From: Medicago truncatula
Lineage: Eukaryota; Streptophyta; Magnoliopsida; Fabales; Fabaceae
NCBI RefSeq assembly: GCF_003473485.1
Contig: NC_053042.1
Span: 7,959,501 to 8,023,500, forward strand
DNA: 64,000 bases
Direction of reading: 5' to 3'
The notes below the pieces were generated by a model that saw nothing but the letters and a program-made list of their open reading frames with translations, ran no database searches and was not told where the DNA came from. Shown one piece after another: positions 1 through 64,000 of this stretch. Position 1 is the first letter of the stretch. Each line of letters starts with the position of its first letter. The translations under genes were made by a program, and so were the position numbers.

Positions 1-1430
1 GGTAAGGAACTTTTGGATGTCAATGTTCTTTTCTGCAGCTTTGGATTTAACTAAGGACAAAATAGTTGACTTATGTGTCAAGTCATCTATAACAAGTTTG
101 GCATTCTCCATCTTATTTGAGTATTCTGCGACCTTCTCAACAATAATAATATCAGCTGCCTTGTCATGGTTGAATTGGAAATCAGCTGTTGAAATAGACG
201 GAAATGCCAGAGTCAGAGTATCATCAAGAGAAACTTGATTGTGACAGAAAGCAGCGGACTTATCAGCTTGCCCTTCTATTTCCTTTGACCCTAACTTGGA
301 AGTATCATGCGTTGATGGAATGTTTTCCATATCTTTGCGGAGGGAATCATTTTTCCTTTGGACCAACAAGTACCAGTTTCAGTACCGATAGATTTATAAA
401 GTGATGTTCGAAGGGATTATTACAAGTGCCTAATAAAACTAACAAAAACCAGGTTTATGAAGTTTCAGTGAATAAAACTCACTTTCATTCCTTATAATAC
501 AAATTATCCTCAATCCAAACACATCTAAAGTCCTCAAGCAAACTATAACTAGAACACCCATCAACTGCTTAGGATCTTTCAAATATAGGTGTATATGAAA
601 ATATCCAAAATCAAGATGATGATCAAAATGCATAACTCATAAGTATAACACACACAAACCCTTGATTCAACTCAGGGTTATCAAACAAACTAAAGCAGCG
701 TTTAATAGACACACTAGAACAAGAAAGAAAATAACTCAACACGCTCTTTTTTATTTATTTAATTTTATTTTATGTTTGATGCATTATTATTACAAAAACA
801 ATAACAGAATGGAACATAAAATTAAGAAAAAGTACTACATTTTGATTCCAATGAAAAAGTCGAACCAAAGAGATTAACACAATGTAATTCAAACATATTC
901 TCTATTATCGGTTAAAATTCATGAAGTCCCATATAAATTTTAACCAATAAAAAAAGGTGTGTGTTGCTAGCATTAATCTTTGTTTCTTGTTCTAAATGTG
1001 AAATTTCATTCAGTCCACTTTCATCAATTCCCTCACTTATTTCAACCTAACGTATAACCAACGCTTCAAATTAAAGACGTGTCCAGTGACCAGTCCAACA
1101 CATGCCATCTCAACACTCATTATTACAAGCAATCACTTCTATAAAAATTTCACCAATGTCTACGTATGAGTGGGTGTAATGTGCTTATACTTGATAGTTT
1201 TCAACTAATGATTATGAGTTACCATTTCATAAAAAGGAAAAAACTTGAGTGGTTTAAGTGAAAGCCAACGAGGCATTTAATGAAACAGGTAAAAGGCAAA
1301 GTTTTAAAACCTGACAAACATGAACCTAAAAAGGGGGAAATGAAAGAGTTAACCAAGTGACTTATAGTATAGTCGTAGATGCACCTTCAAATGTGGTTGA
1401 GATCCATGTTCATGTTCGAATACTTGAAAT
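1..1430 (-). pseudogene. Aprataxin-like pseudogene fragment, unit 1 (exon 3 part through exon 1)
   Basis: Read on the minus strand this is a degraded copy of the intact aprataxin-like gene at 23826-29194. Positions 1-355 match that gene's large third exon (its 26488-26840) including the segment before the macro domain; about 413-1430 follow its intron sequence and end near its first exon, where the start region is recognisable around 1400-1420. A stretch of the third exon is missing between about 355 and 413. The window edge cuts the copy. I infer a non-functional relic because the exon is cut short and the flanks do not give a frame. Confidence 0.8.
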
Positions 1431-1620
1431 TGTTAAAAATGGAATATTTGGAAAGAATGGAACACTGCCTTTTATAAGATAGATGAGTCAGTGTCTCCCA
1501 CTGATTCAGGAAACGGCAATGCGCAATGTAATGTTGCATTGCATCATTTCTTTCTTTATTAACTGTACAAAAAAAAATCTTAGGTTGATAGGATTTTTTC
1601 AAAGCTGAATTTATATCCTA

Positions 1621-2705
1621 TTTCTTCGTTTCCAATTCATGTATTCTTATTATCGATATCACCAATTCGTAGTTTTTTCATTTGTTTGTGTTCTGCTTTT
1701 CCTTTCCGATTCAGTTTTCGGTTATCATAATAATTGGGTTTCTGCTTTTTCCTTTCTATTAGTTAGATTTTTGTTTATGTGTTTGGATTATTATTATAAT
1801 TTATGAAAATTCCACACTCGTAAGCTATGAAGCACATACACAAACACCATATAACACACTAACACACATACTAATTTTGAGAAACTCGCATAATTTAATG
1901 TAATCACAAGTGTCGGTGTCGGGTGTTGGACACCCTCCAATCAGAAATGTTTATGTAAGTTTTAATGAAAATTTATGTATTCAATTGAAAACTATTTGAC
2001 TTTTTCAATGAATAATTTATTAATTTGAAATCCAACACTCTTTAGCAAGATCCTAATATAACATATCATACAAACACAAATACATGTTATAATCATAGAG
2101 GTTCTGTGTTGAATTTGCAGATTCATTCAAGTTTAAGGACTAATGAGTAGGCCAAAGTTTCCGCCCCCGGTTCCTCTTAACTTTCTGTTTATTGGTCATG
2201 TTGATTCCGGGAAGTCAACCACTGCTGGTCATTTGATCTACAAGCTTGGAGGTATTGAAAAGGATGTCATCGAGAAACTTGAGAAAGAAGCTGCTGAGAT
2301 AAACAGACGTTTATTCAAGTATGCTTGGGTGCTTGACAAACTCAAGGCTGAGCGTGAAAGAGGTATCACAATTGACATTTCTCTTTGGAAGTTTCAGACA
2401 ACCAGCTACTGCTGCACTCTCATTGATGCCCCCGGACACAGGGATTTCATCAAGAACATGATCACCGGGGCGTCTGAAGCTGATTGTGCTGTTCTCATCA
2501 TTGATTCCACAACTGGTGGTTTTGAAGCCGGTTTTTGTAAGGATGGTCAGACCACTGAACATGTTCAACTTGCCTTCGCTCTCGGTGTTTAAAAAATGAT
2601 CTGCTGCTGCAACAAGATGGATGCCACTACACCCATATACTCCTAGGACAGGTATGAAGAAATTGTGAATCAAGTTTCACCCTTTTTGAGAGAGGTTGGC
2701 TATAA
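1621..2705 (+). pseudogene. EF1A copy A: 5'UTR intron plus N-terminal GTPase fragment, disrupted
   Basis: The frame opened at 2143 reads MSRPKF, then the P-loop GHVDSGKST, switch motif GITID and DAPGH, all hallmarks of elongation factor 1-alpha. It ends at a TAA at 2590-2592 (149 codons). EF1A homology continues past the stop (NKMDATTP, the G4 motif), meets a second stop at 2644-2646, and ends abruptly at about 2705, where it fuses to aprataxin exon sequence. Upstream, 1621-2120 resembles the 5'UTR intron of the second copy at 3824-4401, so a genomic copy rather than a retrocopy was duplicated. The small insertion near the start (PPPVPLN versus PIN) also separates it from copy B. Confidence 0.88.
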
Positions 2706-3765
2706 ACGAGTTCCAGTGCTTCTTAATCTTCAAATGTTTTGATTCAAAGTCTGGGCTAATAACATGCAAATGTAGTTGACGCATGGACGGAGCCTGCAGA
2801 ACGTAGACATGTCCAGAAAGTTCAACATATATGTATATCAGTGGTGTTATATCAAGTGAAACATCATTTCACGAAGCATCACGAAGCCTTAAATTAAAAG
2901 TTCAAAACCGCTTGAGTCAGGACTTTGGAGGAAAACGCGGTAGGAAAACATTTTAAATAACCAATCATATTACTTGCAAATGCACCTTAACCTTACAATA
3001 ATATGATTGTGTTATTTTATATTGGTTTTTTTAATATGTGCAAATATTCAAAAAAAGGTAATTACTTAACAAAACAAAAAAAAGATCATGAATATAAACT
3101 CTGCATACCAATGATATTCTTCGCAAAATAACAGTGAAGCATTTGATACGAAGTCCCTCCACATCATTTTTTTCTTTCTTAACTTCTACTTTATTTGCTC
3201 TTTCTAATCCTTGCTATTCTTTTCCTTGGAAACCACTGGCTCAAGGGCACCTAAGCGGCCTTCTTTTGATGGTCTGACTGTCCGTCGGGGAACTCTTGGT
3301 GGTTCATCCTGGCTCTCAGCCTAGGAGGATGCATGTTGACACCACTAGTGGTGAGGTTCATATGGAAACGGGTTCCTGCCTCCTGGCTCTCAATTTTTCA
3401 AAGTTAAAAATATGAAATTTTAAGCGCTAAAATTTCATATTTAATTCATATTTTGTTCAAAAATTCTAAATTTATATGGAGAGACTGATATAATATTCTT
3501 GACATCTCTAAAAAATTGGTTGCAGACTTGACCAAAAAAAAAATAATGGTTAAAGAAAATATAAACTGCTCCTAACTTCTAGGAGGGTGGTTATTTGGAT
3601 TCTATAGTTATGAATTGTGTCATTCTAAATTAAATTAAGCAAGGTTATTAATCACTTTCTATAAGTATTCACGTTCAAGAATTTCTCAGCCCATTTCAAA
3701 CCCACTGCATGCATCCTTAGCAATACTGAAAGCTGCTCATTTTTGACATCTGACAGGAAATTCTT
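2706..3765 (-). pseudogene. Aprataxin-like pseudogene fragment, unit 2 (exon 6 and exon 5 parts)
   Basis: Minus-strand homology to the intact gene: 2706-2830 matches the start of its last exon and splice acceptor (its 24060-24186), 3079-3150 and 3665-3765 match its fifth exon (its 24665-24828). The exon 5 copy is split by about 510 bp of foreign sequence. Its right end runs straight into the 5'UTR of EF1A copy B. No long frame remains, so this is a relic. Confidence 0.78.
3151..3664. other. Unassigned insertion inside the exon 5 relic
   Basis: About 510 bp interrupts the aprataxin exon 5 copy. It contains a patch (3230-3400) that is clearly more GC-rich than its surroundings, with repeated CCTGGCTCTCA phrases. 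I see no terminal inverted repeat, clear target duplication or open frame, and cannot name a family. Confidence 0.4.
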
Positions 3766-3823
3766 TAACTACTCTTCTCTACCATCTTTCTCCTCCCCGC
3801 GTCCATCGCAGCTTCCTTCGAAG

Positions 3824-4401
3824 GTACGTAAATTCCTCCTATTTTTCTAATTCATGTATTCTTATCATCAGTATCACCGATTCGTAGGTTTTTCGCACAA
3901 TTTAATGTACCTTTGTTTGTTTGTTTTCTACCTTTTCTTTTCGATTAGGTGTTAAGTTATGATAATAATGCTAGGGTTTATGCTTTTATTTTATTTGTTA
4001 TATTATAGGTCAATTCTATGATGCACAACCAAGACAAGTCTTGCATCATGCACAAACTAATTTTCACCCTTGAATCAATAAATTTCACCACTAAATTAAA
4101 CAAAATATGACGTGACTTATTGATCAATGGTGAAAATAAGACAAAAATAAGACAAGTATTGCATCATGCACAAAGTAGTTTTCACTATTGGATCAATAAA
4201 TTTCACCATTAAATTAAATGAAATATGATGTGACGTATTGATCGGATAGTGAAAATAACATTTGTTTGTGATTGTTGCAACACCATTTTGCGCTTGTGCA
4301 TGTTTGACAAAGCCTATATTATAATATACCATATTATATAAATATACATACAAACATACATGTGATAATGATAGAGGTTCTGTTCAGTGTTGAATTGGCA
4401 G
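3824..4401 (+). promoter_or_regulatory. 5'UTR (leader) intron of EF1A copy B
   Basis: A donor CGAAG/GTACGT and an acceptor TTGGCAG/ATTCAAG bracket about 578 bp, ending 18 bp before the ATG. Plant EF1A genes typically carry a leader intron that boosts expression; presence of the intron is seen, its effect is inferred. The same layout is recognisable upstream of copy A. Confidence 0.7.
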
Positions 4402-4419
4402 ATTCAAGTTTAAGGACCA

Positions 4420-5796
4420 ATGAGTAGGCCAAAGTTTCCTATTAACATTCTGTTTATTGGTCATGTCGACTCCGGGAAGTCAACGACGGCTGGTCATTTG
4501 ATCTACAAGCTTGGAGGTATTGAAAAGGATGTCATCGATAGATTTGAGAAAGAAGCTGCTGAGATGAACAGGCATTCATTCAAGTATGCTTGGGTGCTTG
4601 ACAAGCTCAAGGCCGAGCGTGAAAGAGGTATCACAATTGACATTTCTCTGTGGAAGTTTGAGACAACCAACTTCCGCTGCACTCTCATTGATGCCCCTGG
4701 ACACAGGGATTTCATTAAGAACATGATCACTGGAGCGTCCGAAGCTGACTGTGCTGTTCTTATCATTGATTCTACACTTGGTGGTTTTGACGCTGGTTTT
4801 TGTAAGAATGGTCAGACCACTGAACATGTTCAACTTGCCTTCGCTCTTGGTGTTTCACAAATGATCTGCTGTTGTAACAAGATGGATGCCACTACACCCA
4901 AATACTCCAAGGATAGGTATGAACAAATTGTGAGTCAAATTTCACCCTTTTTGAGTGAGGTTGGCTATAACCTAGGTAAAATTCCTTTTATCCCTATCTC
5001 TGGTTACGAGGGAGATAACATCATTGAGCGCTCTTCTAACCTTGATTGGTACACGGGTCCCACCCTTCTTGAAGCTCTTGACCAATTCAGAAGGCCTAAG
5101 AGGTTAATATTCAGGCCTCTCCGATTACCACTTCAAGATGTCTACAAGATTGGAGGAATTGGAATTGTGCCTGTGGGACGCGTTGAGTCTGGTATCTTGA
5201 AACCTGGAATGGTGCTGACTTTTGCCCCAACTGGGCTCCAAACTGAAGTGAAGTCTGTGGAGATGCACCATGAAGCTCTCACTCGGGCTCTTCCTGGTGA
5301 CATTGTGGGATTTAACGTTACGAATGTGTCTGCTAAGGATCTCAGGCGAGGCTATGTTGCCTCAAACTCCAAGCGTGGCCCAGCTATGGAGGCTGCTGAA
5401 TTTACATCTCATGTTATCATCTTGAATCATCCTGGCCAGATTAGAAATGGCTATACACCTATTCTCGACTGCCACACCTCCCACATTGCTGTCAAGTTTG
5501 CCAAGCTTGTTAGCAAGTTTGACAGGAATACTAATGTTGAATTTGAGAAGGAGCCCAAATTCTTGAAGAATGGCGATGCTGGTATTATTAAGATGATTCC
5601 CACCAAGCCCATGGTGGTAGAGACTTTTACTGCATATCCTTCACTTGGTCGTTTTGCTGTCAGAGACATGCGTCAAACTGTGGCTATTGGAGTCATCAAG
5701 GATGTGAAGAATAAGGATCCTGTAAGGTCAAACTATGGCTATTCGAGTCATGAAGGATGGGAAGAACAAGTATCCTGCATCATGGAGGAGGGATGA
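4420..5796 (+). CDS. Elongation factor 1-alpha-like GTPase, divergent paralogue (copy B)
   Basis: A single uninterrupted 458-codon frame collinear with plant EF1A, which delivers aminoacyl-tRNA to the ribosome in the cytosol and is usually 447-449 residues. The G-domain motifs are intact: GHVDSGKST (about 12-20), [13 protein letters not shown] and NKMD (about 150), followed by both beta-barrel domains. The start MSRPKFPIN aligns with the usual MGKEKFHIN. Several normally near-invariant stretches differ, for example [16 protein letters not shown] where GISKDGQTREHALLAF is usual, and the basic Lys-rich C-terminus is replaced by an acidic, unrelated tail ending IMEEG. A leader intron lies upstream and the partner copy A is dead. 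It may be a decaying copy or a diverged paralogue; the open frame alone cannot decide. I left the symbol empty because it is clearly not a standard EF1A. Confidence 0.85.
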
Positions 5797-7700
5797 TCCC
5801 TAAATTGGCATTGAAAAAGTGAATCTTGCAAGATGATCTATCTAGGGAAGTCTATTGTCTTTATTACAATAAATGGTCCTTGATCCATAGGATGTCTATT
5901 TGTCGTCTAGTAAACTTGCTTTGTAGGTTAAGTGTGATGTCTGCACCGTCATCTAGCAGCTTTTGTTCCTAGAACTGGCTTCTAGATCGGCGGTGGCAGG
6001 TCCATTTCTTTTTTGTTTTTATGCTATGATTATTGTGTCTAGTGTGAATACTTGGATTTTGTAAGCAGAAAGTTTCCAGGCCTGCTGCTTTTCTTTTAAA
6101 TGTCAACTATTTATTTGCGTGTTTATTCCTCGGTGTAATGTTTTTAAGTTTTTTCTGGTTCATGTCTCTTATTGCTCTAGGCTATATAGTTTGGCGAGAA
6201 TGCCAGGAGCATTTTTTATTTTTGAATGTCACATGCTGCATAATGCTCTGATCATTTGTTATTTTTGTCTAAAACTTAAATACCTTGGTATAATATTCAA
6301 TCAAGTTATTGTTGCTTTACTTAACATCCTCAACTTTACCTGATGCAATGCTTGCTTTATATTTCTTTTCGAGATAAATTTCTTTTTTAATTTGTGAAGC
6401 ATATACTACGGTACAAGTGCATCTTCTCTCTTGCCACAGAATATTTAAAGCAGCTTCAAGTTCCTAAGTCCAAGTGAGTTTTCGTTTCAACTATGCCATG
6501 CCTGTTGTAATATTGCAGAAAAATATAGACCCCTATTAAACAACTTATATATGTATTTATAGTTTCTTCTTCAGCAACTTATGTACATGTACAAATTGAT
6601 GCATGATTGAGTTATGTTCTATACCGTTTAGTTACTATATTTTAAACTCTGTTGGCAGAAGGAATGTTCATACTTGGCTTTATAATTTCATTTGTCAAAT
6701 TTTCTCTGCATTTTTCCCTGGAATTCTCTGAAATTCCTCGCTTCTAGCTCGCCCAGCAAATGTATTCTGCCTCAGAATCCCGTGCTTTGGACTAATTCTT
6801 GGTCATCAATCTCAAAACCTATATATATTAGATTAAATACTTACATCAAATTGGGTGTTTTTTACTAAGATTACTTGCAAAACAAGTCAATAAGTGCTAA
6901 TGAGCTTAACATGATTTTGGCACTTATCATTCATCTTTCAATCTACCAGGTAAATATATGTACTTCTTTTCCTCTAGTTTGTCGGAAAAAAAATTCATCT
7001 CAACTGTTTCCTTAAATTATATTAACAACATTTTTTATTCACCTGATCTGTATTTGATTGAAAATCTCACTAGTCAGGTTATTGTTGTATATTGTAATCA
7101 AATGGATAGATATATGTATAGCTTTCTATAGATATTGGTATAGGTTGCTATGTATATTTTTGAATAGATATAAATGGTATTGATTTTGATTTTAATTTAG
7201 ATTCTGAAAGTTCTAGTTTTATAATTATCACATATCTCAAGTAATCAATTATGTCATGATTTTATATTTGTTTGAGTTCCTTTCCTCACTGCTCATGGAT
7301 TTGAAGAAATTTTCATTGATGTAACACTTAAGTTTCATAGGATAACATCTCAAGAATCTGTCAACCTTGATGATGAAGACCTTGAAATAGTTTAGGATCA
7401 TAGATCTTGAAATAGTTGCAAAAGAAAGCTCTCAAGCACAAATGCCACTTATTCATGTCAATCAACTGTATGATGCAATAACATTGAAACCAAGCATCTT
7501 TATATGATTTCTGATTCAGCTTTCCTTCGATAGCCAATGCATACTTAGGAGCTGTCTGTTATTTAATACTTTCATATGGCCTTCCATGATCATTCTTATC
7601 ATATAGTGGTTTTATTTCCAATGTTTTGTTAATACAAGGGATCTTAAATACTACATGCTAGCAAAATATTCACTTGTATATCTACACAGGTGATCAACTA
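5797..7700. other. Intergenic, AT-rich, nothing recognised
   Basis: Holds the presumed 3'UTR of the EF1A-like gene (T-rich to about 6100) and then AT-rich sequence. No RNA gene, repeat boundary or credible frame was seen. A short run near 7340-7400 reads like degraded coding sequence (ITSQESVNLDDEDLEIV then stop). Confidence 0.5.
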
Positions 7701-7717
7701 AGTCTCACCACTATGGT

Positions 7718-7890
7718 GGAAGAAATTTGCATGCATGTCAGTTGAATGGCCGTGCCATTTTTGTTGATCTTCAAACATCATCAGATCCAGCAAAACATGT
7801 TTTTGAAATAATTCGGATTCCTATTCTTACACGGGATGAAGACATAACTATTGATAAGAGTGACATCTTTCTGTTGATCAGCTGATGAGA
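7718..7890 (+). pseudogene. Degraded coding fragment of unknown family
   Basis: One frame gives about 55 residues without a stop and with protein-like composition (for example RAIFVDLQTSSDPAKHVFEI, then RIPILTRDEDITIDKSDIF), ending at a TGA about 40 bp before the tandem duplication. No start codon or splice context is evident. I do not recognise the family; an exon remnant or chance frame are both possible. Confidence 0.35.
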
Positions 7891-7931
7891 ATCTCAGCAA
7901 ATATTGAACCTCGTGTAAAAGTAAAAGGCAA

Positions 7932-10430
7932 TGAAGCTAGCACTTGAATTGAAAGAGACTGTGAGAGAAGTGCTGAAAATTCTTTGATGATCTGGCAGCT
8001 GATAAGAAATTCTCCATGAAAAATGTTTAGAATATGCTGATAAGTTAATGTTACCTTGCAAAATAAATCAAAACTTTTCCAACAAACTTATGTTACCTTG
8101 CAAGATAACGCATGTAGTAAAACGATTCCATATGACAGGAAATGTTCCACAAGTTACTCATGAATTACCAACACTTGGCAATATTAAAAATTATAAGTAC
8201 TCATTCAAGGAAAAGATGGGTTTGAGTCACATGGCATGGAAAAACAATGAGCACCGGTTTTACCAGGCAAAACAACCACCATAATGCTAAAAGTATTTTT
8301 AAATTCGTGTAAAACACTGAAGCATTCAATTCTAGAAAAGAAAACAACTACTCACAAACAAACAAAAAATACAAATGCCTTGCACAAAGGTTCCCTGCAA
8401 CCTGATCATCCTCAAATCCATTTACACACCATTTTGATTCCCTGCACCATTTGCATTGTTGTCATGAGCAAGACCATTTGCGTTGTCGAAACAAATGATG
8501 GAGTTGCTCACAATGTTGAACGAGTCTTTGCGCTGCAGATTCTGACAAAGTATGGCCTTGCCGACAACAATGGTTTTGCTCATGACAACCATGCTTTTGC
8601 TGCTGACAACGCAAATGGTGCTGACAACAATGGTGCAGGGGCTGATGACAACGCAAATGGTCTTGCTCATGACAACAATGCCTTTGCGCTGATCTGCACA
8701 AAGGTTCCCTGCAACCTGATCATCCTCAAATCCATTTACACACCATTTTGATTCCCTGCACCATTGTTGTCATGAGCAAAACCATTTGCGTTGTCATCAG
8801 CCCCTGCACCATTGTTGTCAGCACCATTTGCATTGTTGTCATGAGCAAGACCATTTGCGTTGTCATCAGCCCCTGCACCATTGTTGTCAGCACCATTTGC
8901 ATTGTCAGCAGCAAAAGCATGGTTGTCATGAGCAAGACCATTTGCGTTGTCATCAGCCCCTGCACCATTGTTGTCAGCACCATTTGCGTTGTCAGCAGCA
9001 AAAGCATGGTTGTCATGAGCAAAACCATTGTTGTCGGCAAGGCCATACTTTGTCAGAATCTGCAGCACAAAGACTCGTTCAACATTGTGAGCAACTCCAT
9101 CATTTGTTTCGATAACAATATTGCCATCAGCTGAATTTTCAGAGTTTTCGGTCACCGAGATCATTTCCTGAATTGAAAGAGACTAGCACTTGAAGCTAGC
9201 ACTTGAATTGAAAGAGACTGTGAGAGAAGTGCTGAAAATTCTTTGATGATCTGGCAGCTGATAAGAAATTCTCCATGAAAAATGTTTAGAATATGCTGAT
9301 AAGTTAATGTTACCTTGCAAAATAAATCAAAACTTTTCCAACAAACTTATGTTACCTTGCAAGATAACGCATGTAGTAAAACGATTCCATATGACAGGAA
9401 ATGTTCCACAAGTTACTCATGAATTACCAACACTTGGCAATATTAAAAATTATAAGTACTCATTCAAGGAAAAGATGGGTTTGAGTCACATGGCATGGAA
9501 AAACAATGAGCACCGGTTTTACCAGGCAAAACAACCACCATAATGCTAAAAGTATTTTTAAATTCGTGTAAAACACTGAAGCATTCAATTCTAGAAAAGA
9601 AAACAACTACTCACAAACAAACAAAAAATACAAATGCCTTGCACAAAGGTTCCCTGCAACCTGATCATCCTCAAATCCATTTACACACCATTTTGATTCC
9701 CTGCACCATTTGCATTGTTGTCATGAGCAAGACCATTTGCGTTGTCGAAACAAATGATGGAGTTGCTCACAATGTTGAACGAGTCTTTGCGCTGCAGATT
9801 CTGACAAAGTATGGCCTTGCCGACAACAATGGTTTTGCTCATGACAACCATGCTTTTGCTGCTGACAACGCAAATGGTGCTGACAACAATGGTGCAGGGG
9901 CTGATGACAACGCAAATGGTCTTGCTCATGACAACAATGCCTTTGCGCTGATCTGCACAAAGGTTCCCTGCAACCTGATCATCCTCAAATCCATTTACAC
10001 ACCATTTTGATTCCCTGCACCATTGTTGTCATGAGCAAAACCATTTGCGTTGTCATCAGCCCCTGCACCATTGTTGTCAGCACCATTTGCATTGTTGTCA
10101 TGAGCAAGACCATTTGCGTTGTCATCAGCCCCTGCACCATTGTTGTCAGCACCATTTGCATTGTCAGCAGCAAAAGCATGGTTGTCATGAGCAAGACCAT
10201 TTGCGTTGTCATCAGCCCCTGCACCATTGTTGTCAGCACCATTTGCGTTGTCAGCAGCAAAAGCATGGTTGTCATGAGCAAAACCATTGTTGTCGGCAAG
10301 GCCATACTTTGTCAGAATCTGCAGCACAAAGACTCGTTCAACATTGTGAGCAACTCCATCATTTGTTTCGATAACAATATTGCCATCAGCTGAATTTTCA
10401 GAGTTTTCGGTCACCGAGATCATTTCCTGA
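7932..10430. repeat. Near-perfect tandem duplication, two copies of 1240 bp
   Basis: Copy 1 is 7932-9171 and copy 2 is 9191-10430, a constant offset of 1259 bp with a 19-bp spacer. Every open frame in one copy has an identical translation in the other, on both strands, so divergence is at or near zero. The spacer repeats words from the copy start (GAAAGAGACT, TAGCACTTGAA), a microhomology-like join. The event is either very young or an assembly duplicate. Confidence 0.93.
8486..9112. repeat. Large inverted repeat with coding-type minisatellite (again at 9745-10371)
   Basis: About 200 bp at 8486-8690 recurs in inverse orientation at about 8925-9112, with only a few differences; the centre is filled by more copies of the same repeat. 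On the minus strand the repeat unit is 87 bp coding for 29 residues of the pattern NGLAHDNHAFAADNANGADN followed by NGAGADDNA, with shorter variants. Length is always a multiple of three. The arms could fold as a cruciform in DNA or a long hairpin in RNA. Confidence 0.85.
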
Positions 10431-10973
10431 GTTTTCAGAGAACAAAATTATCAAAAATCTAAACAGCACCAGATTGTAAACGAGAAAATAAAAGATAAAC
10501 ATCCTAAAATTTGCAGATATATATACAAGTCGGAGCTAACTATAATTAAATTATCAAAAATCTAAAAAGCACAAAAGTAGTGTATCAAAAGGCAACATAG
10601 TGACCATCCATTCATAAATATCACTGTAGTATAACATCTTTGACAAACTCACAAAGACACATTAACTAAGTTCAACTCAATATAGGGAAAAGAATAATAA
10701 TACAGTGATTTCGTGATTTTGTTTGAAGCATGCATGATGCCAGTAAAAAACATGTGTTAAAAACATTGACATATCAAAGAATTTTCCCCTCAACAAAGGT
10801 AGAATGAAATAGCCTTCAAACAGCCTCTTTCGGTTAAGAATCCAATAGTAAGAAATTCAATTGCAATTGATAGCTAACCCACATAATTGAGATACACACA
10901 TTTTTAGACAAGGGAGAATATTAACCTTTTGTTGCTGCTTCAGTGTCTCCAACACTTCGGGAGATACAAAAAC
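9995..10973 (-). CDS. Candidate 3' exons of an unrecognised Asn/Ala/Asp/Gly-repeat protein
   Basis: On the minus strand a 48-bp micro-exon (10973-10926) with an acceptor TACGTAG before it and a donor GTTAAT after it encodes VFVSPEVLETLKQQQK. The next acceptor, CTCAG at 10427-10431, opens an exon from 10426 that reads EMISVTENSENSADG in phase, then ETNDGVAHNVERVFVLQIL, then the 29-residue repeats, ending at 9995. The exon phases agree, which is the main support. Copy 1 (8736-9164) carries the same terminal exon but its preceding splice context is lost at the duplication edge. No upstream exons, start or known domain were found, so this could also be a gene relic. Alternative: the repeat is non-coding and open only because its unit length is divisible by three. 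Confidence 0.38.
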
Positions 10974-11213
10974 CTACGTAGAATAAAAAATTATGAATAA
11001 CATCAGTGTGCATACGGGCAAAATACACATCTTTCCCATGAAAGACGCTTAAAATAATACAGTTCCCTCCAGATGAAATAATATGCGACACTACAGCCCA
11101 TTTTAATGTATATAAACCAACTGGTGAGCAAATCACCTAAAGCCATTTTTTTCTTTTTTAGAATTGTCAATGTATCATCCAGAAAATCTCACTCGAACAC
11201 CATATTATTTTAT

Positions 11214-11350
11214 TTTGGGTGTGGAGTTGGTTGGGTTGCACAACTAGTTTGAGCTGAGGATTAAAGTTGGAGGCCCCGGGTGCAAACCCGTGTAAAGGAG
11301 AAAGATACCAACAACCAATTACTAACATTGGCATTTTAAACAAAAAAGAA
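11214..11350 (+). mobile_element. SINE-like element
   Basis: The stretch runs from a GGGTGTGGAGTTGG-type head through a B-box-like segment (GGGTGCAAACCCG) to an A-rich tail (AAACAAAAAAGAAAA). This layout fits tRNA-derived plant SINEs and resembles a legume family known to me by pattern only. No clear target duplication was found. Confidence 0.5.
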
Positions 11351-12067
11351 AATTAGGACTTCAAAAGATTAATAAATTTCAAATTATCTGCTTTGGGATT
11401 TCTCCCAAAACCATCATTTCATTTTCTACATCCCCAAATTGAGTTTAAAAACTATTTGGCATTTATTTATACTAATTAAAATTTCCCCTATTTGTGAGCT
11501 GTATTTTCCTAATAGTCTGTAAGGCACTAAAACCAACAAAAGAAAGAGTAAGAAATAATATTACTAAACACTTTGTAAACATTATGGTGTTACCTTCACA
11601 TGATTCCTTGAAAACACACTTTCGATCTTACGGACCTGAAATCATAAGAGTGGAATTTTCTCTATTATTACAACTGTAAATTTAAAGATAAACAAACTAC
11701 ATAATCAAGCATGTTGTGGTATATAAGATGTACGTAGAAGATGTATTATTATAACAAAATATAAGATATAGTATATAAAATGTATTATTATAACTAAATA
11801 TAAGATATTTAACCTAGAATAATATGATTGACTACTTTTTAAAAAATATGAAGTATAAACTACCGACCAGAATTTATGTTCATTGGAGTTTGACGAAATA
11901 AAGAGAAACGAAAAGATATTATATAATCAGAGAGAACTATGTCTATAAAGTGAATATGAAAGTAAAAGAATGATTGATTTAGTCAGTGTAGTACATCCTC
12001 CTCTCCTAAATATCCTCCACTCCTCCAACCGATAAGTCTTGGTCAATTACTTGAAAGAAATTATTCG

Positions 12068-12420
12068 GTGAAGATGAGAGGTAGAGAATTAAAGGTCATT
12101 GATGAAAGTGAAAGATTGATCTTGAAGGCACCTCTATCCATAAATAGAACCTTCAAAATAGAAATTGAAGTATTGAATCATCATTGTTTAGCAGCTACAG
12201 TTTTGAGTGAAAACTGGACATGGCATCACAAATACGGGCATCTAAACTTTAGAAGCTTGTGCATAATGAATGCAAAAAAGGTATGGTAAATGGACTTCCC
12301 CATATCAAAGTACCTAAACAAGTTTGCGATGAATGTTGTGAAGTAAAACAAGCAAGAAATCCCTTAAAACATGATTTATCTATGAAGGACGCTGTAACAA
12401 ATTTAAGTCGCTTAATTTCA
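12068..12420 (+). mobile_element. Ty1/copia retrotransposon fossil fragment (pre-integrase region)
   Basis: The translation contains the GAG-pre-integrase signature WHHKYGHLNFRSL, followed in the same region by copia-like sequence leading toward the integrase zinc finger. Only a few hundred bases of the pol region remain; no LTRs, capsid or reverse transcriptase are visible nearby. It is a small, clearly broken and probably old fragment. Confidence 0.75.
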
Positions 12421-12539
12421 AATTGACGATTGAGATGAACTACAATGTGAAACCACCTAAAATCCATACAATAGAAAATCTGGTTCCAATGGTAACCACT
12501 CCCTAAATTGAGACATGATACATTAATTGTAGGCAATAA

Positions 12540-13199
12540 TAATATAAGTATATGATACTACTATTGTTGTGTGTGATGTAAGATATGATGTATCAGATTC
12601 TCATGTTATACAAGAGAACTAATGACACCAAAATTCTTATAGATTCCCTTCACTCACTTTTGGCCATTTGTTTTCCAACAAACACCCCTACTAGAAATTT
12701 ACCTAGGATATCTAGCATGTGTGTTAAATTTGGCATTGGATACATTAAAATTACAATAATAAAGATTTCCTTTGAATAAGATATAGAAAATTCTCGTCTT
12801 ATACCTCTAAAATAACACTACTGACGTGAACTTCCAGCGACTTATGCTTCTTCATCACGAACCATGACGTCGTCTAGTAACTTGAATATCTGAAATAAAT
12901 AAAAGGGATTGGGGTGAGACAAGATGTCTCAGTGAGTTCCACCTATCCTAGATTGTAGGCAATCTCAAGGAACCTAGGATCGACATTTGTTCTAAACTCA
13001 ACCCATTTCGGATTTATACAGTCTTTATCCTACATAATAAAAGCTCATTTTGCTTCTTTCTGCTTTTCTTTTGGTTAGCACAAGAAACACGTTTGCCTAT
13101 TCTATTCTTCTGTCTCTCTCACCCTTCATTATATTTATATTCACATATCATAACATAACCAATTCAAGCAACAAAATCATAAAAATACTTTTCCCTATT
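12540..13199. other. Intergenic, upstream of LOG fragment
   Basis: AT-rich sequence and the presumed LOG promoter and 5'UTR. The segment 12905-12950 (GGGGTGAGAC then TGTCTCAGTGAGTTCC) resembles a phrase common in plant repeats, but I cannot assign a family. No other gene was seen. Confidence 0.4.
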
Positions 13200-14040
13200 A
13201 TGGAAATTCATAAGCAACAACAACCCATCAAATTTAGTAGTAGGTTCAAACGTATTTGTGTCTTCTGTGGCACCAGCCCTGGCAAAAATCCCATCTACCA
13301 ACATGCTGCTATTCAACTTGCTGAACAACTGGTATAATATATAGTATTCTATAGACTCAATACTTTCCATTTTTCTCAATTATTCTTCATATAAACCAGG
13401 TTTCTTGTCTCCAATATTCTATTCATATTATTATACTTATCAAAATACTAAAAGTCAAACCAAAATTTTTGGCCTCACAATGTTTGCTTCAAACTATCTA
13501 TATATACCAAAATCAGTGTGTACTTTGGTGGTCATTAATATTACTATATATGTTTTTTATTCTCTAATCCTCTGGTTCTCAAAAAGAAAGAAGTCATGAC
13601 AAATAGCTGTTTAACCTTTGACCAATAAGTTAGTATAGTATGACAAATAACTTTTCAGTCAGGATTTGAACTTGAATTTTTCCGAATGATTTGGCGTTAA
13701 TAGAAACTCATTAACCACTTAAGTCTAACTACTTGATTTTGGAGCGCGAAAGAATAATGCTAAATATAACTAAATATTACAATTGAAGTAAATTAAGATG
13801 AAAGTTGAAATGATATTTTATAATCATGGAAATTGAATGAATTAATACAGGTGGAGAGGAATATTGACTTGGTATATGGAGGAGGAAACATTGGTTTGAT
13901 GGGTTTAATATCACAAGTTGTGTTTGATGGAGGACGCCAAGTCATAGGGTAACTAATCCACCCCCACCCTTTTCTCTGCTTCTTTATTTGTGATTATGAT
14001 CAATTTTCCTATTGTTGTAGGGTCATCCCTAAGACTCTTA
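13200..14040 (+). pseudogene. LONELY GUY (LOG) gene, truncated after exon 2
   Basis: LOG enzymes release active cytokinin bases from their riboside 5'-monophosphates in the cytosol. Exon 1 (13200-13331, 44 codons) contains FKRICVFCGTSPGKNP; exon 2 (13851-13948) contains [20 protein letters not shown]; exon 3 starts at 14021 with GVIPKTL and after 20 bp runs into unrelated sequence (GAGCACCCACATCC). Splice sites and phases are correct. The rest, including the catalytic PGGxGTxxE motif, is absent in the following 500 bp, where the 3' end of an ABCE1 copy begins. The start MEIHKQQQ fits LOG N-termini better than the upstream in-frame Met. The product would lack the catalytic motif, so I call it a truncated gene. 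Confidence 0.85.
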
Positions 14041-14542
14041 GAGCACCCACATCCATGCCACCTAAATGGATCGTATAAATGGGACCCACATAATATATTA
14101 TATTACTTTATACTTCCCAATTATTTAAACCACTCAACTACATTTTCTAAATATCCATACCACTCCTCTAAAACTCTAAAATGGGTCCCACTTATCTTAC
14201 AACTACAACATACTTTAAATTATATTTTACATTAATATATAAAATGTGTAATGAAAATATATAAAATGTATCACGCAATATGCTCAAAATGAATCAAAAT
14301 ATCTAAATAATAAATAAAATAAAATGAAAATTATACGAAAATATATTAAATAATTTACTACTTGACACAAATAAGTTATAAGAAAATATATTAATAAAAT
14401 TATTAAACGTTGAAATAAACTACTACCTCCAAAAAGTACCACCAGAGAGAACAACATAATTTTTAAATTTTAACATGCATGATACCCTAAATTTTTAAAA
14501 AGGGACGAATTAATGAAACCATTGAAAAACAATGACACTTAC
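14041..14542. other. Junction between truncated LOG and truncated ABCE1
   Basis: Begins right after a TTA with GAGCACCCACATCCATGC, a head typical of plant MITE-like repeats (Tourist elements target TTA). I found no matching inverted end before the ABCE1 exon, so the element is partial or the assignment is wrong. The rest is AT-rich; neither missing LOG exons nor the missing last ABCE1 exon is here. Confidence 0.45.
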
Positions 14543-14931
14543 AGATAAGAAAAGGTTCATCCCAGTAAGCAGTGATTGTGGACAGTTTGCAGTAAAATTA
14601 ATTGAAGGTTGACCCTCAAGAACGATAACTTTGTCAGCAAGATAATTTGCCATGATGAAATCATGCTCAACGATAAAGGCTGTTTTCTTTGCATGAAGAA
14701 TAAACCTCTTAATGACTTTTGCAACTACAATACGCTGTTCGGAATCAAGATATGCACTTGGCTCATCTATCAGATAGATGTCTGCAGGCTGTTGTTGTAG
14801 AACAATAGCAACTGATTAAAAAACTATAAATACTATTTAGTTTAAAATGAATAGATGTCTAAAGTAGCAAAATCAAACACACAACAAAGCTGAGTGATAT
14901 AGTTCTAAAAATCTTGCTACAACATCATCAC

Positions 14932-14976
14932 AAATTGATGTCTGCAGGCTGCTATAGTAGAACAGTAATAGATCGT
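14932..14976 (-). repeat. Second copy of the last-exon splice acceptor region
   Basis: The sequence CTGCAGGCTGCTATAGTAG within this interval repeats the intron-exon boundary at 14781-14805 (CTGCAGGCTGTTGTTGTAG), including the acceptor CAG and the first dozen exon bases. It lies about 165 bp upstream in transcript direction, a diverged local duplication in the ABCE1 copy's last remaining intron. Confidence 0.65.
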
Positions 14977-16774
14977 GAATTCAATTAATATTTTGTTTGA
15001 AGTAAAATGTATTACATTAAAGAGATATAAATAGATCAATCACAACAAATCCAAGTTTAAAAAAAAAAAATCAACACAGGTTGAGCTTTTAACTTATTTC
15101 CGTTACATAATTTGAAAAAAATCCAGCTGACATCACCAACAAAGATTGGGCATCTCAAAAGTGAGGAAAGTACAACATCTCAACCATAGAAAAAATAAAC
15201 AGCAGTTGATGAACATTCATAGCAAATCACAGCAGATCATAGATTGTCATCAATCTAAAGTAAATAACTCACTCTGAAAGAGCAAAATTCCACTGGTATA
15301 TAGGAAACTAAGATTGTATTCAAGAATGTAGAAGGGAAAGAAAAGACAGGGCAGACACAAGAACTAAGGTGCACAAGCAATCCCAAGGATGAAACATAAA
15401 ATACCTTTCCAAGACAAAGGCATAAGGCTACTCTTTGCAACTCTCCTCCAGAAAGATTCTTAACGTCTTTGTCCATCAACTGTTCAATAAGTAGTGGCTT
15501 CATCACTTCTGATATAAACAGGGGATGAGTATATACATTACGGATTTTTTGATGTAGCAAGTGTCTAACAGCTAATCGGGATTTTGGGCTAATTTTCTGA
15601 GGTTTGTATGATACGTTGAACTTGGGCATCTCCACATCAGATCCACCTTCTATAGTATCGGGTTTCAACAAACCAGCCTGAATAAAAGAAGAGGGTGAAT
15701 AAATATATGAAGAATTATGCAGTTTGATAAAGAAATAATAAGACTAAAAGAATACCAGCATACGAATGAATGTTGTCTTTCCTGTCCCATTCTCACCCAG
15801 CATCACAATAATCTGTGAATCTGTAAATTCTCCTTCAACTGCATGAAGCCTGAAATTGCCTTGAGTTTTAGTCATGGTTGGGTATTTGAATCGAGCATAA
15901 GTTTGAGCTTCCTCGGCAGTTTTCTGTGGAGTCTCTGCAACCTGGATAAAAGATTAGAGCAAGGTTAATTCGATAAAGTTTATTTGTTATTTCTACCCTT
16001 AGTTTTTGGTGGGTTAGCAACCTGTAGGATTTCTCTGACCCTTTCACGGTTCCCCTGTGTTCTTCTATTCATAAACGACTTCTTTTACTTCAAAACATAT
16101 TCAAATCATCAATAATTATATTTTCAAGTTCTACTTCTACATCCATCGTTGATGTTCCAAACGAAGCAGGATAATACATAATCAAGATTCCCACAATTCC
16201 CTCAAATCGTTCCACAGCTTCCTTTTTACTTTCATTTTTTAATAATGAGAAACAAGCTGCGAGAAGAGGGTTATAGAGCTTTGATGGGTTAAAGGGTTCT
16301 TTGAGGGAGAAATCAAGGAACTTGGCAGATTTCGTTGCTCCTCAAGGTTGTGTCATACTACCATAGAAGATGCTCATGAGATCTGAAACTTTCTAGAAAC
16401 ATACAATTCATGAACTCACCCAACAAATTGTTTAACAAATGATTAGAAATCCATAAAAAGGGTTGATTTAACAAGTATTCAGACATAGTGAAAGATGCAA
16501 TCAATGGTCATGTTCCATGGAAGCAGTCATGTAGATGACGTGAACGAAGAAGTAAAGCACAACCTCATTACTCCAAAAAAAAATACTTTTTTTTTTAATT
16601 TTCAAGTATATATAGCATTTTTTAATATATATTTAGTTCAATGATATATACCTTATCATGCGGGTATCAAGTGTCGGACAAACAAATGATATGATAAAAT
16701 AATGTTATCGTATTTATTATCATGTTTTCACCAAACAAAGGATAGAGTAATGTTTATCTTGTAACTATCCTATC

Positions 16775-16914
16775 TTTTTTTTTTTTGGTCAAGTACCCTA
16801 GTGGCTAGAATTCACATTTTTTAAGGTCAATAAGCGGGGTGTCCCGGGTTCGAACCCCAGCCCCTGCATATAACAATGCATGTCCCTACCAACTGAACTA
16901 TGCTCACGGGGACA
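16775..16914 (-). mobile_element. tRNA-derived SINE with perfect target duplication
   Basis: Minus strand: head GTCCCCGTGAGCATAGTTCA (A box), B box GGGGTTCGAACCCC, tail TACTTGACC followed by 12 A. A 13-bp target duplication TAACTATCCTATC flanks it at 16762-16774 and 16915-16927. It sits in an intron of the ABCE1 copy. About 140 bp and apparently full length for the type. Confidence 0.9.
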
Positions 16915-17119
16915 TAACTATCCTATCCTTATCCAATTCATTATCATATCTTGTCTCTATCCTATCCTACGCACCAAACGCGCCCTTAACGTTTTGTAAA
17001 AAGTTAAAATCACTTAATTAGTTCAGGTACATCATCTAAGCTTTTAGATAATTAAATAAATAATTATAGTGATAAATGTATACATATATATATAAATTTT
17101 AGCAAAATATAAGGACTAA

Positions 17120-17162
17120 CAATATAATTTAATCTTTTTTTAATGGCAATATAATTTAATCT
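17120..17162 (-). mobile_element. Micro-insertion, 11 bp between 16-bp direct repeats
   Basis: CAATATAATTTAATCT occurs at 17120-17135 and 17147-17162, flanking TTTTTTAATGG. Read in reverse this is CCATTAAAAAA, like the 3' end GCCATTAG plus poly(A) of the L1 tail at 37796-37998. I infer an extreme 5'-truncated LINE insertion. Confidence 0.65.
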
Positions 17163-17206
17163 AATATAAATGATGCAATGTAACCAAAAAAATATAAATG
17201 ATGCAA
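17163..17206 (+). mobile_element. Micro-insertion, 12 bp between 16-bp direct repeats
   Basis: AATATAAATGATGCAA occurs at 17163-17178 and 17191-17206, flanking TGTAACCAAAAA. The insert resembles a retroposon 3' end plus a short A tail. It directly abuts the previous micro-insertion. Confidence 0.6.
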
Positions 17207-18127
17207 CACAAACGGAAATAATTGTGATCTGTTCATTTAAATGGGGAAATTTTGCTGAGTATATTCAGAAACCAAATACTTTCAGCACTTCACTCATGTA
17301 TGTTTTTGATATGTTGAAACAAACACCATTGGAACAACGGATGGGAGGTAGTAGATAGATTATATGTACCTTGAAAGTAAGAGAGACCTCCCGAAACCTA
17401 AGATTTTCTGTTGGAACAAATCCGGACAAGAAGATATTAATTCCTTCTCTGACTGAGAAAGGGAGTGTCACAACACCGTATACATCAGGTTTGCCATACA
17501 AACAGCAAATAAAGTCTGATAAGTAGTCCAAAACACTAAGATCGTGCTCGACAACAATTACAAAGCGGAAAAAAAGAAGAGGATTTCAAATAAAATAACG
17601 ATTCTTGATAAAAATCAATGACAAATCACATAGTGATATCAACAATGTTTAAAGCAGAAACTACAAAGGAAAGGAAACAAACCTATTAGGCCTGAGCAAT
17701 GACCGAACAACTTGCGCAGCTTTCAGCCTCTGTTTCACATCAAGATAACTGGAAGGTTCATCAAACATGTATATCTCAGCATTTTGGATGGCAACAACTG
17801 CAATGGCAAACCTTTGGAGCTCACCCCCTGAAAGATCACCAACATTACGATCTATAACTTGATTAAGTTCAAGATCAGCACACAAAGCTTTTCCTTCATA
17901 TCTCTCTCATTTTTTTGGTCTAGCACTTGCCCCACGTTCCCTTGCACATGGTTTGGAATGTCGTCAACATATTGAGGCTTGATGACAGCCTGTATTGTAA
18001 CGTATAGTGAAATAAGCAAGCCGGAAGGAAAAAGGACAAAAAAAACATCTGTAACACACTACCTTATCAATACAAATTTCAAAAACAGCTCAATTTAAAT
18101 GAATGAACATTGAAAAAAAAATGAAGC

Positions 18128-18166
18128 ACAATTGATGTTAATTTTTTTAGGTACAATTGATGTTAA
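18128..18166 (-). mobile_element. Micro-insertion, 11 bp between 14-bp direct repeats
   Basis: ACAATTGATGTTAA occurs at 18128-18141 and 18153-18166, flanking TTTTTTTAGGT (reverse: ACCTAAAAAAA). Located in an ABCE1-copy intron. Same architecture as the other micro-insertions. Confidence 0.6.
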
Positions 18167-19579
18167 ATTGTTAGGCTATCAAGTAAAGATAAGAATGTTT
18201 TTCATAAATAAAGGATAAAGAACTCTGTAGTGATTATTATTATAACGAATGCAACATTTGCTTCCAGTGCAGAATCGGTGCTGAAACATGAAATCATATA
18301 TAACTAATTATGGATTATAATGTCTTAAATTTTTGGGTTGAGCCTAAGTCAATCTTAGACTTTAAAGGCAAGGGCTATCCGTGCTTTATAAACACTACAC
18401 ATGCCATATCTCTGAGAAATGTGGGACTAAATCCACCCCTTTCACACCCAACACAATGAAACTGCCGGAGGATGCAATGAAGGCAACCCAAATGCCACAA
18501 TTAGGCGGCTAGGGGGGACTGCAATGAAGGAGGAATTCCCAACATAATGCTTACAAACAATTCTTATATTATGTATTACAAGGCTTTCCAATTTGTATTA
18601 ATGTAGTATCTCGATGATAATATGGTTAAGGTTATTGAATAAGGACATAAACATCACCTTCAAATCACCCTCTTGAATGTGAGTAAAGTAATTCTGCAAT
18701 TCAGATCCTTGAAAATGGGTCAAAACTTCCTGCCAATCAGGGGGGTCCTGCAAAGGGAAAGAAAGGTTAAAAATGAAAGCAATGAAACCTCTCAAACATG
18801 TTTGTTTTTTCACTGTTGATTAAAAATTGTGGTAATTTCTTACAGTGAAACGACCCAAGTTGGGCTTGAGTTTTCCAGCCAAAATCTTAAGTGCAGTGGA
18901 CTTCCCAATTCCATTTGTCCCGACCAAACCAAGCACTTGCCCCGGCATGGGAACCGGCAACCTGCAATTACAATTCTTGGATTGGAATAAAAAGCAAAAC
19001 ATAAAAACATAAGTCACAGCACACACACCTGCGAAGCATAAAGGTATTAGGACCATATCTATGAGTGATATCTTTGTTAAAATCCTTAGTGTTGATAATT
19101 TCGATGGCTCCAAAAGGACATCTCTGCAGCAAAATCACCATCACATAAACAAACCCATTATTGTTATTATTATTAACAAAAGCGAGCATCTTTAAATAAA
19201 ATAAAAAATAAAAAAGTGAATGAATAATGAATAAATAATACCTTAACACACATACGGCATCCAATGCACAATTCCTCAGATATGTAAGCAATCTTGGACT
19301 CAGGAGTAACCTCAACACATGATTTTCCAATTATGACGACAGGACAAATCATCTGGCACTCTTGATGACACTTTAGCGGTCTGCATTTGTCGTTGTTAAC
19401 GAAGGCAGTACGCATCGATCGTTCATCAGACATGTTGCAGCAAATAAAACCTAAATCCCAAATTACAATCAGAAAATGAATCGAATTGAATTGAGAGTAA
19501 ATACAAAATTGAAGAGCTTACCGAATCGAGAAAGGAATGGGAGCGTTAGGGTTTTTTTTTTTGAGAGATAGAGAAGGAC

Positions 19580-20370
19580 GGGGTTTTTTACTTCCAACAA
19601 GAGTAGCGTACAATGTACTAATGCTGATGGTTTTGATAAGGAGAAGCAAATGGATGGTTATGTTAAACGAGGTGTGAACAATTTCCCTTTGACGGTTAAC
19701 TTGAAAACTTCGACTCATGTGACGGGTCTTGTGAATGGTGAAAACCTTAAAGGCTATGAATGGTAGGGGGAATGAGGCATCTCAAAAAATCCTTCATGAT
19801 AAAGATGATAATTATGAGATGGAAGACATTGTTGTGGAAACTCCCAATATACAGTGATAAGTGGTCTCTGGTTAGTGAGTTTTTTTTCTTTCTTTTTCAT
19901 CTACCTTTATCAATGATTGTGTTTAAAGATTTTTCTCTTATTTTTTGGAATGTTCGTGGCTTCGCCAGTAAAAAGAGTAAAACGCATATGCGTGAGCTAT
20001 TAAAAAGGTTTAAACCTGATTTGTTGTTTATTTTCGAGACTCATACACCCTTTGCTTCCTCTAAGCAATTTTGTGATAAAGAGGGATTTAAATGCCTTGG
20101 AGTGGAGGAAGCCCAAGGTCATTCGGGAGGTGCTTGGGTTGTGGTTAATCAAACTAGCCGTTTCTCATATGATGTTATGGATACTATGCAACAATGTATC
20201 AGCGTTAAGATTTCCTTTGGTGTTCATTCTTGGGTTTGCACAGGGGCTTATGCTAGTCCAAACTACACAACTCGGTGCCTTTTCTGGGATTATTTGGTGG
20301 ACCTTAGAACTCGAATTGACCAACCATGGGCCCTTATTGGGGACCTTAATGAGATCTTACTTCCTTTGGA
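19580..20370 (+). mobile_element. L1-type LINE fragment: end of ORF1 and apurinic endonuclease
   Basis: From about 19920 a frame gives the L1 endonuclease start (LIFWNVRGFASKKSK), an ETHTPF-like second motif, and WALIGDLNEILLP near its end, matching the EEP-fold family of plant L1 ORF2. Upstream, 19600-19740 reads as ORF1-like sequence with stops. There is no reverse transcriptase; homology ends near 20370. Truncated at both ends. It starts about 60 bp beyond the ABCE1 copy's first UTR exon, in opposite orientation. Confidence 0.82.
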
Positions 20371-20395
20371 TTTAATCAAAATCAAAATTTCATAA

Positions 20396-21290
20396 AAAAA
20401 CATCGTTCATAATTTCAAATGTTAGTGCAATAAAAATAGCAAAACGACGGGTGTGCCCGTCTTTTCGCTATATATACAAAGAGAATACATGGATTTGTGA
20501 TGTTTTTTCACTTTCAATTAAACAAATTTGACTATAAGAATGTTGTTTTATTGTTCACATTTAAAAGATAAGAATTTATATTATATTTTTTATATCATTA
20601 AAAAAAGATAAATATGATTTATATTTTGATGGTGTCATTCAAAATAATTTTAATCGAAATTTCATTAATAAAATATTATTTGTAATTTACACGCATTAGC
20701 GCAATAATAAAAGCAGACATATACAAAATGCTCGTTTGAGCATGTCTAAACGTTAGTATATATGCTGATATCACCAGTTTAATATAGTTAAAATAGGTAA
20801 TTAGTTTTCGAATTCCCTATATTTGAATTAAATTAAAAATTTTAAAATATTGAGTTAATATAGGTTTTGAATTAGATTAAAAATAAAAAATTATTGAATT
20901 AATATAGATAAGATATGAATAGTTAAAAAGTCATCCTAAAGTCTTCTATTCTCTTTATATATAGTATACAATATTATTTTTTTGAACAAAACAAAATGAG
21001 CTATATTACTCGAACAAAAAAGTCTTCCTGCACAGACGTGCAAAAGAAGAAAACTTAAGGTTGATACACAATATAAACAACCAAAAGCAATAAAAAAAAT
21101 AAAAAATAAACTACTATATAGCCGATATGCAGATAATATGATAACGCCTCCAAAAATTGTAGTCAAAATTAAACATAATATAACCCGGTTTCAACCACAA
21201 AAAAGAATGAAACTTAACATGTTCGTTCAATGAAAGAATACTTTCTTCCTTGTACTTTATTTTTAATTATAATAAAAAGGTTTGTCCAAT
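20396..21290. other. AT-rich intergenic
   Basis: Very AT-rich; no credible frame. The segment 20980-21060 (GAACAAAACAAAATGAGC and following) looks like repeat-derived sequence but I cannot name it. Confidence 0.4.
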
Positions 21291-21297
21291 ATGCTTA

Positions 21298-21490
21298 AGG
21301 CTTTGTTTGGATTGATGGAATGAGGTGGAATGGAATAGAATGGGGTGATATCTACATATATTCCCTTGTTTGGATTTCTACATAATGTATGGAATGGCAT
21401 GGAACATGATGGAATGCATTCCATCCCATACAACCCTTTTACTCTATTTTTCATTCCTTCCAAATTGGAGGGTATGCAATGGAATGGAAT
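21298..21490. mobile_element. Partial MITE-like element rich in GGAATG words
   Basis: Starts GGCTTTGTTTGGATTGATGG, similar to the Tourist-type ends at 25885, then has many GGAATGG and CATTCC words in both orientations. A right inverted end was not found, so family and borders are uncertain. Confidence 0.4.
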
Positions 21491-21742
21491 CTCTTAATTA
21501 GATAATTACTCTTTTACCCTTTTTAATTTTGGTTGTCAGTTTTGTACTCCATTGATTTTCTTTTATCGTGGTCCTGCATCTCCTTCGTCACACATAATAC
21601 ATAACACGACAACCTTGTCTCTTCCAGCAAATACATATTTCTTCCTAGCTGTATTTCATTCTATTCTAATGAAAAAGTTCCAGTAATTAAAATTGTCAAA
21701 GTTGATTATGTTTCTCACGGTTTCTATCATTAGTTAATTGTA

Positions 21743-22330
21743 TGTGTTTTAGTCGACAGAGATGCATCGTTTCATGATGATTAGGTTTATGAAGACAAAC
21801 TTTGTCGTATTAACTTATATTTGATATCATTAGTATGTTGTATGTGTTTTGGTATTAACTTATATTTGATATTATTAGTATGTTGTATGTGTTTTAGTTG
21901 ACGGAGATGTGTCATTTTATGATGACTCGGTTTATGAAGGCATATTTTGTTGTATTAACTTATATCAAAGATTTTCATTGTCAAAATTTGAGTTTCAAGT
22001 TCATTTTTAGTACAATTAGGTCATATATAATGTTAAATTTGATTTTATCTGATATCGTTTGTCAGTTGGATCTGTTTCAGTCGACGAAGATGTTCCCTTT
22101 TCAAGTTGACTTGATTTGCAAATGTATAGTTCGTCGAGTTGACTTATACCAATGATTATGATTGTTGAAAGTAGAGTTTCATGTTCATTCTTAGTTTAAT
22201 TAGGTCATATCGTACATTTAGTTTGATCTTATTTAATATCATTAGATGTTTGGGTTTGTTTCAATAGATAAAGAAGTGTTGTTTCATATTGACTAGGTTT
22301 ATCAAGGCATGGTTGTTTGAATTAATTGAT
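21743..22330 (+). repeat. Diverged tandem repeat, about 185-bp unit
   Basis: The block beginning GTGTTTTAGTCGACAGAGATG recurs in diverged form near 21886, 22073 and 22257 (spacings about 143, 187 and 184 bp). Each copy repeats the order: GAAGATGTTTC-like word, GACTAGGTTTATGAAGGCAT-like word, TTAACTTATATC, and TTAATTAGGTCATAT-like word. The first interval is shorter and contains a nested duplication (GTATTAACTTATATTTGATA). Confidence 0.65.
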
Positions 22331-23277
22331 ATCTAAGGGTTCGATCGTCAAAATTAGAGTAATTGATTTAAAGGGGTAATCGGTCGAACCATAAACCAAA
22401 GGGGTAACTGGCCTTGTATGGCTATTGGATCAAGTAAGTAATTGAATCAAAATAGGAGAAAATTAGTGAACCGAGGGTTTCGGTAAACCGGGAATATATT
22501 CCTTCAAATATATAGACACGCATATTACTCAGAAATTTTGGTTGAATATTTATACATCATTCAATTATTTATGTTATATTATACTATTATATTAAAATAA
22601 TTTAAATTTTAAATGAATTTTAGCACCCAATCTAGGATTACATATTATGCATACTTAAGAATTTATCTATATATACTCATAACAATGCACAAGAGAATAC
22701 ATCTTTTTGAGTTGAAGTATTTCTTCTATTTTTCTATTTTATTTAAATTATTTTATCATTTCTATAATATTATGTAAATTATAAATAAAATAATTAGTTA
22801 AAACTTATTAAAATAGAGACAGTCTATAACAATACGAACGAACCATAATAGGCAAGGTAAAAAAAGCATTATTTTGACCCTGTATAAAAAAAGTAACGTG
22901 TTTTGGTGTAAAAAATAAATCTTTAATTTTACTTTTCACTTCAGTATTTTTTATCATTTGATTGTTTGTTTGTATGTAATAAAAACGGAAGGAGATGCAT
23001 ATCAATATTGATGCAATAATTGGTATTTAGCACACAAACTCTTAAAAGATAAACTTTTCTCGAATGTTCTTTCAAAAAACTCTTCTCAAATGTTGTCCTT
23101 TTGCTTTTAACAAATATAAATTATTAGAAAAATGTGATAGGATAATAGGGATGTATTCAAGACTAAGTTTATGATGCGAATAGAATAATAGTGTCAATTT
23201 TTTTTTTGGCAAAACAATAAAGACTATGTATTATCCCATCCTAAACAACAGTTTAGTAGTTTTTTTGGGCTAATTTT
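22331..23277. other. AT-rich intergenic, nothing recognised
   Basis: No frame, RNA gene or bounded repeat was identified. 22380-22480 carries GGGTAA-containing phrases that look repeat-derived. Confidence 0.4.
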
Positions 23278-23332
23278 ATTAGTTCAAGTTCATTTTTTAT
23301 TTTTTTTTGACAAAATTAGTTCAAGTTCATTT
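23278..23332 (-). mobile_element. Micro-insertion, 19 bp between 18-bp direct repeats
   Basis: ATTAGTTCAAGTTCATTT occurs at 23278-23295 and 23315-23332, flanking TTTATTTTTTTTTGACAAA. In reverse the insert is TTTGTC plus an A-rich tail, nearly the same as the inserts at 38343 and 49070. Confidence 0.75.
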
Positions 23333-23825
23333 GTAACCTTAACAATTGTTAGCTACCAATTTTCTTTTAACATTTATTTTTATAGACATTTTTTAATCTT
23401 TATATAAGATAAATTAACCAAGTGATTAGATGCAAAGTAATTAATATCCTTCAGTAAATGTCAATTTGTTCTGATAGTACCAAAGTTTAATCCCTAACTG
23501 AAAAAAAATTTAGTTAATACTAAACTCTTAGCTGAATTACAGATTTTCAAAACCTTTTTTCTATGAGAATCTAATAATTGATAGAAAAAGAAGACAATAC
23601 GAATTAAGTTTCTTCTATACATACATAATAAGTATTCATTTGTTAACTCCTTGCTAATTTTACCAGGAATACGTCCCCAAGGACTGTGGTATGGCCCCGA
23701 AGCGAAGTTGGCAGATTGACCAGCAGTTCAAAAACATTTAGCACTGTAACATTGGATATTTCTCTATTTGACCAAGGTGAGTCTACGTATATATTTATCG
23801 TTCTTTTCCTTTCATAGATTAGCAC

Positions 23826-26800
23826 TTACTTGGTGCAGGCACCAACCAAACGCCCGTTTTCGAGTAGGTTAGCAGGAAAGGGTGCTTGACAGCTACTAAT
23901 ATGTGACTTTAAGCGGGGTATGTTTGGATGTGCACTTTTACATTTGTGGCACCTCAACTCCATAGACAGTAGCTTGTCATCATCTTTCAATGTTGCTTTT
24001 CCATGAATAGATACCTCATCAATTATATCTACTGAGTCGCGAAAGAAAGCAGTGTTAAACGAGTTCCAGTGCTTCTTATTCTTCAAATGTTTTGAGTCAA
24101 AGTCCTGGCTAATAACATGTAAATGTAGTTGTCGCATTGAAGGAACCTGCAGCACGTAGACATGTCCAGAAATTTTAACATATATGTATATAGTGTACAC
24201 AAAAAAGGGAAAATAAGATTTTACAAGCCATGAAAATTTTAGTTTACAGATAACACCTAGAAGCATGCCCAACAACAACAACCAAACCTTATCCCACTAA
24301 GTGGGGTTGGACCTAGAAGCATGCCCATAAAAATTAAAAAAAACTTAACCATGACTTAAGCTACTTGTAGATGCACCTTCTCAGCATAACAATAGTACAA
24401 TCGAGTTATTTCATATCGGTTTTTCCAACACATGCAAACAGATGATTAATAACCGAAAAAAAGGGAGCAATTAATGATCCTTAGAGTGTGCATGCTGAAT
24501 TATCACTTAATTGTAGAGTTATTGAGATAATGACGAAAATATGCCCAGCCACAAAAAATCATTTTCAACCTCAATTCAATTTGAATTCAATTTGGCCGCA
24601 GCTAACTTAAATTTGTTTTACGGTTAAAAACATGCTAGAGTCAAATTCACTCATTAACCAAGTGAAAAAAATAGGTCTTGAATATAAACTCTGCATACCG
24701 AGTGATATCCAAGGCGAAATACCAGTGAAGAATTCTCACTCAAGAATTTCTCAGCCCATTTTAAACCCACTGCATGCATCCTTTTCAATACCGAAAGGTG
24801 CTCATTTTGGACATCTGACAGGCAATCGAGACCTCCACTCCGTGCCAACACCAGAACATGTTTTTGTGCCTGCAAAGCACATAGAAATTCAGTGCAATAC
24901 ATTTAAAGAGTCAAGCATGTCAGAAAAAAGTGAATAAAAAAAGATGAATTCACCTTAGGATACATATCATTCAATACAACAATGTCCTCTGAAATTTCAA
25001 GCAAGTCATCCTTATGCTTTTCAGGATGCATAGCTATTAGATGAAGAGCTTGAGCCCATGATCCCCATGCCTTCTTTGTGCTCCCATCGGTTCTTTTATG
25101 CTCTGAATCTACCTTTTCATCTCTAGAACCCGTAAAGGTCGTGTCAAAACCATCATGGGTTCCCTTGTATTTCTTGCTTTTTTCCAATTCGTGATCAGCA
25201 TCTCTCTTACTCTTTTGATCGGTATTTCTGGAACACTGTTCAGACTGATCTTGCAACTCCAAAGACTTTTTTCCAAGGTTTTCATTTTGATGTACCGTGT
25301 TCCTAACAATTGATGCAAAACCTTCAAATAGTGATGCATAAGCATCCTGGAGAACCTTGCAGCCTCTTTCATAATCATTGTTCAGACAATTTGGTCTTTG
25401 TGGATTCATATTAGGTCCAAGGACGTGTATGACATGGGTCACACCTTCTCTGGTGAACAAAGGAGAAGATGAAGGTAGAGGGACAACAACAGCATTCCCA
25501 GGTGAAACAGTCTTCGCTTTTTCTTTGGTTGCAGACTCCAGTTCAGGACCTGCGGCATCAAAAATTGATGCATTAACACCTCCACCGCCAGGTTTCAGTC
25601 GCCTGCAAATGTTTTTTCATTTCAACCAAGAGAACATGTGAAAAATGACAGGTTTAATTGATCGAAAACATTATTAAAAAAAAAACTGAAAACATATTCT
25701 ATCCATGGGAAATGAGTTAAAACTAATGAGATTCAAATCAATAAGCAAGCTTAAGCATTGGCGGTAGAAGATGCATCACATACGAAAAAGTGATAGGCGT
25801 TAGTCTAGAATTTGATTGTAAAATTACAGTTAACAGAAACTTCCTAATGTGGTATCAGACAGCTAGAGATCAAGGAAATCCTAAGGCTTTGTTTGCGAGT
25901 TTGGAGGGGAGGGTTTTTGAAAAAAGGAAGGAGCAAGTGGAAAAAATAGAGAACTTTGGGAGAGGAGGGCTTTGGGGGGTTCATTTTTCTTCATAATATA
26001 GAACCCTCCTCATTTTGGGGGATTCAAAAATTGTATTGGAGGAGGGTTTTGGGAGGTTCTGGAGGGTTTACATGAATTCTTCAAATTTAATCCGCGTTGT
26101 TATAATATTCTTAAATTAAAAATATATATATTAATCATAAGCATTAATTTATCACTCTAAAAAAAATACTCTTTCAAATTTTTAGCATTAATTTATCACT
26201 CTAAAAAAAAATACTCTTTCAAATTTTTAGAAAGATTTCTCAAATTTTCCCTATATTTCCTACCCCCCAAAGCCCTCCCCTCCCCTCCCGTCCAAACTCC
26301 AAAACAAAGCCTAAAACACACAGCATATCATATAAAACTCATATTTTTCACACATGCAGTTCTTTGAGGTCTATTTTATGCGTGTTTATTAACTATCTAC
26401 TTCATTCTCACCAGTTCGCAGCATTTGCAATGACATTACAGCGCAAACCTCCAGTTGAATAAAGGCGAGTGATGTCTCCAACATGGGTAAAGAACTTCTG
26501 GGTGTCGACGTTCTTTTCTGCCGCTTTGGATTTAACTAAGGACAAAATTTTTGATCTATGTGTCAAATCAACTAGAACAAGTCTGGCATTCTCCATCTTA
26601 TTTGAGTACTCTACAACCTTCTCAACAATAATATCTGCTGCCTTGTCATGGTTGAATTGGAAATCTGCTGTTGAAATAGAGGGAAATGCCAGAGTCGGAG
26701 TATCATCAAGAGAAACTTGATTGTGACAGGAACCAGCAGGTATATTAGTCTGACCTTCTATATCTTTTGACCCTAACTTGGAATTATCATGCGCTGATGG

Positions 26801-29111
26801 GATTTTTTCCATATCTTTGCAGAGGGAATCATTTTTTCCAGAAGTCTGGGAAGTAGAGTCTCCAATGGTATTTTCTTTAGATGCAGTATCAACTGGTACC
26901 TCTGCCTTTTTCAGGAATTTCATTATACTAGATTGGATTTTGGAATCTGGATTTTTCTGACCGAAGCAGCCATGTGAAAGGTTCTCCAGTGGCCCAAGTT
27001 TTTGATATGTATCAATAGCATCTTTGACATTACTCTCACTCTGACAAAATGTTATTCGGTTAAAGCCTTCGCTTAATTTGGGCAACTCTTTACTTTGAAG
27101 CATTCTATTCACAACTGCAGCAGCTTTTCCACCTTGCAAATTTCCTTCATGCCCAGATCGTTTAACAGATCGAGAAATACACAGCTTGGCAGGAAGGTCG
27201 AGTACAACTGCATGGATATCTATTTGGGATTCACCCCGAAGCTTTAAAAAATCTGACCGCTGTTCTCTATTAAGATTGCACCTGTCAATGAATACACTCT
27301 TCCCATCTTTCAATCCTCTAGCTGCACTACTTAGGCATTGAGCTTTACTTCCTGCTTTACCGTTTCCAATAGTGTCCTAAAGCAATAGAAAGTACAACCA
27401 ATATTAGTAAAGATTCAAAACCAGCTCCTGCAATCAAAGCACGCAGATTTTTCACATCATGCACCAAGGGATTATTATAGTTGCGGAGCTGCCTAATAAA
27501 ACTCACAAAAACCGAGGGTAAGAAGTTTCAGTGAAAATTCCTCACTTTCGTTCCCTTCATAATACAAACTTCCAAACAACAAGAACCAAGCCTTTTCCCA
27601 CTAAGTGGGGAATGAATAATTCCCTTATCCTCAATCCAAAAACACCTAGAAGCCCTCAAGCAGACTAGAACTAGAACACGCATTAACTGCTTAGGATCTT
27701 TCAAATAAAAGCATATATGAAAATTTTCGAGATCAAGATGAAGATCAAAATGCACAAGTATAACACACACCCCTTGATTCACCTCAGGGTTATCAAACAC
27801 ACTAAAGTAGTGTTTAATAGACAGGTTAGAACAAGACAGAAAATAACTCAACACACATTTTTTTAATGTTTGATGTATTGCTTTTTATTACAAAAAAAAA
27901 AAAAGATAACACACCTAAAGGCTAAAGCCCTCGTGCAGACTAAAACTAGAACACCCATAAATTGCTTAGGATCTTCAAAATATAGGTGTATATGTAAATA
28001 TCCAAGATCAGGATGAAGATCAAAAGGAATAACTCATAAGTACAACACACACCCTTGATTCAACTCAGGGTGTTATCGAGCAAATTAGAGTAGTGTTTAA
28101 TAGACAGATTAGAACGAGACAGAAAATGACACAGTACATGTTTTTCTTCTATGTTTAATGTATTATTATTACAAAAATATAATTGAATGGAACATTTTGA
28201 TTCCGATGAAAAAGTGAAACCAAAGAGAAAAACATAGTTTAATTCTTCAAGTAGTGCTAGAAACACACACTTTCTAACACATTTTCTATTATCGGTCAAA
28301 ATTCACATGGGTCCGTATAAATTTGGTGGAACCCATGTGAGCTTTAACCAATAAAAAAAGTGTGTTGACAAGTGTGTGTCAAAGGGCACGTTGCTAAGAT
28401 TATTCTTTTTTTCGCATGCCAGATGTATAATTTCATTCACTCCTTTTTCATCAATTCCCTCACTTCTTTCATTCTAACATAGAACCACCCCTTGAAATCA
28501 AAGACGTATCCAGTGTCAGCCAGACACAATATTACAAGCAACCACTTCTATTTTTTCAAACTATTGCAGATGTCTACGTGTCAGTGTTGAGCCATGTAAT
28601 GTGCTTATGCTTCATTTGCAAATGAAAGTTGTGTACAATGTCCTATGAAGCACGGACACTCCTCGGATTAGGTGTGTCCTGGTGTCAGAAACGTTGACAC
28701 GACACTGACACATATAATTACACTGAATTATGTGATTTTCTCAAATTATTAGTGATGTCAGCGTGTCATTGTCTGTGTCGTGTCCGGTGTCCATGTCTGT
28801 AACCGTGCTTCATAGTACTGTCATGTAATGTGGTTATATACTTCATAGTCTACGACTAATGATTATCAGTTACCATCTAAAAAAAGCATAAAACTTGAGT
28901 GGTTTCGGTGAAACCCAAGAAGCATTTAATCAAACAGGTAAAAGGCAAAGTTTCAAAACCTGACAAACGCGAAGCCATGTGCGAGAAGAGGAACGCATAA
29001 CTTCTTCACAGAAGGTGGATTTCCCGCTTCCAGGTGCACCAACTAAGATTACCAAAATGGGTTTTGCATCTGCATTATTAATTTTCATGATTCATTCGCA
29101 TATATGCATGA

Positions 29112-29146
<35 letters not shown>

Positions 29147-29194
29147 TGAAGGTTATAGAAGGAAACCTTTGTTGTTGTCGAGGTCCATGTCCAT
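23826..29194 (-). CDS. APTX: Aprataxin-like protein (kinase-macro-HIT-zinc finger; Arabidopsis bHLH140 type)
   Basis: Six exons on the minus strand: 29194-29167, 29069-28960, 27376-26412, 25602-24954, 24869-24699, 24146-23826, summing to 748 codons with stop (747 residues) in consistent phase. Residues 1-190: P-loop kinase (GAPGSGKST at 20-28; VFIDRCNLNREQRSDF) like polynucleotide kinase-type ATPases. About 335-465: macro domain (VIANAANWRLKPGGGGVNA, HVIHVLGPN). About 510-650: HIT domain with the histidine triad in [13 protein letters not shown]. About 705-730: C-terminal zinc finger (CHKCKSAH, then HISSC). Aprataxin removes AMP from abortive DNA ligation ends in the nucleus; the plant protein's bHLH name is a misnomer, as no bHLH is seen. 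Introns hold an RTE tail and a Tourist MITE. Pieces of paralogous copies lie at 1-3765. Confidence 0.93.
24255..24326 (-). mobile_element. RTE LINE 3' end, 40 bp, with 16-bp target duplication
   Basis: ACCTAGAAGCATGCCC at 24255-24270 and 24311-24326 flanks 40 bp beginning AACAACAACAACCAAACC and ending CCCACTAAGTGGGG TTGG. Reversed, this is the 3' terminus of the RTE element at 32060-32605 (ACCCCACTTAGTGGGATAAG then TTG repeats). It lies in the last intron of the aprataxin gene. Confidence 0.88.
25885..26310. mobile_element. Tourist-like (PIF/Harbinger) MITE in an aprataxin intron
   Basis: Left end GGCTTTGTTTGCGAGTTTGG and right end (reverse) GGCTTTGTTTTGGAGTTTGG are inverted repeats that continue for about 50 bp into GGAGGGGAGGG and GGGCTTTGGGGGG. 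TAA on both sides fits the 3-bp TWA target duplication of Harbinger. No transposase. Inside, a 45-bp unit with ATTAATTTATCACTC is tandemly duplicated at about 26139-26230. Confidence 0.8.
27576..27610 (-). mobile_element. Short RTE-like 3' end relic
   Basis: AACAACAAGAACCAAGCC and CCCACTAAGTGGGG match the RTE 3' end in reverse. No clear target duplication. In an aprataxin intron. Confidence 0.6.
28643..28815. mobile_element. Small MITE with CTATGAAGCACGG ends
   Basis: The 13-bp ends CTATGAAGCACGG and CCGTGCTTCATAG are perfect inverted repeats; the 173-bp body carries GTGTC/GACAC words. Related partial sequences occur at 1824-1945 (in the EF1A copy A leader intron) and 31440-31556 (in the Myb/SANT gene's leader intron), so the family is dispersed. 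No coding capacity. Superfamily not assigned. Confidence 0.75.
29114..29143. repeat. (GA)n microsatellite in aprataxin first intron
   Basis: About 15 uninterrupted AG/GA dinucleotides lie about 25 bp inside the 97-bp intron between exons 1 and 2. Confidence 0.9.
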
Positions 29195-31150
29195 GTTCGA
29201 ATACGAGATTCTTCTTGTTTAGGATTCTATGATCTGAGGAGTTGTGTCACTTTTTGGGTTCAAGACAACACGTCACACCAAAATAATAGTCTATCACTAT
29301 GCAAAAATCAAATTTTTAAGTTGATTCATTTAAATGATGTAATTAGTCAATAGTATAAACCAAATACATCATTTATGCATGAGGATGCGTGTTTTTGCTT
29401 CTGGACCAAATGGATTGTTTATCTAAAACAAAAAAAAAAGTAATGTTATTTGAACAACCCTTTCTTGTGACAACTTGTTAGACAACCAAATTATACAAAG
29501 AAATTTAGGTAGTGGCACAAAAATCAAAGTAATAGAGAGATAAAGTAGAAGGACAATATGAGTATGAGAGAGAAAGTTGTCACGAAAGTTATCAAAAATT
29601 GATTGTTCAAATATCATTTCTCAACAAAAAATGATCTTTATATGTATTCTTTTTATCTTGATTGGTGTAAGAAATTTAAAGGGAGTGATGATTAAAATGA
29701 ATTTATGTTTATCTCTTTAAAAAGAACTCAAAATATCAAGTATCTCTTATTTCAACGGTCGTTTTTTGTTTTTTATCGGGAAGGTGAATGGGTTCTCATT
29801 GTCTCTTTAGTTGTGGTGGTGTTTTTAGATATCATAGTATTACGACTCCTAACTTCTACGATCCTTTTGAACAAACTTTGAGATTGATTTACGCTGACTT
29901 TGATAGGGATAACAATAGGCACCATTTGGACCAGAAATGTTCATCTCCATATATGTGTTAGTAAAAAATTACTCATGCTCTCGACCATGGTGGATGATAA
30001 ATTTAGTGTCAATCCTCCTATATATTTTTTTTTGTTAATCTTTGAAATGGAACCATGACAATCTAAAGTTTGGTCAAGAGATAAGTAAAGTTTAAATAAG
30101 AGTCATTTCACTCAGAAATTGAACTAAAGTTCTCTTAAACAATTCGTTGTTTGAAGGAGCTCATTAATCCTCATATCATCTAGGTACCGAGGTGCTTGTA
30201 CTTGTGCCCATTTTCCACAATTTAACAAAAAAAAAAAAAAAGACAATAAATAACAATAAAACACCACATTGTAATTAAAAAATGATCTAAAATATTTTAA
30301 ATCAACTTATAAAATATTACATATTATGGTATTTAGCTATTAAAATCATCTGATCGTAGCATGATCGTAGCAGGAAGGATAACAATTTATGTTTTAAGAA
30401 ATGTTCATGTTAAAGTTTAAATACATGTAAAAAAAAGTTACTAAGATATGTTTATGTGTGCGGGTTGTGGGTGAGTTTACACGAGAGTATTTGTACACAT
30501 ATCGATTCAAATATTTAGATGCACAAACCTAAGTTTAAACTCATAAATGTATTAAGATTTCTCTCCATTTATCTTATTTAGAGAGATAAAAACATAAAGG
30601 AATTTGGAGAGAAAAAAAAAATCCTCAAAAAGAGTTTGTATAGCAAAACTCATTTAGTGGAAGAACTCATTATCTATTTTTTTTTTTATTTATATTTATC
30701 TATCTTAAAATGAAATTCTCTAATTGTTATCGTAAAAAGGAAAATGCCAACAATTGCATTGAAACACTAATTAAGAAATCAAATATAATAGTATTTGTAT
30801 TTAAAATTGTGCAGTCAATGCATCAAAAAGTTTTAAATTTGTCCTTTTCATCTTAAGATTTCATCTTTTAGTTTTCTTAATCAATACTTCCGAAGACGCC
30901 GGTTAACATGACCCGTATAAAAAAAATAAAAAATAATTTTAATTATGTAACTTGGTTGGTAACTTAACTCAGAACATCCACTTATTTTAAAAAAAGAAAG
31001 AAAAACGATGTTCTAATCCTAACACTAGAGTTTGTTTTCTTCCATATACATTACTGAGATAATAAAAGAGGGAGAATAAAAAATAGGTGAATAATAATAA
31101 AGCACTGAAAATAAAAATGATGAAAAGTGAATATTCAGTCACTGAGTCAC
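29195..31150. other. Intergenic between aprataxin and Myb/SANT gene
   Basis: The two genes are divergent and share this 2-kb region, so it must hold both promoters. It is AT-rich; no frame or clear element was found. Confidence 0.5.
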
Positions 31151-32059
31151 GTTCTCTGCCAAATTGAAACTGATTGATAATACGTACGACACACTCGGAT
31201 TCATTCAAATTCAACAACTCGAAGCGAAGCTGTTGAGCGAGGTATTGAATTTCAAAACCTTCTTCTTTATTCTATTCTATTCTTAGTTAGGGTTTTATCT
31301 TTCCAATTTTTAATTCAATTCGATTTCCCTTTTCATTTTATTTTTTCTCAAACATTACATTACTACAATAGATAGATACACTCACACAATGCTGCTGCTT
31401 ATTTTGCTTCTATTTGAGCTTTGTCACCCTCCTCCTCGGTTTAGGCATGTCCTACACAACACTGACACGTATAAATTCATCTAATTATGTTGTTATCTCA
31501 AATTATTATATGTGTCGTATCCGGTGTCCGTGTCTGAGTTTGTGCTTCATAGCCTTGAAATGCATAATAAAGGGAATTCCTTGATGTAAAGAAAGATGCT
31601 CAGCATTAGTTTAGTTGATCGATATGTAGTGGTGAAAGAGGTTTCTTTCCCCTTCACCCCTTGTTTTGATGTTTTTTGGTTTGTCTGTGTTGGTCTTTTG
31701 AATTTCTTTTTTCTATTTAATTAAGTGAATCGAATGTTGGTGGTCTTTTATATAGTATAGCAAACAGCAATTCCATGATATGAATAAAAAGATGTGGAAT
31801 TTGAGGCTGTAGATCTTTCTTTTTATTTCCTTTCTTTCTGCATAGTTAACTTGAGTGTAACTGTTGTTGAACTGATTATATAGGATGCTAGTTAGTGGGG
31901 TTAAGTTCTAACTCATATCTGCAAATAATAGACTCTTAAATCAAACAAAATTTGGTGGCAGTTTTTGTTTTAGTTATGGTGCCCTTTGAGATAGTTGTGA
32001 CACTTATGTAAAAATGCTATTGTTGATCATGACAAGGGTAGGTATAAGCTTTTAGCAAA

Positions 32060-32605
32060 TATAGGTGAAAGTTGGAGATCATATCTTACCACAAGTTACA
32101 CGATTTATATATCTTGGATCCATAGTACAAAACGATTGAGAAATAGAAGGAGATGTAAACCATCGAATTCAAGTTGGGTTGTTGAAATGGATGAGGGTCT
32201 CAGGTATTTCATGTAATAAGAAAGTGCTGCTCAAGTTGAAGGGAAAATTTTCCTGAACATCTATAAGACCGACAATGTTGTATGGTACAAAGTGTTGGGT
32301 TGTAAAGAACCGACACAAAAGATGGGGTAAAACCTATAGTAGAAAAGATGGTGGAAACTAGGTTTATGTGGTTTGGACATGTAGAGAGAATACCTCGGAA
32401 TTGCAGTAAGGAGAGTGGAATTGCAGTAATGGAGGACAATTAAATCACTAGAGGTAGATGAAGACCTTCAAAACTATAAAAGAAACTAGTAAAAACGATC
32501 TAGAGATTAATGAGTTGGATAGAGTATGGTATATGATAGTGTCGTTTGATTATGTAGTTGACCCCACTTAGTGGGATAAGACTTGGTTGTTGTTGTTGTT
32601 GTTCG
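32060..32605 (+). mobile_element. RTE-type LINE, 5'-truncated 3' portion
   Basis: Degraded frames read HRIQVGWLKWM, then MLYGTKCWVVKN, then ETSKNDLEINELD and VDPT-WDKTWLLLL, the conserved C-terminal end of plant RTE reverse-transcriptase proteins (usual forms: MLYGTECWAVK, VADPT). It ends in TTG repeats after ACCCCACTTAGTGGGATAAG. Multiple stops; inactive. It sits in the leader intron of the Myb/SANT gene. Confidence 0.85.
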
Positions 32606-32684
32606 GTGTAGTATATGTGAAAGGTGTTTTCAAGAGAATCTTATTGAGCAAATTACTGAATTTTAAGCATTCATGCAGGTGCTG

Positions 32685-33716
32685 ATGGAACTTGAATCCA
32701 ATAATCAACCCAAGCAAGAGCGTTCAAGGACAAGATGGACAGCATCACTTGACAAGATATTTGCAGACTTGGTTGTTAAGCAGATTCAACTGGGGAATAG
32801 ACAAAACGATACTTTTGACAAGAAAACGTGGAATCACATCCGTGATGAGTTTAATAGGAAAACAGACCTTAATTTCAATAACAATCAATTGAGGAAGCAT
32901 CTTGATGTTCTTCGGACGCGCTTCTATAATTTGAAATCTACTAATGATCAAAGTAATGGCTATGTAATAGATGATCCCCTTTACATTGGCCTTGAACAGT
33001 GGGAAGACATAGGGGTAAGTTAAGTTCCTTTCTCTATACCTAAATTTCCTTATGCATTATACTCTAAATTGAATTGTTTACTTTAGAAGAGTCAAATCTA
33101 ATTTTAATATGAATTTGTTACGTTTTCTATACAGGCACAGCCTAGGAATGAAACAGTTAAAGGGAAAGATTGTCCGATATATGAGCAACTCTGCGCAATA
33201 TTCACAGACTTGCCCGCTGATGGGAAATACGCTCAATCTAGTCACTATGGAGAGTTAGATAAATCTTTCGGTATCAATGCTGCTTACTTGACTTCATATC
33301 CAGAAATTGGGGTCTCTCATGAAAATCCATCATCATCAAAATCCATTCCAAGGAATATCTCAACAGTTGAGAAAGTGACCAAGAATACTCTTGATAGGAA
33401 AAGGAAACGTCCTAATGAGACACAAACTACTAGTCTAGATCAAGACACATGCAATGCTATGGCAGAAGCCATGTTAGAGATGATTTCTGCGTCGAGGTTA
33501 AGAGCAGTTGTTTCGAGTGTAAGTGATGATAAATTTTCCATAACAAACTGCATCAAGGCTCTGGATGAAATAAAAGGCATCGATCAAAATCTTTACTTTT
33601 CTGCATTGGACCTCTTTGAGAATCCTAGTTTCAGAGAGACATTCATTTCTTTAAAAAGTGTCAAGATAAGGTTGACATGGTTGCAAGGAAAGTGCAGTAA
33701 AAGTTCCTTCCGTTAG
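32685..33716 (+). CDS. L10-interacting MYB (LIMYB)-like protein, Myb/SANT-like domain
   Basis: Two coding exons, 32685-33014 and 33135-33716, give 303 residues; phases agree (GGG/GCA). A leader intron runs from a donor at 31242 to the acceptor ATGCAG at 32678, so I choose MELESNNQ as start, not the in-frame ATG that spans the acceptor. Residues about 18-110 match the Myb_DNA-bind_3 / Myb-SANT-like domain (RTRWTASLDKIFADLVVKQI, KTWNHIRDEF, LDVLRTRFYNLK). A basic patch RKRKRP (about 200) may be a nuclear signal. The C-terminus (SISNCIKALDEIKGID-like, then LDLFENPSFRETFISL) is the pattern seen in plant L10-interacting MYB proteins and transposase-derived relatives. LIMYB acts in NIK1 antiviral signalling in Arabidopsis; this member's role is unknown. 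The leader intron carries an RTE tail and a MITE remnant. Confidence 0.85.
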
Positions 33717-35177
33717 TATAGGTTTAAGCCATTTTGAAGTTGGCTTCATTGACTTAGGCTATGGACTTAGCATACCCTTCTTTTTGTTTTGCTGTAAGTA
33801 ATTTTGTTTTAGCTCTTGCAACCTTTCTAAACTGTTCAAGTGCCATTTGATCTGAACATGATTCCTATAGTTATTTCTCTAGATATGATTTTGATGATCC
33901 ATTTTATCTACACTTATCTTTGATACCTATTAGTTAAATGTAAACAAATGATATCCTTTGCAAATTTTATTGCCATGTTAATGATTTATGACTCAAACCA
34001 TTTTATATTGAATTTGTAGTCCATTAACTTCATGTATATTCATTTAACCTGCAATGGTTGAAAAAAAGAGAAGACTTCTGTTGTACTTCATTCTACTGAT
34101 AAAGGAATCCAACTGTTCATGTATCTTCTCTTCATTCAGAAGTGTTGTCAACAAATCAAAACCCAAGGGTATACACCATGATTCTTATGGGTCAAGCTTG
34201 CATATATTAAGGGAGATACTTTTCCCAACCCCTAAAGTCACTTCAGAAATACACATTCCAAAAAAAACACAATGTCTGTGTCATCCGGATGTGTACTTCT
34301 GGACAAAAGCATATTTTATTTCCCATATGAAAGATGAAGATCACTTCTAAAATCATGTTTTTTTTTTTTTTAAAAGACGCTCCAAATATTAAACCATCTT
34401 TCCTTTGCTAATAAAAATACAGTTTTCAATATAATGGCGGCATTAGTGTCTTTTAACTTTTCACTGTGGATGTATGCATGATAAAACCAATTCTAATCTA
34501 TCTTCAGTAAAAAGGAGAACTTGATTTCACATTTCATTCTTAGAGCTCTAAAAAACACTGACAACGAATTCAAACTTAAAGCTATCCTTAATCCCATTAT
34601 CACTTTTGCTGCTGCAATCAAAAGCAAAACTGACATGGCTTCTATTAATTTCAGGCAATAACAAAGAATTACCTCTCACTTAAGAAACTAATTATGCTTC
34701 TAGTATCGTTGTTACAGTGGTAATACAAAATTTGAACAAATAACCTTGAGCAATTTAGTGAGACCTCTCAGGCTCTCACCCTATCACCATTACTAAAGCT
34801 TATTATCCTTCTGAATTCTAATATTGTTAAAGAAACGATGATGCCAGCCATTAAAGATAGTAAACTCATTTACAAGAACAGAACTAACAACGGTGATAGT
34901 TATGTAAGCATAGTTACTTTCACCTGGGGCCATATACACAACAAAATTCAATCTTTACAACAGGACATTCAATAAATAATGTCGACAAACACCAAAATTT
35001 TACATAGATAGGTCATGAAAGGGAGTGGCCTAATATCACTGGTTAAAATTGTAAACCAAATGAAAGCATCAACATGATTTTGATAGTTGTATGCGGTGTG
35101 TACAGAGACAAGAAATGGAACGAGTACATTAACATCACGATTAAATCCAAAATCAGTGCCCACAATCTTAGCTTCTC
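33717..35177. other. Convergent 3' region, nothing recognised
   Basis: Lies between the ends of the plus-strand Myb/SANT gene and the minus-strand LQY1 gene and should contain both 3'UTRs. A 98-codon frame at 34054-34350 has no recognisable motif and is probably chance. AT-rich otherwise. Confidence 0.5.
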
Positions 35178-37018
35178 TCAGTCATCGTCTTTGAATTCTC
35201 TGATCAAATATTAAACACAAAATAGTGTTAGCAATTTTCATGGTTATTGCAAAACGTGTGCCAAATGACAAAATTACCATGGTATACATAATGACTAAAC
35301 TAATTCATTATTAAATTATTACAAAGGGGAAAATAAGATTGAACACCGTACCTACGATCAAGGTAACGAGGTTGAATTCCAGATCCTTGACAAGTTGTGC
35401 ATGTCAGTGAACCCGCACCATCACAATTGATGCAGCGAGAGACCTCCGTCTCAGCTCCACCAAGTTCAACAGTCACATTACCGGTTCCCAAACAAAATCT
35501 GCATTTCTCTGGCAAAAGTGCAACATTTTCAAAGATAAGATTGGTAAAGAAATTATCAACCTGATGTGGATTTGAACTGATTACATTCACAACCTAATGT
35601 CTAGTAACCGGCACAAAGCAACCAGACACAATCATAAGCATCGCAAAAAGTTTCAATAAAAACAAAATGGCAATAACCTATTTTATTATTCTTGGTATAG
35701 ATAGAAATGAATCGGATTTAGTCTAGTTGGAATAAATACTGATTAATATTATGGAAAACAGTGGTAGTGAGAAGCAATTAATATAATTTTCTTTGCAAGC
35801 AAATACTATTCGACACTCCCTTTGACTTAAACTCAACAAACACTTGTCCTCGTGAGCTTAGCTCAGTTGGTAGAGACAATGCATAATATATGAAGGTTCG
35901 GGGTTCAAACCTCGGCCACCACCAAAAAAAATTGAACAAACACTTCTAAAAATAGAATTATTAAAAGAATCATACAATACCAATAAAAAGTTAAAATAAT
36001 AACTTCTCATCTAAGTTGAAATGAAATTCTGCATTTTAAATTCTTTTTCTTACAGAACTTATATAATTTAACTTATCCATAAACACTACCTATAAGCAAT
36101 CTTTAACGAATGCTGCTAGTTTGAACAATCATTGATTAGACTTTACCTAACAATTAACTCCCAACCAAACTCCATATTACGAGTCTCTTTTCCTCGAGAT
36201 AAGGATTAAGACAAGAAATAACAATAACTATAAAAAAAAAACTTATCCACAAACACTGCTTATGTCAAGAATCATAGACATATTTTAATTGAGAAATTCC
36301 AATGAACTAAAAGCCAATTTAAACTCGGATGAAAAAAAAAACTAATCTATACGTTGGCCTTGCACATTACACTACAGCAGCAACAATAGTTATGTACTAA
36401 AAGTAAAAATTACTCCAAATTAACAATAACTTGTGAACTACCTCCATAATGCTCCATTCATAAAAGTATAAAGTGTGATGATGAAATTGAAGAGAAAAAA
36501 AATGATACTTACGAGCTCCAGATCCATTGCATGGGAAGCAGGGCTGCGTGTTATCTCTCTTAGCCTGCAACAAATTCCAAAAAAAAAAAAAAAGGTACAT
36601 GTATACCATATATAACTAAATTTTAATCCAACACATTATTATATTATATGATATAGTAATAATTAAATGGTAAAAACACTTTACAGCATTATCAATTTGT
36701 GATTCATAAAACACTGGTATGCCAATTCCAACAGCCACACTCAAAACACCAACAGTTATAGCAACTACCTGAAAAAACAAACACTCACATATTTATCTTA
36801 AGATTGATAGAAAATAAAACATTGTATTAATGAATAAGAAATAGGAGGAAATTATAAACCGTGTTTTGATCAAGTTCAAGAGCTCTAATACGTGGATAAA
36901 ATGTGGGTTTTGGTTGAAATTTATTTCTAGCTAATGGTGTAGTAGATAAGGATTTAAGAGGAGAAGAAAGAAAGGATGAATGTAATTGAGGAAGTGAAAG
37001 TGAACAAGATATTGTCAT
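35178..37018 (-). CDS. LQY1: LQY1: thylakoid DnaJ-type zinc-finger protein for PSII repair
   Basis: Five exons on the minus strand, 37018-36860, 36768-36685, 36564-36513, 35508-35352, 35199-35178, give 157 residues in phase. Residues 1-50 are a Ser-rich chloroplast transit peptide (TISCSLSLPQLHSSF). About 54-72 is one membrane segment (VVAITVGVLSVAVGIGIPVF). The C-terminal half has four CxxCxGxG-type repeats (CFPCNGSGA, CRFCLGTGN, CINCDGAGS, CTTCQGSGI) but no J domain, and ends YLDRREFKDDD. This whole layout and the end match Arabidopsis LOW QUANTUM YIELD OF PHOTOSYSTEM II 1 as I remember it, a disulfide-isomerase-like factor in PSII repair. The 22-bp last exon is easily missed. A SINE lies in intron 3. 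The family is otherwise BSD2-like, the main alternative. Confidence 0.93.
35846..35934 (+). mobile_element. Short tRNA-derived SINE in LQY1 intron
   Basis: Head GTCCTCGTGAGCTTAGCTCA (A box), B box GGGGTTCAAACCTC, and an A8 tail. An 11-bp target duplication AACAAACACTT lies at 35835-35845 and 35935-35945. Inserted in the opposite orientation to the gene; related to the SINE at 16775. Confidence 0.88.
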
Positions 37019-37653
37019 TTCTCATTCACTTCAACGAAGTGTTGAATGTGTTGTTAGGCAATGAAATGAATGAAACTCTCAATCAACAATGCAAGTGAAC
37101 ATCATCAATCATCATCCATTCAGTGGTGAAGCTGTCACAACCACATGACATGGTTATGTTTTTCATCTTCCACGTGGCTCCATTGTGGGCATTTTTTTCA
37201 ATTTCTTAATTTCTCCTTTTTTCTTTGTTATTTCTTTGAGAAAATTGTTTTCTCCCTTTGTTTTTACTCATTTCCACCCCGATTTTTCATAAATAACCCC
37301 AGTGTGAGTTAACATGCGCTGATTTCTTGTGTGAGTACATCATTTCTTGATAGAGATGGTGTTTTTAAAGCTTTTAAACGTGCATTTTTCACAATATTCA
37401 TCATCGACCATCATTACATTTATTTAACACTTTCATTCATTCACAATACCTTATGTTTATTTTTTTAATTCCCAATCATTCACTACTTTTTTTTTAAAAA
37501 ATCTTTTGTTTGATGGTAAGCATGTCTTAGAAAGATCAATTCATTCATTTTGAAAATAAATCCTAACTAAAAATAAACAAGTACGTAAAATATTCTAAAG
37601 CAATAGAATGCGACAAATTAACATTTAATGTTTAATTTCATCAGGAATGAATA
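37019..37653. other. Intergenic upstream of LQY1
   Basis: Presumed LQY1 promoter and 5'UTR; T- and AT-rich, nothing else recognised. Confidence 0.45.
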
Positions 37654-37749
37654 AATGGTATGAGACTCCATATAAGATATGTGACTCTATTGATATATGA
37701 TGCAAAGACATTAGACCCATTAAGAAAACTATTTCTCGAGAGTTTTAAC
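37654..37749. repeat. Dispersed repeat, partner copies at 43120-43184 and 45247-45271
   Basis: About 65 bp from AATGGTATGAGACTC to CATTAGACCC recur almost unchanged at 43120-43184 in the same orientation. The following AAAACTATTTCTCGAGAGTT recurs inverted at 45247-45271. Together they suggest fragments of one element scattered over 8 kb; family unknown. Confidence 0.7.
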
Positions 37750-37795
37750 AAAAAATCAAACCACACAAGTACTTCTAATCAAATCACACAAGCAG

Positions 37796-37998
37796 TTTGG
37801 GGGCCTGTTTTTTTTTTATTGGTGTTTTTGTGGTTTTTGGTGGTGCCTTTGGGCGTTTTATCCTTCCCCGCTTGTGGGGTCTGGAGTTTACCCTAGGGGT
37901 TTTGGTGTTGGGCGTCTTCGGACGGTTTTTTGGTGTATTTGTACAGTTATCCGTTTTTTATCTTTTATATATATATTTTGCCATTAGAAAAAAAAAAA
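37796..37998 (+). mobile_element. LINE 3' end with poly(A)
   Basis: G/T-rich segment ending TTTTGCCATTAGAAAAAAAA, the layout of a plant L1 3'UTR plus tail. Homology starts near TTTGGGGGCC. No target duplication was certain. The open frames across it are low complexity and not genes. Confidence 0.6.
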
Positions 37999-38195
37999 TC
38001 TAACCAAATTTCAATTTCATTATTGCCATGGCACGAAGGGCTTCTATTACGTGTCATTCAACAATTTCACTCAGAAATCTTATAACTAATACAAATATAT
38101 GTTGTTCTAACGGTACAAATCCTTAGAAATTCCAAAGTCAAATGCCAGTAAAATAAGTCTTCATTATTGCCATGCCAGTAAATTCCGAAACTATG

Positions 38196-38515
38196 GATAT
38201 GTTTGGATAAACAACTTATTCACAACTTATAACACGAAGCTCTTATCCCGATAAGCATTTATGTATAACTTTGCAAAAGCTATTTTATAACAAAAAATAA
38301 AATAACGTTAAAATGTTTGTGTATATGCTATAAGTTGTTTATTTTATTTTTTTTTGACAAGACTATAAGTTGTTTATATAAGCTATACTGGAGAACTTGT
38401 TGAAAAAAGCTTATGACAATTGTCATAAGTTGTATTCATAGGCTCTCCCAAACAAAGTCACAAAATTTATGTCAGTAGATAAGCCGAAATAAACCATCCA
38501 AACATAACCTATGTA
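38196..38515. mobile_element. MITE with TATGTTTGGATAAAC ends, carrying a micro-insertion
   Basis: Left TATGTTTGGATAAACAAC and right (reverse) TATGTTTGGATGGTTTAT form imperfect inverted ends; the body has AAGCTTAT/ATAAGTTG words. A related copy lies in a TRM6 intron (51822-52250). Inside, CTATAAGTTGTTTAT at 38328-38342 and 38363-38377 flanks 20 bp (TTTATTTTTTTTTGACAAGA), another poly(A)-only retro-insertion. Confidence 0.7.
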
Positions 38516-38976
38516 CATTGCCACACTTCACCTTCCTACTTGCTCCTGCAATGAAGTTGTCATCAAGAATATATATTAAGCACAATTTGTTATGTTGCAG
38601 CATTTGTTTGAACTACTACAAATATTTGCTTTTGAAAATACTTCTTGTATGTTGATGACAACTATCAATTTCACTGCAAAGTAGAATTTAAATTTAAAAT
38701 GTTATTGTTAACCAACTAAAGTTTCTGAAAACAAGTTAATACTGTCTGTTACACTTAATCGTGAAGACCTGCTATACAGAGGAGCCGATGCAAATATCCA
38801 TCCCATCATAATATGATTCCATAAAAAAGTGGCATCAAGCTACTACGATTCCGTGCCTAGACAAATTCATATTAAAAGAAAAAGAAATAAAATGAAGCAA
38901 CAAATCCGAAACCGTTACATAACGCTTTAAAATGTTCCAACTACCCTATTTCCGGCTAAACATCGACAATTTTGTG

Positions 38977-41204
38977 CTACTGGGTTCCTACTGATCTGGT
39001 TTTTCTTAGTCTTCCCCGTGTAACCCGAATACTTTCTTCCATTCTGGTCTCCTCCTTTACAAGAGATTTTCCATTTTCAGTTGCTGAAGAGGAGGATGTT
39101 GCTGTTGATTCAATATTCTTTGGGTTTGACTCTGTTGATGACGAAGATATGATAATTGTTTCAGATGAAGGATTAGACTTCTGGGTAATTAAAACTGCTG
39201 CAGAAGATTTTTGAGTAGTTAAACCAGCTACAGGAGGCTTCTGGTTATTTAAAGAAGCTACTGGAGGCTTCTGGTTATTTAAAGAAGCTACTGGAGGCTT
39301 CTGGTTATTTAAAGCAGCTACAGAGGATTTCTGTTTGTTTAAACCTGCAACAGGAGGGGCTACTTTAGGAGCTTGTGGAGAATCCAGTAACTCCTCTTTT
39401 ACTTCCTTTTGGAACTGACTTGAAGTTGTGCTAGAGGCAGGAGATGGGGGTTCTTCAACTTGTGGTTCTGTAGCAGTGGCTGGTTGGCCCTTGGCAGGTG
39501 CAGGTTTACGAACTCTCACACCCGGTCCCGGTCGTTGCTGCAATTTCAGGAGAATTTGATTGTTAAAAGAAAGCATGCAAGAAGAAGAGTTAGATATGTT
39601 AAGAGAATAAAATAGTTGATGTAACATTGTTAGTTACAAGTTAATTAGGTTGCTAGGTTGTTGTTGTTGCCATAATTAGTGTTATATATCATTTCTTGTA
39701 TCAAATTTGTTCATATATTGAATATGAATTATGATTGCGTGATAAAGAGTTATTTCCCTTTCTCCCATTTTCCTCCAACAATGAATACTTTCAAGATGGA
39801 AGAGAAAGGAAAGGATATATACTGCTCGCAAAGAACACTTTCCTCCAACGATGAATACTTTCAAGATGGAAGAGAAAGGAAAGGATATATAATGCCAGCA
39901 AAGAACACTACCATATGCATACTAACGATCGATCAAATGTTAATCTACAAAATTTCTAGCGAATAACAACTTTACGATGTCTAACAATACAAACACATGA
40001 AATGAAATATATTCAACGGTATAAATGAATAAAATATGAGAGTCATTTTGCTTATCAGAAAAAGAAAAAAAAAAGAGTCATTCCAGTTATTAGTTAGTTT
40101 CCTTGTTCAAATCCCCCTAGATTAATGATTTAACAGGTATGTATTAAGTTGTATGTGGCTTTAACTGTGTTTTGATATGCACATCCATAAGTACTTATAT
40201 CCAAAGTTAAGTCAAACTCAAATGTAATAGCAAACAAAACCAATGCATAATCATAGTGAACTACCTGAGCGGGATGAGGTGCTGGTGTTGATTGTGCTGA
40301 AACAAACTTCAAAATGTCATATATTCTAGTCTGACCATAACTAACAGCTCTTTGAGAATACACAACTACATAATCTCCCGCCCTTGTCCTTAGTTCCGAC
40401 AAGCTCCGATCAATTTCTGGCTCATGTTTTGCAACATATGGTCTAAAGAAGGAATCATATACATATGTTGTTCCCTAACACAAACGTAAACTTTACCATC
40501 ATATTGAAGAAATGCAAATAATATGCTTATATCAGATTCTACCACAGAAAATAATTATATACCTTTGTTTTGGGGTACCACAAAAATATGAAAAATGCCA
40601 ACTTAGCTTCACAATACATTGGGACCCTTCAAGAAGAAATCAATTCAAAAATAAGAATCCATGATAAACTGTATTTGAAATAGAACAGAAACCTTCAAAG
40701 ATAGAGTCATCCACCATGATACAAAAGTATCTCCAAATCTCTCACACACTGTCATAACAGCAACCAAAATCCTGCAACATGGAAAGATAAAAACATGATC
40801 AGTATCATTATTCACCACAAGTTATCAAATACTACACGTTTAGCATCAAGGATCAAACAATATTGCATACCAATACTGGCACCAAAATCGAAGTTGTTCA
40901 ATTTCTGGCTTATTCTTTTCAACTACTTTATAGCATTCATACGCTGGATAGGCATAGCCAAAAACACTCCTGCCATTACACCAAAGGACAAATAAAATCA
41001 TTAAATTTCAAATACCACAATGCTAATCATTAAACCAGACACAACAGAAACCAAGTCTTATTCCACTAAGTGGGGGTCAGCTACATGGATCAAACAATGT
41101 CATAATGTTCCATCACAATGCTAATCATTATCACCATATAGATTCGAAAAAATTGGAGAGTGTGAAACATACACAAGCGCCCAGGTAAGAAAGGATCCTA
41201 TCAT
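38977..41204 (-). CDS. HVA22-like protein (TB2/DP1 family) with repeat-bearing C-terminus
   Basis: Six coding exons on the minus strand, 41204-41173, 40969-40871, 40771-40715, 40626-40563, 40474-40265, 39537-38977, give 340 residues. A leader intron joins a UTR exon from about 41967 to the exon at 41213. Residues 1-110 are the TB2/DP1/HVA22 domain (MIGSFLTWALVSVFGYAYPA, YKVVEKNKPEIEQLRFWCQY, CEAKLAFFIFLWYPKTKG), a membrane hairpin protein of the ER that shapes membranes and traffic; HVA22 is ABA-inducible in barley. GTTYVYDSFFRPYVAKHE follows, as in the HVA22i/j subgroup. The last exon is long and disordered, with six to seven copies of a 10-residue unit (LNNQKPPVAS), then a Ser-rich and basic end. 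Exon 3's donor is best placed at TCATG/GTGGAT. Symbol left empty since the subgroup letter is uncertain. Confidence 0.9.
39769..39908. repeat. 70-bp tandem duplication in HVA22-like intron
   Basis: The unit starting TTTCCTCCAACAATGAATAC and ending CGCAAAGAACAC occurs at 39769-39838 and 39839-39908 with about four differences. It lies in the last intron of the HVA22-like gene. Frames across it are chance. Confidence 0.85.
41016..41130 (-). mobile_element. RTE LINE 3' end, 81 bp, with 17-bp target duplication
   Basis: CACAATGCTAATCATTA at 41016-41032 and 41114-41130 flanks 81 bp that reads in reverse as the RTE terminus (CCCCCACTTAGTGGAATAAG then ACTTGGTTTCTGTTGTG). It sits in the first coding intron of the HVA22-like gene. 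Confidence 0.85.
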
Positions 41205-42199
41205 TCTGTATCCCTGAAATTAAAAATCAAAGATAACCTGTTAATCCAAAGTCCAAACAGGATATACCAAAGCATCCAATCCAAGCAACTGAAACTAAAG
41301 AACAATGATACTGTTAATATAATTAAGCTTGCAAATTCTAATTCATAACTAAAATAGTTCTAATTCCCTGCTCACTAACGTTTTAGATATGATACTATGA
41401 TACTATCCAATGGATTGTATCATAAACTATTTTACATTTTGAATGAATTGATTTTACTTAAAAGTGAGTTGTGATTTATGATTGAATACATTTACGTGAA
41501 AGTGAGTTGAACAATAAATTTCAGTTTACCTCTCAAAAAATAAAAATAAATAAATTGTGTAAAAGCACGTTTAGACTCAAAAGCTACAAATTCTAACTTG
41601 GAAGTTAGAATCAGCTCTACTCGTGAGCAACCAAACATGTCAGAATCAATTTCAAATTCAACTTGTGGTTTTCAGTTTCAAATTGAAAATGCAGTGTTCA
41701 TAGGAGGAAAAAAAAACCACTCCTCAGGAGTTTTATTCAGCACAATGCTCATCGAAAAACAGAACTATATTCTAAATTAATAAATCCAGGGCGAAAAAAC
41801 GATGAAACTCAACAAAACTATGACATGTAATAATGCATTGAAAGAATTTGATTAGATAAGATTTACACATCGCAAAATGAAACAGAAAACAAGCACTTAA
41901 ACATGCAAAAAATGAAAACGAAGAAGAATAAGAAAAGTGTTAAATCTAAAATGATAAGAGTTTTACGAGATGAGGTGAATCTGGCGGTGGCGGTGGCGGT
42001 GGAAGATCGGCGACGGCGACGGAAAATGTTGTTGTTGTTGTTGTCGGTGAGAGATGAAAGGGGGAAAAGTAACAGAAGAAGGTTTTGGAGAAGAGCCGTT
42101 AAATTGTTGCTTTTCAATTTGCAAATGCAAATGTCACTTTCTTCTTCTTCTCTTCATTTTATGCTACCAAGTAACTCTACTACTAGTGACCGAGTGAGT

Positions 42200-45100
42200 G
42201 AGTGATTAGGGTGACCAAATTACGGCTTAATTATAACTAGCCTTAAAAATCGTATTAAATTTGATAGGATTTTTTCAATATCTTACCTCCTTACTAAACT
42301 CGATCAGATTTAATCTCATTTAGAGTTGCCTTAAAATATATGTACTGGATCGTTGAATCATTATCAAACAAATTATTGAATCATTGGTTGAATTGTATCA
42401 CTTAGATGAATAATTTAATTATACAAACACAACAAATTGTATTAGTTGTGTATATATTAATTTGGATAAAAAAACGACAATATAAAGGAGTCGAGAGAGT
42501 GAGTAATACTCTTCAAATTAATTTTATGAAAAAATTGCGTTGACATTTTACCTAAAATTCCTTCTAGTTTTCAAAATGCACTCACCGCCTCTCTTATCAT
42601 TCACTATATATATGATATGACTAGAGTTTTCACTTTAATTTGTAGAGGTATGATCACATACATCTTATATATGCAATTTGAAAGGTATGGTAATGTTCCT
42701 AGTGGCACAATGGGTGTGTATTCTAGTGTCTTTTTGGTGAATGACTAGAAAAGTAAGCATGACAAAAACAAAATGATTGGCGCAATTGTTTTTAGTAAGT
42801 ATAGATAGAGTAGGTGAGTTCATTTTGAAAACTACAGGGAAGTGAATGTCATTTAAAGAGACTTAACAGAAGGCTATTACAATTCTCTCTAACTTTAGTG
42901 TTGATCCTATTTCCATTGTTTAAGAATGAACTAATTTGAGAGAATACTTTCAATTTACAAAAGAAGAAGAAGATCTCCATTAGTTTGTAAGTGTTCAACA
43001 TGAAGTATTTTGATCAATATGATCGGGTTCGAGTGAGTATAAATAAGAAGGATCTACTACATTTGTGTTTGACAAAACAGACGAATAAATGATTGATTAT
43101 TGTCATGCTAAAACGATCGAATGGTATGAGACTCTATATAAGATATGTGACTCTATTGTTATATGATGCAAAGACATTAGACCCGTAAATCCCTCCTCAC
43201 TTCCATATATAAAGAGAATGTTTTGTTATAATTAAAACATCTCTCATATCCACATTTTAATATTCAATTAAAGACTAACTTGTAAATTAAGTAAAATAAA
43301 ACTTGTAAATGAAAAGAATAAATGAAAAATTCAAAACTTTAAATTCTAAATAGTTATAGTTTGGTGGTGAAGGTACATGTATGAATAACCACAAACAAAA
43401 TTGCTTTTGATCAAAATCAAAGATGTAAATTAGTTGAGGTGCACAAGTTGACTGTAACTGGACCCCAAATTAACCTTCTCATTTCATCAATTATTTGTCA
43501 CATTCAGTGTCGTTAATTGTTCATTTTTGCATGGTTGTTTACTTCACACAGCAGATAAGCTTTACATAATTTCAAATTAAGTTGTAAAACGTGGAGGAGG
43601 ACAGCATGAGCAACACATTGCTTTAAATAAAGTTTATCCGTGAAGTCTCCCATTCTCATGTGGATCACTTTGTCTTCTTTTTTGTGCCAGAATGCATGCT
43701 GCAAATATGTTCCAAGAAATCATGTGGCACACTTAAAATACTATAATGTGTACAAAAAAATACCAAAACTATATAATATAATAATTGGTTCAAAAATCTT
43801 GATTATAAATAATATATTGGAAATGCGTGATGTTTGGTTATATATTGGGATTGCTTCTCCATTGTCCCTTGATAGGATAGAATAGTTGCAAAGAGAAGCA
43901 ATGGATTAGGATCACTATCTTTTAGTTGGTGGAGTGGAGGGCACGGGTCTTTATTGGAAGTTTTTGTCAACCACAAGAAAGCTAAACAACCATGGTGGAT
44001 GGATTATTGGCATCAAAAGCAAAAGGTGAAAAGAAATAAACTTGTCATGTAATAAAGGGACCTTAATAAAATGTTATGTATGTGACTATCATCATATAAA
44101 ATGTACATCTAAAGGTCCAAAGAAAACAAGCGAAAAGGATGTCATGTGTTGGACAAGGTGATATATATGTTTCCTCTTAACAAAAGATAAAAAGGGTAAA
44201 AATATTGTACAAAAAAGGGTAAAAAAGAAAAGAAAGAAAAACCTTGGATTCTATTATATGTTATATGGGGCATTGGGAATGTCCAACATAGATGGTATGA
44301 ATATAATGCACCATACCATGATGCTAATCGCCAAAATTCAAAATCATGATGACCAATATTGTTGCTTATTCCCTCATGTGCCTCCTCCTCCTAATCATTC
44401 TATTTGTTAGCCTGTCGCTGTCAATATCTACATGTAGTTTTTCTTCCTTCAATTAATTAATCGCAGTGGAATTTATTTTTTTTTGACTCATTATTTTTGC
44501 ATCATTTTCTTTAGCTTCTATGAAATAAAAAATAAATCAAAAAACACTGTATTTGACATCTATATTTTCTTTAGAGATTAAAATAAATAAGTAATATCAA
44601 TTGTTAAATAAATTAATGTGTGATATTACATGCACATAAAACTTCACAAATGATTACAATATTAACCTCTTAATTTTCTCACTTTACTCACTATTAAATT
44701 TATGTAAACATTTTGTAAAAACAAAATTATACACATAAATTTTTTATTACCCTATATTATTACGCTATACTCTACACATGAATAATTAGTATAGAAATTA
44801 ATTTCCAATCAATTTTAATAAATGTACATTGTTAATTTTATTTTATATAAACAACTAATTACCAATATTGAAATTATTAGGTTGAACATATCCGTATGAG
44901 TTTAAACATGAAATCTTACAATTATACATGGAAATTTCAATAGTGTACCACTTCGTATATATTGACAAAAACTAGTTATCTTCTCGCATTATATAATTAT
45001 GTTTTTAATATATGTTAACACTCACAATGACAAAGCAATGAAATTATAGATTTATATGCATTCGTATAAAAGAAATTTTATTTACATCATGAATTTGTAA

Positions 45101-46149
45101 ATATTATTAAACTCGATAAAAATTATATATTCAATCCATGATCACTTGTATGTAATGACATGAGTCTCTTCCAATTTAATTAGTGTTATTTAATTAATGT
45201 AATGCAGTTTGAACCGATCGTAAAAGAATCAACATTGATGATATATGTTAAAACTCTCGAGAAATAGTTTTGTTCATGTGACTCTACTTAGACTCAATAA
45301 ATTGATCTCCTCGGTTGCTGGAGATATTCAGTTTAAGCCTAACTGTGAAGATGGCTAGTTAACAAACAATACTTGAATATGCCATCACAAGTCACAACCC
45401 ACCCAGCAAAAGCAGCAAAATCTCGAAGCAATCTGCTCTTCCATATGCATTTGATAAATATTTTGATTCCAAATATACACGTAAACTTAATCTTTAACAT
45501 ATGTGGGACAGGGATTTAAATGGCCTAATTGAACCCGACATTCACAAGATAGCATGTGACTCACATAGCTATTCGGTATAGATGTGTTATTTGAACATCA
45601 AAATAAAAACATTAGATTTGACTGTCTTTTTATTTTGATGTTCAATTAACATAGTTGCTAACAGAAAAAGCAGGTCATTTTGGACTGTTCCATTATTTGA
45701 TGTAAGGAAAAGGAAGCTATTAGTTTTGTGGAGGTAGGTAACTAAGATTTAAGCAATAACAGTGACCGTTCTTCTATTAGAGATTAATGAAAGCAAGTAA
45801 CAAAAAGATTTGAGAAATGACAGTAACTATTATTTAGTTTCAGGTAAAAATGAAATAAAATAGAAAAGCTATAAACTACAAAAATCTTGTTGCAGCCCGC
45901 AAAAAAATTGAGGTAGTTAAAAGGTTTTTTTCTTTGTTATTTCATGTTCCAGGCTTTCCTCAACGCCGGTTTCGATCCTTGTATCAGGAGGTTGGAAGGA
46001 CTTGGTTCAAACCATTCCCCACCAGGTGAAACCGTCGAGGTAGTTAAAAGGCTTGTGGGCAGAAAAAACAGTAAAATATATATCTAGTGAACACTGGCCA
46101 TACTTTAAGCCGACAAAATTTGTAATCAAGGGAGATGGTTGAGCTGGAA
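42200..46149. other. Intergenic, strongly AT-rich
   Basis: Presumed HVA22-like promoter at the left. Beyond the dispersed repeat copies at 43120-43184 and 45247-45271 I see no bounded element, RNA gene or credible frame. 44460-45130 is exceptionally AT-rich. Confidence 0.5.
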
Positions 46150-49100
46150 TCAGCTGCTGCAGATCTTTGTCCCACTGAGAATGTAACCCCCAAATGCACT
46201 CATTTGCATGCATGGGTGAGTTCTTGATGGAAGTACCTACAAAATAAAATATACCATTAAATAGTTATCAGAGATTTGCACAGAATTGGTAATTGAAATT
46301 GACGTGTGATTAGTTTTCAAGATAGATAAAATTAAGTTATTTGCCCTTTTTATTTACTTTTATGAACAAAGGAATTCAAAATACCAATAATTTCATAATA
46401 TTGATGTTGACAAGAATAATTAAGTACCTGGTATTCACGTAGCCAAGGCTCAGTTATTTGCAATCCGATGGCCATTTTCTCAAGCTGTAGATTGTGCATG
46501 CAAGTTGCTAGAGGCTGCAGTTTATACAGCAAACAAACAAGAAGATTATGTTAACAACTGAGTGAACAGAAGCATAATCTATTTGGCATTCAGTGCCAAA
46601 TGAAGTATTGAAAATTTTCAACTTTACCCAAACCTACACATGATCTACAATCTCCAGGATACATGATAGTTAAATTGATAATATGTGCAGCATTGTGTAA
46701 TGCCTCTTTAAGTATACACATATGGATTTGATTGAAGTCTAAGTTGCAAAATGTTTGATCTCTTACAAATTTGCTACTATTCATAATCTATCATTTATAT
46801 GTTTGATCTCTTAAAAATTTGGAACTATTCATAATCTTATCTTTTATATGTTCCTAAACTTATAACCAAAGCTACCCAGAACAATAAACTTTTGATCCTT
46901 AACATGAAAGAAACAAAAGAAAACAAATTAATTGAAAATATTATCATGCACGGATACCTTTATAATAAATCGCTATTCATTAAGCTTGAAAATTGAACCA
47001 AAATTACCTGAAGATATTGGTGATAAATAGCAAATGGGGCAGAGTTTGATAAAAGTGGTAAGAGGTCTTTAATCAATGTCCAAGTATCCAAGTCTGGTGC
47101 AGCAATAATTAGGCTGTGCAAATTATAAAAGAAAAACTCAATTTTATGATTTTTAGAATAGTGAAGTGAGTCAAATATGTAACTTTGATTGAAGTTTAAT
47201 TACCTAGAAAAACCATTTTCCTTCCACGAGTCAATGATTTCTTGAGATGCTTTTTCTCCAGCCTTTATAGCTTTGCAGGCTCTTAGAGCAGGAAATGTGG
47301 AACTCTCAATATTTTCAGCATTGTCAGCTCCAAGATCAGAAATTCCATTTTCTGACGAATGAGAGATTTCCTCCATGCTGACTGATGCACACATTTGATT
47401 CTGCAACATCGCAACATATGATAAATTGTTCGAACAGTAAGATAGAACCAATTAGAAGATCAAGGAAGTGCAATTTACATTTAATTGGCTTTCCACACTG
47501 CCGTCATCATGTTTTGGATTTTGTTGAGATGATTCCTTTTGTGACAACAAGTCAGAAATGGAAGACCTTACAATTCTGCAATAAATAAAAAGATGTTAAT
47601 AACACCAGACAAAAGAAACAAAACTTCAGTTCATGCACATTCAGACAAGTTGTATAAACATTCTTAGATAGTAACAGAAAATTAACTAAATGATTCAGAG
47701 GATACTTCAATTTTGTAAGATGATTGGTGAACATGCATATCACTTTGATCAATATTCCTAATACCTACTAATTCAACACATGGCTATCCCGATAGAAACC
47801 TATAAACATTTCTCTTTGATTCCTGAGCTATATATATTATAAAACTATAATAAAAAATGCATCTAGAGCTACTCATTTGGAAGAAAAAACTAATCACGTC
47901 GATAATGCAAAAGATATCCATGCCAATACAAAGAGTGATCCAAACTTTTTCTGAAAAATGAAAGATTTAAAAAGGATAATCATTTCTCTTTCAGTGCATC
48001 AACCGAAACTTACTTCAGCATGAAGACTGACAAAAAAACATTCGCATGATTTTAACTCAAAAATAATTGGTAAACTGCAACAAAACATATCAGCTGACCT
48101 CTTGCAGATTTCGTCGCTTAAATTAAATATCCTCACAATATCCATGGATGGTGCCTTTCCAAGATATGAATTGCATACAAAACCAGTGCCTGTAAAACAT
48201 TAACGTTAGATTGTAAAACTTAATGCATGTATTAGCTCCTGAACTATGAAAACCAACACTATCAATCACTAGACCCAGAGATTGTTAAGAATGGAATGTG
48301 AATATATCTATTGATCAACAGTATAACGACAACTTTTTACGTCTCATTGTTGTGATGATTCAAGTTTATCGCACACCATATTTAGAAAGAGTAAAATCTA
48401 AATGACCGAAACTTAGTTTAAATTTATATCACACCTCCTAAACGCTCTGCCACAGCACCAGTAAGAAGGCCACCAACCATATCAACAACGAGAATGTCAG
48501 AATTTGAAGAAACATTAGCCATTGAAAGTAGAAGGGACAATGTGTCCACACGCAAGAATCTGAATCAGTTATAGTTAGTTAGAAACCAATTCAAGGATAT
48601 ATACAAAGAGAGAATGATACTACAATTCAATAATATAATAGCCACACACATACACACCCCTTCACACTTTTCAGACTATAAAGATGCCACACATGATGTA
48701 CATGTCCAAAACGCAAGAAAAAATGAACTCAGAATACTTACATCCAGAATAAGTTGTTTGGATACTGGATAAAGTTTGCGGTTTACAGAAAAGCACAAAA
48801 TAGCAGTTTCCATTTTTTTAAGGTGTTATTTAGCATGGGAAAGTAATAAACTTCCCTTCCCCACCATGGTCACGTAGGTTTTAGACCATTAGATCAAATA
48901 GAAAACACAGTTTTATTATAGAACCTCATCACTAGATTTTTCTCTGCACATAGTCTACCACCATTCCCCCTACATTCCCCCCCACCTCGGCGTTTTCTCA
49001 TAAACCATTGACTCTAACTGTAGCTTCTCGTTACACACCTTTCACCCCACAAACAAATTCGTTAAACATTTTTTTTTTTTTTGACAGGACAAATTCGTTA

Positions 49101-52100
49101 AACATATTCATTGATAGAATCAGCAATTAAGCAAAAATCAACACTGGGACATCAATTTCAACATAATAACGCGGATCCTAAAATCAGCAATTTCCACACC
49201 AAATCAACATTTTAAAAACTAATTTTGATCCAGTATAAAATAGCATGCATCAAATTCACCCTAAAACCCCAATTTGAGCAGAGTTCAATTCTTTTCCCAT
49301 AAATCAACTTCCCTCTTTTTATTAGAATGTCCCAGAAAACCTATTTTAATTCTTTCTTTCCTTACCGACACGCTTTGGCGATATTATACAACTCTGTCAT
49401 CCTTTTTCATCAACAAAAGTGAAATTGGGTGTATTTTTTATTTTGTTTTTAAATAGAAAAAAAAATTACAATTTTACGGTAATAATGTCAACGATGGGAA
49501 GTTGTGAAACTGTTATAGAACATTCGGATTCAACAATTGCGTCCCTTCTTTCATAACACACGTGGGGTAGAATGGCGGTGGAAGATGTATGGGAAAAAAA
49601 TATAGTGGTGAGGGTCTATGATAAAAATGTGTTCTCTATTTGATTTGATCTAATGGCCTAAAAGTCTAAAACCTACTTGACCATGCGGGGAAGTTTATTA
49701 TTTCCCCATGCTAAATGGCACCTTTTTTTAAAGCCTGTGTATCAATTCAAAATTCTTATACATTTAAGGTAGAAATTTGCTCTTTTATATTCTTATTATT
49801 TTTTCTTTTCTCTGCACCACATACGGACATTAAAGATGTTAAAATGCTATATATATTCATGGTTTACATCATGCTCCAAAAGAATAGCTCAAATCTAACA
49901 GAAATAAATGTGTATGGTAAAACATCTTACCCAATTTTCAATGGATGCTTCATGAAATAAGCCTCACATATACTGGAAAAAAATAAAAAGTAATAACCAT
50001 AAGACATCGAGTGGATACTCATAATATATAAAAATGTATATATAAGATATTGTAACACAAAAAGTGGAACAAAGTGAAATCAAGGGTACATTTGTGTAGT
50101 TATTAATGAAAACAGAAAAGAAAAGAAAAAAATCAAACCAAAAAGCCCTCAAATTTGTTTAGAGATTGTTAGAGATGACTTTTTGCTTGCACTTCTTTTT
50201 GTAGAATAGTGCCAAAACCCAAAAGGCATGATAGCATGTAGAGATCACGCACTGAATATCAATTACCATTATCAAAGAAAAAACCAAATGCTCCAAAGAC
50301 AAATAAAATATTTATGTTTTCTTAAACCATATCATCTACATATTTGATTTTCAACGCACACCTCAGAGAGAAAAGAAATGTAAAGCTTTGGCAATATTTG
50401 AAAATAACAACAACGATAACATAAAAATAAAGGTCACCTTCGAGCAACAGGACGTCTTATAAGTACTTTTGGTGCATATTTCTTCTGTTTCTTAAGTCTA
50501 TATTTCTCCTGCACAGATATAGTGAGCTTCAGTTCATTCGCTAGATAAAGAGAGTAAACAATTTGGTCCATAAAAGATGCTACATCTTGTATTTGGATCC
50601 CTGAGGGTTTCTGTCTACACAAAGTCATCCCCAGAGTTGCCGCCTTGCTGAAGAGTTCACCCTTCGATTATTTGGTATCATCCGTGAGCCCTTGTAAAGA
50701 AGTTGAAGTAAAACATTAAATGCACACATCTAATGCCCTTATAAGTAATGTTTTACACTCGCTCACTATCACCAAATGCCGGAAGGGTGGACTTGTTAGC
50801 AAGTCCTGGAGCTCATTTGTATAGACAGAAGAGGATTAAAATAACACAAATAACATTTATCAGTAGCCAAATTACATCTTCACTCTAAATTACAAACTAC
50901 ATAATCTCTTTATACATTTAGATATATACCTGTGAGAATGAAGTTTTCTTATCAAATGTTGCGCTATTGGCAATGAGAGCTTCAATTATTTCATCACCCT
51001 TAGCACCTTGCCTGCATATATAGAATAGCATAATTTTCACTACTGAATCCCAAGCATACCAAGGAAATAATAACTAGACAGTTTGTTCCAGAAAAGGAAG
51101 ATGTGGATTGCAGAATTCACATTGACAACAATGGTAGTATGGTACTGAAGATATGTTTATTTATACGGCCCATCTATATCAAACATATAGAACCGAAGTA
51201 CACAAATCCAGAACACGTGAAACTTTATCATTCTTTTTCATTGAATCTCAAGAGACAACATTAACATTGAAAATCCAAACAAAATAAGATGTCCTCACCT
51301 TCGCATGTCTTCTATATCTTCACCAGTGAGGCTTTGCGCAGTATTATTGTCGATCAACGACCGGTTGTCCCTCAACTCACCGGTGAGTGGACCATCTTTT
51401 GACTCGGCTTGGAATCGACCATCTTTTATGTCTTCAGTGTTATTAATATTACCTATATGGCAGATCGAGATGTACCATGCTGGTTAGAATGAGAGTAAAA
51501 GCGAAGAGTGCAGGTGAAGTACAAAGAAGCCATAACAAAGCTATTATAAAAACAAGCTACTGGGATTGGACTAGTTGCTTTGCCAAGGGGTTATGATAGT
51601 TCGTTGACGCAATTTATTACAACAAACAAAAAATACCGTTAAGAACTAATAAATGGAAAATTGAAAACAAAACACTTGCTGCAAAACAGTTGTATTTCAG
51701 TTAAAAACGAATTTAGTGTAAATGAAGCAAAAGGAAAGCATATATTATAGACTGAACAAATAAAAGTAAATTTAATAGTAATAATATTTAAACAGAAAAA
51801 AACAAGCAAATAAATAACTATGACCCTGTTTGAATAAATAACTTATTTGCAGTTTACAGCACAAACGATCATTATGATAAGCGCTAACATATAACCTATT
51901 CATATTATATTTGAAAACAAATAAGCACGTAACATTTATGCTCAAATAAGCACTTAAACATTGAAAATTCAAATAAGCTTGAATGTCGATAGATAAATAA
52001 GTCAATCCAAACGAACTGTATGCAGTAATTAACGATACTTCAGATTGAACTTGAAGACAGATTTCGACAAATTTAATTACATACAAACAATTATATTCTA

Positions 52101-52699
52101 ATTTTCATAAGCTATTTCGGAGAACTTATGAAAATAAGTTGAAAATAGCTTCGGAACAATGTCATAAGCTGTTTTCATAAATTCTTCCAAACAGTCTCAC
52201 AAAACTCACGTTAGCAGATAAACTCAAATAAACCAATCCAAACAGACTGTATGTAATAACAATATTTCACCTCAAAGGCATATTTGGACCAATTTAATTA
52301 CAAACAATCAATTCTATACTATTTGTGTCAGTGTTGTATCAGGTATCATACCTTTAGGTTGAAAGGGAGATAGAAAAGGAGCGCCATCGGAAGAAGTGTC
52401 AAGTTGAAAAACAGTACCGAATGGACAACCGATCAGTGGCTGCAGTGAGCAATTCTTATTTCCAATCTTCAATTTCCTGAAAAGTTAGTTATTATTATAA
52501 TTCAATATTAACATTCATAAATTGATTGCAAATATATTATATTAAATTAAGTAAAGAAGAAGAAAATTAAGGATGAAAAAGAAACTGACGCTGCAGGAGA
52601 AAGACGAGCAAAAACAAGACGATCACCATCGTTGATATCAAGCAAGACGCTGCAACCTTCCCATGTCACTCTTTTCTTATTGTTTTCACTTGAACACAT
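46150..52699 (-). CDS. TRM6: TRM6: non-catalytic subunit of tRNA (m1A58) methyltransferase
   Basis: Thirteen exons on the minus strand: 52699-52590, 52476-52352, 51452-51299, 51011-50930, 50508-50438, 49972-49931, 48559-48435, 48189-48099, 47575-47479, 47400-47204, 47113-47008, 46514-46428, 46236-46150. They sum to 458 codons with stop (457 residues) in consistent phase. TRM6 (yeast Gcd10) pairs with catalytic TRM61 in the nucleus to methylate A58 of tRNAs, including initiator tRNA. Recognisable parts: GCSVLLDINDGDRLVFARLS, KLKIGNKNCSLQPLIGCPFG, AQSLTGEDIEDMRRQGAKGD, KYRLKKQKKYAPKVLIRRPV, the Rossmann-like segment LVVDMVGGLLTGAVAERLGG, LIIAAPDLDTWTLIKDLLPL and HPCMQMSAFGGYILSGTKI. Exon 6 is only 42 bp and encodes SICEAYFMKHPLKIG. 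Intron 6 carries a 901-bp Mutator-like MITE, intron 2 another MITE. Database names may call it eIF3 gamma, an old mislabel. Confidence 0.94.
48822..49722. mobile_element. Mutator-like MITE, 901 bp, with about 115-bp inverted ends
   Basis: Left end GGTGTTATTTAGCATGGGAA and right end in reverse GGTGCCATTTAGCATGGGGA align over about 115 bp (to about 48936 and from about 49606) with few gaps. A perfect 9-bp target duplication TTTTTTTAA lies at 48813-48821 and 49723-49731; 9 bp is typical of Mutator. No transposase frame. It fills most of TRM6 intron 6. Confidence 0.92.
49053..49105 (-). mobile_element. Micro-insertion, 19 bp between 17-bp direct repeats, nested in the MITE
   Basis: ACAAATTCGTTAAACAT occurs at 49053-49069 and 49089-49105 and flanks T13 plus GACAGG (reverse: CCTGTC then A13). 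It must postdate the surrounding Mutator-like MITE. Confidence 0.8.
51822..52250. mobile_element. MITE-like element(s) in TRM6 intron 2
   Basis: CCTGTTTGAATAAATAACTT at the left and, in reverse, CAGTCTGTTTGGATTGGTTT at the right, with repeated AATAAG and CAATCCAAAC words. Similar to the element at 38196. A second inner end at about 52000-52015 suggests a partial duplication or two nested copies. Confidence 0.55.
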
Positions 52700-53385
52700 T
52701 TTTCTCGATCCTGAATTCAATATTATTTTCTCAATATAATAAGATGATAGATAGAGATTGCAGTGAGTGACCACTGAGAGATTCAAAATTGAAAAACAAT
52801 GATGATGAAATCAAATCAGCATACACTACTACACTTTCTTAACCGCCGCCAGTTATATTTGCTCATAGATTCTGATGAGACCATAAACCCTCAAGGCTCA
52901 AACTAGGGTACAATTTTAATTTATTTTTTTTACCCACACCCCAAAAATCTCAGTTACACCCAAAATTAACTATTTTTTTTTCTCTTCATAATACCGAACT
53001 CAGAATCGAATATAATTAAATTGAACATTGAACATAATTGAACCCAAAGGAAAAATCAAACATAATCGAATCTAGTCAGAAAAACACAGCTTTCTTACTC
53101 GAATTGAAAGAGGTGCGCTGGAAGAAACAAAACAGTAGATGGAGGTGATGAATGCGCGGTATGACTTGAATGTCTGCAGGGTTTCGATCAGTGTGACAAA
53201 CGTGGAGTAAATAGACAAAAATTGGTAAGTTTCGTCAATTACCTCCTCCGCAACTTTTTGATTGAGGATAAATTGATTAACGTTATGAATAGTAATTAGA
53301 GTTTTGTTAATGTCATTGGTAATTACCTAATTACTCGACAAAGATTTATCGGGTGTAACTAGAAATAGTCTTTAAAATATTTTAT
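52700..53385. other. TRM6 upstream region
   Basis: Presumed TRM6 promoter and 5'UTR. No other gene was seen. Confidence 0.45.
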
Positions 53386-54542
53386 AAAATATTTTGAGTA
53401 TTGTTGTGGACACATTTGATTTGGCTGAAAAACATGAGTAAATTACTCAAATTTTCCTCGGCAGTTAACTGCCAAAATTTAAAAGAATCGGCTGCAGTTA
53501 ACTGCCGAGGAATTTCAAAATTAAATAAGGAAATACACCTAAATTTTCCTTAATTAAATTTAATTCTGTAATCCTTTTAAAGAATTAAACATAATTATTT
53601 TTATGATTTCATTCATATGATTTTGTTGCCATAAATGAAAAAATATGAGAGATGAATAATATCTGCAATCGGTAGTTAATGGACTTAAAATGATGATTCA
53701 ATAAAAAAAATGCAACAACAACAACGTTACAAATGATAGAATAATTATATTTGTAATTATTAGTAATTAATTTCATTGATGTATGTCATTATTTATATGT
53801 TTGGCTAACATATTATTCCTTTATACTAATATTTCAGATATTATTACTTTAATTAACATGAAAAACACACATCAAAAAATAAAAATGTTTCCATCGGTAA
53901 TTAATGAACCTAAAATGATGATTCAATAAAAAAAATGCAACAATAAAAAACATTATAAATAAAAAGAGCATTTAAGTCCTCAATAAACATTTCAATAAGT
54001 GTAAAAATTAAGCATTTGAATATTGTTTTGCAAATTATTTAAATAAAAAAAAATCTTTGTGCACAATTATTTTAATGTAGAAAATATAACAACATATTAT
54101 ACCTTAAAAAAAATCGTTGTGCACAATTATTTTAACGATTTATTATTATTATTTTTATTTAAGTAATGTGCAAAACAATATTCAAATGCTTAATTTTTAC
54201 ACTGATTTAAATGCTATTCTTATTAAGATATATACGCATAAGTATAATACTGCAATTGTTTGAAACGTACCAAAATAATGATTGAAACATTCAAAATCAA
54301 TAAATATTATTAATGACAATTTATGGTTTTTGTCAAAAAAAAAAAAAAAACGTTTGAGGTTTCCTCGGCAGTTAACTGCCGAAGTTTTCAGTTTTCCTCT
54401 GTAGTTTACTGCCAAAGTTTTCCTCGATAGTTAATTACAGCCGATTCCATAATTCGGCAGTTAACTACCGAGAGAAATTTGGATAAATTACTAGTGTTTC
54501 TCAGCCAATGGCAATGTGTCAACAACAATTCTCAGATATTTT
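53386..54542. mobile_element. Inverted-repeat element with CCTCGGCAGTTAACTGCCGAGG palindromes
   Basis: Left AAAATATTTTGAGTATTGTT and right in reverse AAAATATCTGAGAATTGTTG begin arms of about 90-160 bp that share TTGGCTGA, AAATTACT and the palindrome consensus. The palindrome, or variants of it, appears twice in the left arm (53456-53473, 53491-53510) and four times in the right (54363-54382, about 54396, 54423 and 54454). The interior has a direct repeat (about 53660-53730 and 53885-53955) and an inverted pair (53993-54050 and 54160-54225). No coding capacity; target duplication not certain. Confidence 0.75.
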
Positions 54543-54641
54543 CCTTTAGTTTATTTATAAGAAATTGGAATTCGAAATGGAACTCTTTGCCTAACACAAT
54601 GTCATTGTCAACTTACTTAAACTCACGGACGCATTTTTTTT

Positions 54642-56167
54642 TAGCAAATAGTCACTAGTCCCTGATTTTGCAACTCGCTGTCACATAGGTCCCTGACTCA
54701 AAATTAAATACAAATAAGTCCTTGACTCTGCACTTTCGTTATCAATTTAGTCCCTAACGTTAAAAAAATATGTTAAGTGATAATATGGCGCATATGAGGT
54801 GTCACATAGACCAAAGTGAAAGTAGAAAATTATCACTTTGGTCCCTGGACCAAAAATCAATATCCCCAAATTGAATATCAAATCCCTAAATCTTAAATCC
54901 TTAAATGCATGTCATCTAATTATCTTTTTTATTCAAAATCAATCTTCCATTAAACACCAACCTATTGTTAGTTTTTTAGGTCTCTGAATGTGCATACTTA
55001 CTATCAGTTAGGTCCCTGACAGTAAACATGAAATTTCACTAAAGTCCATGGCTATTAGGGACCTTTTTGGCTTGAAAGCTGATCTTGAGGCAATGATATG
55101 TTGGGCTAAGGTTTGGAGTTTTATAGTAGTGCCATAGTGTTGTGGTTCGGTTACCTCTTTCTCCCTTTAGTATAAAATGGCATCAGGATTACATATATAG
55201 AGAAATTAATTATGAATGGTGTGTTTAATTATAATCCCTGTAAGTATTTTAAATTCATAGCTTGATTTTTTATGTGTCTTTCAACAACAATATCCAATTT
55301 TTGGTGGAGAGATTTGAATAAGTAATGCATAAATTCACTTACTAAAATATACAGGCTTGAAGTTGCATGTTGTGATTATTATTACCATAGTTTAAGACAT
55401 TGTGCATAGACAATGACATTCAGATTTGTGCAAGAAGGTGATTTGTACAAGAATGTGTTGATTCAATAATATCAAATATCATATTCATGCTATTAAATTA
55501 CATGAAAGAACTTATGCTTTAGTTGCTTTAACTTCTCATGCATGAAAGAAAAAATTAAAGTGAAAAATTTGATAATAAACTTGAAAACATAAACAACTTA
55601 TGTTAGATGTAGCACTAATACCTACTGAGTAGAACACATTTTGAGTTAGAAATTTTGTTAAAAGAAATTCAATAGAAATGAATTATCATTTGAAAATATC
55701 TTGAGCTCTTGATTATTGTATGCTCAGACTTACGGGGTAAAGATATGAATTATCATGTGAATATAACAATAATCAAGAGTAATAGATGCTAATGGATTTC
55801 CTAATTCATTGTCAGGGACCTAACTGATAGTAAGTATGCACAGTCAGAGACCTAACAATAAGTTGTGTTTAATGGAAGATTAATTTTGAACAAAAGAGAG
55901 AATTATATGACATTTAGGGATTTGAGATTTAAGAATTTGGGAATATTGATTTTTGGTTTAGGGACCAAAGTGACCATTTTCTACTTTCACTTTGATCCTT
56001 GTGACACCTCATATGTGCCACATCATCACTTAGCATATTTTTTTAACGTCAGGGACTAAAGTGATAACGGAAGTGCATAGTCAGAGACTTATTTGTATTT
56101 AATCCTGAGTCAGGAACCTATGTGACAGCGAGGTGCAGAGTCAGGGACCAAAATGATTATTTGCTCA
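54642..56167. mobile_element. Fold-back Mutator-like element with about 380-bp inverted arms
   Basis: Left arm 54642-55032 and right arm about 55808-56167 are inverted copies rich in GGTCCCTGACT and reading AGCAAATA at the outer ends. Flanks ATTTTTTTT at 54633-54641 and 56168-56176 fit a 9-bp target duplication, though low complexity weakens this. The 775-bp centre is AT-rich without a transposase frame. The 64-codon frame at 55865 is within the right arm and is chance. Confidence 0.82.
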
Positions 56168-57101
56168 ATTTTTTTTTGTAATATAAAAGTTTAGACGAAT
56201 AGGATTGCATGAGAGTTAAACTTACGCATTTGTTAAATATGAGCTCAACTCGTTATCAATTGAACTAACATTCATTAAAAGAGTTTTATTCCTTAATGTC
56301 TATAATATAAAATTTGATGATGCTTGTATGACAAAGAGATTAGTGCTAGTTTACACATGAATTTATGATCTCCATCTTCATCAAAACTTGTCCCACCTTT
56401 TTAGGTGTTTGTTTCATGTCTAAGAATTCCATCCCTAAGAAGCAGATTTCCTATTGTAACAGCAGGGTGCTTTAAAGCATCTACATTGTCCGATTAGAAT
56501 TGTACGGTCATGATCATTTTTACAGTTTTTAATTTTGACCGTTCGATCTAACGAACGACTGAGATTAAAAATTACGTGCATTTGCTACAACATCAAATGG
56601 TGTTTTTGTATTTAAAATCTGGATGAGTAAAAGTGACTTTTTTGTTGTTTGAATTCTAGAATCTAAATGTGTAAAAAAAAAAACATTTTCGTCACAAGAG
56701 GGGTTTGAAATAGATAGAGTTCGGGTTCTAAAATGTGAAAGTGTAAGATTTTTTTAACTGTTTAGATTCTAGAATACAAACGTGTAAAAATCCCCGAAAC
56801 AACAATTAACAACGATTCAACTCTGACTAAATTGAACTTGGCAAAAAATTTTCTTTTCTAAATGATTGAGAAAGACACTTCAAAATTTAAAATACAAAAT
56901 CAAAGTGCATTATTACGAATTTCACAAGGAGCGTCAGATGTATTTGAGGGAAAAGAATTTCTGAAAGGTTTTTTTTTTTTAACGTTAAATTTCTCAAGAG
57001 ATAGAAACTAGTCATATTTAAGCCCACTTCTTATTAATCGGCGTGGACCGTTTTTCTTTAGGTACAACAGTGGAGGCCTTTTTATTTTTATTTTTATATA
57101 A

Positions 57102-57187
57102 ATTGGGCAAGCGCAACACAACAACACAACAACAACAATAATATATTGGGCAAGCGCAACACAACAACAAGACGCAAAAAGCACAAC
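57102..57187. repeat. 43-bp direct duplication with (ACA/AAC)n
   Basis: ATTGGGCAAGCGCAACACAA recurs 43 bp downstream, separated by an AAC-rich microsatellite. Slippage-type duplication. Confidence 0.75.
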
Positions 57188-57325
57188 TTTGCACAATAGA
57201 GTTTTGCTCAAGAAAGAAAGAGTGGGAAAACTAGAGAGTTTTATATAGTGTTTATTTATGAAAGAAAATTGTAGCAATATTCCTTAAGAATGAAGTTCTA
57301 GTATTTCAATTATGGTTATTCATTA

Positions 57326-57544
57326 ACCCATTTGGGGTCGACCTAGTGGTTGGCTTGAGATCTTGAAGTTTGCTCCTCCAGAGGTCTCAAGTTCGATTCC
57401 CTCTGGTGCCAATTTCGGTGGGCTAAGTCTATACAGAGCTTGCTCTCGCTTTAAATGGGGCCCCGCAAGTGGGTGGTGAGATTGGTCCCCTCAGATTATT
57501 GGATCGGATACCGAGTTTTAAAAGAAATAACCAAATAATAATGT
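57326..57544 (+). mobile_element. SINE-like element, about 219 bp
   Basis: Contains TCGACCTAGTGGTTGGCTTG (A-box region), GTCTCAAGTTCGATTCCCTC (B box) and a legume-SINE-like body (TGGTGCCAATTTCGGTGGGC). A 10-bp direct repeat TTATTCATTA lies at 57316-57325 and 57545-57554. The tail is TTTTAAAAGAAATAA-like rather than pure poly(A). Confidence 0.75.
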
Positions 57545-57554
57545 TTATTCATTA

Positions 57555-60500
57555 CACACGTTGAAAAGGTTTTTCCCACCAAAAGATTTCTTGATAAGTT
57601 GATATTATTCCCGTCCATTTTTTATGTTTTCACTAATGCCTATATTGAGTTTCACAAATGGGAGAAACTATCGATTCATTTCTCAACAAAATAGAGATCG
57701 TAGATAGTGTTAGGAATCTTGATTTTTTTTAGGAATGTGTTGGGAAACTTGATAGAGGGCTTGGAAGAGATTAAATGATTAAACTGAAAATATTTTGTAT
57801 TGATTGAATAAAAAAGATGATTACATCAAATAATACAACGAGACTTTTATGATCACTACAATACAACAAAACTCCTGATTAGTGTAAATAATGTATAATT
57901 AAAAAAATTCTTGTACGTCAAATATATAGTTTAATAGGTGAGCAAACGGATGATATCCTAGTGTTGTAGTTGTTAAACTAATTTTTAATTATATGTTATG
58001 TAATGACTAATGAAAAGAAATGGATTGCATAATTTGTTAATGTAAAAGTAGCTTATTGTATGGTTGGCCAAATCCATATTGTCTGATTTAATATAACGAC
58101 TCTCATACTTGATTCCATATGTTGTTTGGTTTCCCTTCACTAATTATTATTTTAATTGATTTCTCAACCTTTTATGCTTTGTAAGTTGAATCTTAAGATA
58201 TTATTGATGGGATATGATATGGCATTTGAGAAGAAGAACATGCATTTGCATGCTATTTCAAGCTTGTACTTGTATACTACTTGCTAGTCAAATATCACCT
58301 TCAAGACATAAACGGTGTAATAGTTGGAAGGCACAAATTGCCATATGGATGCTTATTCTTTCATGATATGATGCCTTCTTGTCTTTGCTTATATGATTTT
58401 AGCAGCTTGTTTTACGAATCTTGGCCCCGTTAGATAGTGATATTGTTTTGCAACTTGTAAAATTAAATTAATATTAGAAAATATATTGGACTGGTCTCAG
58501 TTTTAATAGAAAGAAAAAAACTTCAAATTTTATGTTGTTTAATAGGAAAATTAACAAGAGATTAAAATAACACTAGAATAAATACACATGATTTCTTGTT
58601 ATAGTACAAATTGACGTGACAACACATCATTTAACGTATGCATGTAAATTAAATAAACTCAATTGTAATCGCCTCGGCCTCATGTGAAAATACCTAGTCA
58701 AAATTAATGTAGATAGTATAAATCAACAAGTCATATATTTTTTTATTATTTGCTTAATGTGTAGCAACCGCTTCCTAGAAATTAACACATCCGATTCTAG
58801 TGCCTTTGTCTGCGCTTTTGTTCATCTAGATATACTCTAATATATTGTGCAGGTTTCACATTTGTCAAAGGTTTGTTTTTGAAGCAATTCTCATCGTAAT
58901 AATAAGATTGTCTGTCTCCATGTACTATGAATTTAGAGAATAGATATTGAAAATTAAAAGGCTTGGTCAGACATCTTAGTTAAATTATGGTAGTTATCCC
59001 AGGTTAATTAGCTTTTCTTCCCCGGCCCGTTTTTGAGGTAGAGTGACCAGCTCCTGCAAATTAATTAATAAAAAAATGTGTAGAAAACGTTAATCTCTAC
59101 AGTACTAATAAGATAGCACATGCATGGATTATCTTAGTGACATTGATTAATTTAAAATAAAAAAAAAGTACACGTATTATTGCATCATTCATGTCTTTGT
59201 GTAAACAAAACATAGCAGAAATATTAGTACACAGCTCATTAGTAAAATTAGCTTTGTAACTTCAAGATACAAGTTCAATTTCTGATTAATATCATTGTAA
59301 AATGACTATTAATGACACTTGAATTAATAAGAACACTTAAATAAATAAAAAATAATTCCTTCCCCAGTTTATGAAAGAGAGAGAAAAAACATATATTTAA
59401 AAATTTGGACATAACATCCTAACAAAAGATTGTCAAACCATCGACTCTAATACCATTGTTGATTCTTAAAAAAAACCCAAGAAATATCACATTTAATTAA
59501 GAGCAATCACGCAAGAAAGTTGAACATCACTTCTTGACACAAAACTTTAACTTTAATTTATTAAGTATACAATTTGTCTTGATGATACATTATTTAACGA
59601 GAGACTTCTAGCTCATACTTGAAATACCAACAAAAACCAAGTTATTAGAAACACAAATTAGTGTTTTTTCTGACTTTAAACAATGTCTCAACAGGTAGAC
59701 GATAAAATTGAACTGCTCAAATTAATCGGTCTTTATATAAGATATCGAGTTTTAAAAATAAATTATAAACACAAGTTAATTGTTTTGAGTTTTGACATAA
59801 TTCATAAATATTATTAATCGCGTCCATCATAATCCAAATTCCGAACAAGAAATGCAAAAAACAACTAAAAGAGAAGAATGATAAATACTCCATGAAGAAA
59901 TGGCGATGATAAAAGTATATGGATGTTGTGCAATGGCCTCATTTGTATGCATTTTTTCTCCTATCTTTGGCTGTCCTACAGTGAATTGTTGTCGTAGAAC
60001 AATAATGTTTTGCGTAGAAACTTCAGTTTTTTGGCTAAACTAAGCATGTGGTTGTAGTCTTGTAGATGTGTTTTTTTCATCCAATCAATAATGTATACTG
60101 TTGTCTAACATGGAAGTTAACTAAGATTCAACGAATAATTCTCATCTATGATTCCTTTTTTGCATAATTACAATGGTTCGCATTTAGACTTTTTTTAAGG
60201 TTTATATTATGTACATCCATAAAATAAATAAGCATAATTTTTTAGGAGGAAATAAGTGTAATTTTGTAAAGAAATAGTTAATGCATGATGTAAAACGAGT
60301 CTTATAAAAAAGGATATATAAAATTTGTAAGGCTTAGCACAAACGGTCAGTAAACCCATGTTGTTAGATTGTATATATTTCGTAATTTTGGATAATTTAT
60401 TTTGTATGTGTGAGTTTATACTTTATAGTGATATTTTCCACTTCAGTATATATATAAAAAAAATCAAATATAAAAATGCTTATATATTTACAAATATTTA

Positions 60501-60636
60501 CCGGTCCTTTAACTTTTCTTCATACGTCTTTATCATTTTTATAAGGTGTTTAATTTTTATGAACAAGCACAGAGACAAGTAGTTAATTGAAACATAGTAT
60601 CAATTTGATTTCTCAACAGTTCAACAACGTTTTGTC
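57555..60636. other. Gene-poor AT-rich stretch
   Basis: No gene, RNA or bounded repeat recognised. Around 58990-59060 the minus strand reads AGHSTSKTGRGRKAN then a stop, after an ATTTGCAG acceptor-like site; it could be a tiny terminal exon but has no supporting context. Confidence 0.45.
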
Positions 60637-61914
60637 ATGGAAGGTATTGTTAGAGTGAAGGTAACTGGAATGCGGGACTCATTGGTCCTTTTGTTGGAAT
60701 CAGAGGCTGGTGCGGTCGCGAGAGTGGCGAAGGCGCATGAAATGTGGTGGAGAGGCATATTTCTTTCTGTGAAAAAATGGTCCCCTCAATGTGTTGCTGG
60801 AAAACGAAGGCTATGGCTGAAAGTGTTTGGTATTCCACTACATGTTTGGGATGAAGAGCTGTTCAAGGCAATAGGGAACTTTTTTAGTGAGTTTTTAGAC
60901 TTTGATGAAGACATTATTGGGAGGAGGAGGTTGGATTTTGCTAGAATTAATGTTAGAACCTCAAGGAGAGGATTGATAGATGAAGAAATTCGGATTAGGG
61001 TGATGGGGGCGGTTCATAAATTATGGGTGGTGGAGGAGTTTTGCGGTGGTGAAGGGTGGCAGAGGGCGGTGAATGAGGATGAGGATGACTTGCAGTCTGT
61101 GGGGTCTAGGGATGATGTCATTCCATAGGTAAGAGAGAAGGAATTTCTGGTGGAGGTAGTGGGGCCCGAGATAGGGGTATCTGTTGAGCAAAAGGAAGGG
61201 TCACGTGCTAGCTTCTATGTGGGTATGTACAAGAATGAGGGATTGGTGGATTTGGGTTTGAAGTCTCAAGTTAGGATTGGACAAGTGCCCTTTGTGCAGG
61301 AATTGAGCAGCGGCGTGCAGCCTGTGATGGAGACAGAGGCCTGCGCTGCATAGGTTTTGGTGGGTCAGCGTTTGACCTCTTTGGGCCCACCTGTTGATTG
61401 TTTGGTGGAGTTCCCTCCTCTAGAGAAGACTAATGGGCATGGGCTTGTTCTTTTGAGGAGAGCAACTAAGTCTCTGGATAATTACTCACATTCGGATGGG
61501 CATAATGGAGCTGTTGTTAGTGATTCTTTTTTTTTTATTTTTTTTTTTATCACTAATAAGGTGGATTTAATTCATAAAGGGGTGCAATTTAAAAACAAGC
61601 ATATTAGATTCAAGGATGATTTTGACGGCTCGGATATGAGTGACTCAATTGAAGATTTTGCGGATGAAGAGGAGAGGATGTTGAAACTTAAAAAGAAGCT
61701 TCGCCTTAAGAAACAAACTTTAGGGCCGAAAGGTAGGAAGGATGTGTTGGCTAATTCGGCTTCAACTCCTCCTTCCGGTATTGCTTTGATTATTCAAGAT
61801 CATGATGAAGTGGTGCCGGAGACTCAAGATGATATTCGTGAGGACATCAACTTGGACGTTTTGGCGAAGTCAAAAATTGAAGCCATCCCACAGCAAGATT
61901 TCTTTGGTTGTTAA
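60637..61914 (+). pseudogene. L1-type LINE ORF1 (DUF4283-like region), 5'-truncated, two amber stops
   Basis: One 426-codon frame interrupted by TAG at 61126-61128 and 61351-61353. It carries the C-terminal part of the plant LINE/retro ORF1 domain (RRLWLKVFGIPLHVWDEELF, then GRRRLDFARINVRTS) that precedes a zinc-knuckle or spacer. Homology starts around the ATG at 60637, so the N-terminal part of ORF1 is missing. The later section is acidic and Lys-rich with a TTTTTATTTTTTTT slippage-prone tract near 61530. Confidence 0.82.
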
Positions 61915-61935
61915 GTAGACTTCTAAGGTTGTCCA

Positions 61936-64000
61936 ATGATAGTATCGTCCTTTAATATTAGAGGACTAGGAGGGGGGGGGGGGGGGGGGGTGAAGAAGAG
62001 AAGGATTAGGAAGTTGGTGAGACAAAATAAGGTGGATTTCTTAGCTATTCAAGAAGCTAAATTAGAAGATATTTCATCGGCCCTTTGTTATAATCTATGG
62101 GGTAGCGATGATTGCCAATGGTCTTTCCGTCCATCAGAAGGAAATAGTGGTCGAATTCTTTCCTTGTGGAGGAAGTCTTGTGCTAATGAGGTCTTTTGTT
62201 TTGGCGGGGAAGGTTATGTTGGTGTCTGCTTTGAAAGTGGAGTGCATATACATAAGTGTTTTGTCATTAATGTTTATGCTAAATGCGATTCCTTGTCCAA
62301 AAGAAGGTTGTGGGAGGCCATTTTGGAGGAGCGCCGTAGGAGAGGGAATGGTGCGTGGTGTGTTCTTGGGGACTTTAATATTATGTCTAACAGAGATGAG
62401 CGGAGGGGTGTTCATGATGAGTCATCTTCAAGTCAAGTGGTTGATATGGATTGGTTTAATAGGTTCGTGTGGGACATGGATGTGGAGGATCTTAATGTGA
62501 TGGGTCGCCGGTTCACTTGGTATCATCCTAATGGGATCTCTATGAGTAGAATTGACCGGGTTCTTATTTCGGAGGAATGGATGAATATATGGGGTGATTC
62601 CACCTTGTGGGTGCTACCTAGAGATGTTTCCGATCATTGCCCATTGGTGTTGAGGAATGGGGGCCTAAACCTTTTCGTTTTAATAATTTTTGGTTTTCGA
62701 ACTCGACTTTTAAAGGGGTGGTGGAGGAGGAGTGGCAGAGGGATAGTGTGAATGGTTGGATGAGCTTCGTGTTGAAGTAAAAACTCAAAAGCCTCAAACT
62801 TCACCTTAAAGAGTGGAATAGAGAGGAATATGGGGGTATGGAAGAGAGGGTGGAAAGGTTGGTGGGTGATATCAAGGAGTTGGATGATAAGGGTGAGGAG
62901 GTGGGGTTGGAGGAGGAAGAGATAGCTAGTAGGAAAGCTAAGTTTGGTGATCTTTGGAGAATTCTTAAGGCTAGAGATGCTTCGATTGTTCAAAGATCAA
63001 GAGTTAGAAGGATGAAGGAAGGGGATGTGAATTCCAAGTATTTCCACTCGTGTATTAAAAGGAGATCTAGTTCTAATTTTATGAAGGCTCTTAAGGTGGG
63101 TGATGGATGGGCGGTTTCTCCCACCGATGTCCGGAAGAGGTGGTGGATTATTTCACAAATCATGTTGCTTCTCCAGTGGTTAATAGGCCAAAGTTGGATG
63201 GAGTCCCTTTTCCATCTCTCACCGAGGAGGATAATGAGTTTTTGATCGCTCCATTCACTTTGTTGGAAATAGAGGCGGTGGTTAAAGAGAGTGACGGGGA
63301 TAAAAGCCCGGGTCTGGATGGGTACAATTTTGCGTTTATTAAGAAATTTTGGTACTTGATAAAAGATGATGTTAGGATCATGTTCGATCAATTCCATGCT
63401 AATGGAGTTTATCGAGAGGTATGTTGGCATTTTTCGTCACGTTGATTCCAAAGGTTTCTTCTCCGTTGGAATTAAAAGATTATAGGCTGATATCTTTGTT
63501 AGGGTGTCTTTACAAGTTGCTTGTGAAGGTTCTAGCAAGAAGATTGGTCGGGGTTATGAACTCCATCATTTCATCCAATCAATCGGGGTTTCATAAAGGT
63601 AGAAATTTGGTGGATGGAGTTGTGGTGATTAATGTATTGGTGGATTATGCCAAAACGGCGAAAAAACAATGTTTGATCCTTAAGGTTGACTTTGAAAAGG
63701 CTTATGACTCGGTGGATTGGGGTTTTTTGGAGTACATGTTGATGAGAGTGGGGTTTGGTGATAAGTGGGTGGGTTGGATGAAAACATGTGTTTGTGGAGG
63801 TAGTATGTCTATTCTTGTGAATGGAAGTCCTACGGAGGAAATTAATATTTGTAGAGGCCTTAAACAAGGGGATCTGTTGGCGCCGTTTTTGTTTTTGGTG
63901 GTTGCGGAGGATTTTAGTGGGTTGATGAGGAACGCAGTTAACCTTAACTTGTACAAGGGTTTTCGCTTTGCCGGTAGCTAGGTGGAGGTTTCTCATCTTC
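61936..64000 (+). pseudogene. L1-type LINE ORF2: endonuclease and reverse transcriptase, disabled and cut by window end
   Basis: Starts 22 bp after ORF1. The endonuclease shows SFNIRGLGG, IQEAKLE, VLGDFNIM, RIDRVLIS and SDHCPLV, all expected EEP-fold motifs. The linker follows with KEGDVNSKYFH. The reverse transcriptase shows KSPGLDGYNF, IPKVSSPLELKDYRLISL, the catalytic-Asp motif VDFEKAYDSV and GLKQGDLLAPFLF (usually QGDPLSPFLF); the YADD motif lies beyond the window. The frame changes near 62660, near 63137 and near 63425, and a TAA interrupts at about 62779, so the copy is inactive. A run of 19 G at 61972-61990 sits in the first endonuclease motif. Confidence 0.87.

Follow-up and report, generated by a model that had tools for sequence, protein, structure and literature searches.

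Tail-only micro-insertions resembling L1-type retrotransposition footprints recur in Medicago truncatula DNA

The window, a 64,000-nucleotide stretch of Medicago truncatula contig NC_053042.1, contains six short features in which an exact direct repeat flanks little more than an A/T tract, together with two longer direct repeats of related appearance (Table 1). The coordinates of the six agree exactly with those given in an initial annotation of this DNA, and the perfect 14–18 bp repeats and near-identical trio of inserts described there (TTGTC in two, CTGTC in one) were recovered on measurement. The non-tail part of each insert, here called the body and read on the strand carrying the A-tail, is short as had been claimed, but spans 4–7 nt and not five to seven. 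At its threshold, a scan of the window returned no site beyond these six with a body of 3–9 nt.

Table 1. Proposed micro-retroinsertions and the two putative RTE/Au-type cases, in window coordinates
Feature	Coordinates	Strand	Repeat copies	Repeat length (bp)	Insert	Insert length (nt)	Sense content
micro-retroinsertion	17120..17162	-	17120-17135, 17147-17162	16	17136-17146	11	CCATT + A-tail
micro-retroinsertion	17163..17206	+	17163-17178, 17191-17206	16	17179-17190	12	TGTAACC + A-tail
micro-retroinsertion	18128..18166	-	18128-18141, 18153-18166	14	18142-18152	11	ACCT + A-tail
micro-retroinsertion	23278..23332	-	23278-23295, 23315-23332	18	23296-23314	19	TTTGTC + interrupted A-tail
micro-retroinsertion	38328..38377	-	38328-38342, 38363-38377	15	38343-38362	20	TCTTGTC + interrupted A-tail
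micro-retroinsertion	49053..49105	-	49053-49069, 49089-49105	17	49070-49088	19	CCTGTC + A-tail
direct repeat with RTE/Au-type 3' motif	24255..24327	+		17		39	no A-tail
direct repeat with RTE/Au-type 3' motif, one letter changed	41016..41130	+		17		81	no A-tail

Comparison with paralogous copies within the same genome, which served as empty sites throughout, confirms that the six features are insertions: as the initial annotation anticipated, related copies without the insert keep one copy of the repeat, and empty sites retaining both copies were not seen. A single copy without the insert is present in 2/2 fetched relatives at 23278 (L161, L162), 3/3 at 38328 (L165–L167) and 2/2 at 49053 (L163, L164), and the 17163 site has one repeat copy and no insert in 3/3 relatives (L158–L160), with small differences within the repeat copy in L159 and L160. 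At 18128, an alignment read by eye shows one diverged copy and no insert in the relative L157 (C1:55.22 Mb). The 17120 insert is present in L158 and L159 and absent from the more diverged L160, the one relative on which the insertion call at that site depends. The joined 38328 site is spanned by 39 other scored places with net lengths of −3 to +19, compared with +35 for the window copy. Two further micro-inserts behave similarly: L077 has a related empty site in 4/4 paralogous copies among the fetched DNA, and L047 in 8/8 fetched relatives. Among the matches listed, at least 40 scored places align across the joined L047 site at 96–99% identity; this search covered 13 joined sites and the matches listed all derive from the L047 repeat, so it is uninformative on the other 12.

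Tail-only micro-insertions recur across the genome sample. With pattern-selected centres masked, 266,443 bases contain 27 candidates with a body of 3–9 nt, two of which (L042 311 and L037 1947) are repeat structures set aside elsewhere; the reversed sequence yields 6 such candidates and ten first-order Markov shuffles a mean of 0.0. This masked sample omits 11 loci as overlapping, some of which, such as L010, overlap nothing, and keeps both L048 and L087, which overlap slightly. Genome-wide, TTGTC(A)11 occurs 2202 times and its backwards control 177 times. Both the suspicion that such events are common beyond the window and the expectation of counts above those in shuffled sequence are thus borne out. 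The excess is also polarised, the A-tail abutting the 3′ repeat copy as expected of L1-type insertion, both in the comparison with reversed sequence and in a count of exact repeats (13–24 bp repeats, 4–30 nt inserts, low-complexity units dropped). An A/T6 run lies at the tail-polarity edge in 17 of 68 such pairs, at the opposite edge in 0, at both in 1 and at neither in 50; three of these 50 (window 38328, L038 2403 and L099 1210) resemble micro-inserts that the strict edge rule missed.

Body lengths in the masked sample peak at 5–7 nt, and only this sample bears on the peak, since the sample selected for TTGTC cannot hold bodies shorter than 5 nt. Longer bodies of 20–1200 nt show little excess (24 versus 20 in the reversed control at a score of at least 14, rows not deduplicated). 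Within the TTGTC class, a duplication hugs the micro-insert in 39 of 71 TTGTC(A)11 places (37 without two repeat copies), reaching a duplication score of at least 11, compared with 11 of 1388 swapped-flank pairs, three of which score 17–21 and may each pair two members of a single repeat family. The 32 places below this score comprise five long family copies, the rest being other repeats or places left unassigned.

The insertion sites themselves share a target motif. Curation by eye removed 10 of 81 candidate rows as repeat structures or wrongly drawn, one of them (L018 1452) a true micro-insert drawn wrongly, and 61 of the 71 rows left, with bodies of 3–9 nt, were used for target statistics; A-runs in the curated micro-inserts are 6–18 nt long. 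Target position −1 is C or T in 54/61 cases, +1 is A in 55/61 and +2 is A in 48/61, although drawing the boundary against the tail forces part of the +1 A and of the scarcity of A at −1. With that qualification the sites match the pyrimidine/AA (Y/AA) target expected for L1 endonuclease. The median duplication of 17 bp, like the repeats in the window, falls within the size common for L1-type target-site duplications (below about 20 bp).

The bodies can in part be traced to the 3′ ends of retroelements. The TTGTC class was traced to two families: an L1 that has zf-RVT and RVT_3 domains and the 3′ end TTCTTGTC(A)n, and a second family, roughly 500 bp long and likewise A-tailed, whose end reads TTTTTGTC(A)n and for which 334 3′ ends were counted (control 0). 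In the window, the bodies ACCT, TTTGTC and TCTTGTC fit source ends fully, the last (at 38328) matching the TTCTTGTC end and ACCT (at 18128) also being the end of the sampled L1s L121 and L123; CCTGTC fits by its last four letters. The bodies CCATT and TGTAACC, like TTACTC and TCCCTC, have no match among the L1 ends sampled. Among 26 non-TTGTC bodies of 4–9 nt, the terminal 4-mer coincides with that of one of 32 L1 ends in 15 cases, where 5.35 would be expected (binomial p 4e-5); one of these is CCTGTC, which matches via the TTGTC-ended L1 only. The 238 control A-runs may still contain micro-inserts, which would work against the reading. The TTGTC ending itself is found in 0/31 L1 ends of the first L1 sample, the family that carries it having come from a separate pattern search. 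Some 5′ ends (AACTTGTC, CATTGTC and CTCTTGTC) lack a match to a known source and would need untemplated nucleotides or unsampled families. A tRNA-SINE was considered as a source because one in the window (16762–16927) ends CTTGACC(A)n, and was rejected; one of 81 candidate bodies (CCTGACC in L036) fits it by the last five letters.

Target-primed reverse transcription that stopped early, as already proposed in the initial annotation, is supported by the polarity, by the Y/AA motif, by the agreement of bodies with L1 3′ ends and by the one-copy empty sites. We consider it probable, at roughly 0.87, that the six sites are completed L1-type events of this kind, each comprising a poly(A) tail and the last few (usually 5–7) nucleotides of an L1 or L1-mobilised RNA. 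In a sequence of steps that, with its enzymes, we infer from knowledge of L1, the L1 endonuclease would nick a Y/AA target, the exposed T-rich 3′ end would pair with the RNA tail, the reverse transcriptase would copy the tail and about 6 nucleotides of body before stopping, and a second-strand cut about 17 bp away followed by fill-in would generate the target duplication. Purely as a hypothesis, the reverse transcriptase may stop near 6 nt because it loses its grip once the rA:dT hybrid exits the duplex-binding cleft. A more far-reaching proposal, which we advance tentatively and at below even odds, is that the tail-only footprint is the commonest L1 target-primed product in this plant lineage, with a stop at about 6 nt whatever the source family and a termination checkpoint as the enzyme leaves the rA:dT hybrid. 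That a hairpin close to the 3′ terminus of the RNA causes the stop was considered and set aside, since several source families share the length peak; single minimum-energy folds of two tails, made with no controls, placed a small hairpin up to the TTGTC in the L1 case and paired the other sequence with its tail.

The same insertion route could also begin from a short template, a 3′ RNA remnant of about 6 body nucleotides plus poly(A) that is copied to its end and might arise, for example, by 5′-to-3′ decay against a tail-bound protein. We regard this as rather unlikely, though it predicts the observed independence of body length from source family and would permit untemplated 5′ nucleotides such as those of AACTTGTC and CATTGTC. 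Against it, the TTCTTGTC L1 also has truncated copies of greater length, which indicate that longer RNAs serve as templates too: of seven copies fetched, three exceed 1200 nt and four span about 44–231 nt, the body measuring 115, 118 and 231 nt where the duplication delimits it and about 44 nt by alignment length. The micro-inserts differ from these ordinary 5′-truncated plant L1 copies, with which they have 3′ ends, A-tail and target duplication in common, in their body of about 6 nt.

Other origins fare far worse. Slippage between chance repeats in A-rich DNA might be entertained in a window of 66% A+T, but is scarcely credible given the mean of 0.0 candidates with 3–9 nt bodies in the shuffles and the relatives that lack both the insert and the second repeat copy. 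Deletion of transposon DNA is common in plants, and longer L1 insertions could later have lost their bodies; yet the duplications are exact, the body lengths are narrow with little excess at 20–1200 nt, and no relative aligned to the six window sites, L077 or L047 shows a body of greater length there, which makes this history very improbable. Repair of staggered breaks can leave short tandem duplications with filler, as described in PMC8355091, which resemble the micro-inserts in their short direct duplication, and some of the 50 edge-negative pairs among the 68 may be of this kind. Such filler would not be expected to have A-tail polarity, a shared body or an endonuclease motif, whereas here the polarity is one-sided, TTGTC(A)n is a shared filler, the targets read Y/AA and bodies match L1 3′ ends; we accordingly give break repair very little weight.

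Severe 5′ truncation is known, and an insert that is almost entirely tail has already been reported in humans (PMC3219598). As that paper describes the case, a tail-only poly(T) insertion in NF1 exon 25, one of 18 insertions and with a tail of about 120 bp, was attributed to L1 endonuclease; an Alu, L1 or processed pseudogene with severe truncation is, in the authors' view, a possible identity. In contrast, the present cases are many, with A-runs of 6–18 and bodies mostly of 5–7 nt. Among the matches listed from open-licence PMC full texts, no paper recognisable by title and start of abstract deals with such a class in plants; subscription journals lie outside this search, and absence from print is not established by it. 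What looks out of the ordinary is how many there are, together with a stop near 6 nt that several sources have in common.

Tail-only scars are too short for the usual similarity-based labelling. If the 5–7 nt peak holds genome-wide, an abundant class of retroelement insertion goes unlabelled for this reason, some short A-tracts and short direct duplications in this genome are retroelement scars, LINE activity estimated from recognisable copies is an underestimate, and the scars preserve, as sequence, a step at which LINE reverse transcription terminates early. Were the tail-only footprint reading true, a crude extrapolation would place tens of thousands in the genome as hidden, clean and polarised insertion markers. 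The sites could be used to tell accessions apart, given their small size, their polarity and the clean empty state of the copies compared.

The two longer cases, at 24255 and 41016, had been assigned the same design as the six. Their direct repeats are present, but neither has an A-tail, and they appear to be truncated copies of a different type. In their direct repeats and strong 5′ truncation these two sites, with 3′ ends like those of RTE-type LINEs or Au-like SINEs, recall the six; they differ in lacking an A-tail and in the conserved CCACTAAGTGGGG end. RTE as the source of the six sites was rejected, as RTE-type ends lack the A-tail; the sources traced are an L1-type LINE and the A-tailed family of roughly 500 bp. 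The core motif at 24255, CTTATYCCACTAAGTGGGGT, which we take to be that of an RTE/Au-type family, occurs 353 times genome-wide, with a control count of 0.

Exact direct repeats surround inserts of 11-20 nt at all six sites where the initial annotation had placed poly(A)-only micro-retroinsertions, and its expectation that empty sites keep one repeat copy was borne out when paralogous relatives, copies from the same genome, were checked at these six. The two longer cases it had assigned to the same design, at 24255 and 41016, stood in part: both hold a 3′ end that we take to be RTE/Au-type (its core motif has 353 genome-wide matches, control 0), but both lack an A-tail, and the best reading of both is a truncated copy of a different kind from the six.

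Micro-insertions in the window (C1:7959501-8023500; genome 430 Mb, eight large contigs); the body is the non-tail part of the insert, read on the A-tailed strand
Start	Exact repeat (bp)	Body	Paralogous relatives
17120	16	CCATT	insert common to two, missing in a third, more diverged one
17163	16	TGTAACC	insert absent in 3/3
18128	14	ACCT	empty site in 1/1, its repeat copy diverged
23278	18	TTTGTC	empty site in 2/2
38328	15	TCTTGTC	empty site in 3/3 fetched
49053	17	CCTGTC	empty site in 2/2

At 38328, a further 39 scored places cover the junction; their net lengths run from -3 to +19, and that of the window copy is +35. Elsewhere in the genome, insert and one repeat copy are missing from 4/4 paralogous host-repeat copies of locus L077 (within the fetched DNA), and at L047 40 scored places (96-99% identity) have alignments that run through the joined site, with a single repeat copy in 8/8 fetched relatives. 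Two oppositely oriented micro-insertions adjoin at one target boundary in 17120-17206; two relatives share only the insert at 17120, and the pair therefore seem to be an older (17120) and a younger (17163) insertion with a common boundary on opposite strands.

Chance occurrence was gauged in a non-random sample of 266,443 bases from 93 stretches, much of it supplied by C1. It comprised the window, five stretches of 10 kb, eight loci with an RT domain, and the sequence flanking pattern-selected loci, whose selected centres were masked. The controls were the reversed sequence, which has identical composition and opposite tail polarity, and ten first-order-Markov shuffles. The sample yielded 27 candidates with bodies of 3-9 nt; the reversed sequence gave 6 and the shuffles averaged 0.0, the latter being the comparison that the initial annotation had proposed. 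Two of the 27 (L042 311 and L037 1947, each with length 7) represent repeat structures, not insertions. Among 68 exact-repeat pairs the tail lies at the expected edge in 17, at the wrong edge in 0, at both in 1 and at neither in 50. Of the 46 candidates listed, 8 have a body of 5 nt, 10 of 6 nt and 5 of 7 nt; the reversed control has 2, 1 and 0 among its 14. When 259,673 bases had been scanned earlier with bodies allowed to reach 1200 nt (score at least 14, double rows retained), bodies below 20 nt numbered 36 versus 10 in the control, but those of at least 20 nt 24 versus 20, so the excess is mostly confined to very short bodies. By crude extrapolation from the non-random sample, the control-subtracted density is ~79 per Mb, or ~34,000 per genome.

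These results support target-primed reverse transcription of the L1 type, halted almost as soon as it began, and add the L1 type to the early stop that the initial annotation proposed. In 61 curated cases the median duplication is 17 bp; C or T occupies position -1 in 54, G does so in 4 and A in 3, with A at +1 in 55 and at +2 in 48; the motif bases are partly forced, since the boundary is drawn against the tail, and the C/T-over-G preference at -1 is unaffected by this. Release of the reverse transcriptase after the rA:dT hybrid exits its cleft may explain the stop near 6 nt; a trimmed RNA template may instead account for it, and the results fit either one. A stop encoded in one RNA is argued against by bodies with different ends, which stop similarly.

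An NF1 study describes one poly(T) insertion of ~120 bp among 18 L1-endonuclease insertions, which according to its authors may be an Alu, an L1 or a pseudogene with severe truncation. Those parts of the human papers PMC4859970, PMC12016303 and PMC12633430 retrieved by a few terms yielded no tail-only insertion class, and among the papers listed by full-text searches of limited coverage we recognised no description of one in plants. This kind of insertion is thus known already, and what may be new is its abundance and its length peak.

TTGTC(A)11 occurs 2202 times in the genome versus 177 for its backwards control, and CTTGTC(A)10 526 versus 27. Among 71 TTGTC(A)11 places examined (30 from the genome pattern count, 40 fetched, one in the window), 39 have a duplication scoring at least 11 within 40 bases upstream, versus 11 of 1388 swapped-flank pairs; 37 is the safer figure, because L014 and L048 both belong to one repeat that contains an internal tandem duplication. 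Among the remaining 32 of the 71 are five long same-family copies (L016, L025, L046, L051, L082), the rest being other repeats or unassigned cases. Window position 54330, L014, L017, L048 and L058 belong to one repeat family with TTGTC(A)n at a near-identical place in each; in L014 a 44-bp unit containing it is tandemly duplicated.

As to sources of the bodies, a family ending TTGAATGAATGAATAT...TTTTTGTC(A)n (copies L084-L103) has 334 perfect 3′ ends genome-wide (control 0). Duplications scoring at least 9 flank 13 of 20 fetched copies and none of the other 7; the 13 bodies measure 360-912 nt, 11 of them 360-540. Since the copies resemble one another over no more than the 3′-terminal 531 nt, the family looks like a short A-tailed element, possibly L1-mobilised. 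A loose pattern matched 49 places (control 13), and 13 of these carry a second source end, AATGAAATGCAATAAGTTTCTTCTTGTC(A)n, or a close variant. Among the seven fetched, three long copies have open frames, and four have bodies of ~44 (from alignment length), 115, 118 and 231 nt. The open frame of one fetched copy, L146, matches zf-RVT (2.9e-18) and RVT_3 (1.1e-19), as the end of a plant L1 ORF2 should. Other L1s were located via zf-RVT; 38 of 150 places among the matches listed were traced downstream, and 31 gave an A-run end, taken as the first run of at least 8, a rule that may misplace a few of the ends. No TTGTC end is among these 31. Pyrimidines make up 77% of the last 6 nt of L1 ends, versus 56% in 4-mers preceding ordinary A-runs, and 86% of non-TTGTC bodies. 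For non-TTGTC bodies of 4-9 nt, the final 4-mer matches an L1 end (the 31 plus the TTCTTGTC end) in 15 of 26, with 5.35 expected (p 4e-5).

Other repeats in the window include a tRNA-derived SINE-like copy at 16762-16927, with a box-B-like GGGTTCGAACCCC, the tail CTTGACC(A)12 and a 13 bp flanking repeat. At 53451-53522 a match to the Rfam MIR2629 precursor (67.9 bits) overlaps a GCAGTTAACTGCC repeat resembling that of the L014/L048 family, and this annotated microRNA precursor may be a repeat fragment. A stretch rich in tandem repeats of TTGTCATCAGC-type units lies at 8563-9035 and occurs again 1259 bp downstream, at 9822-10294.
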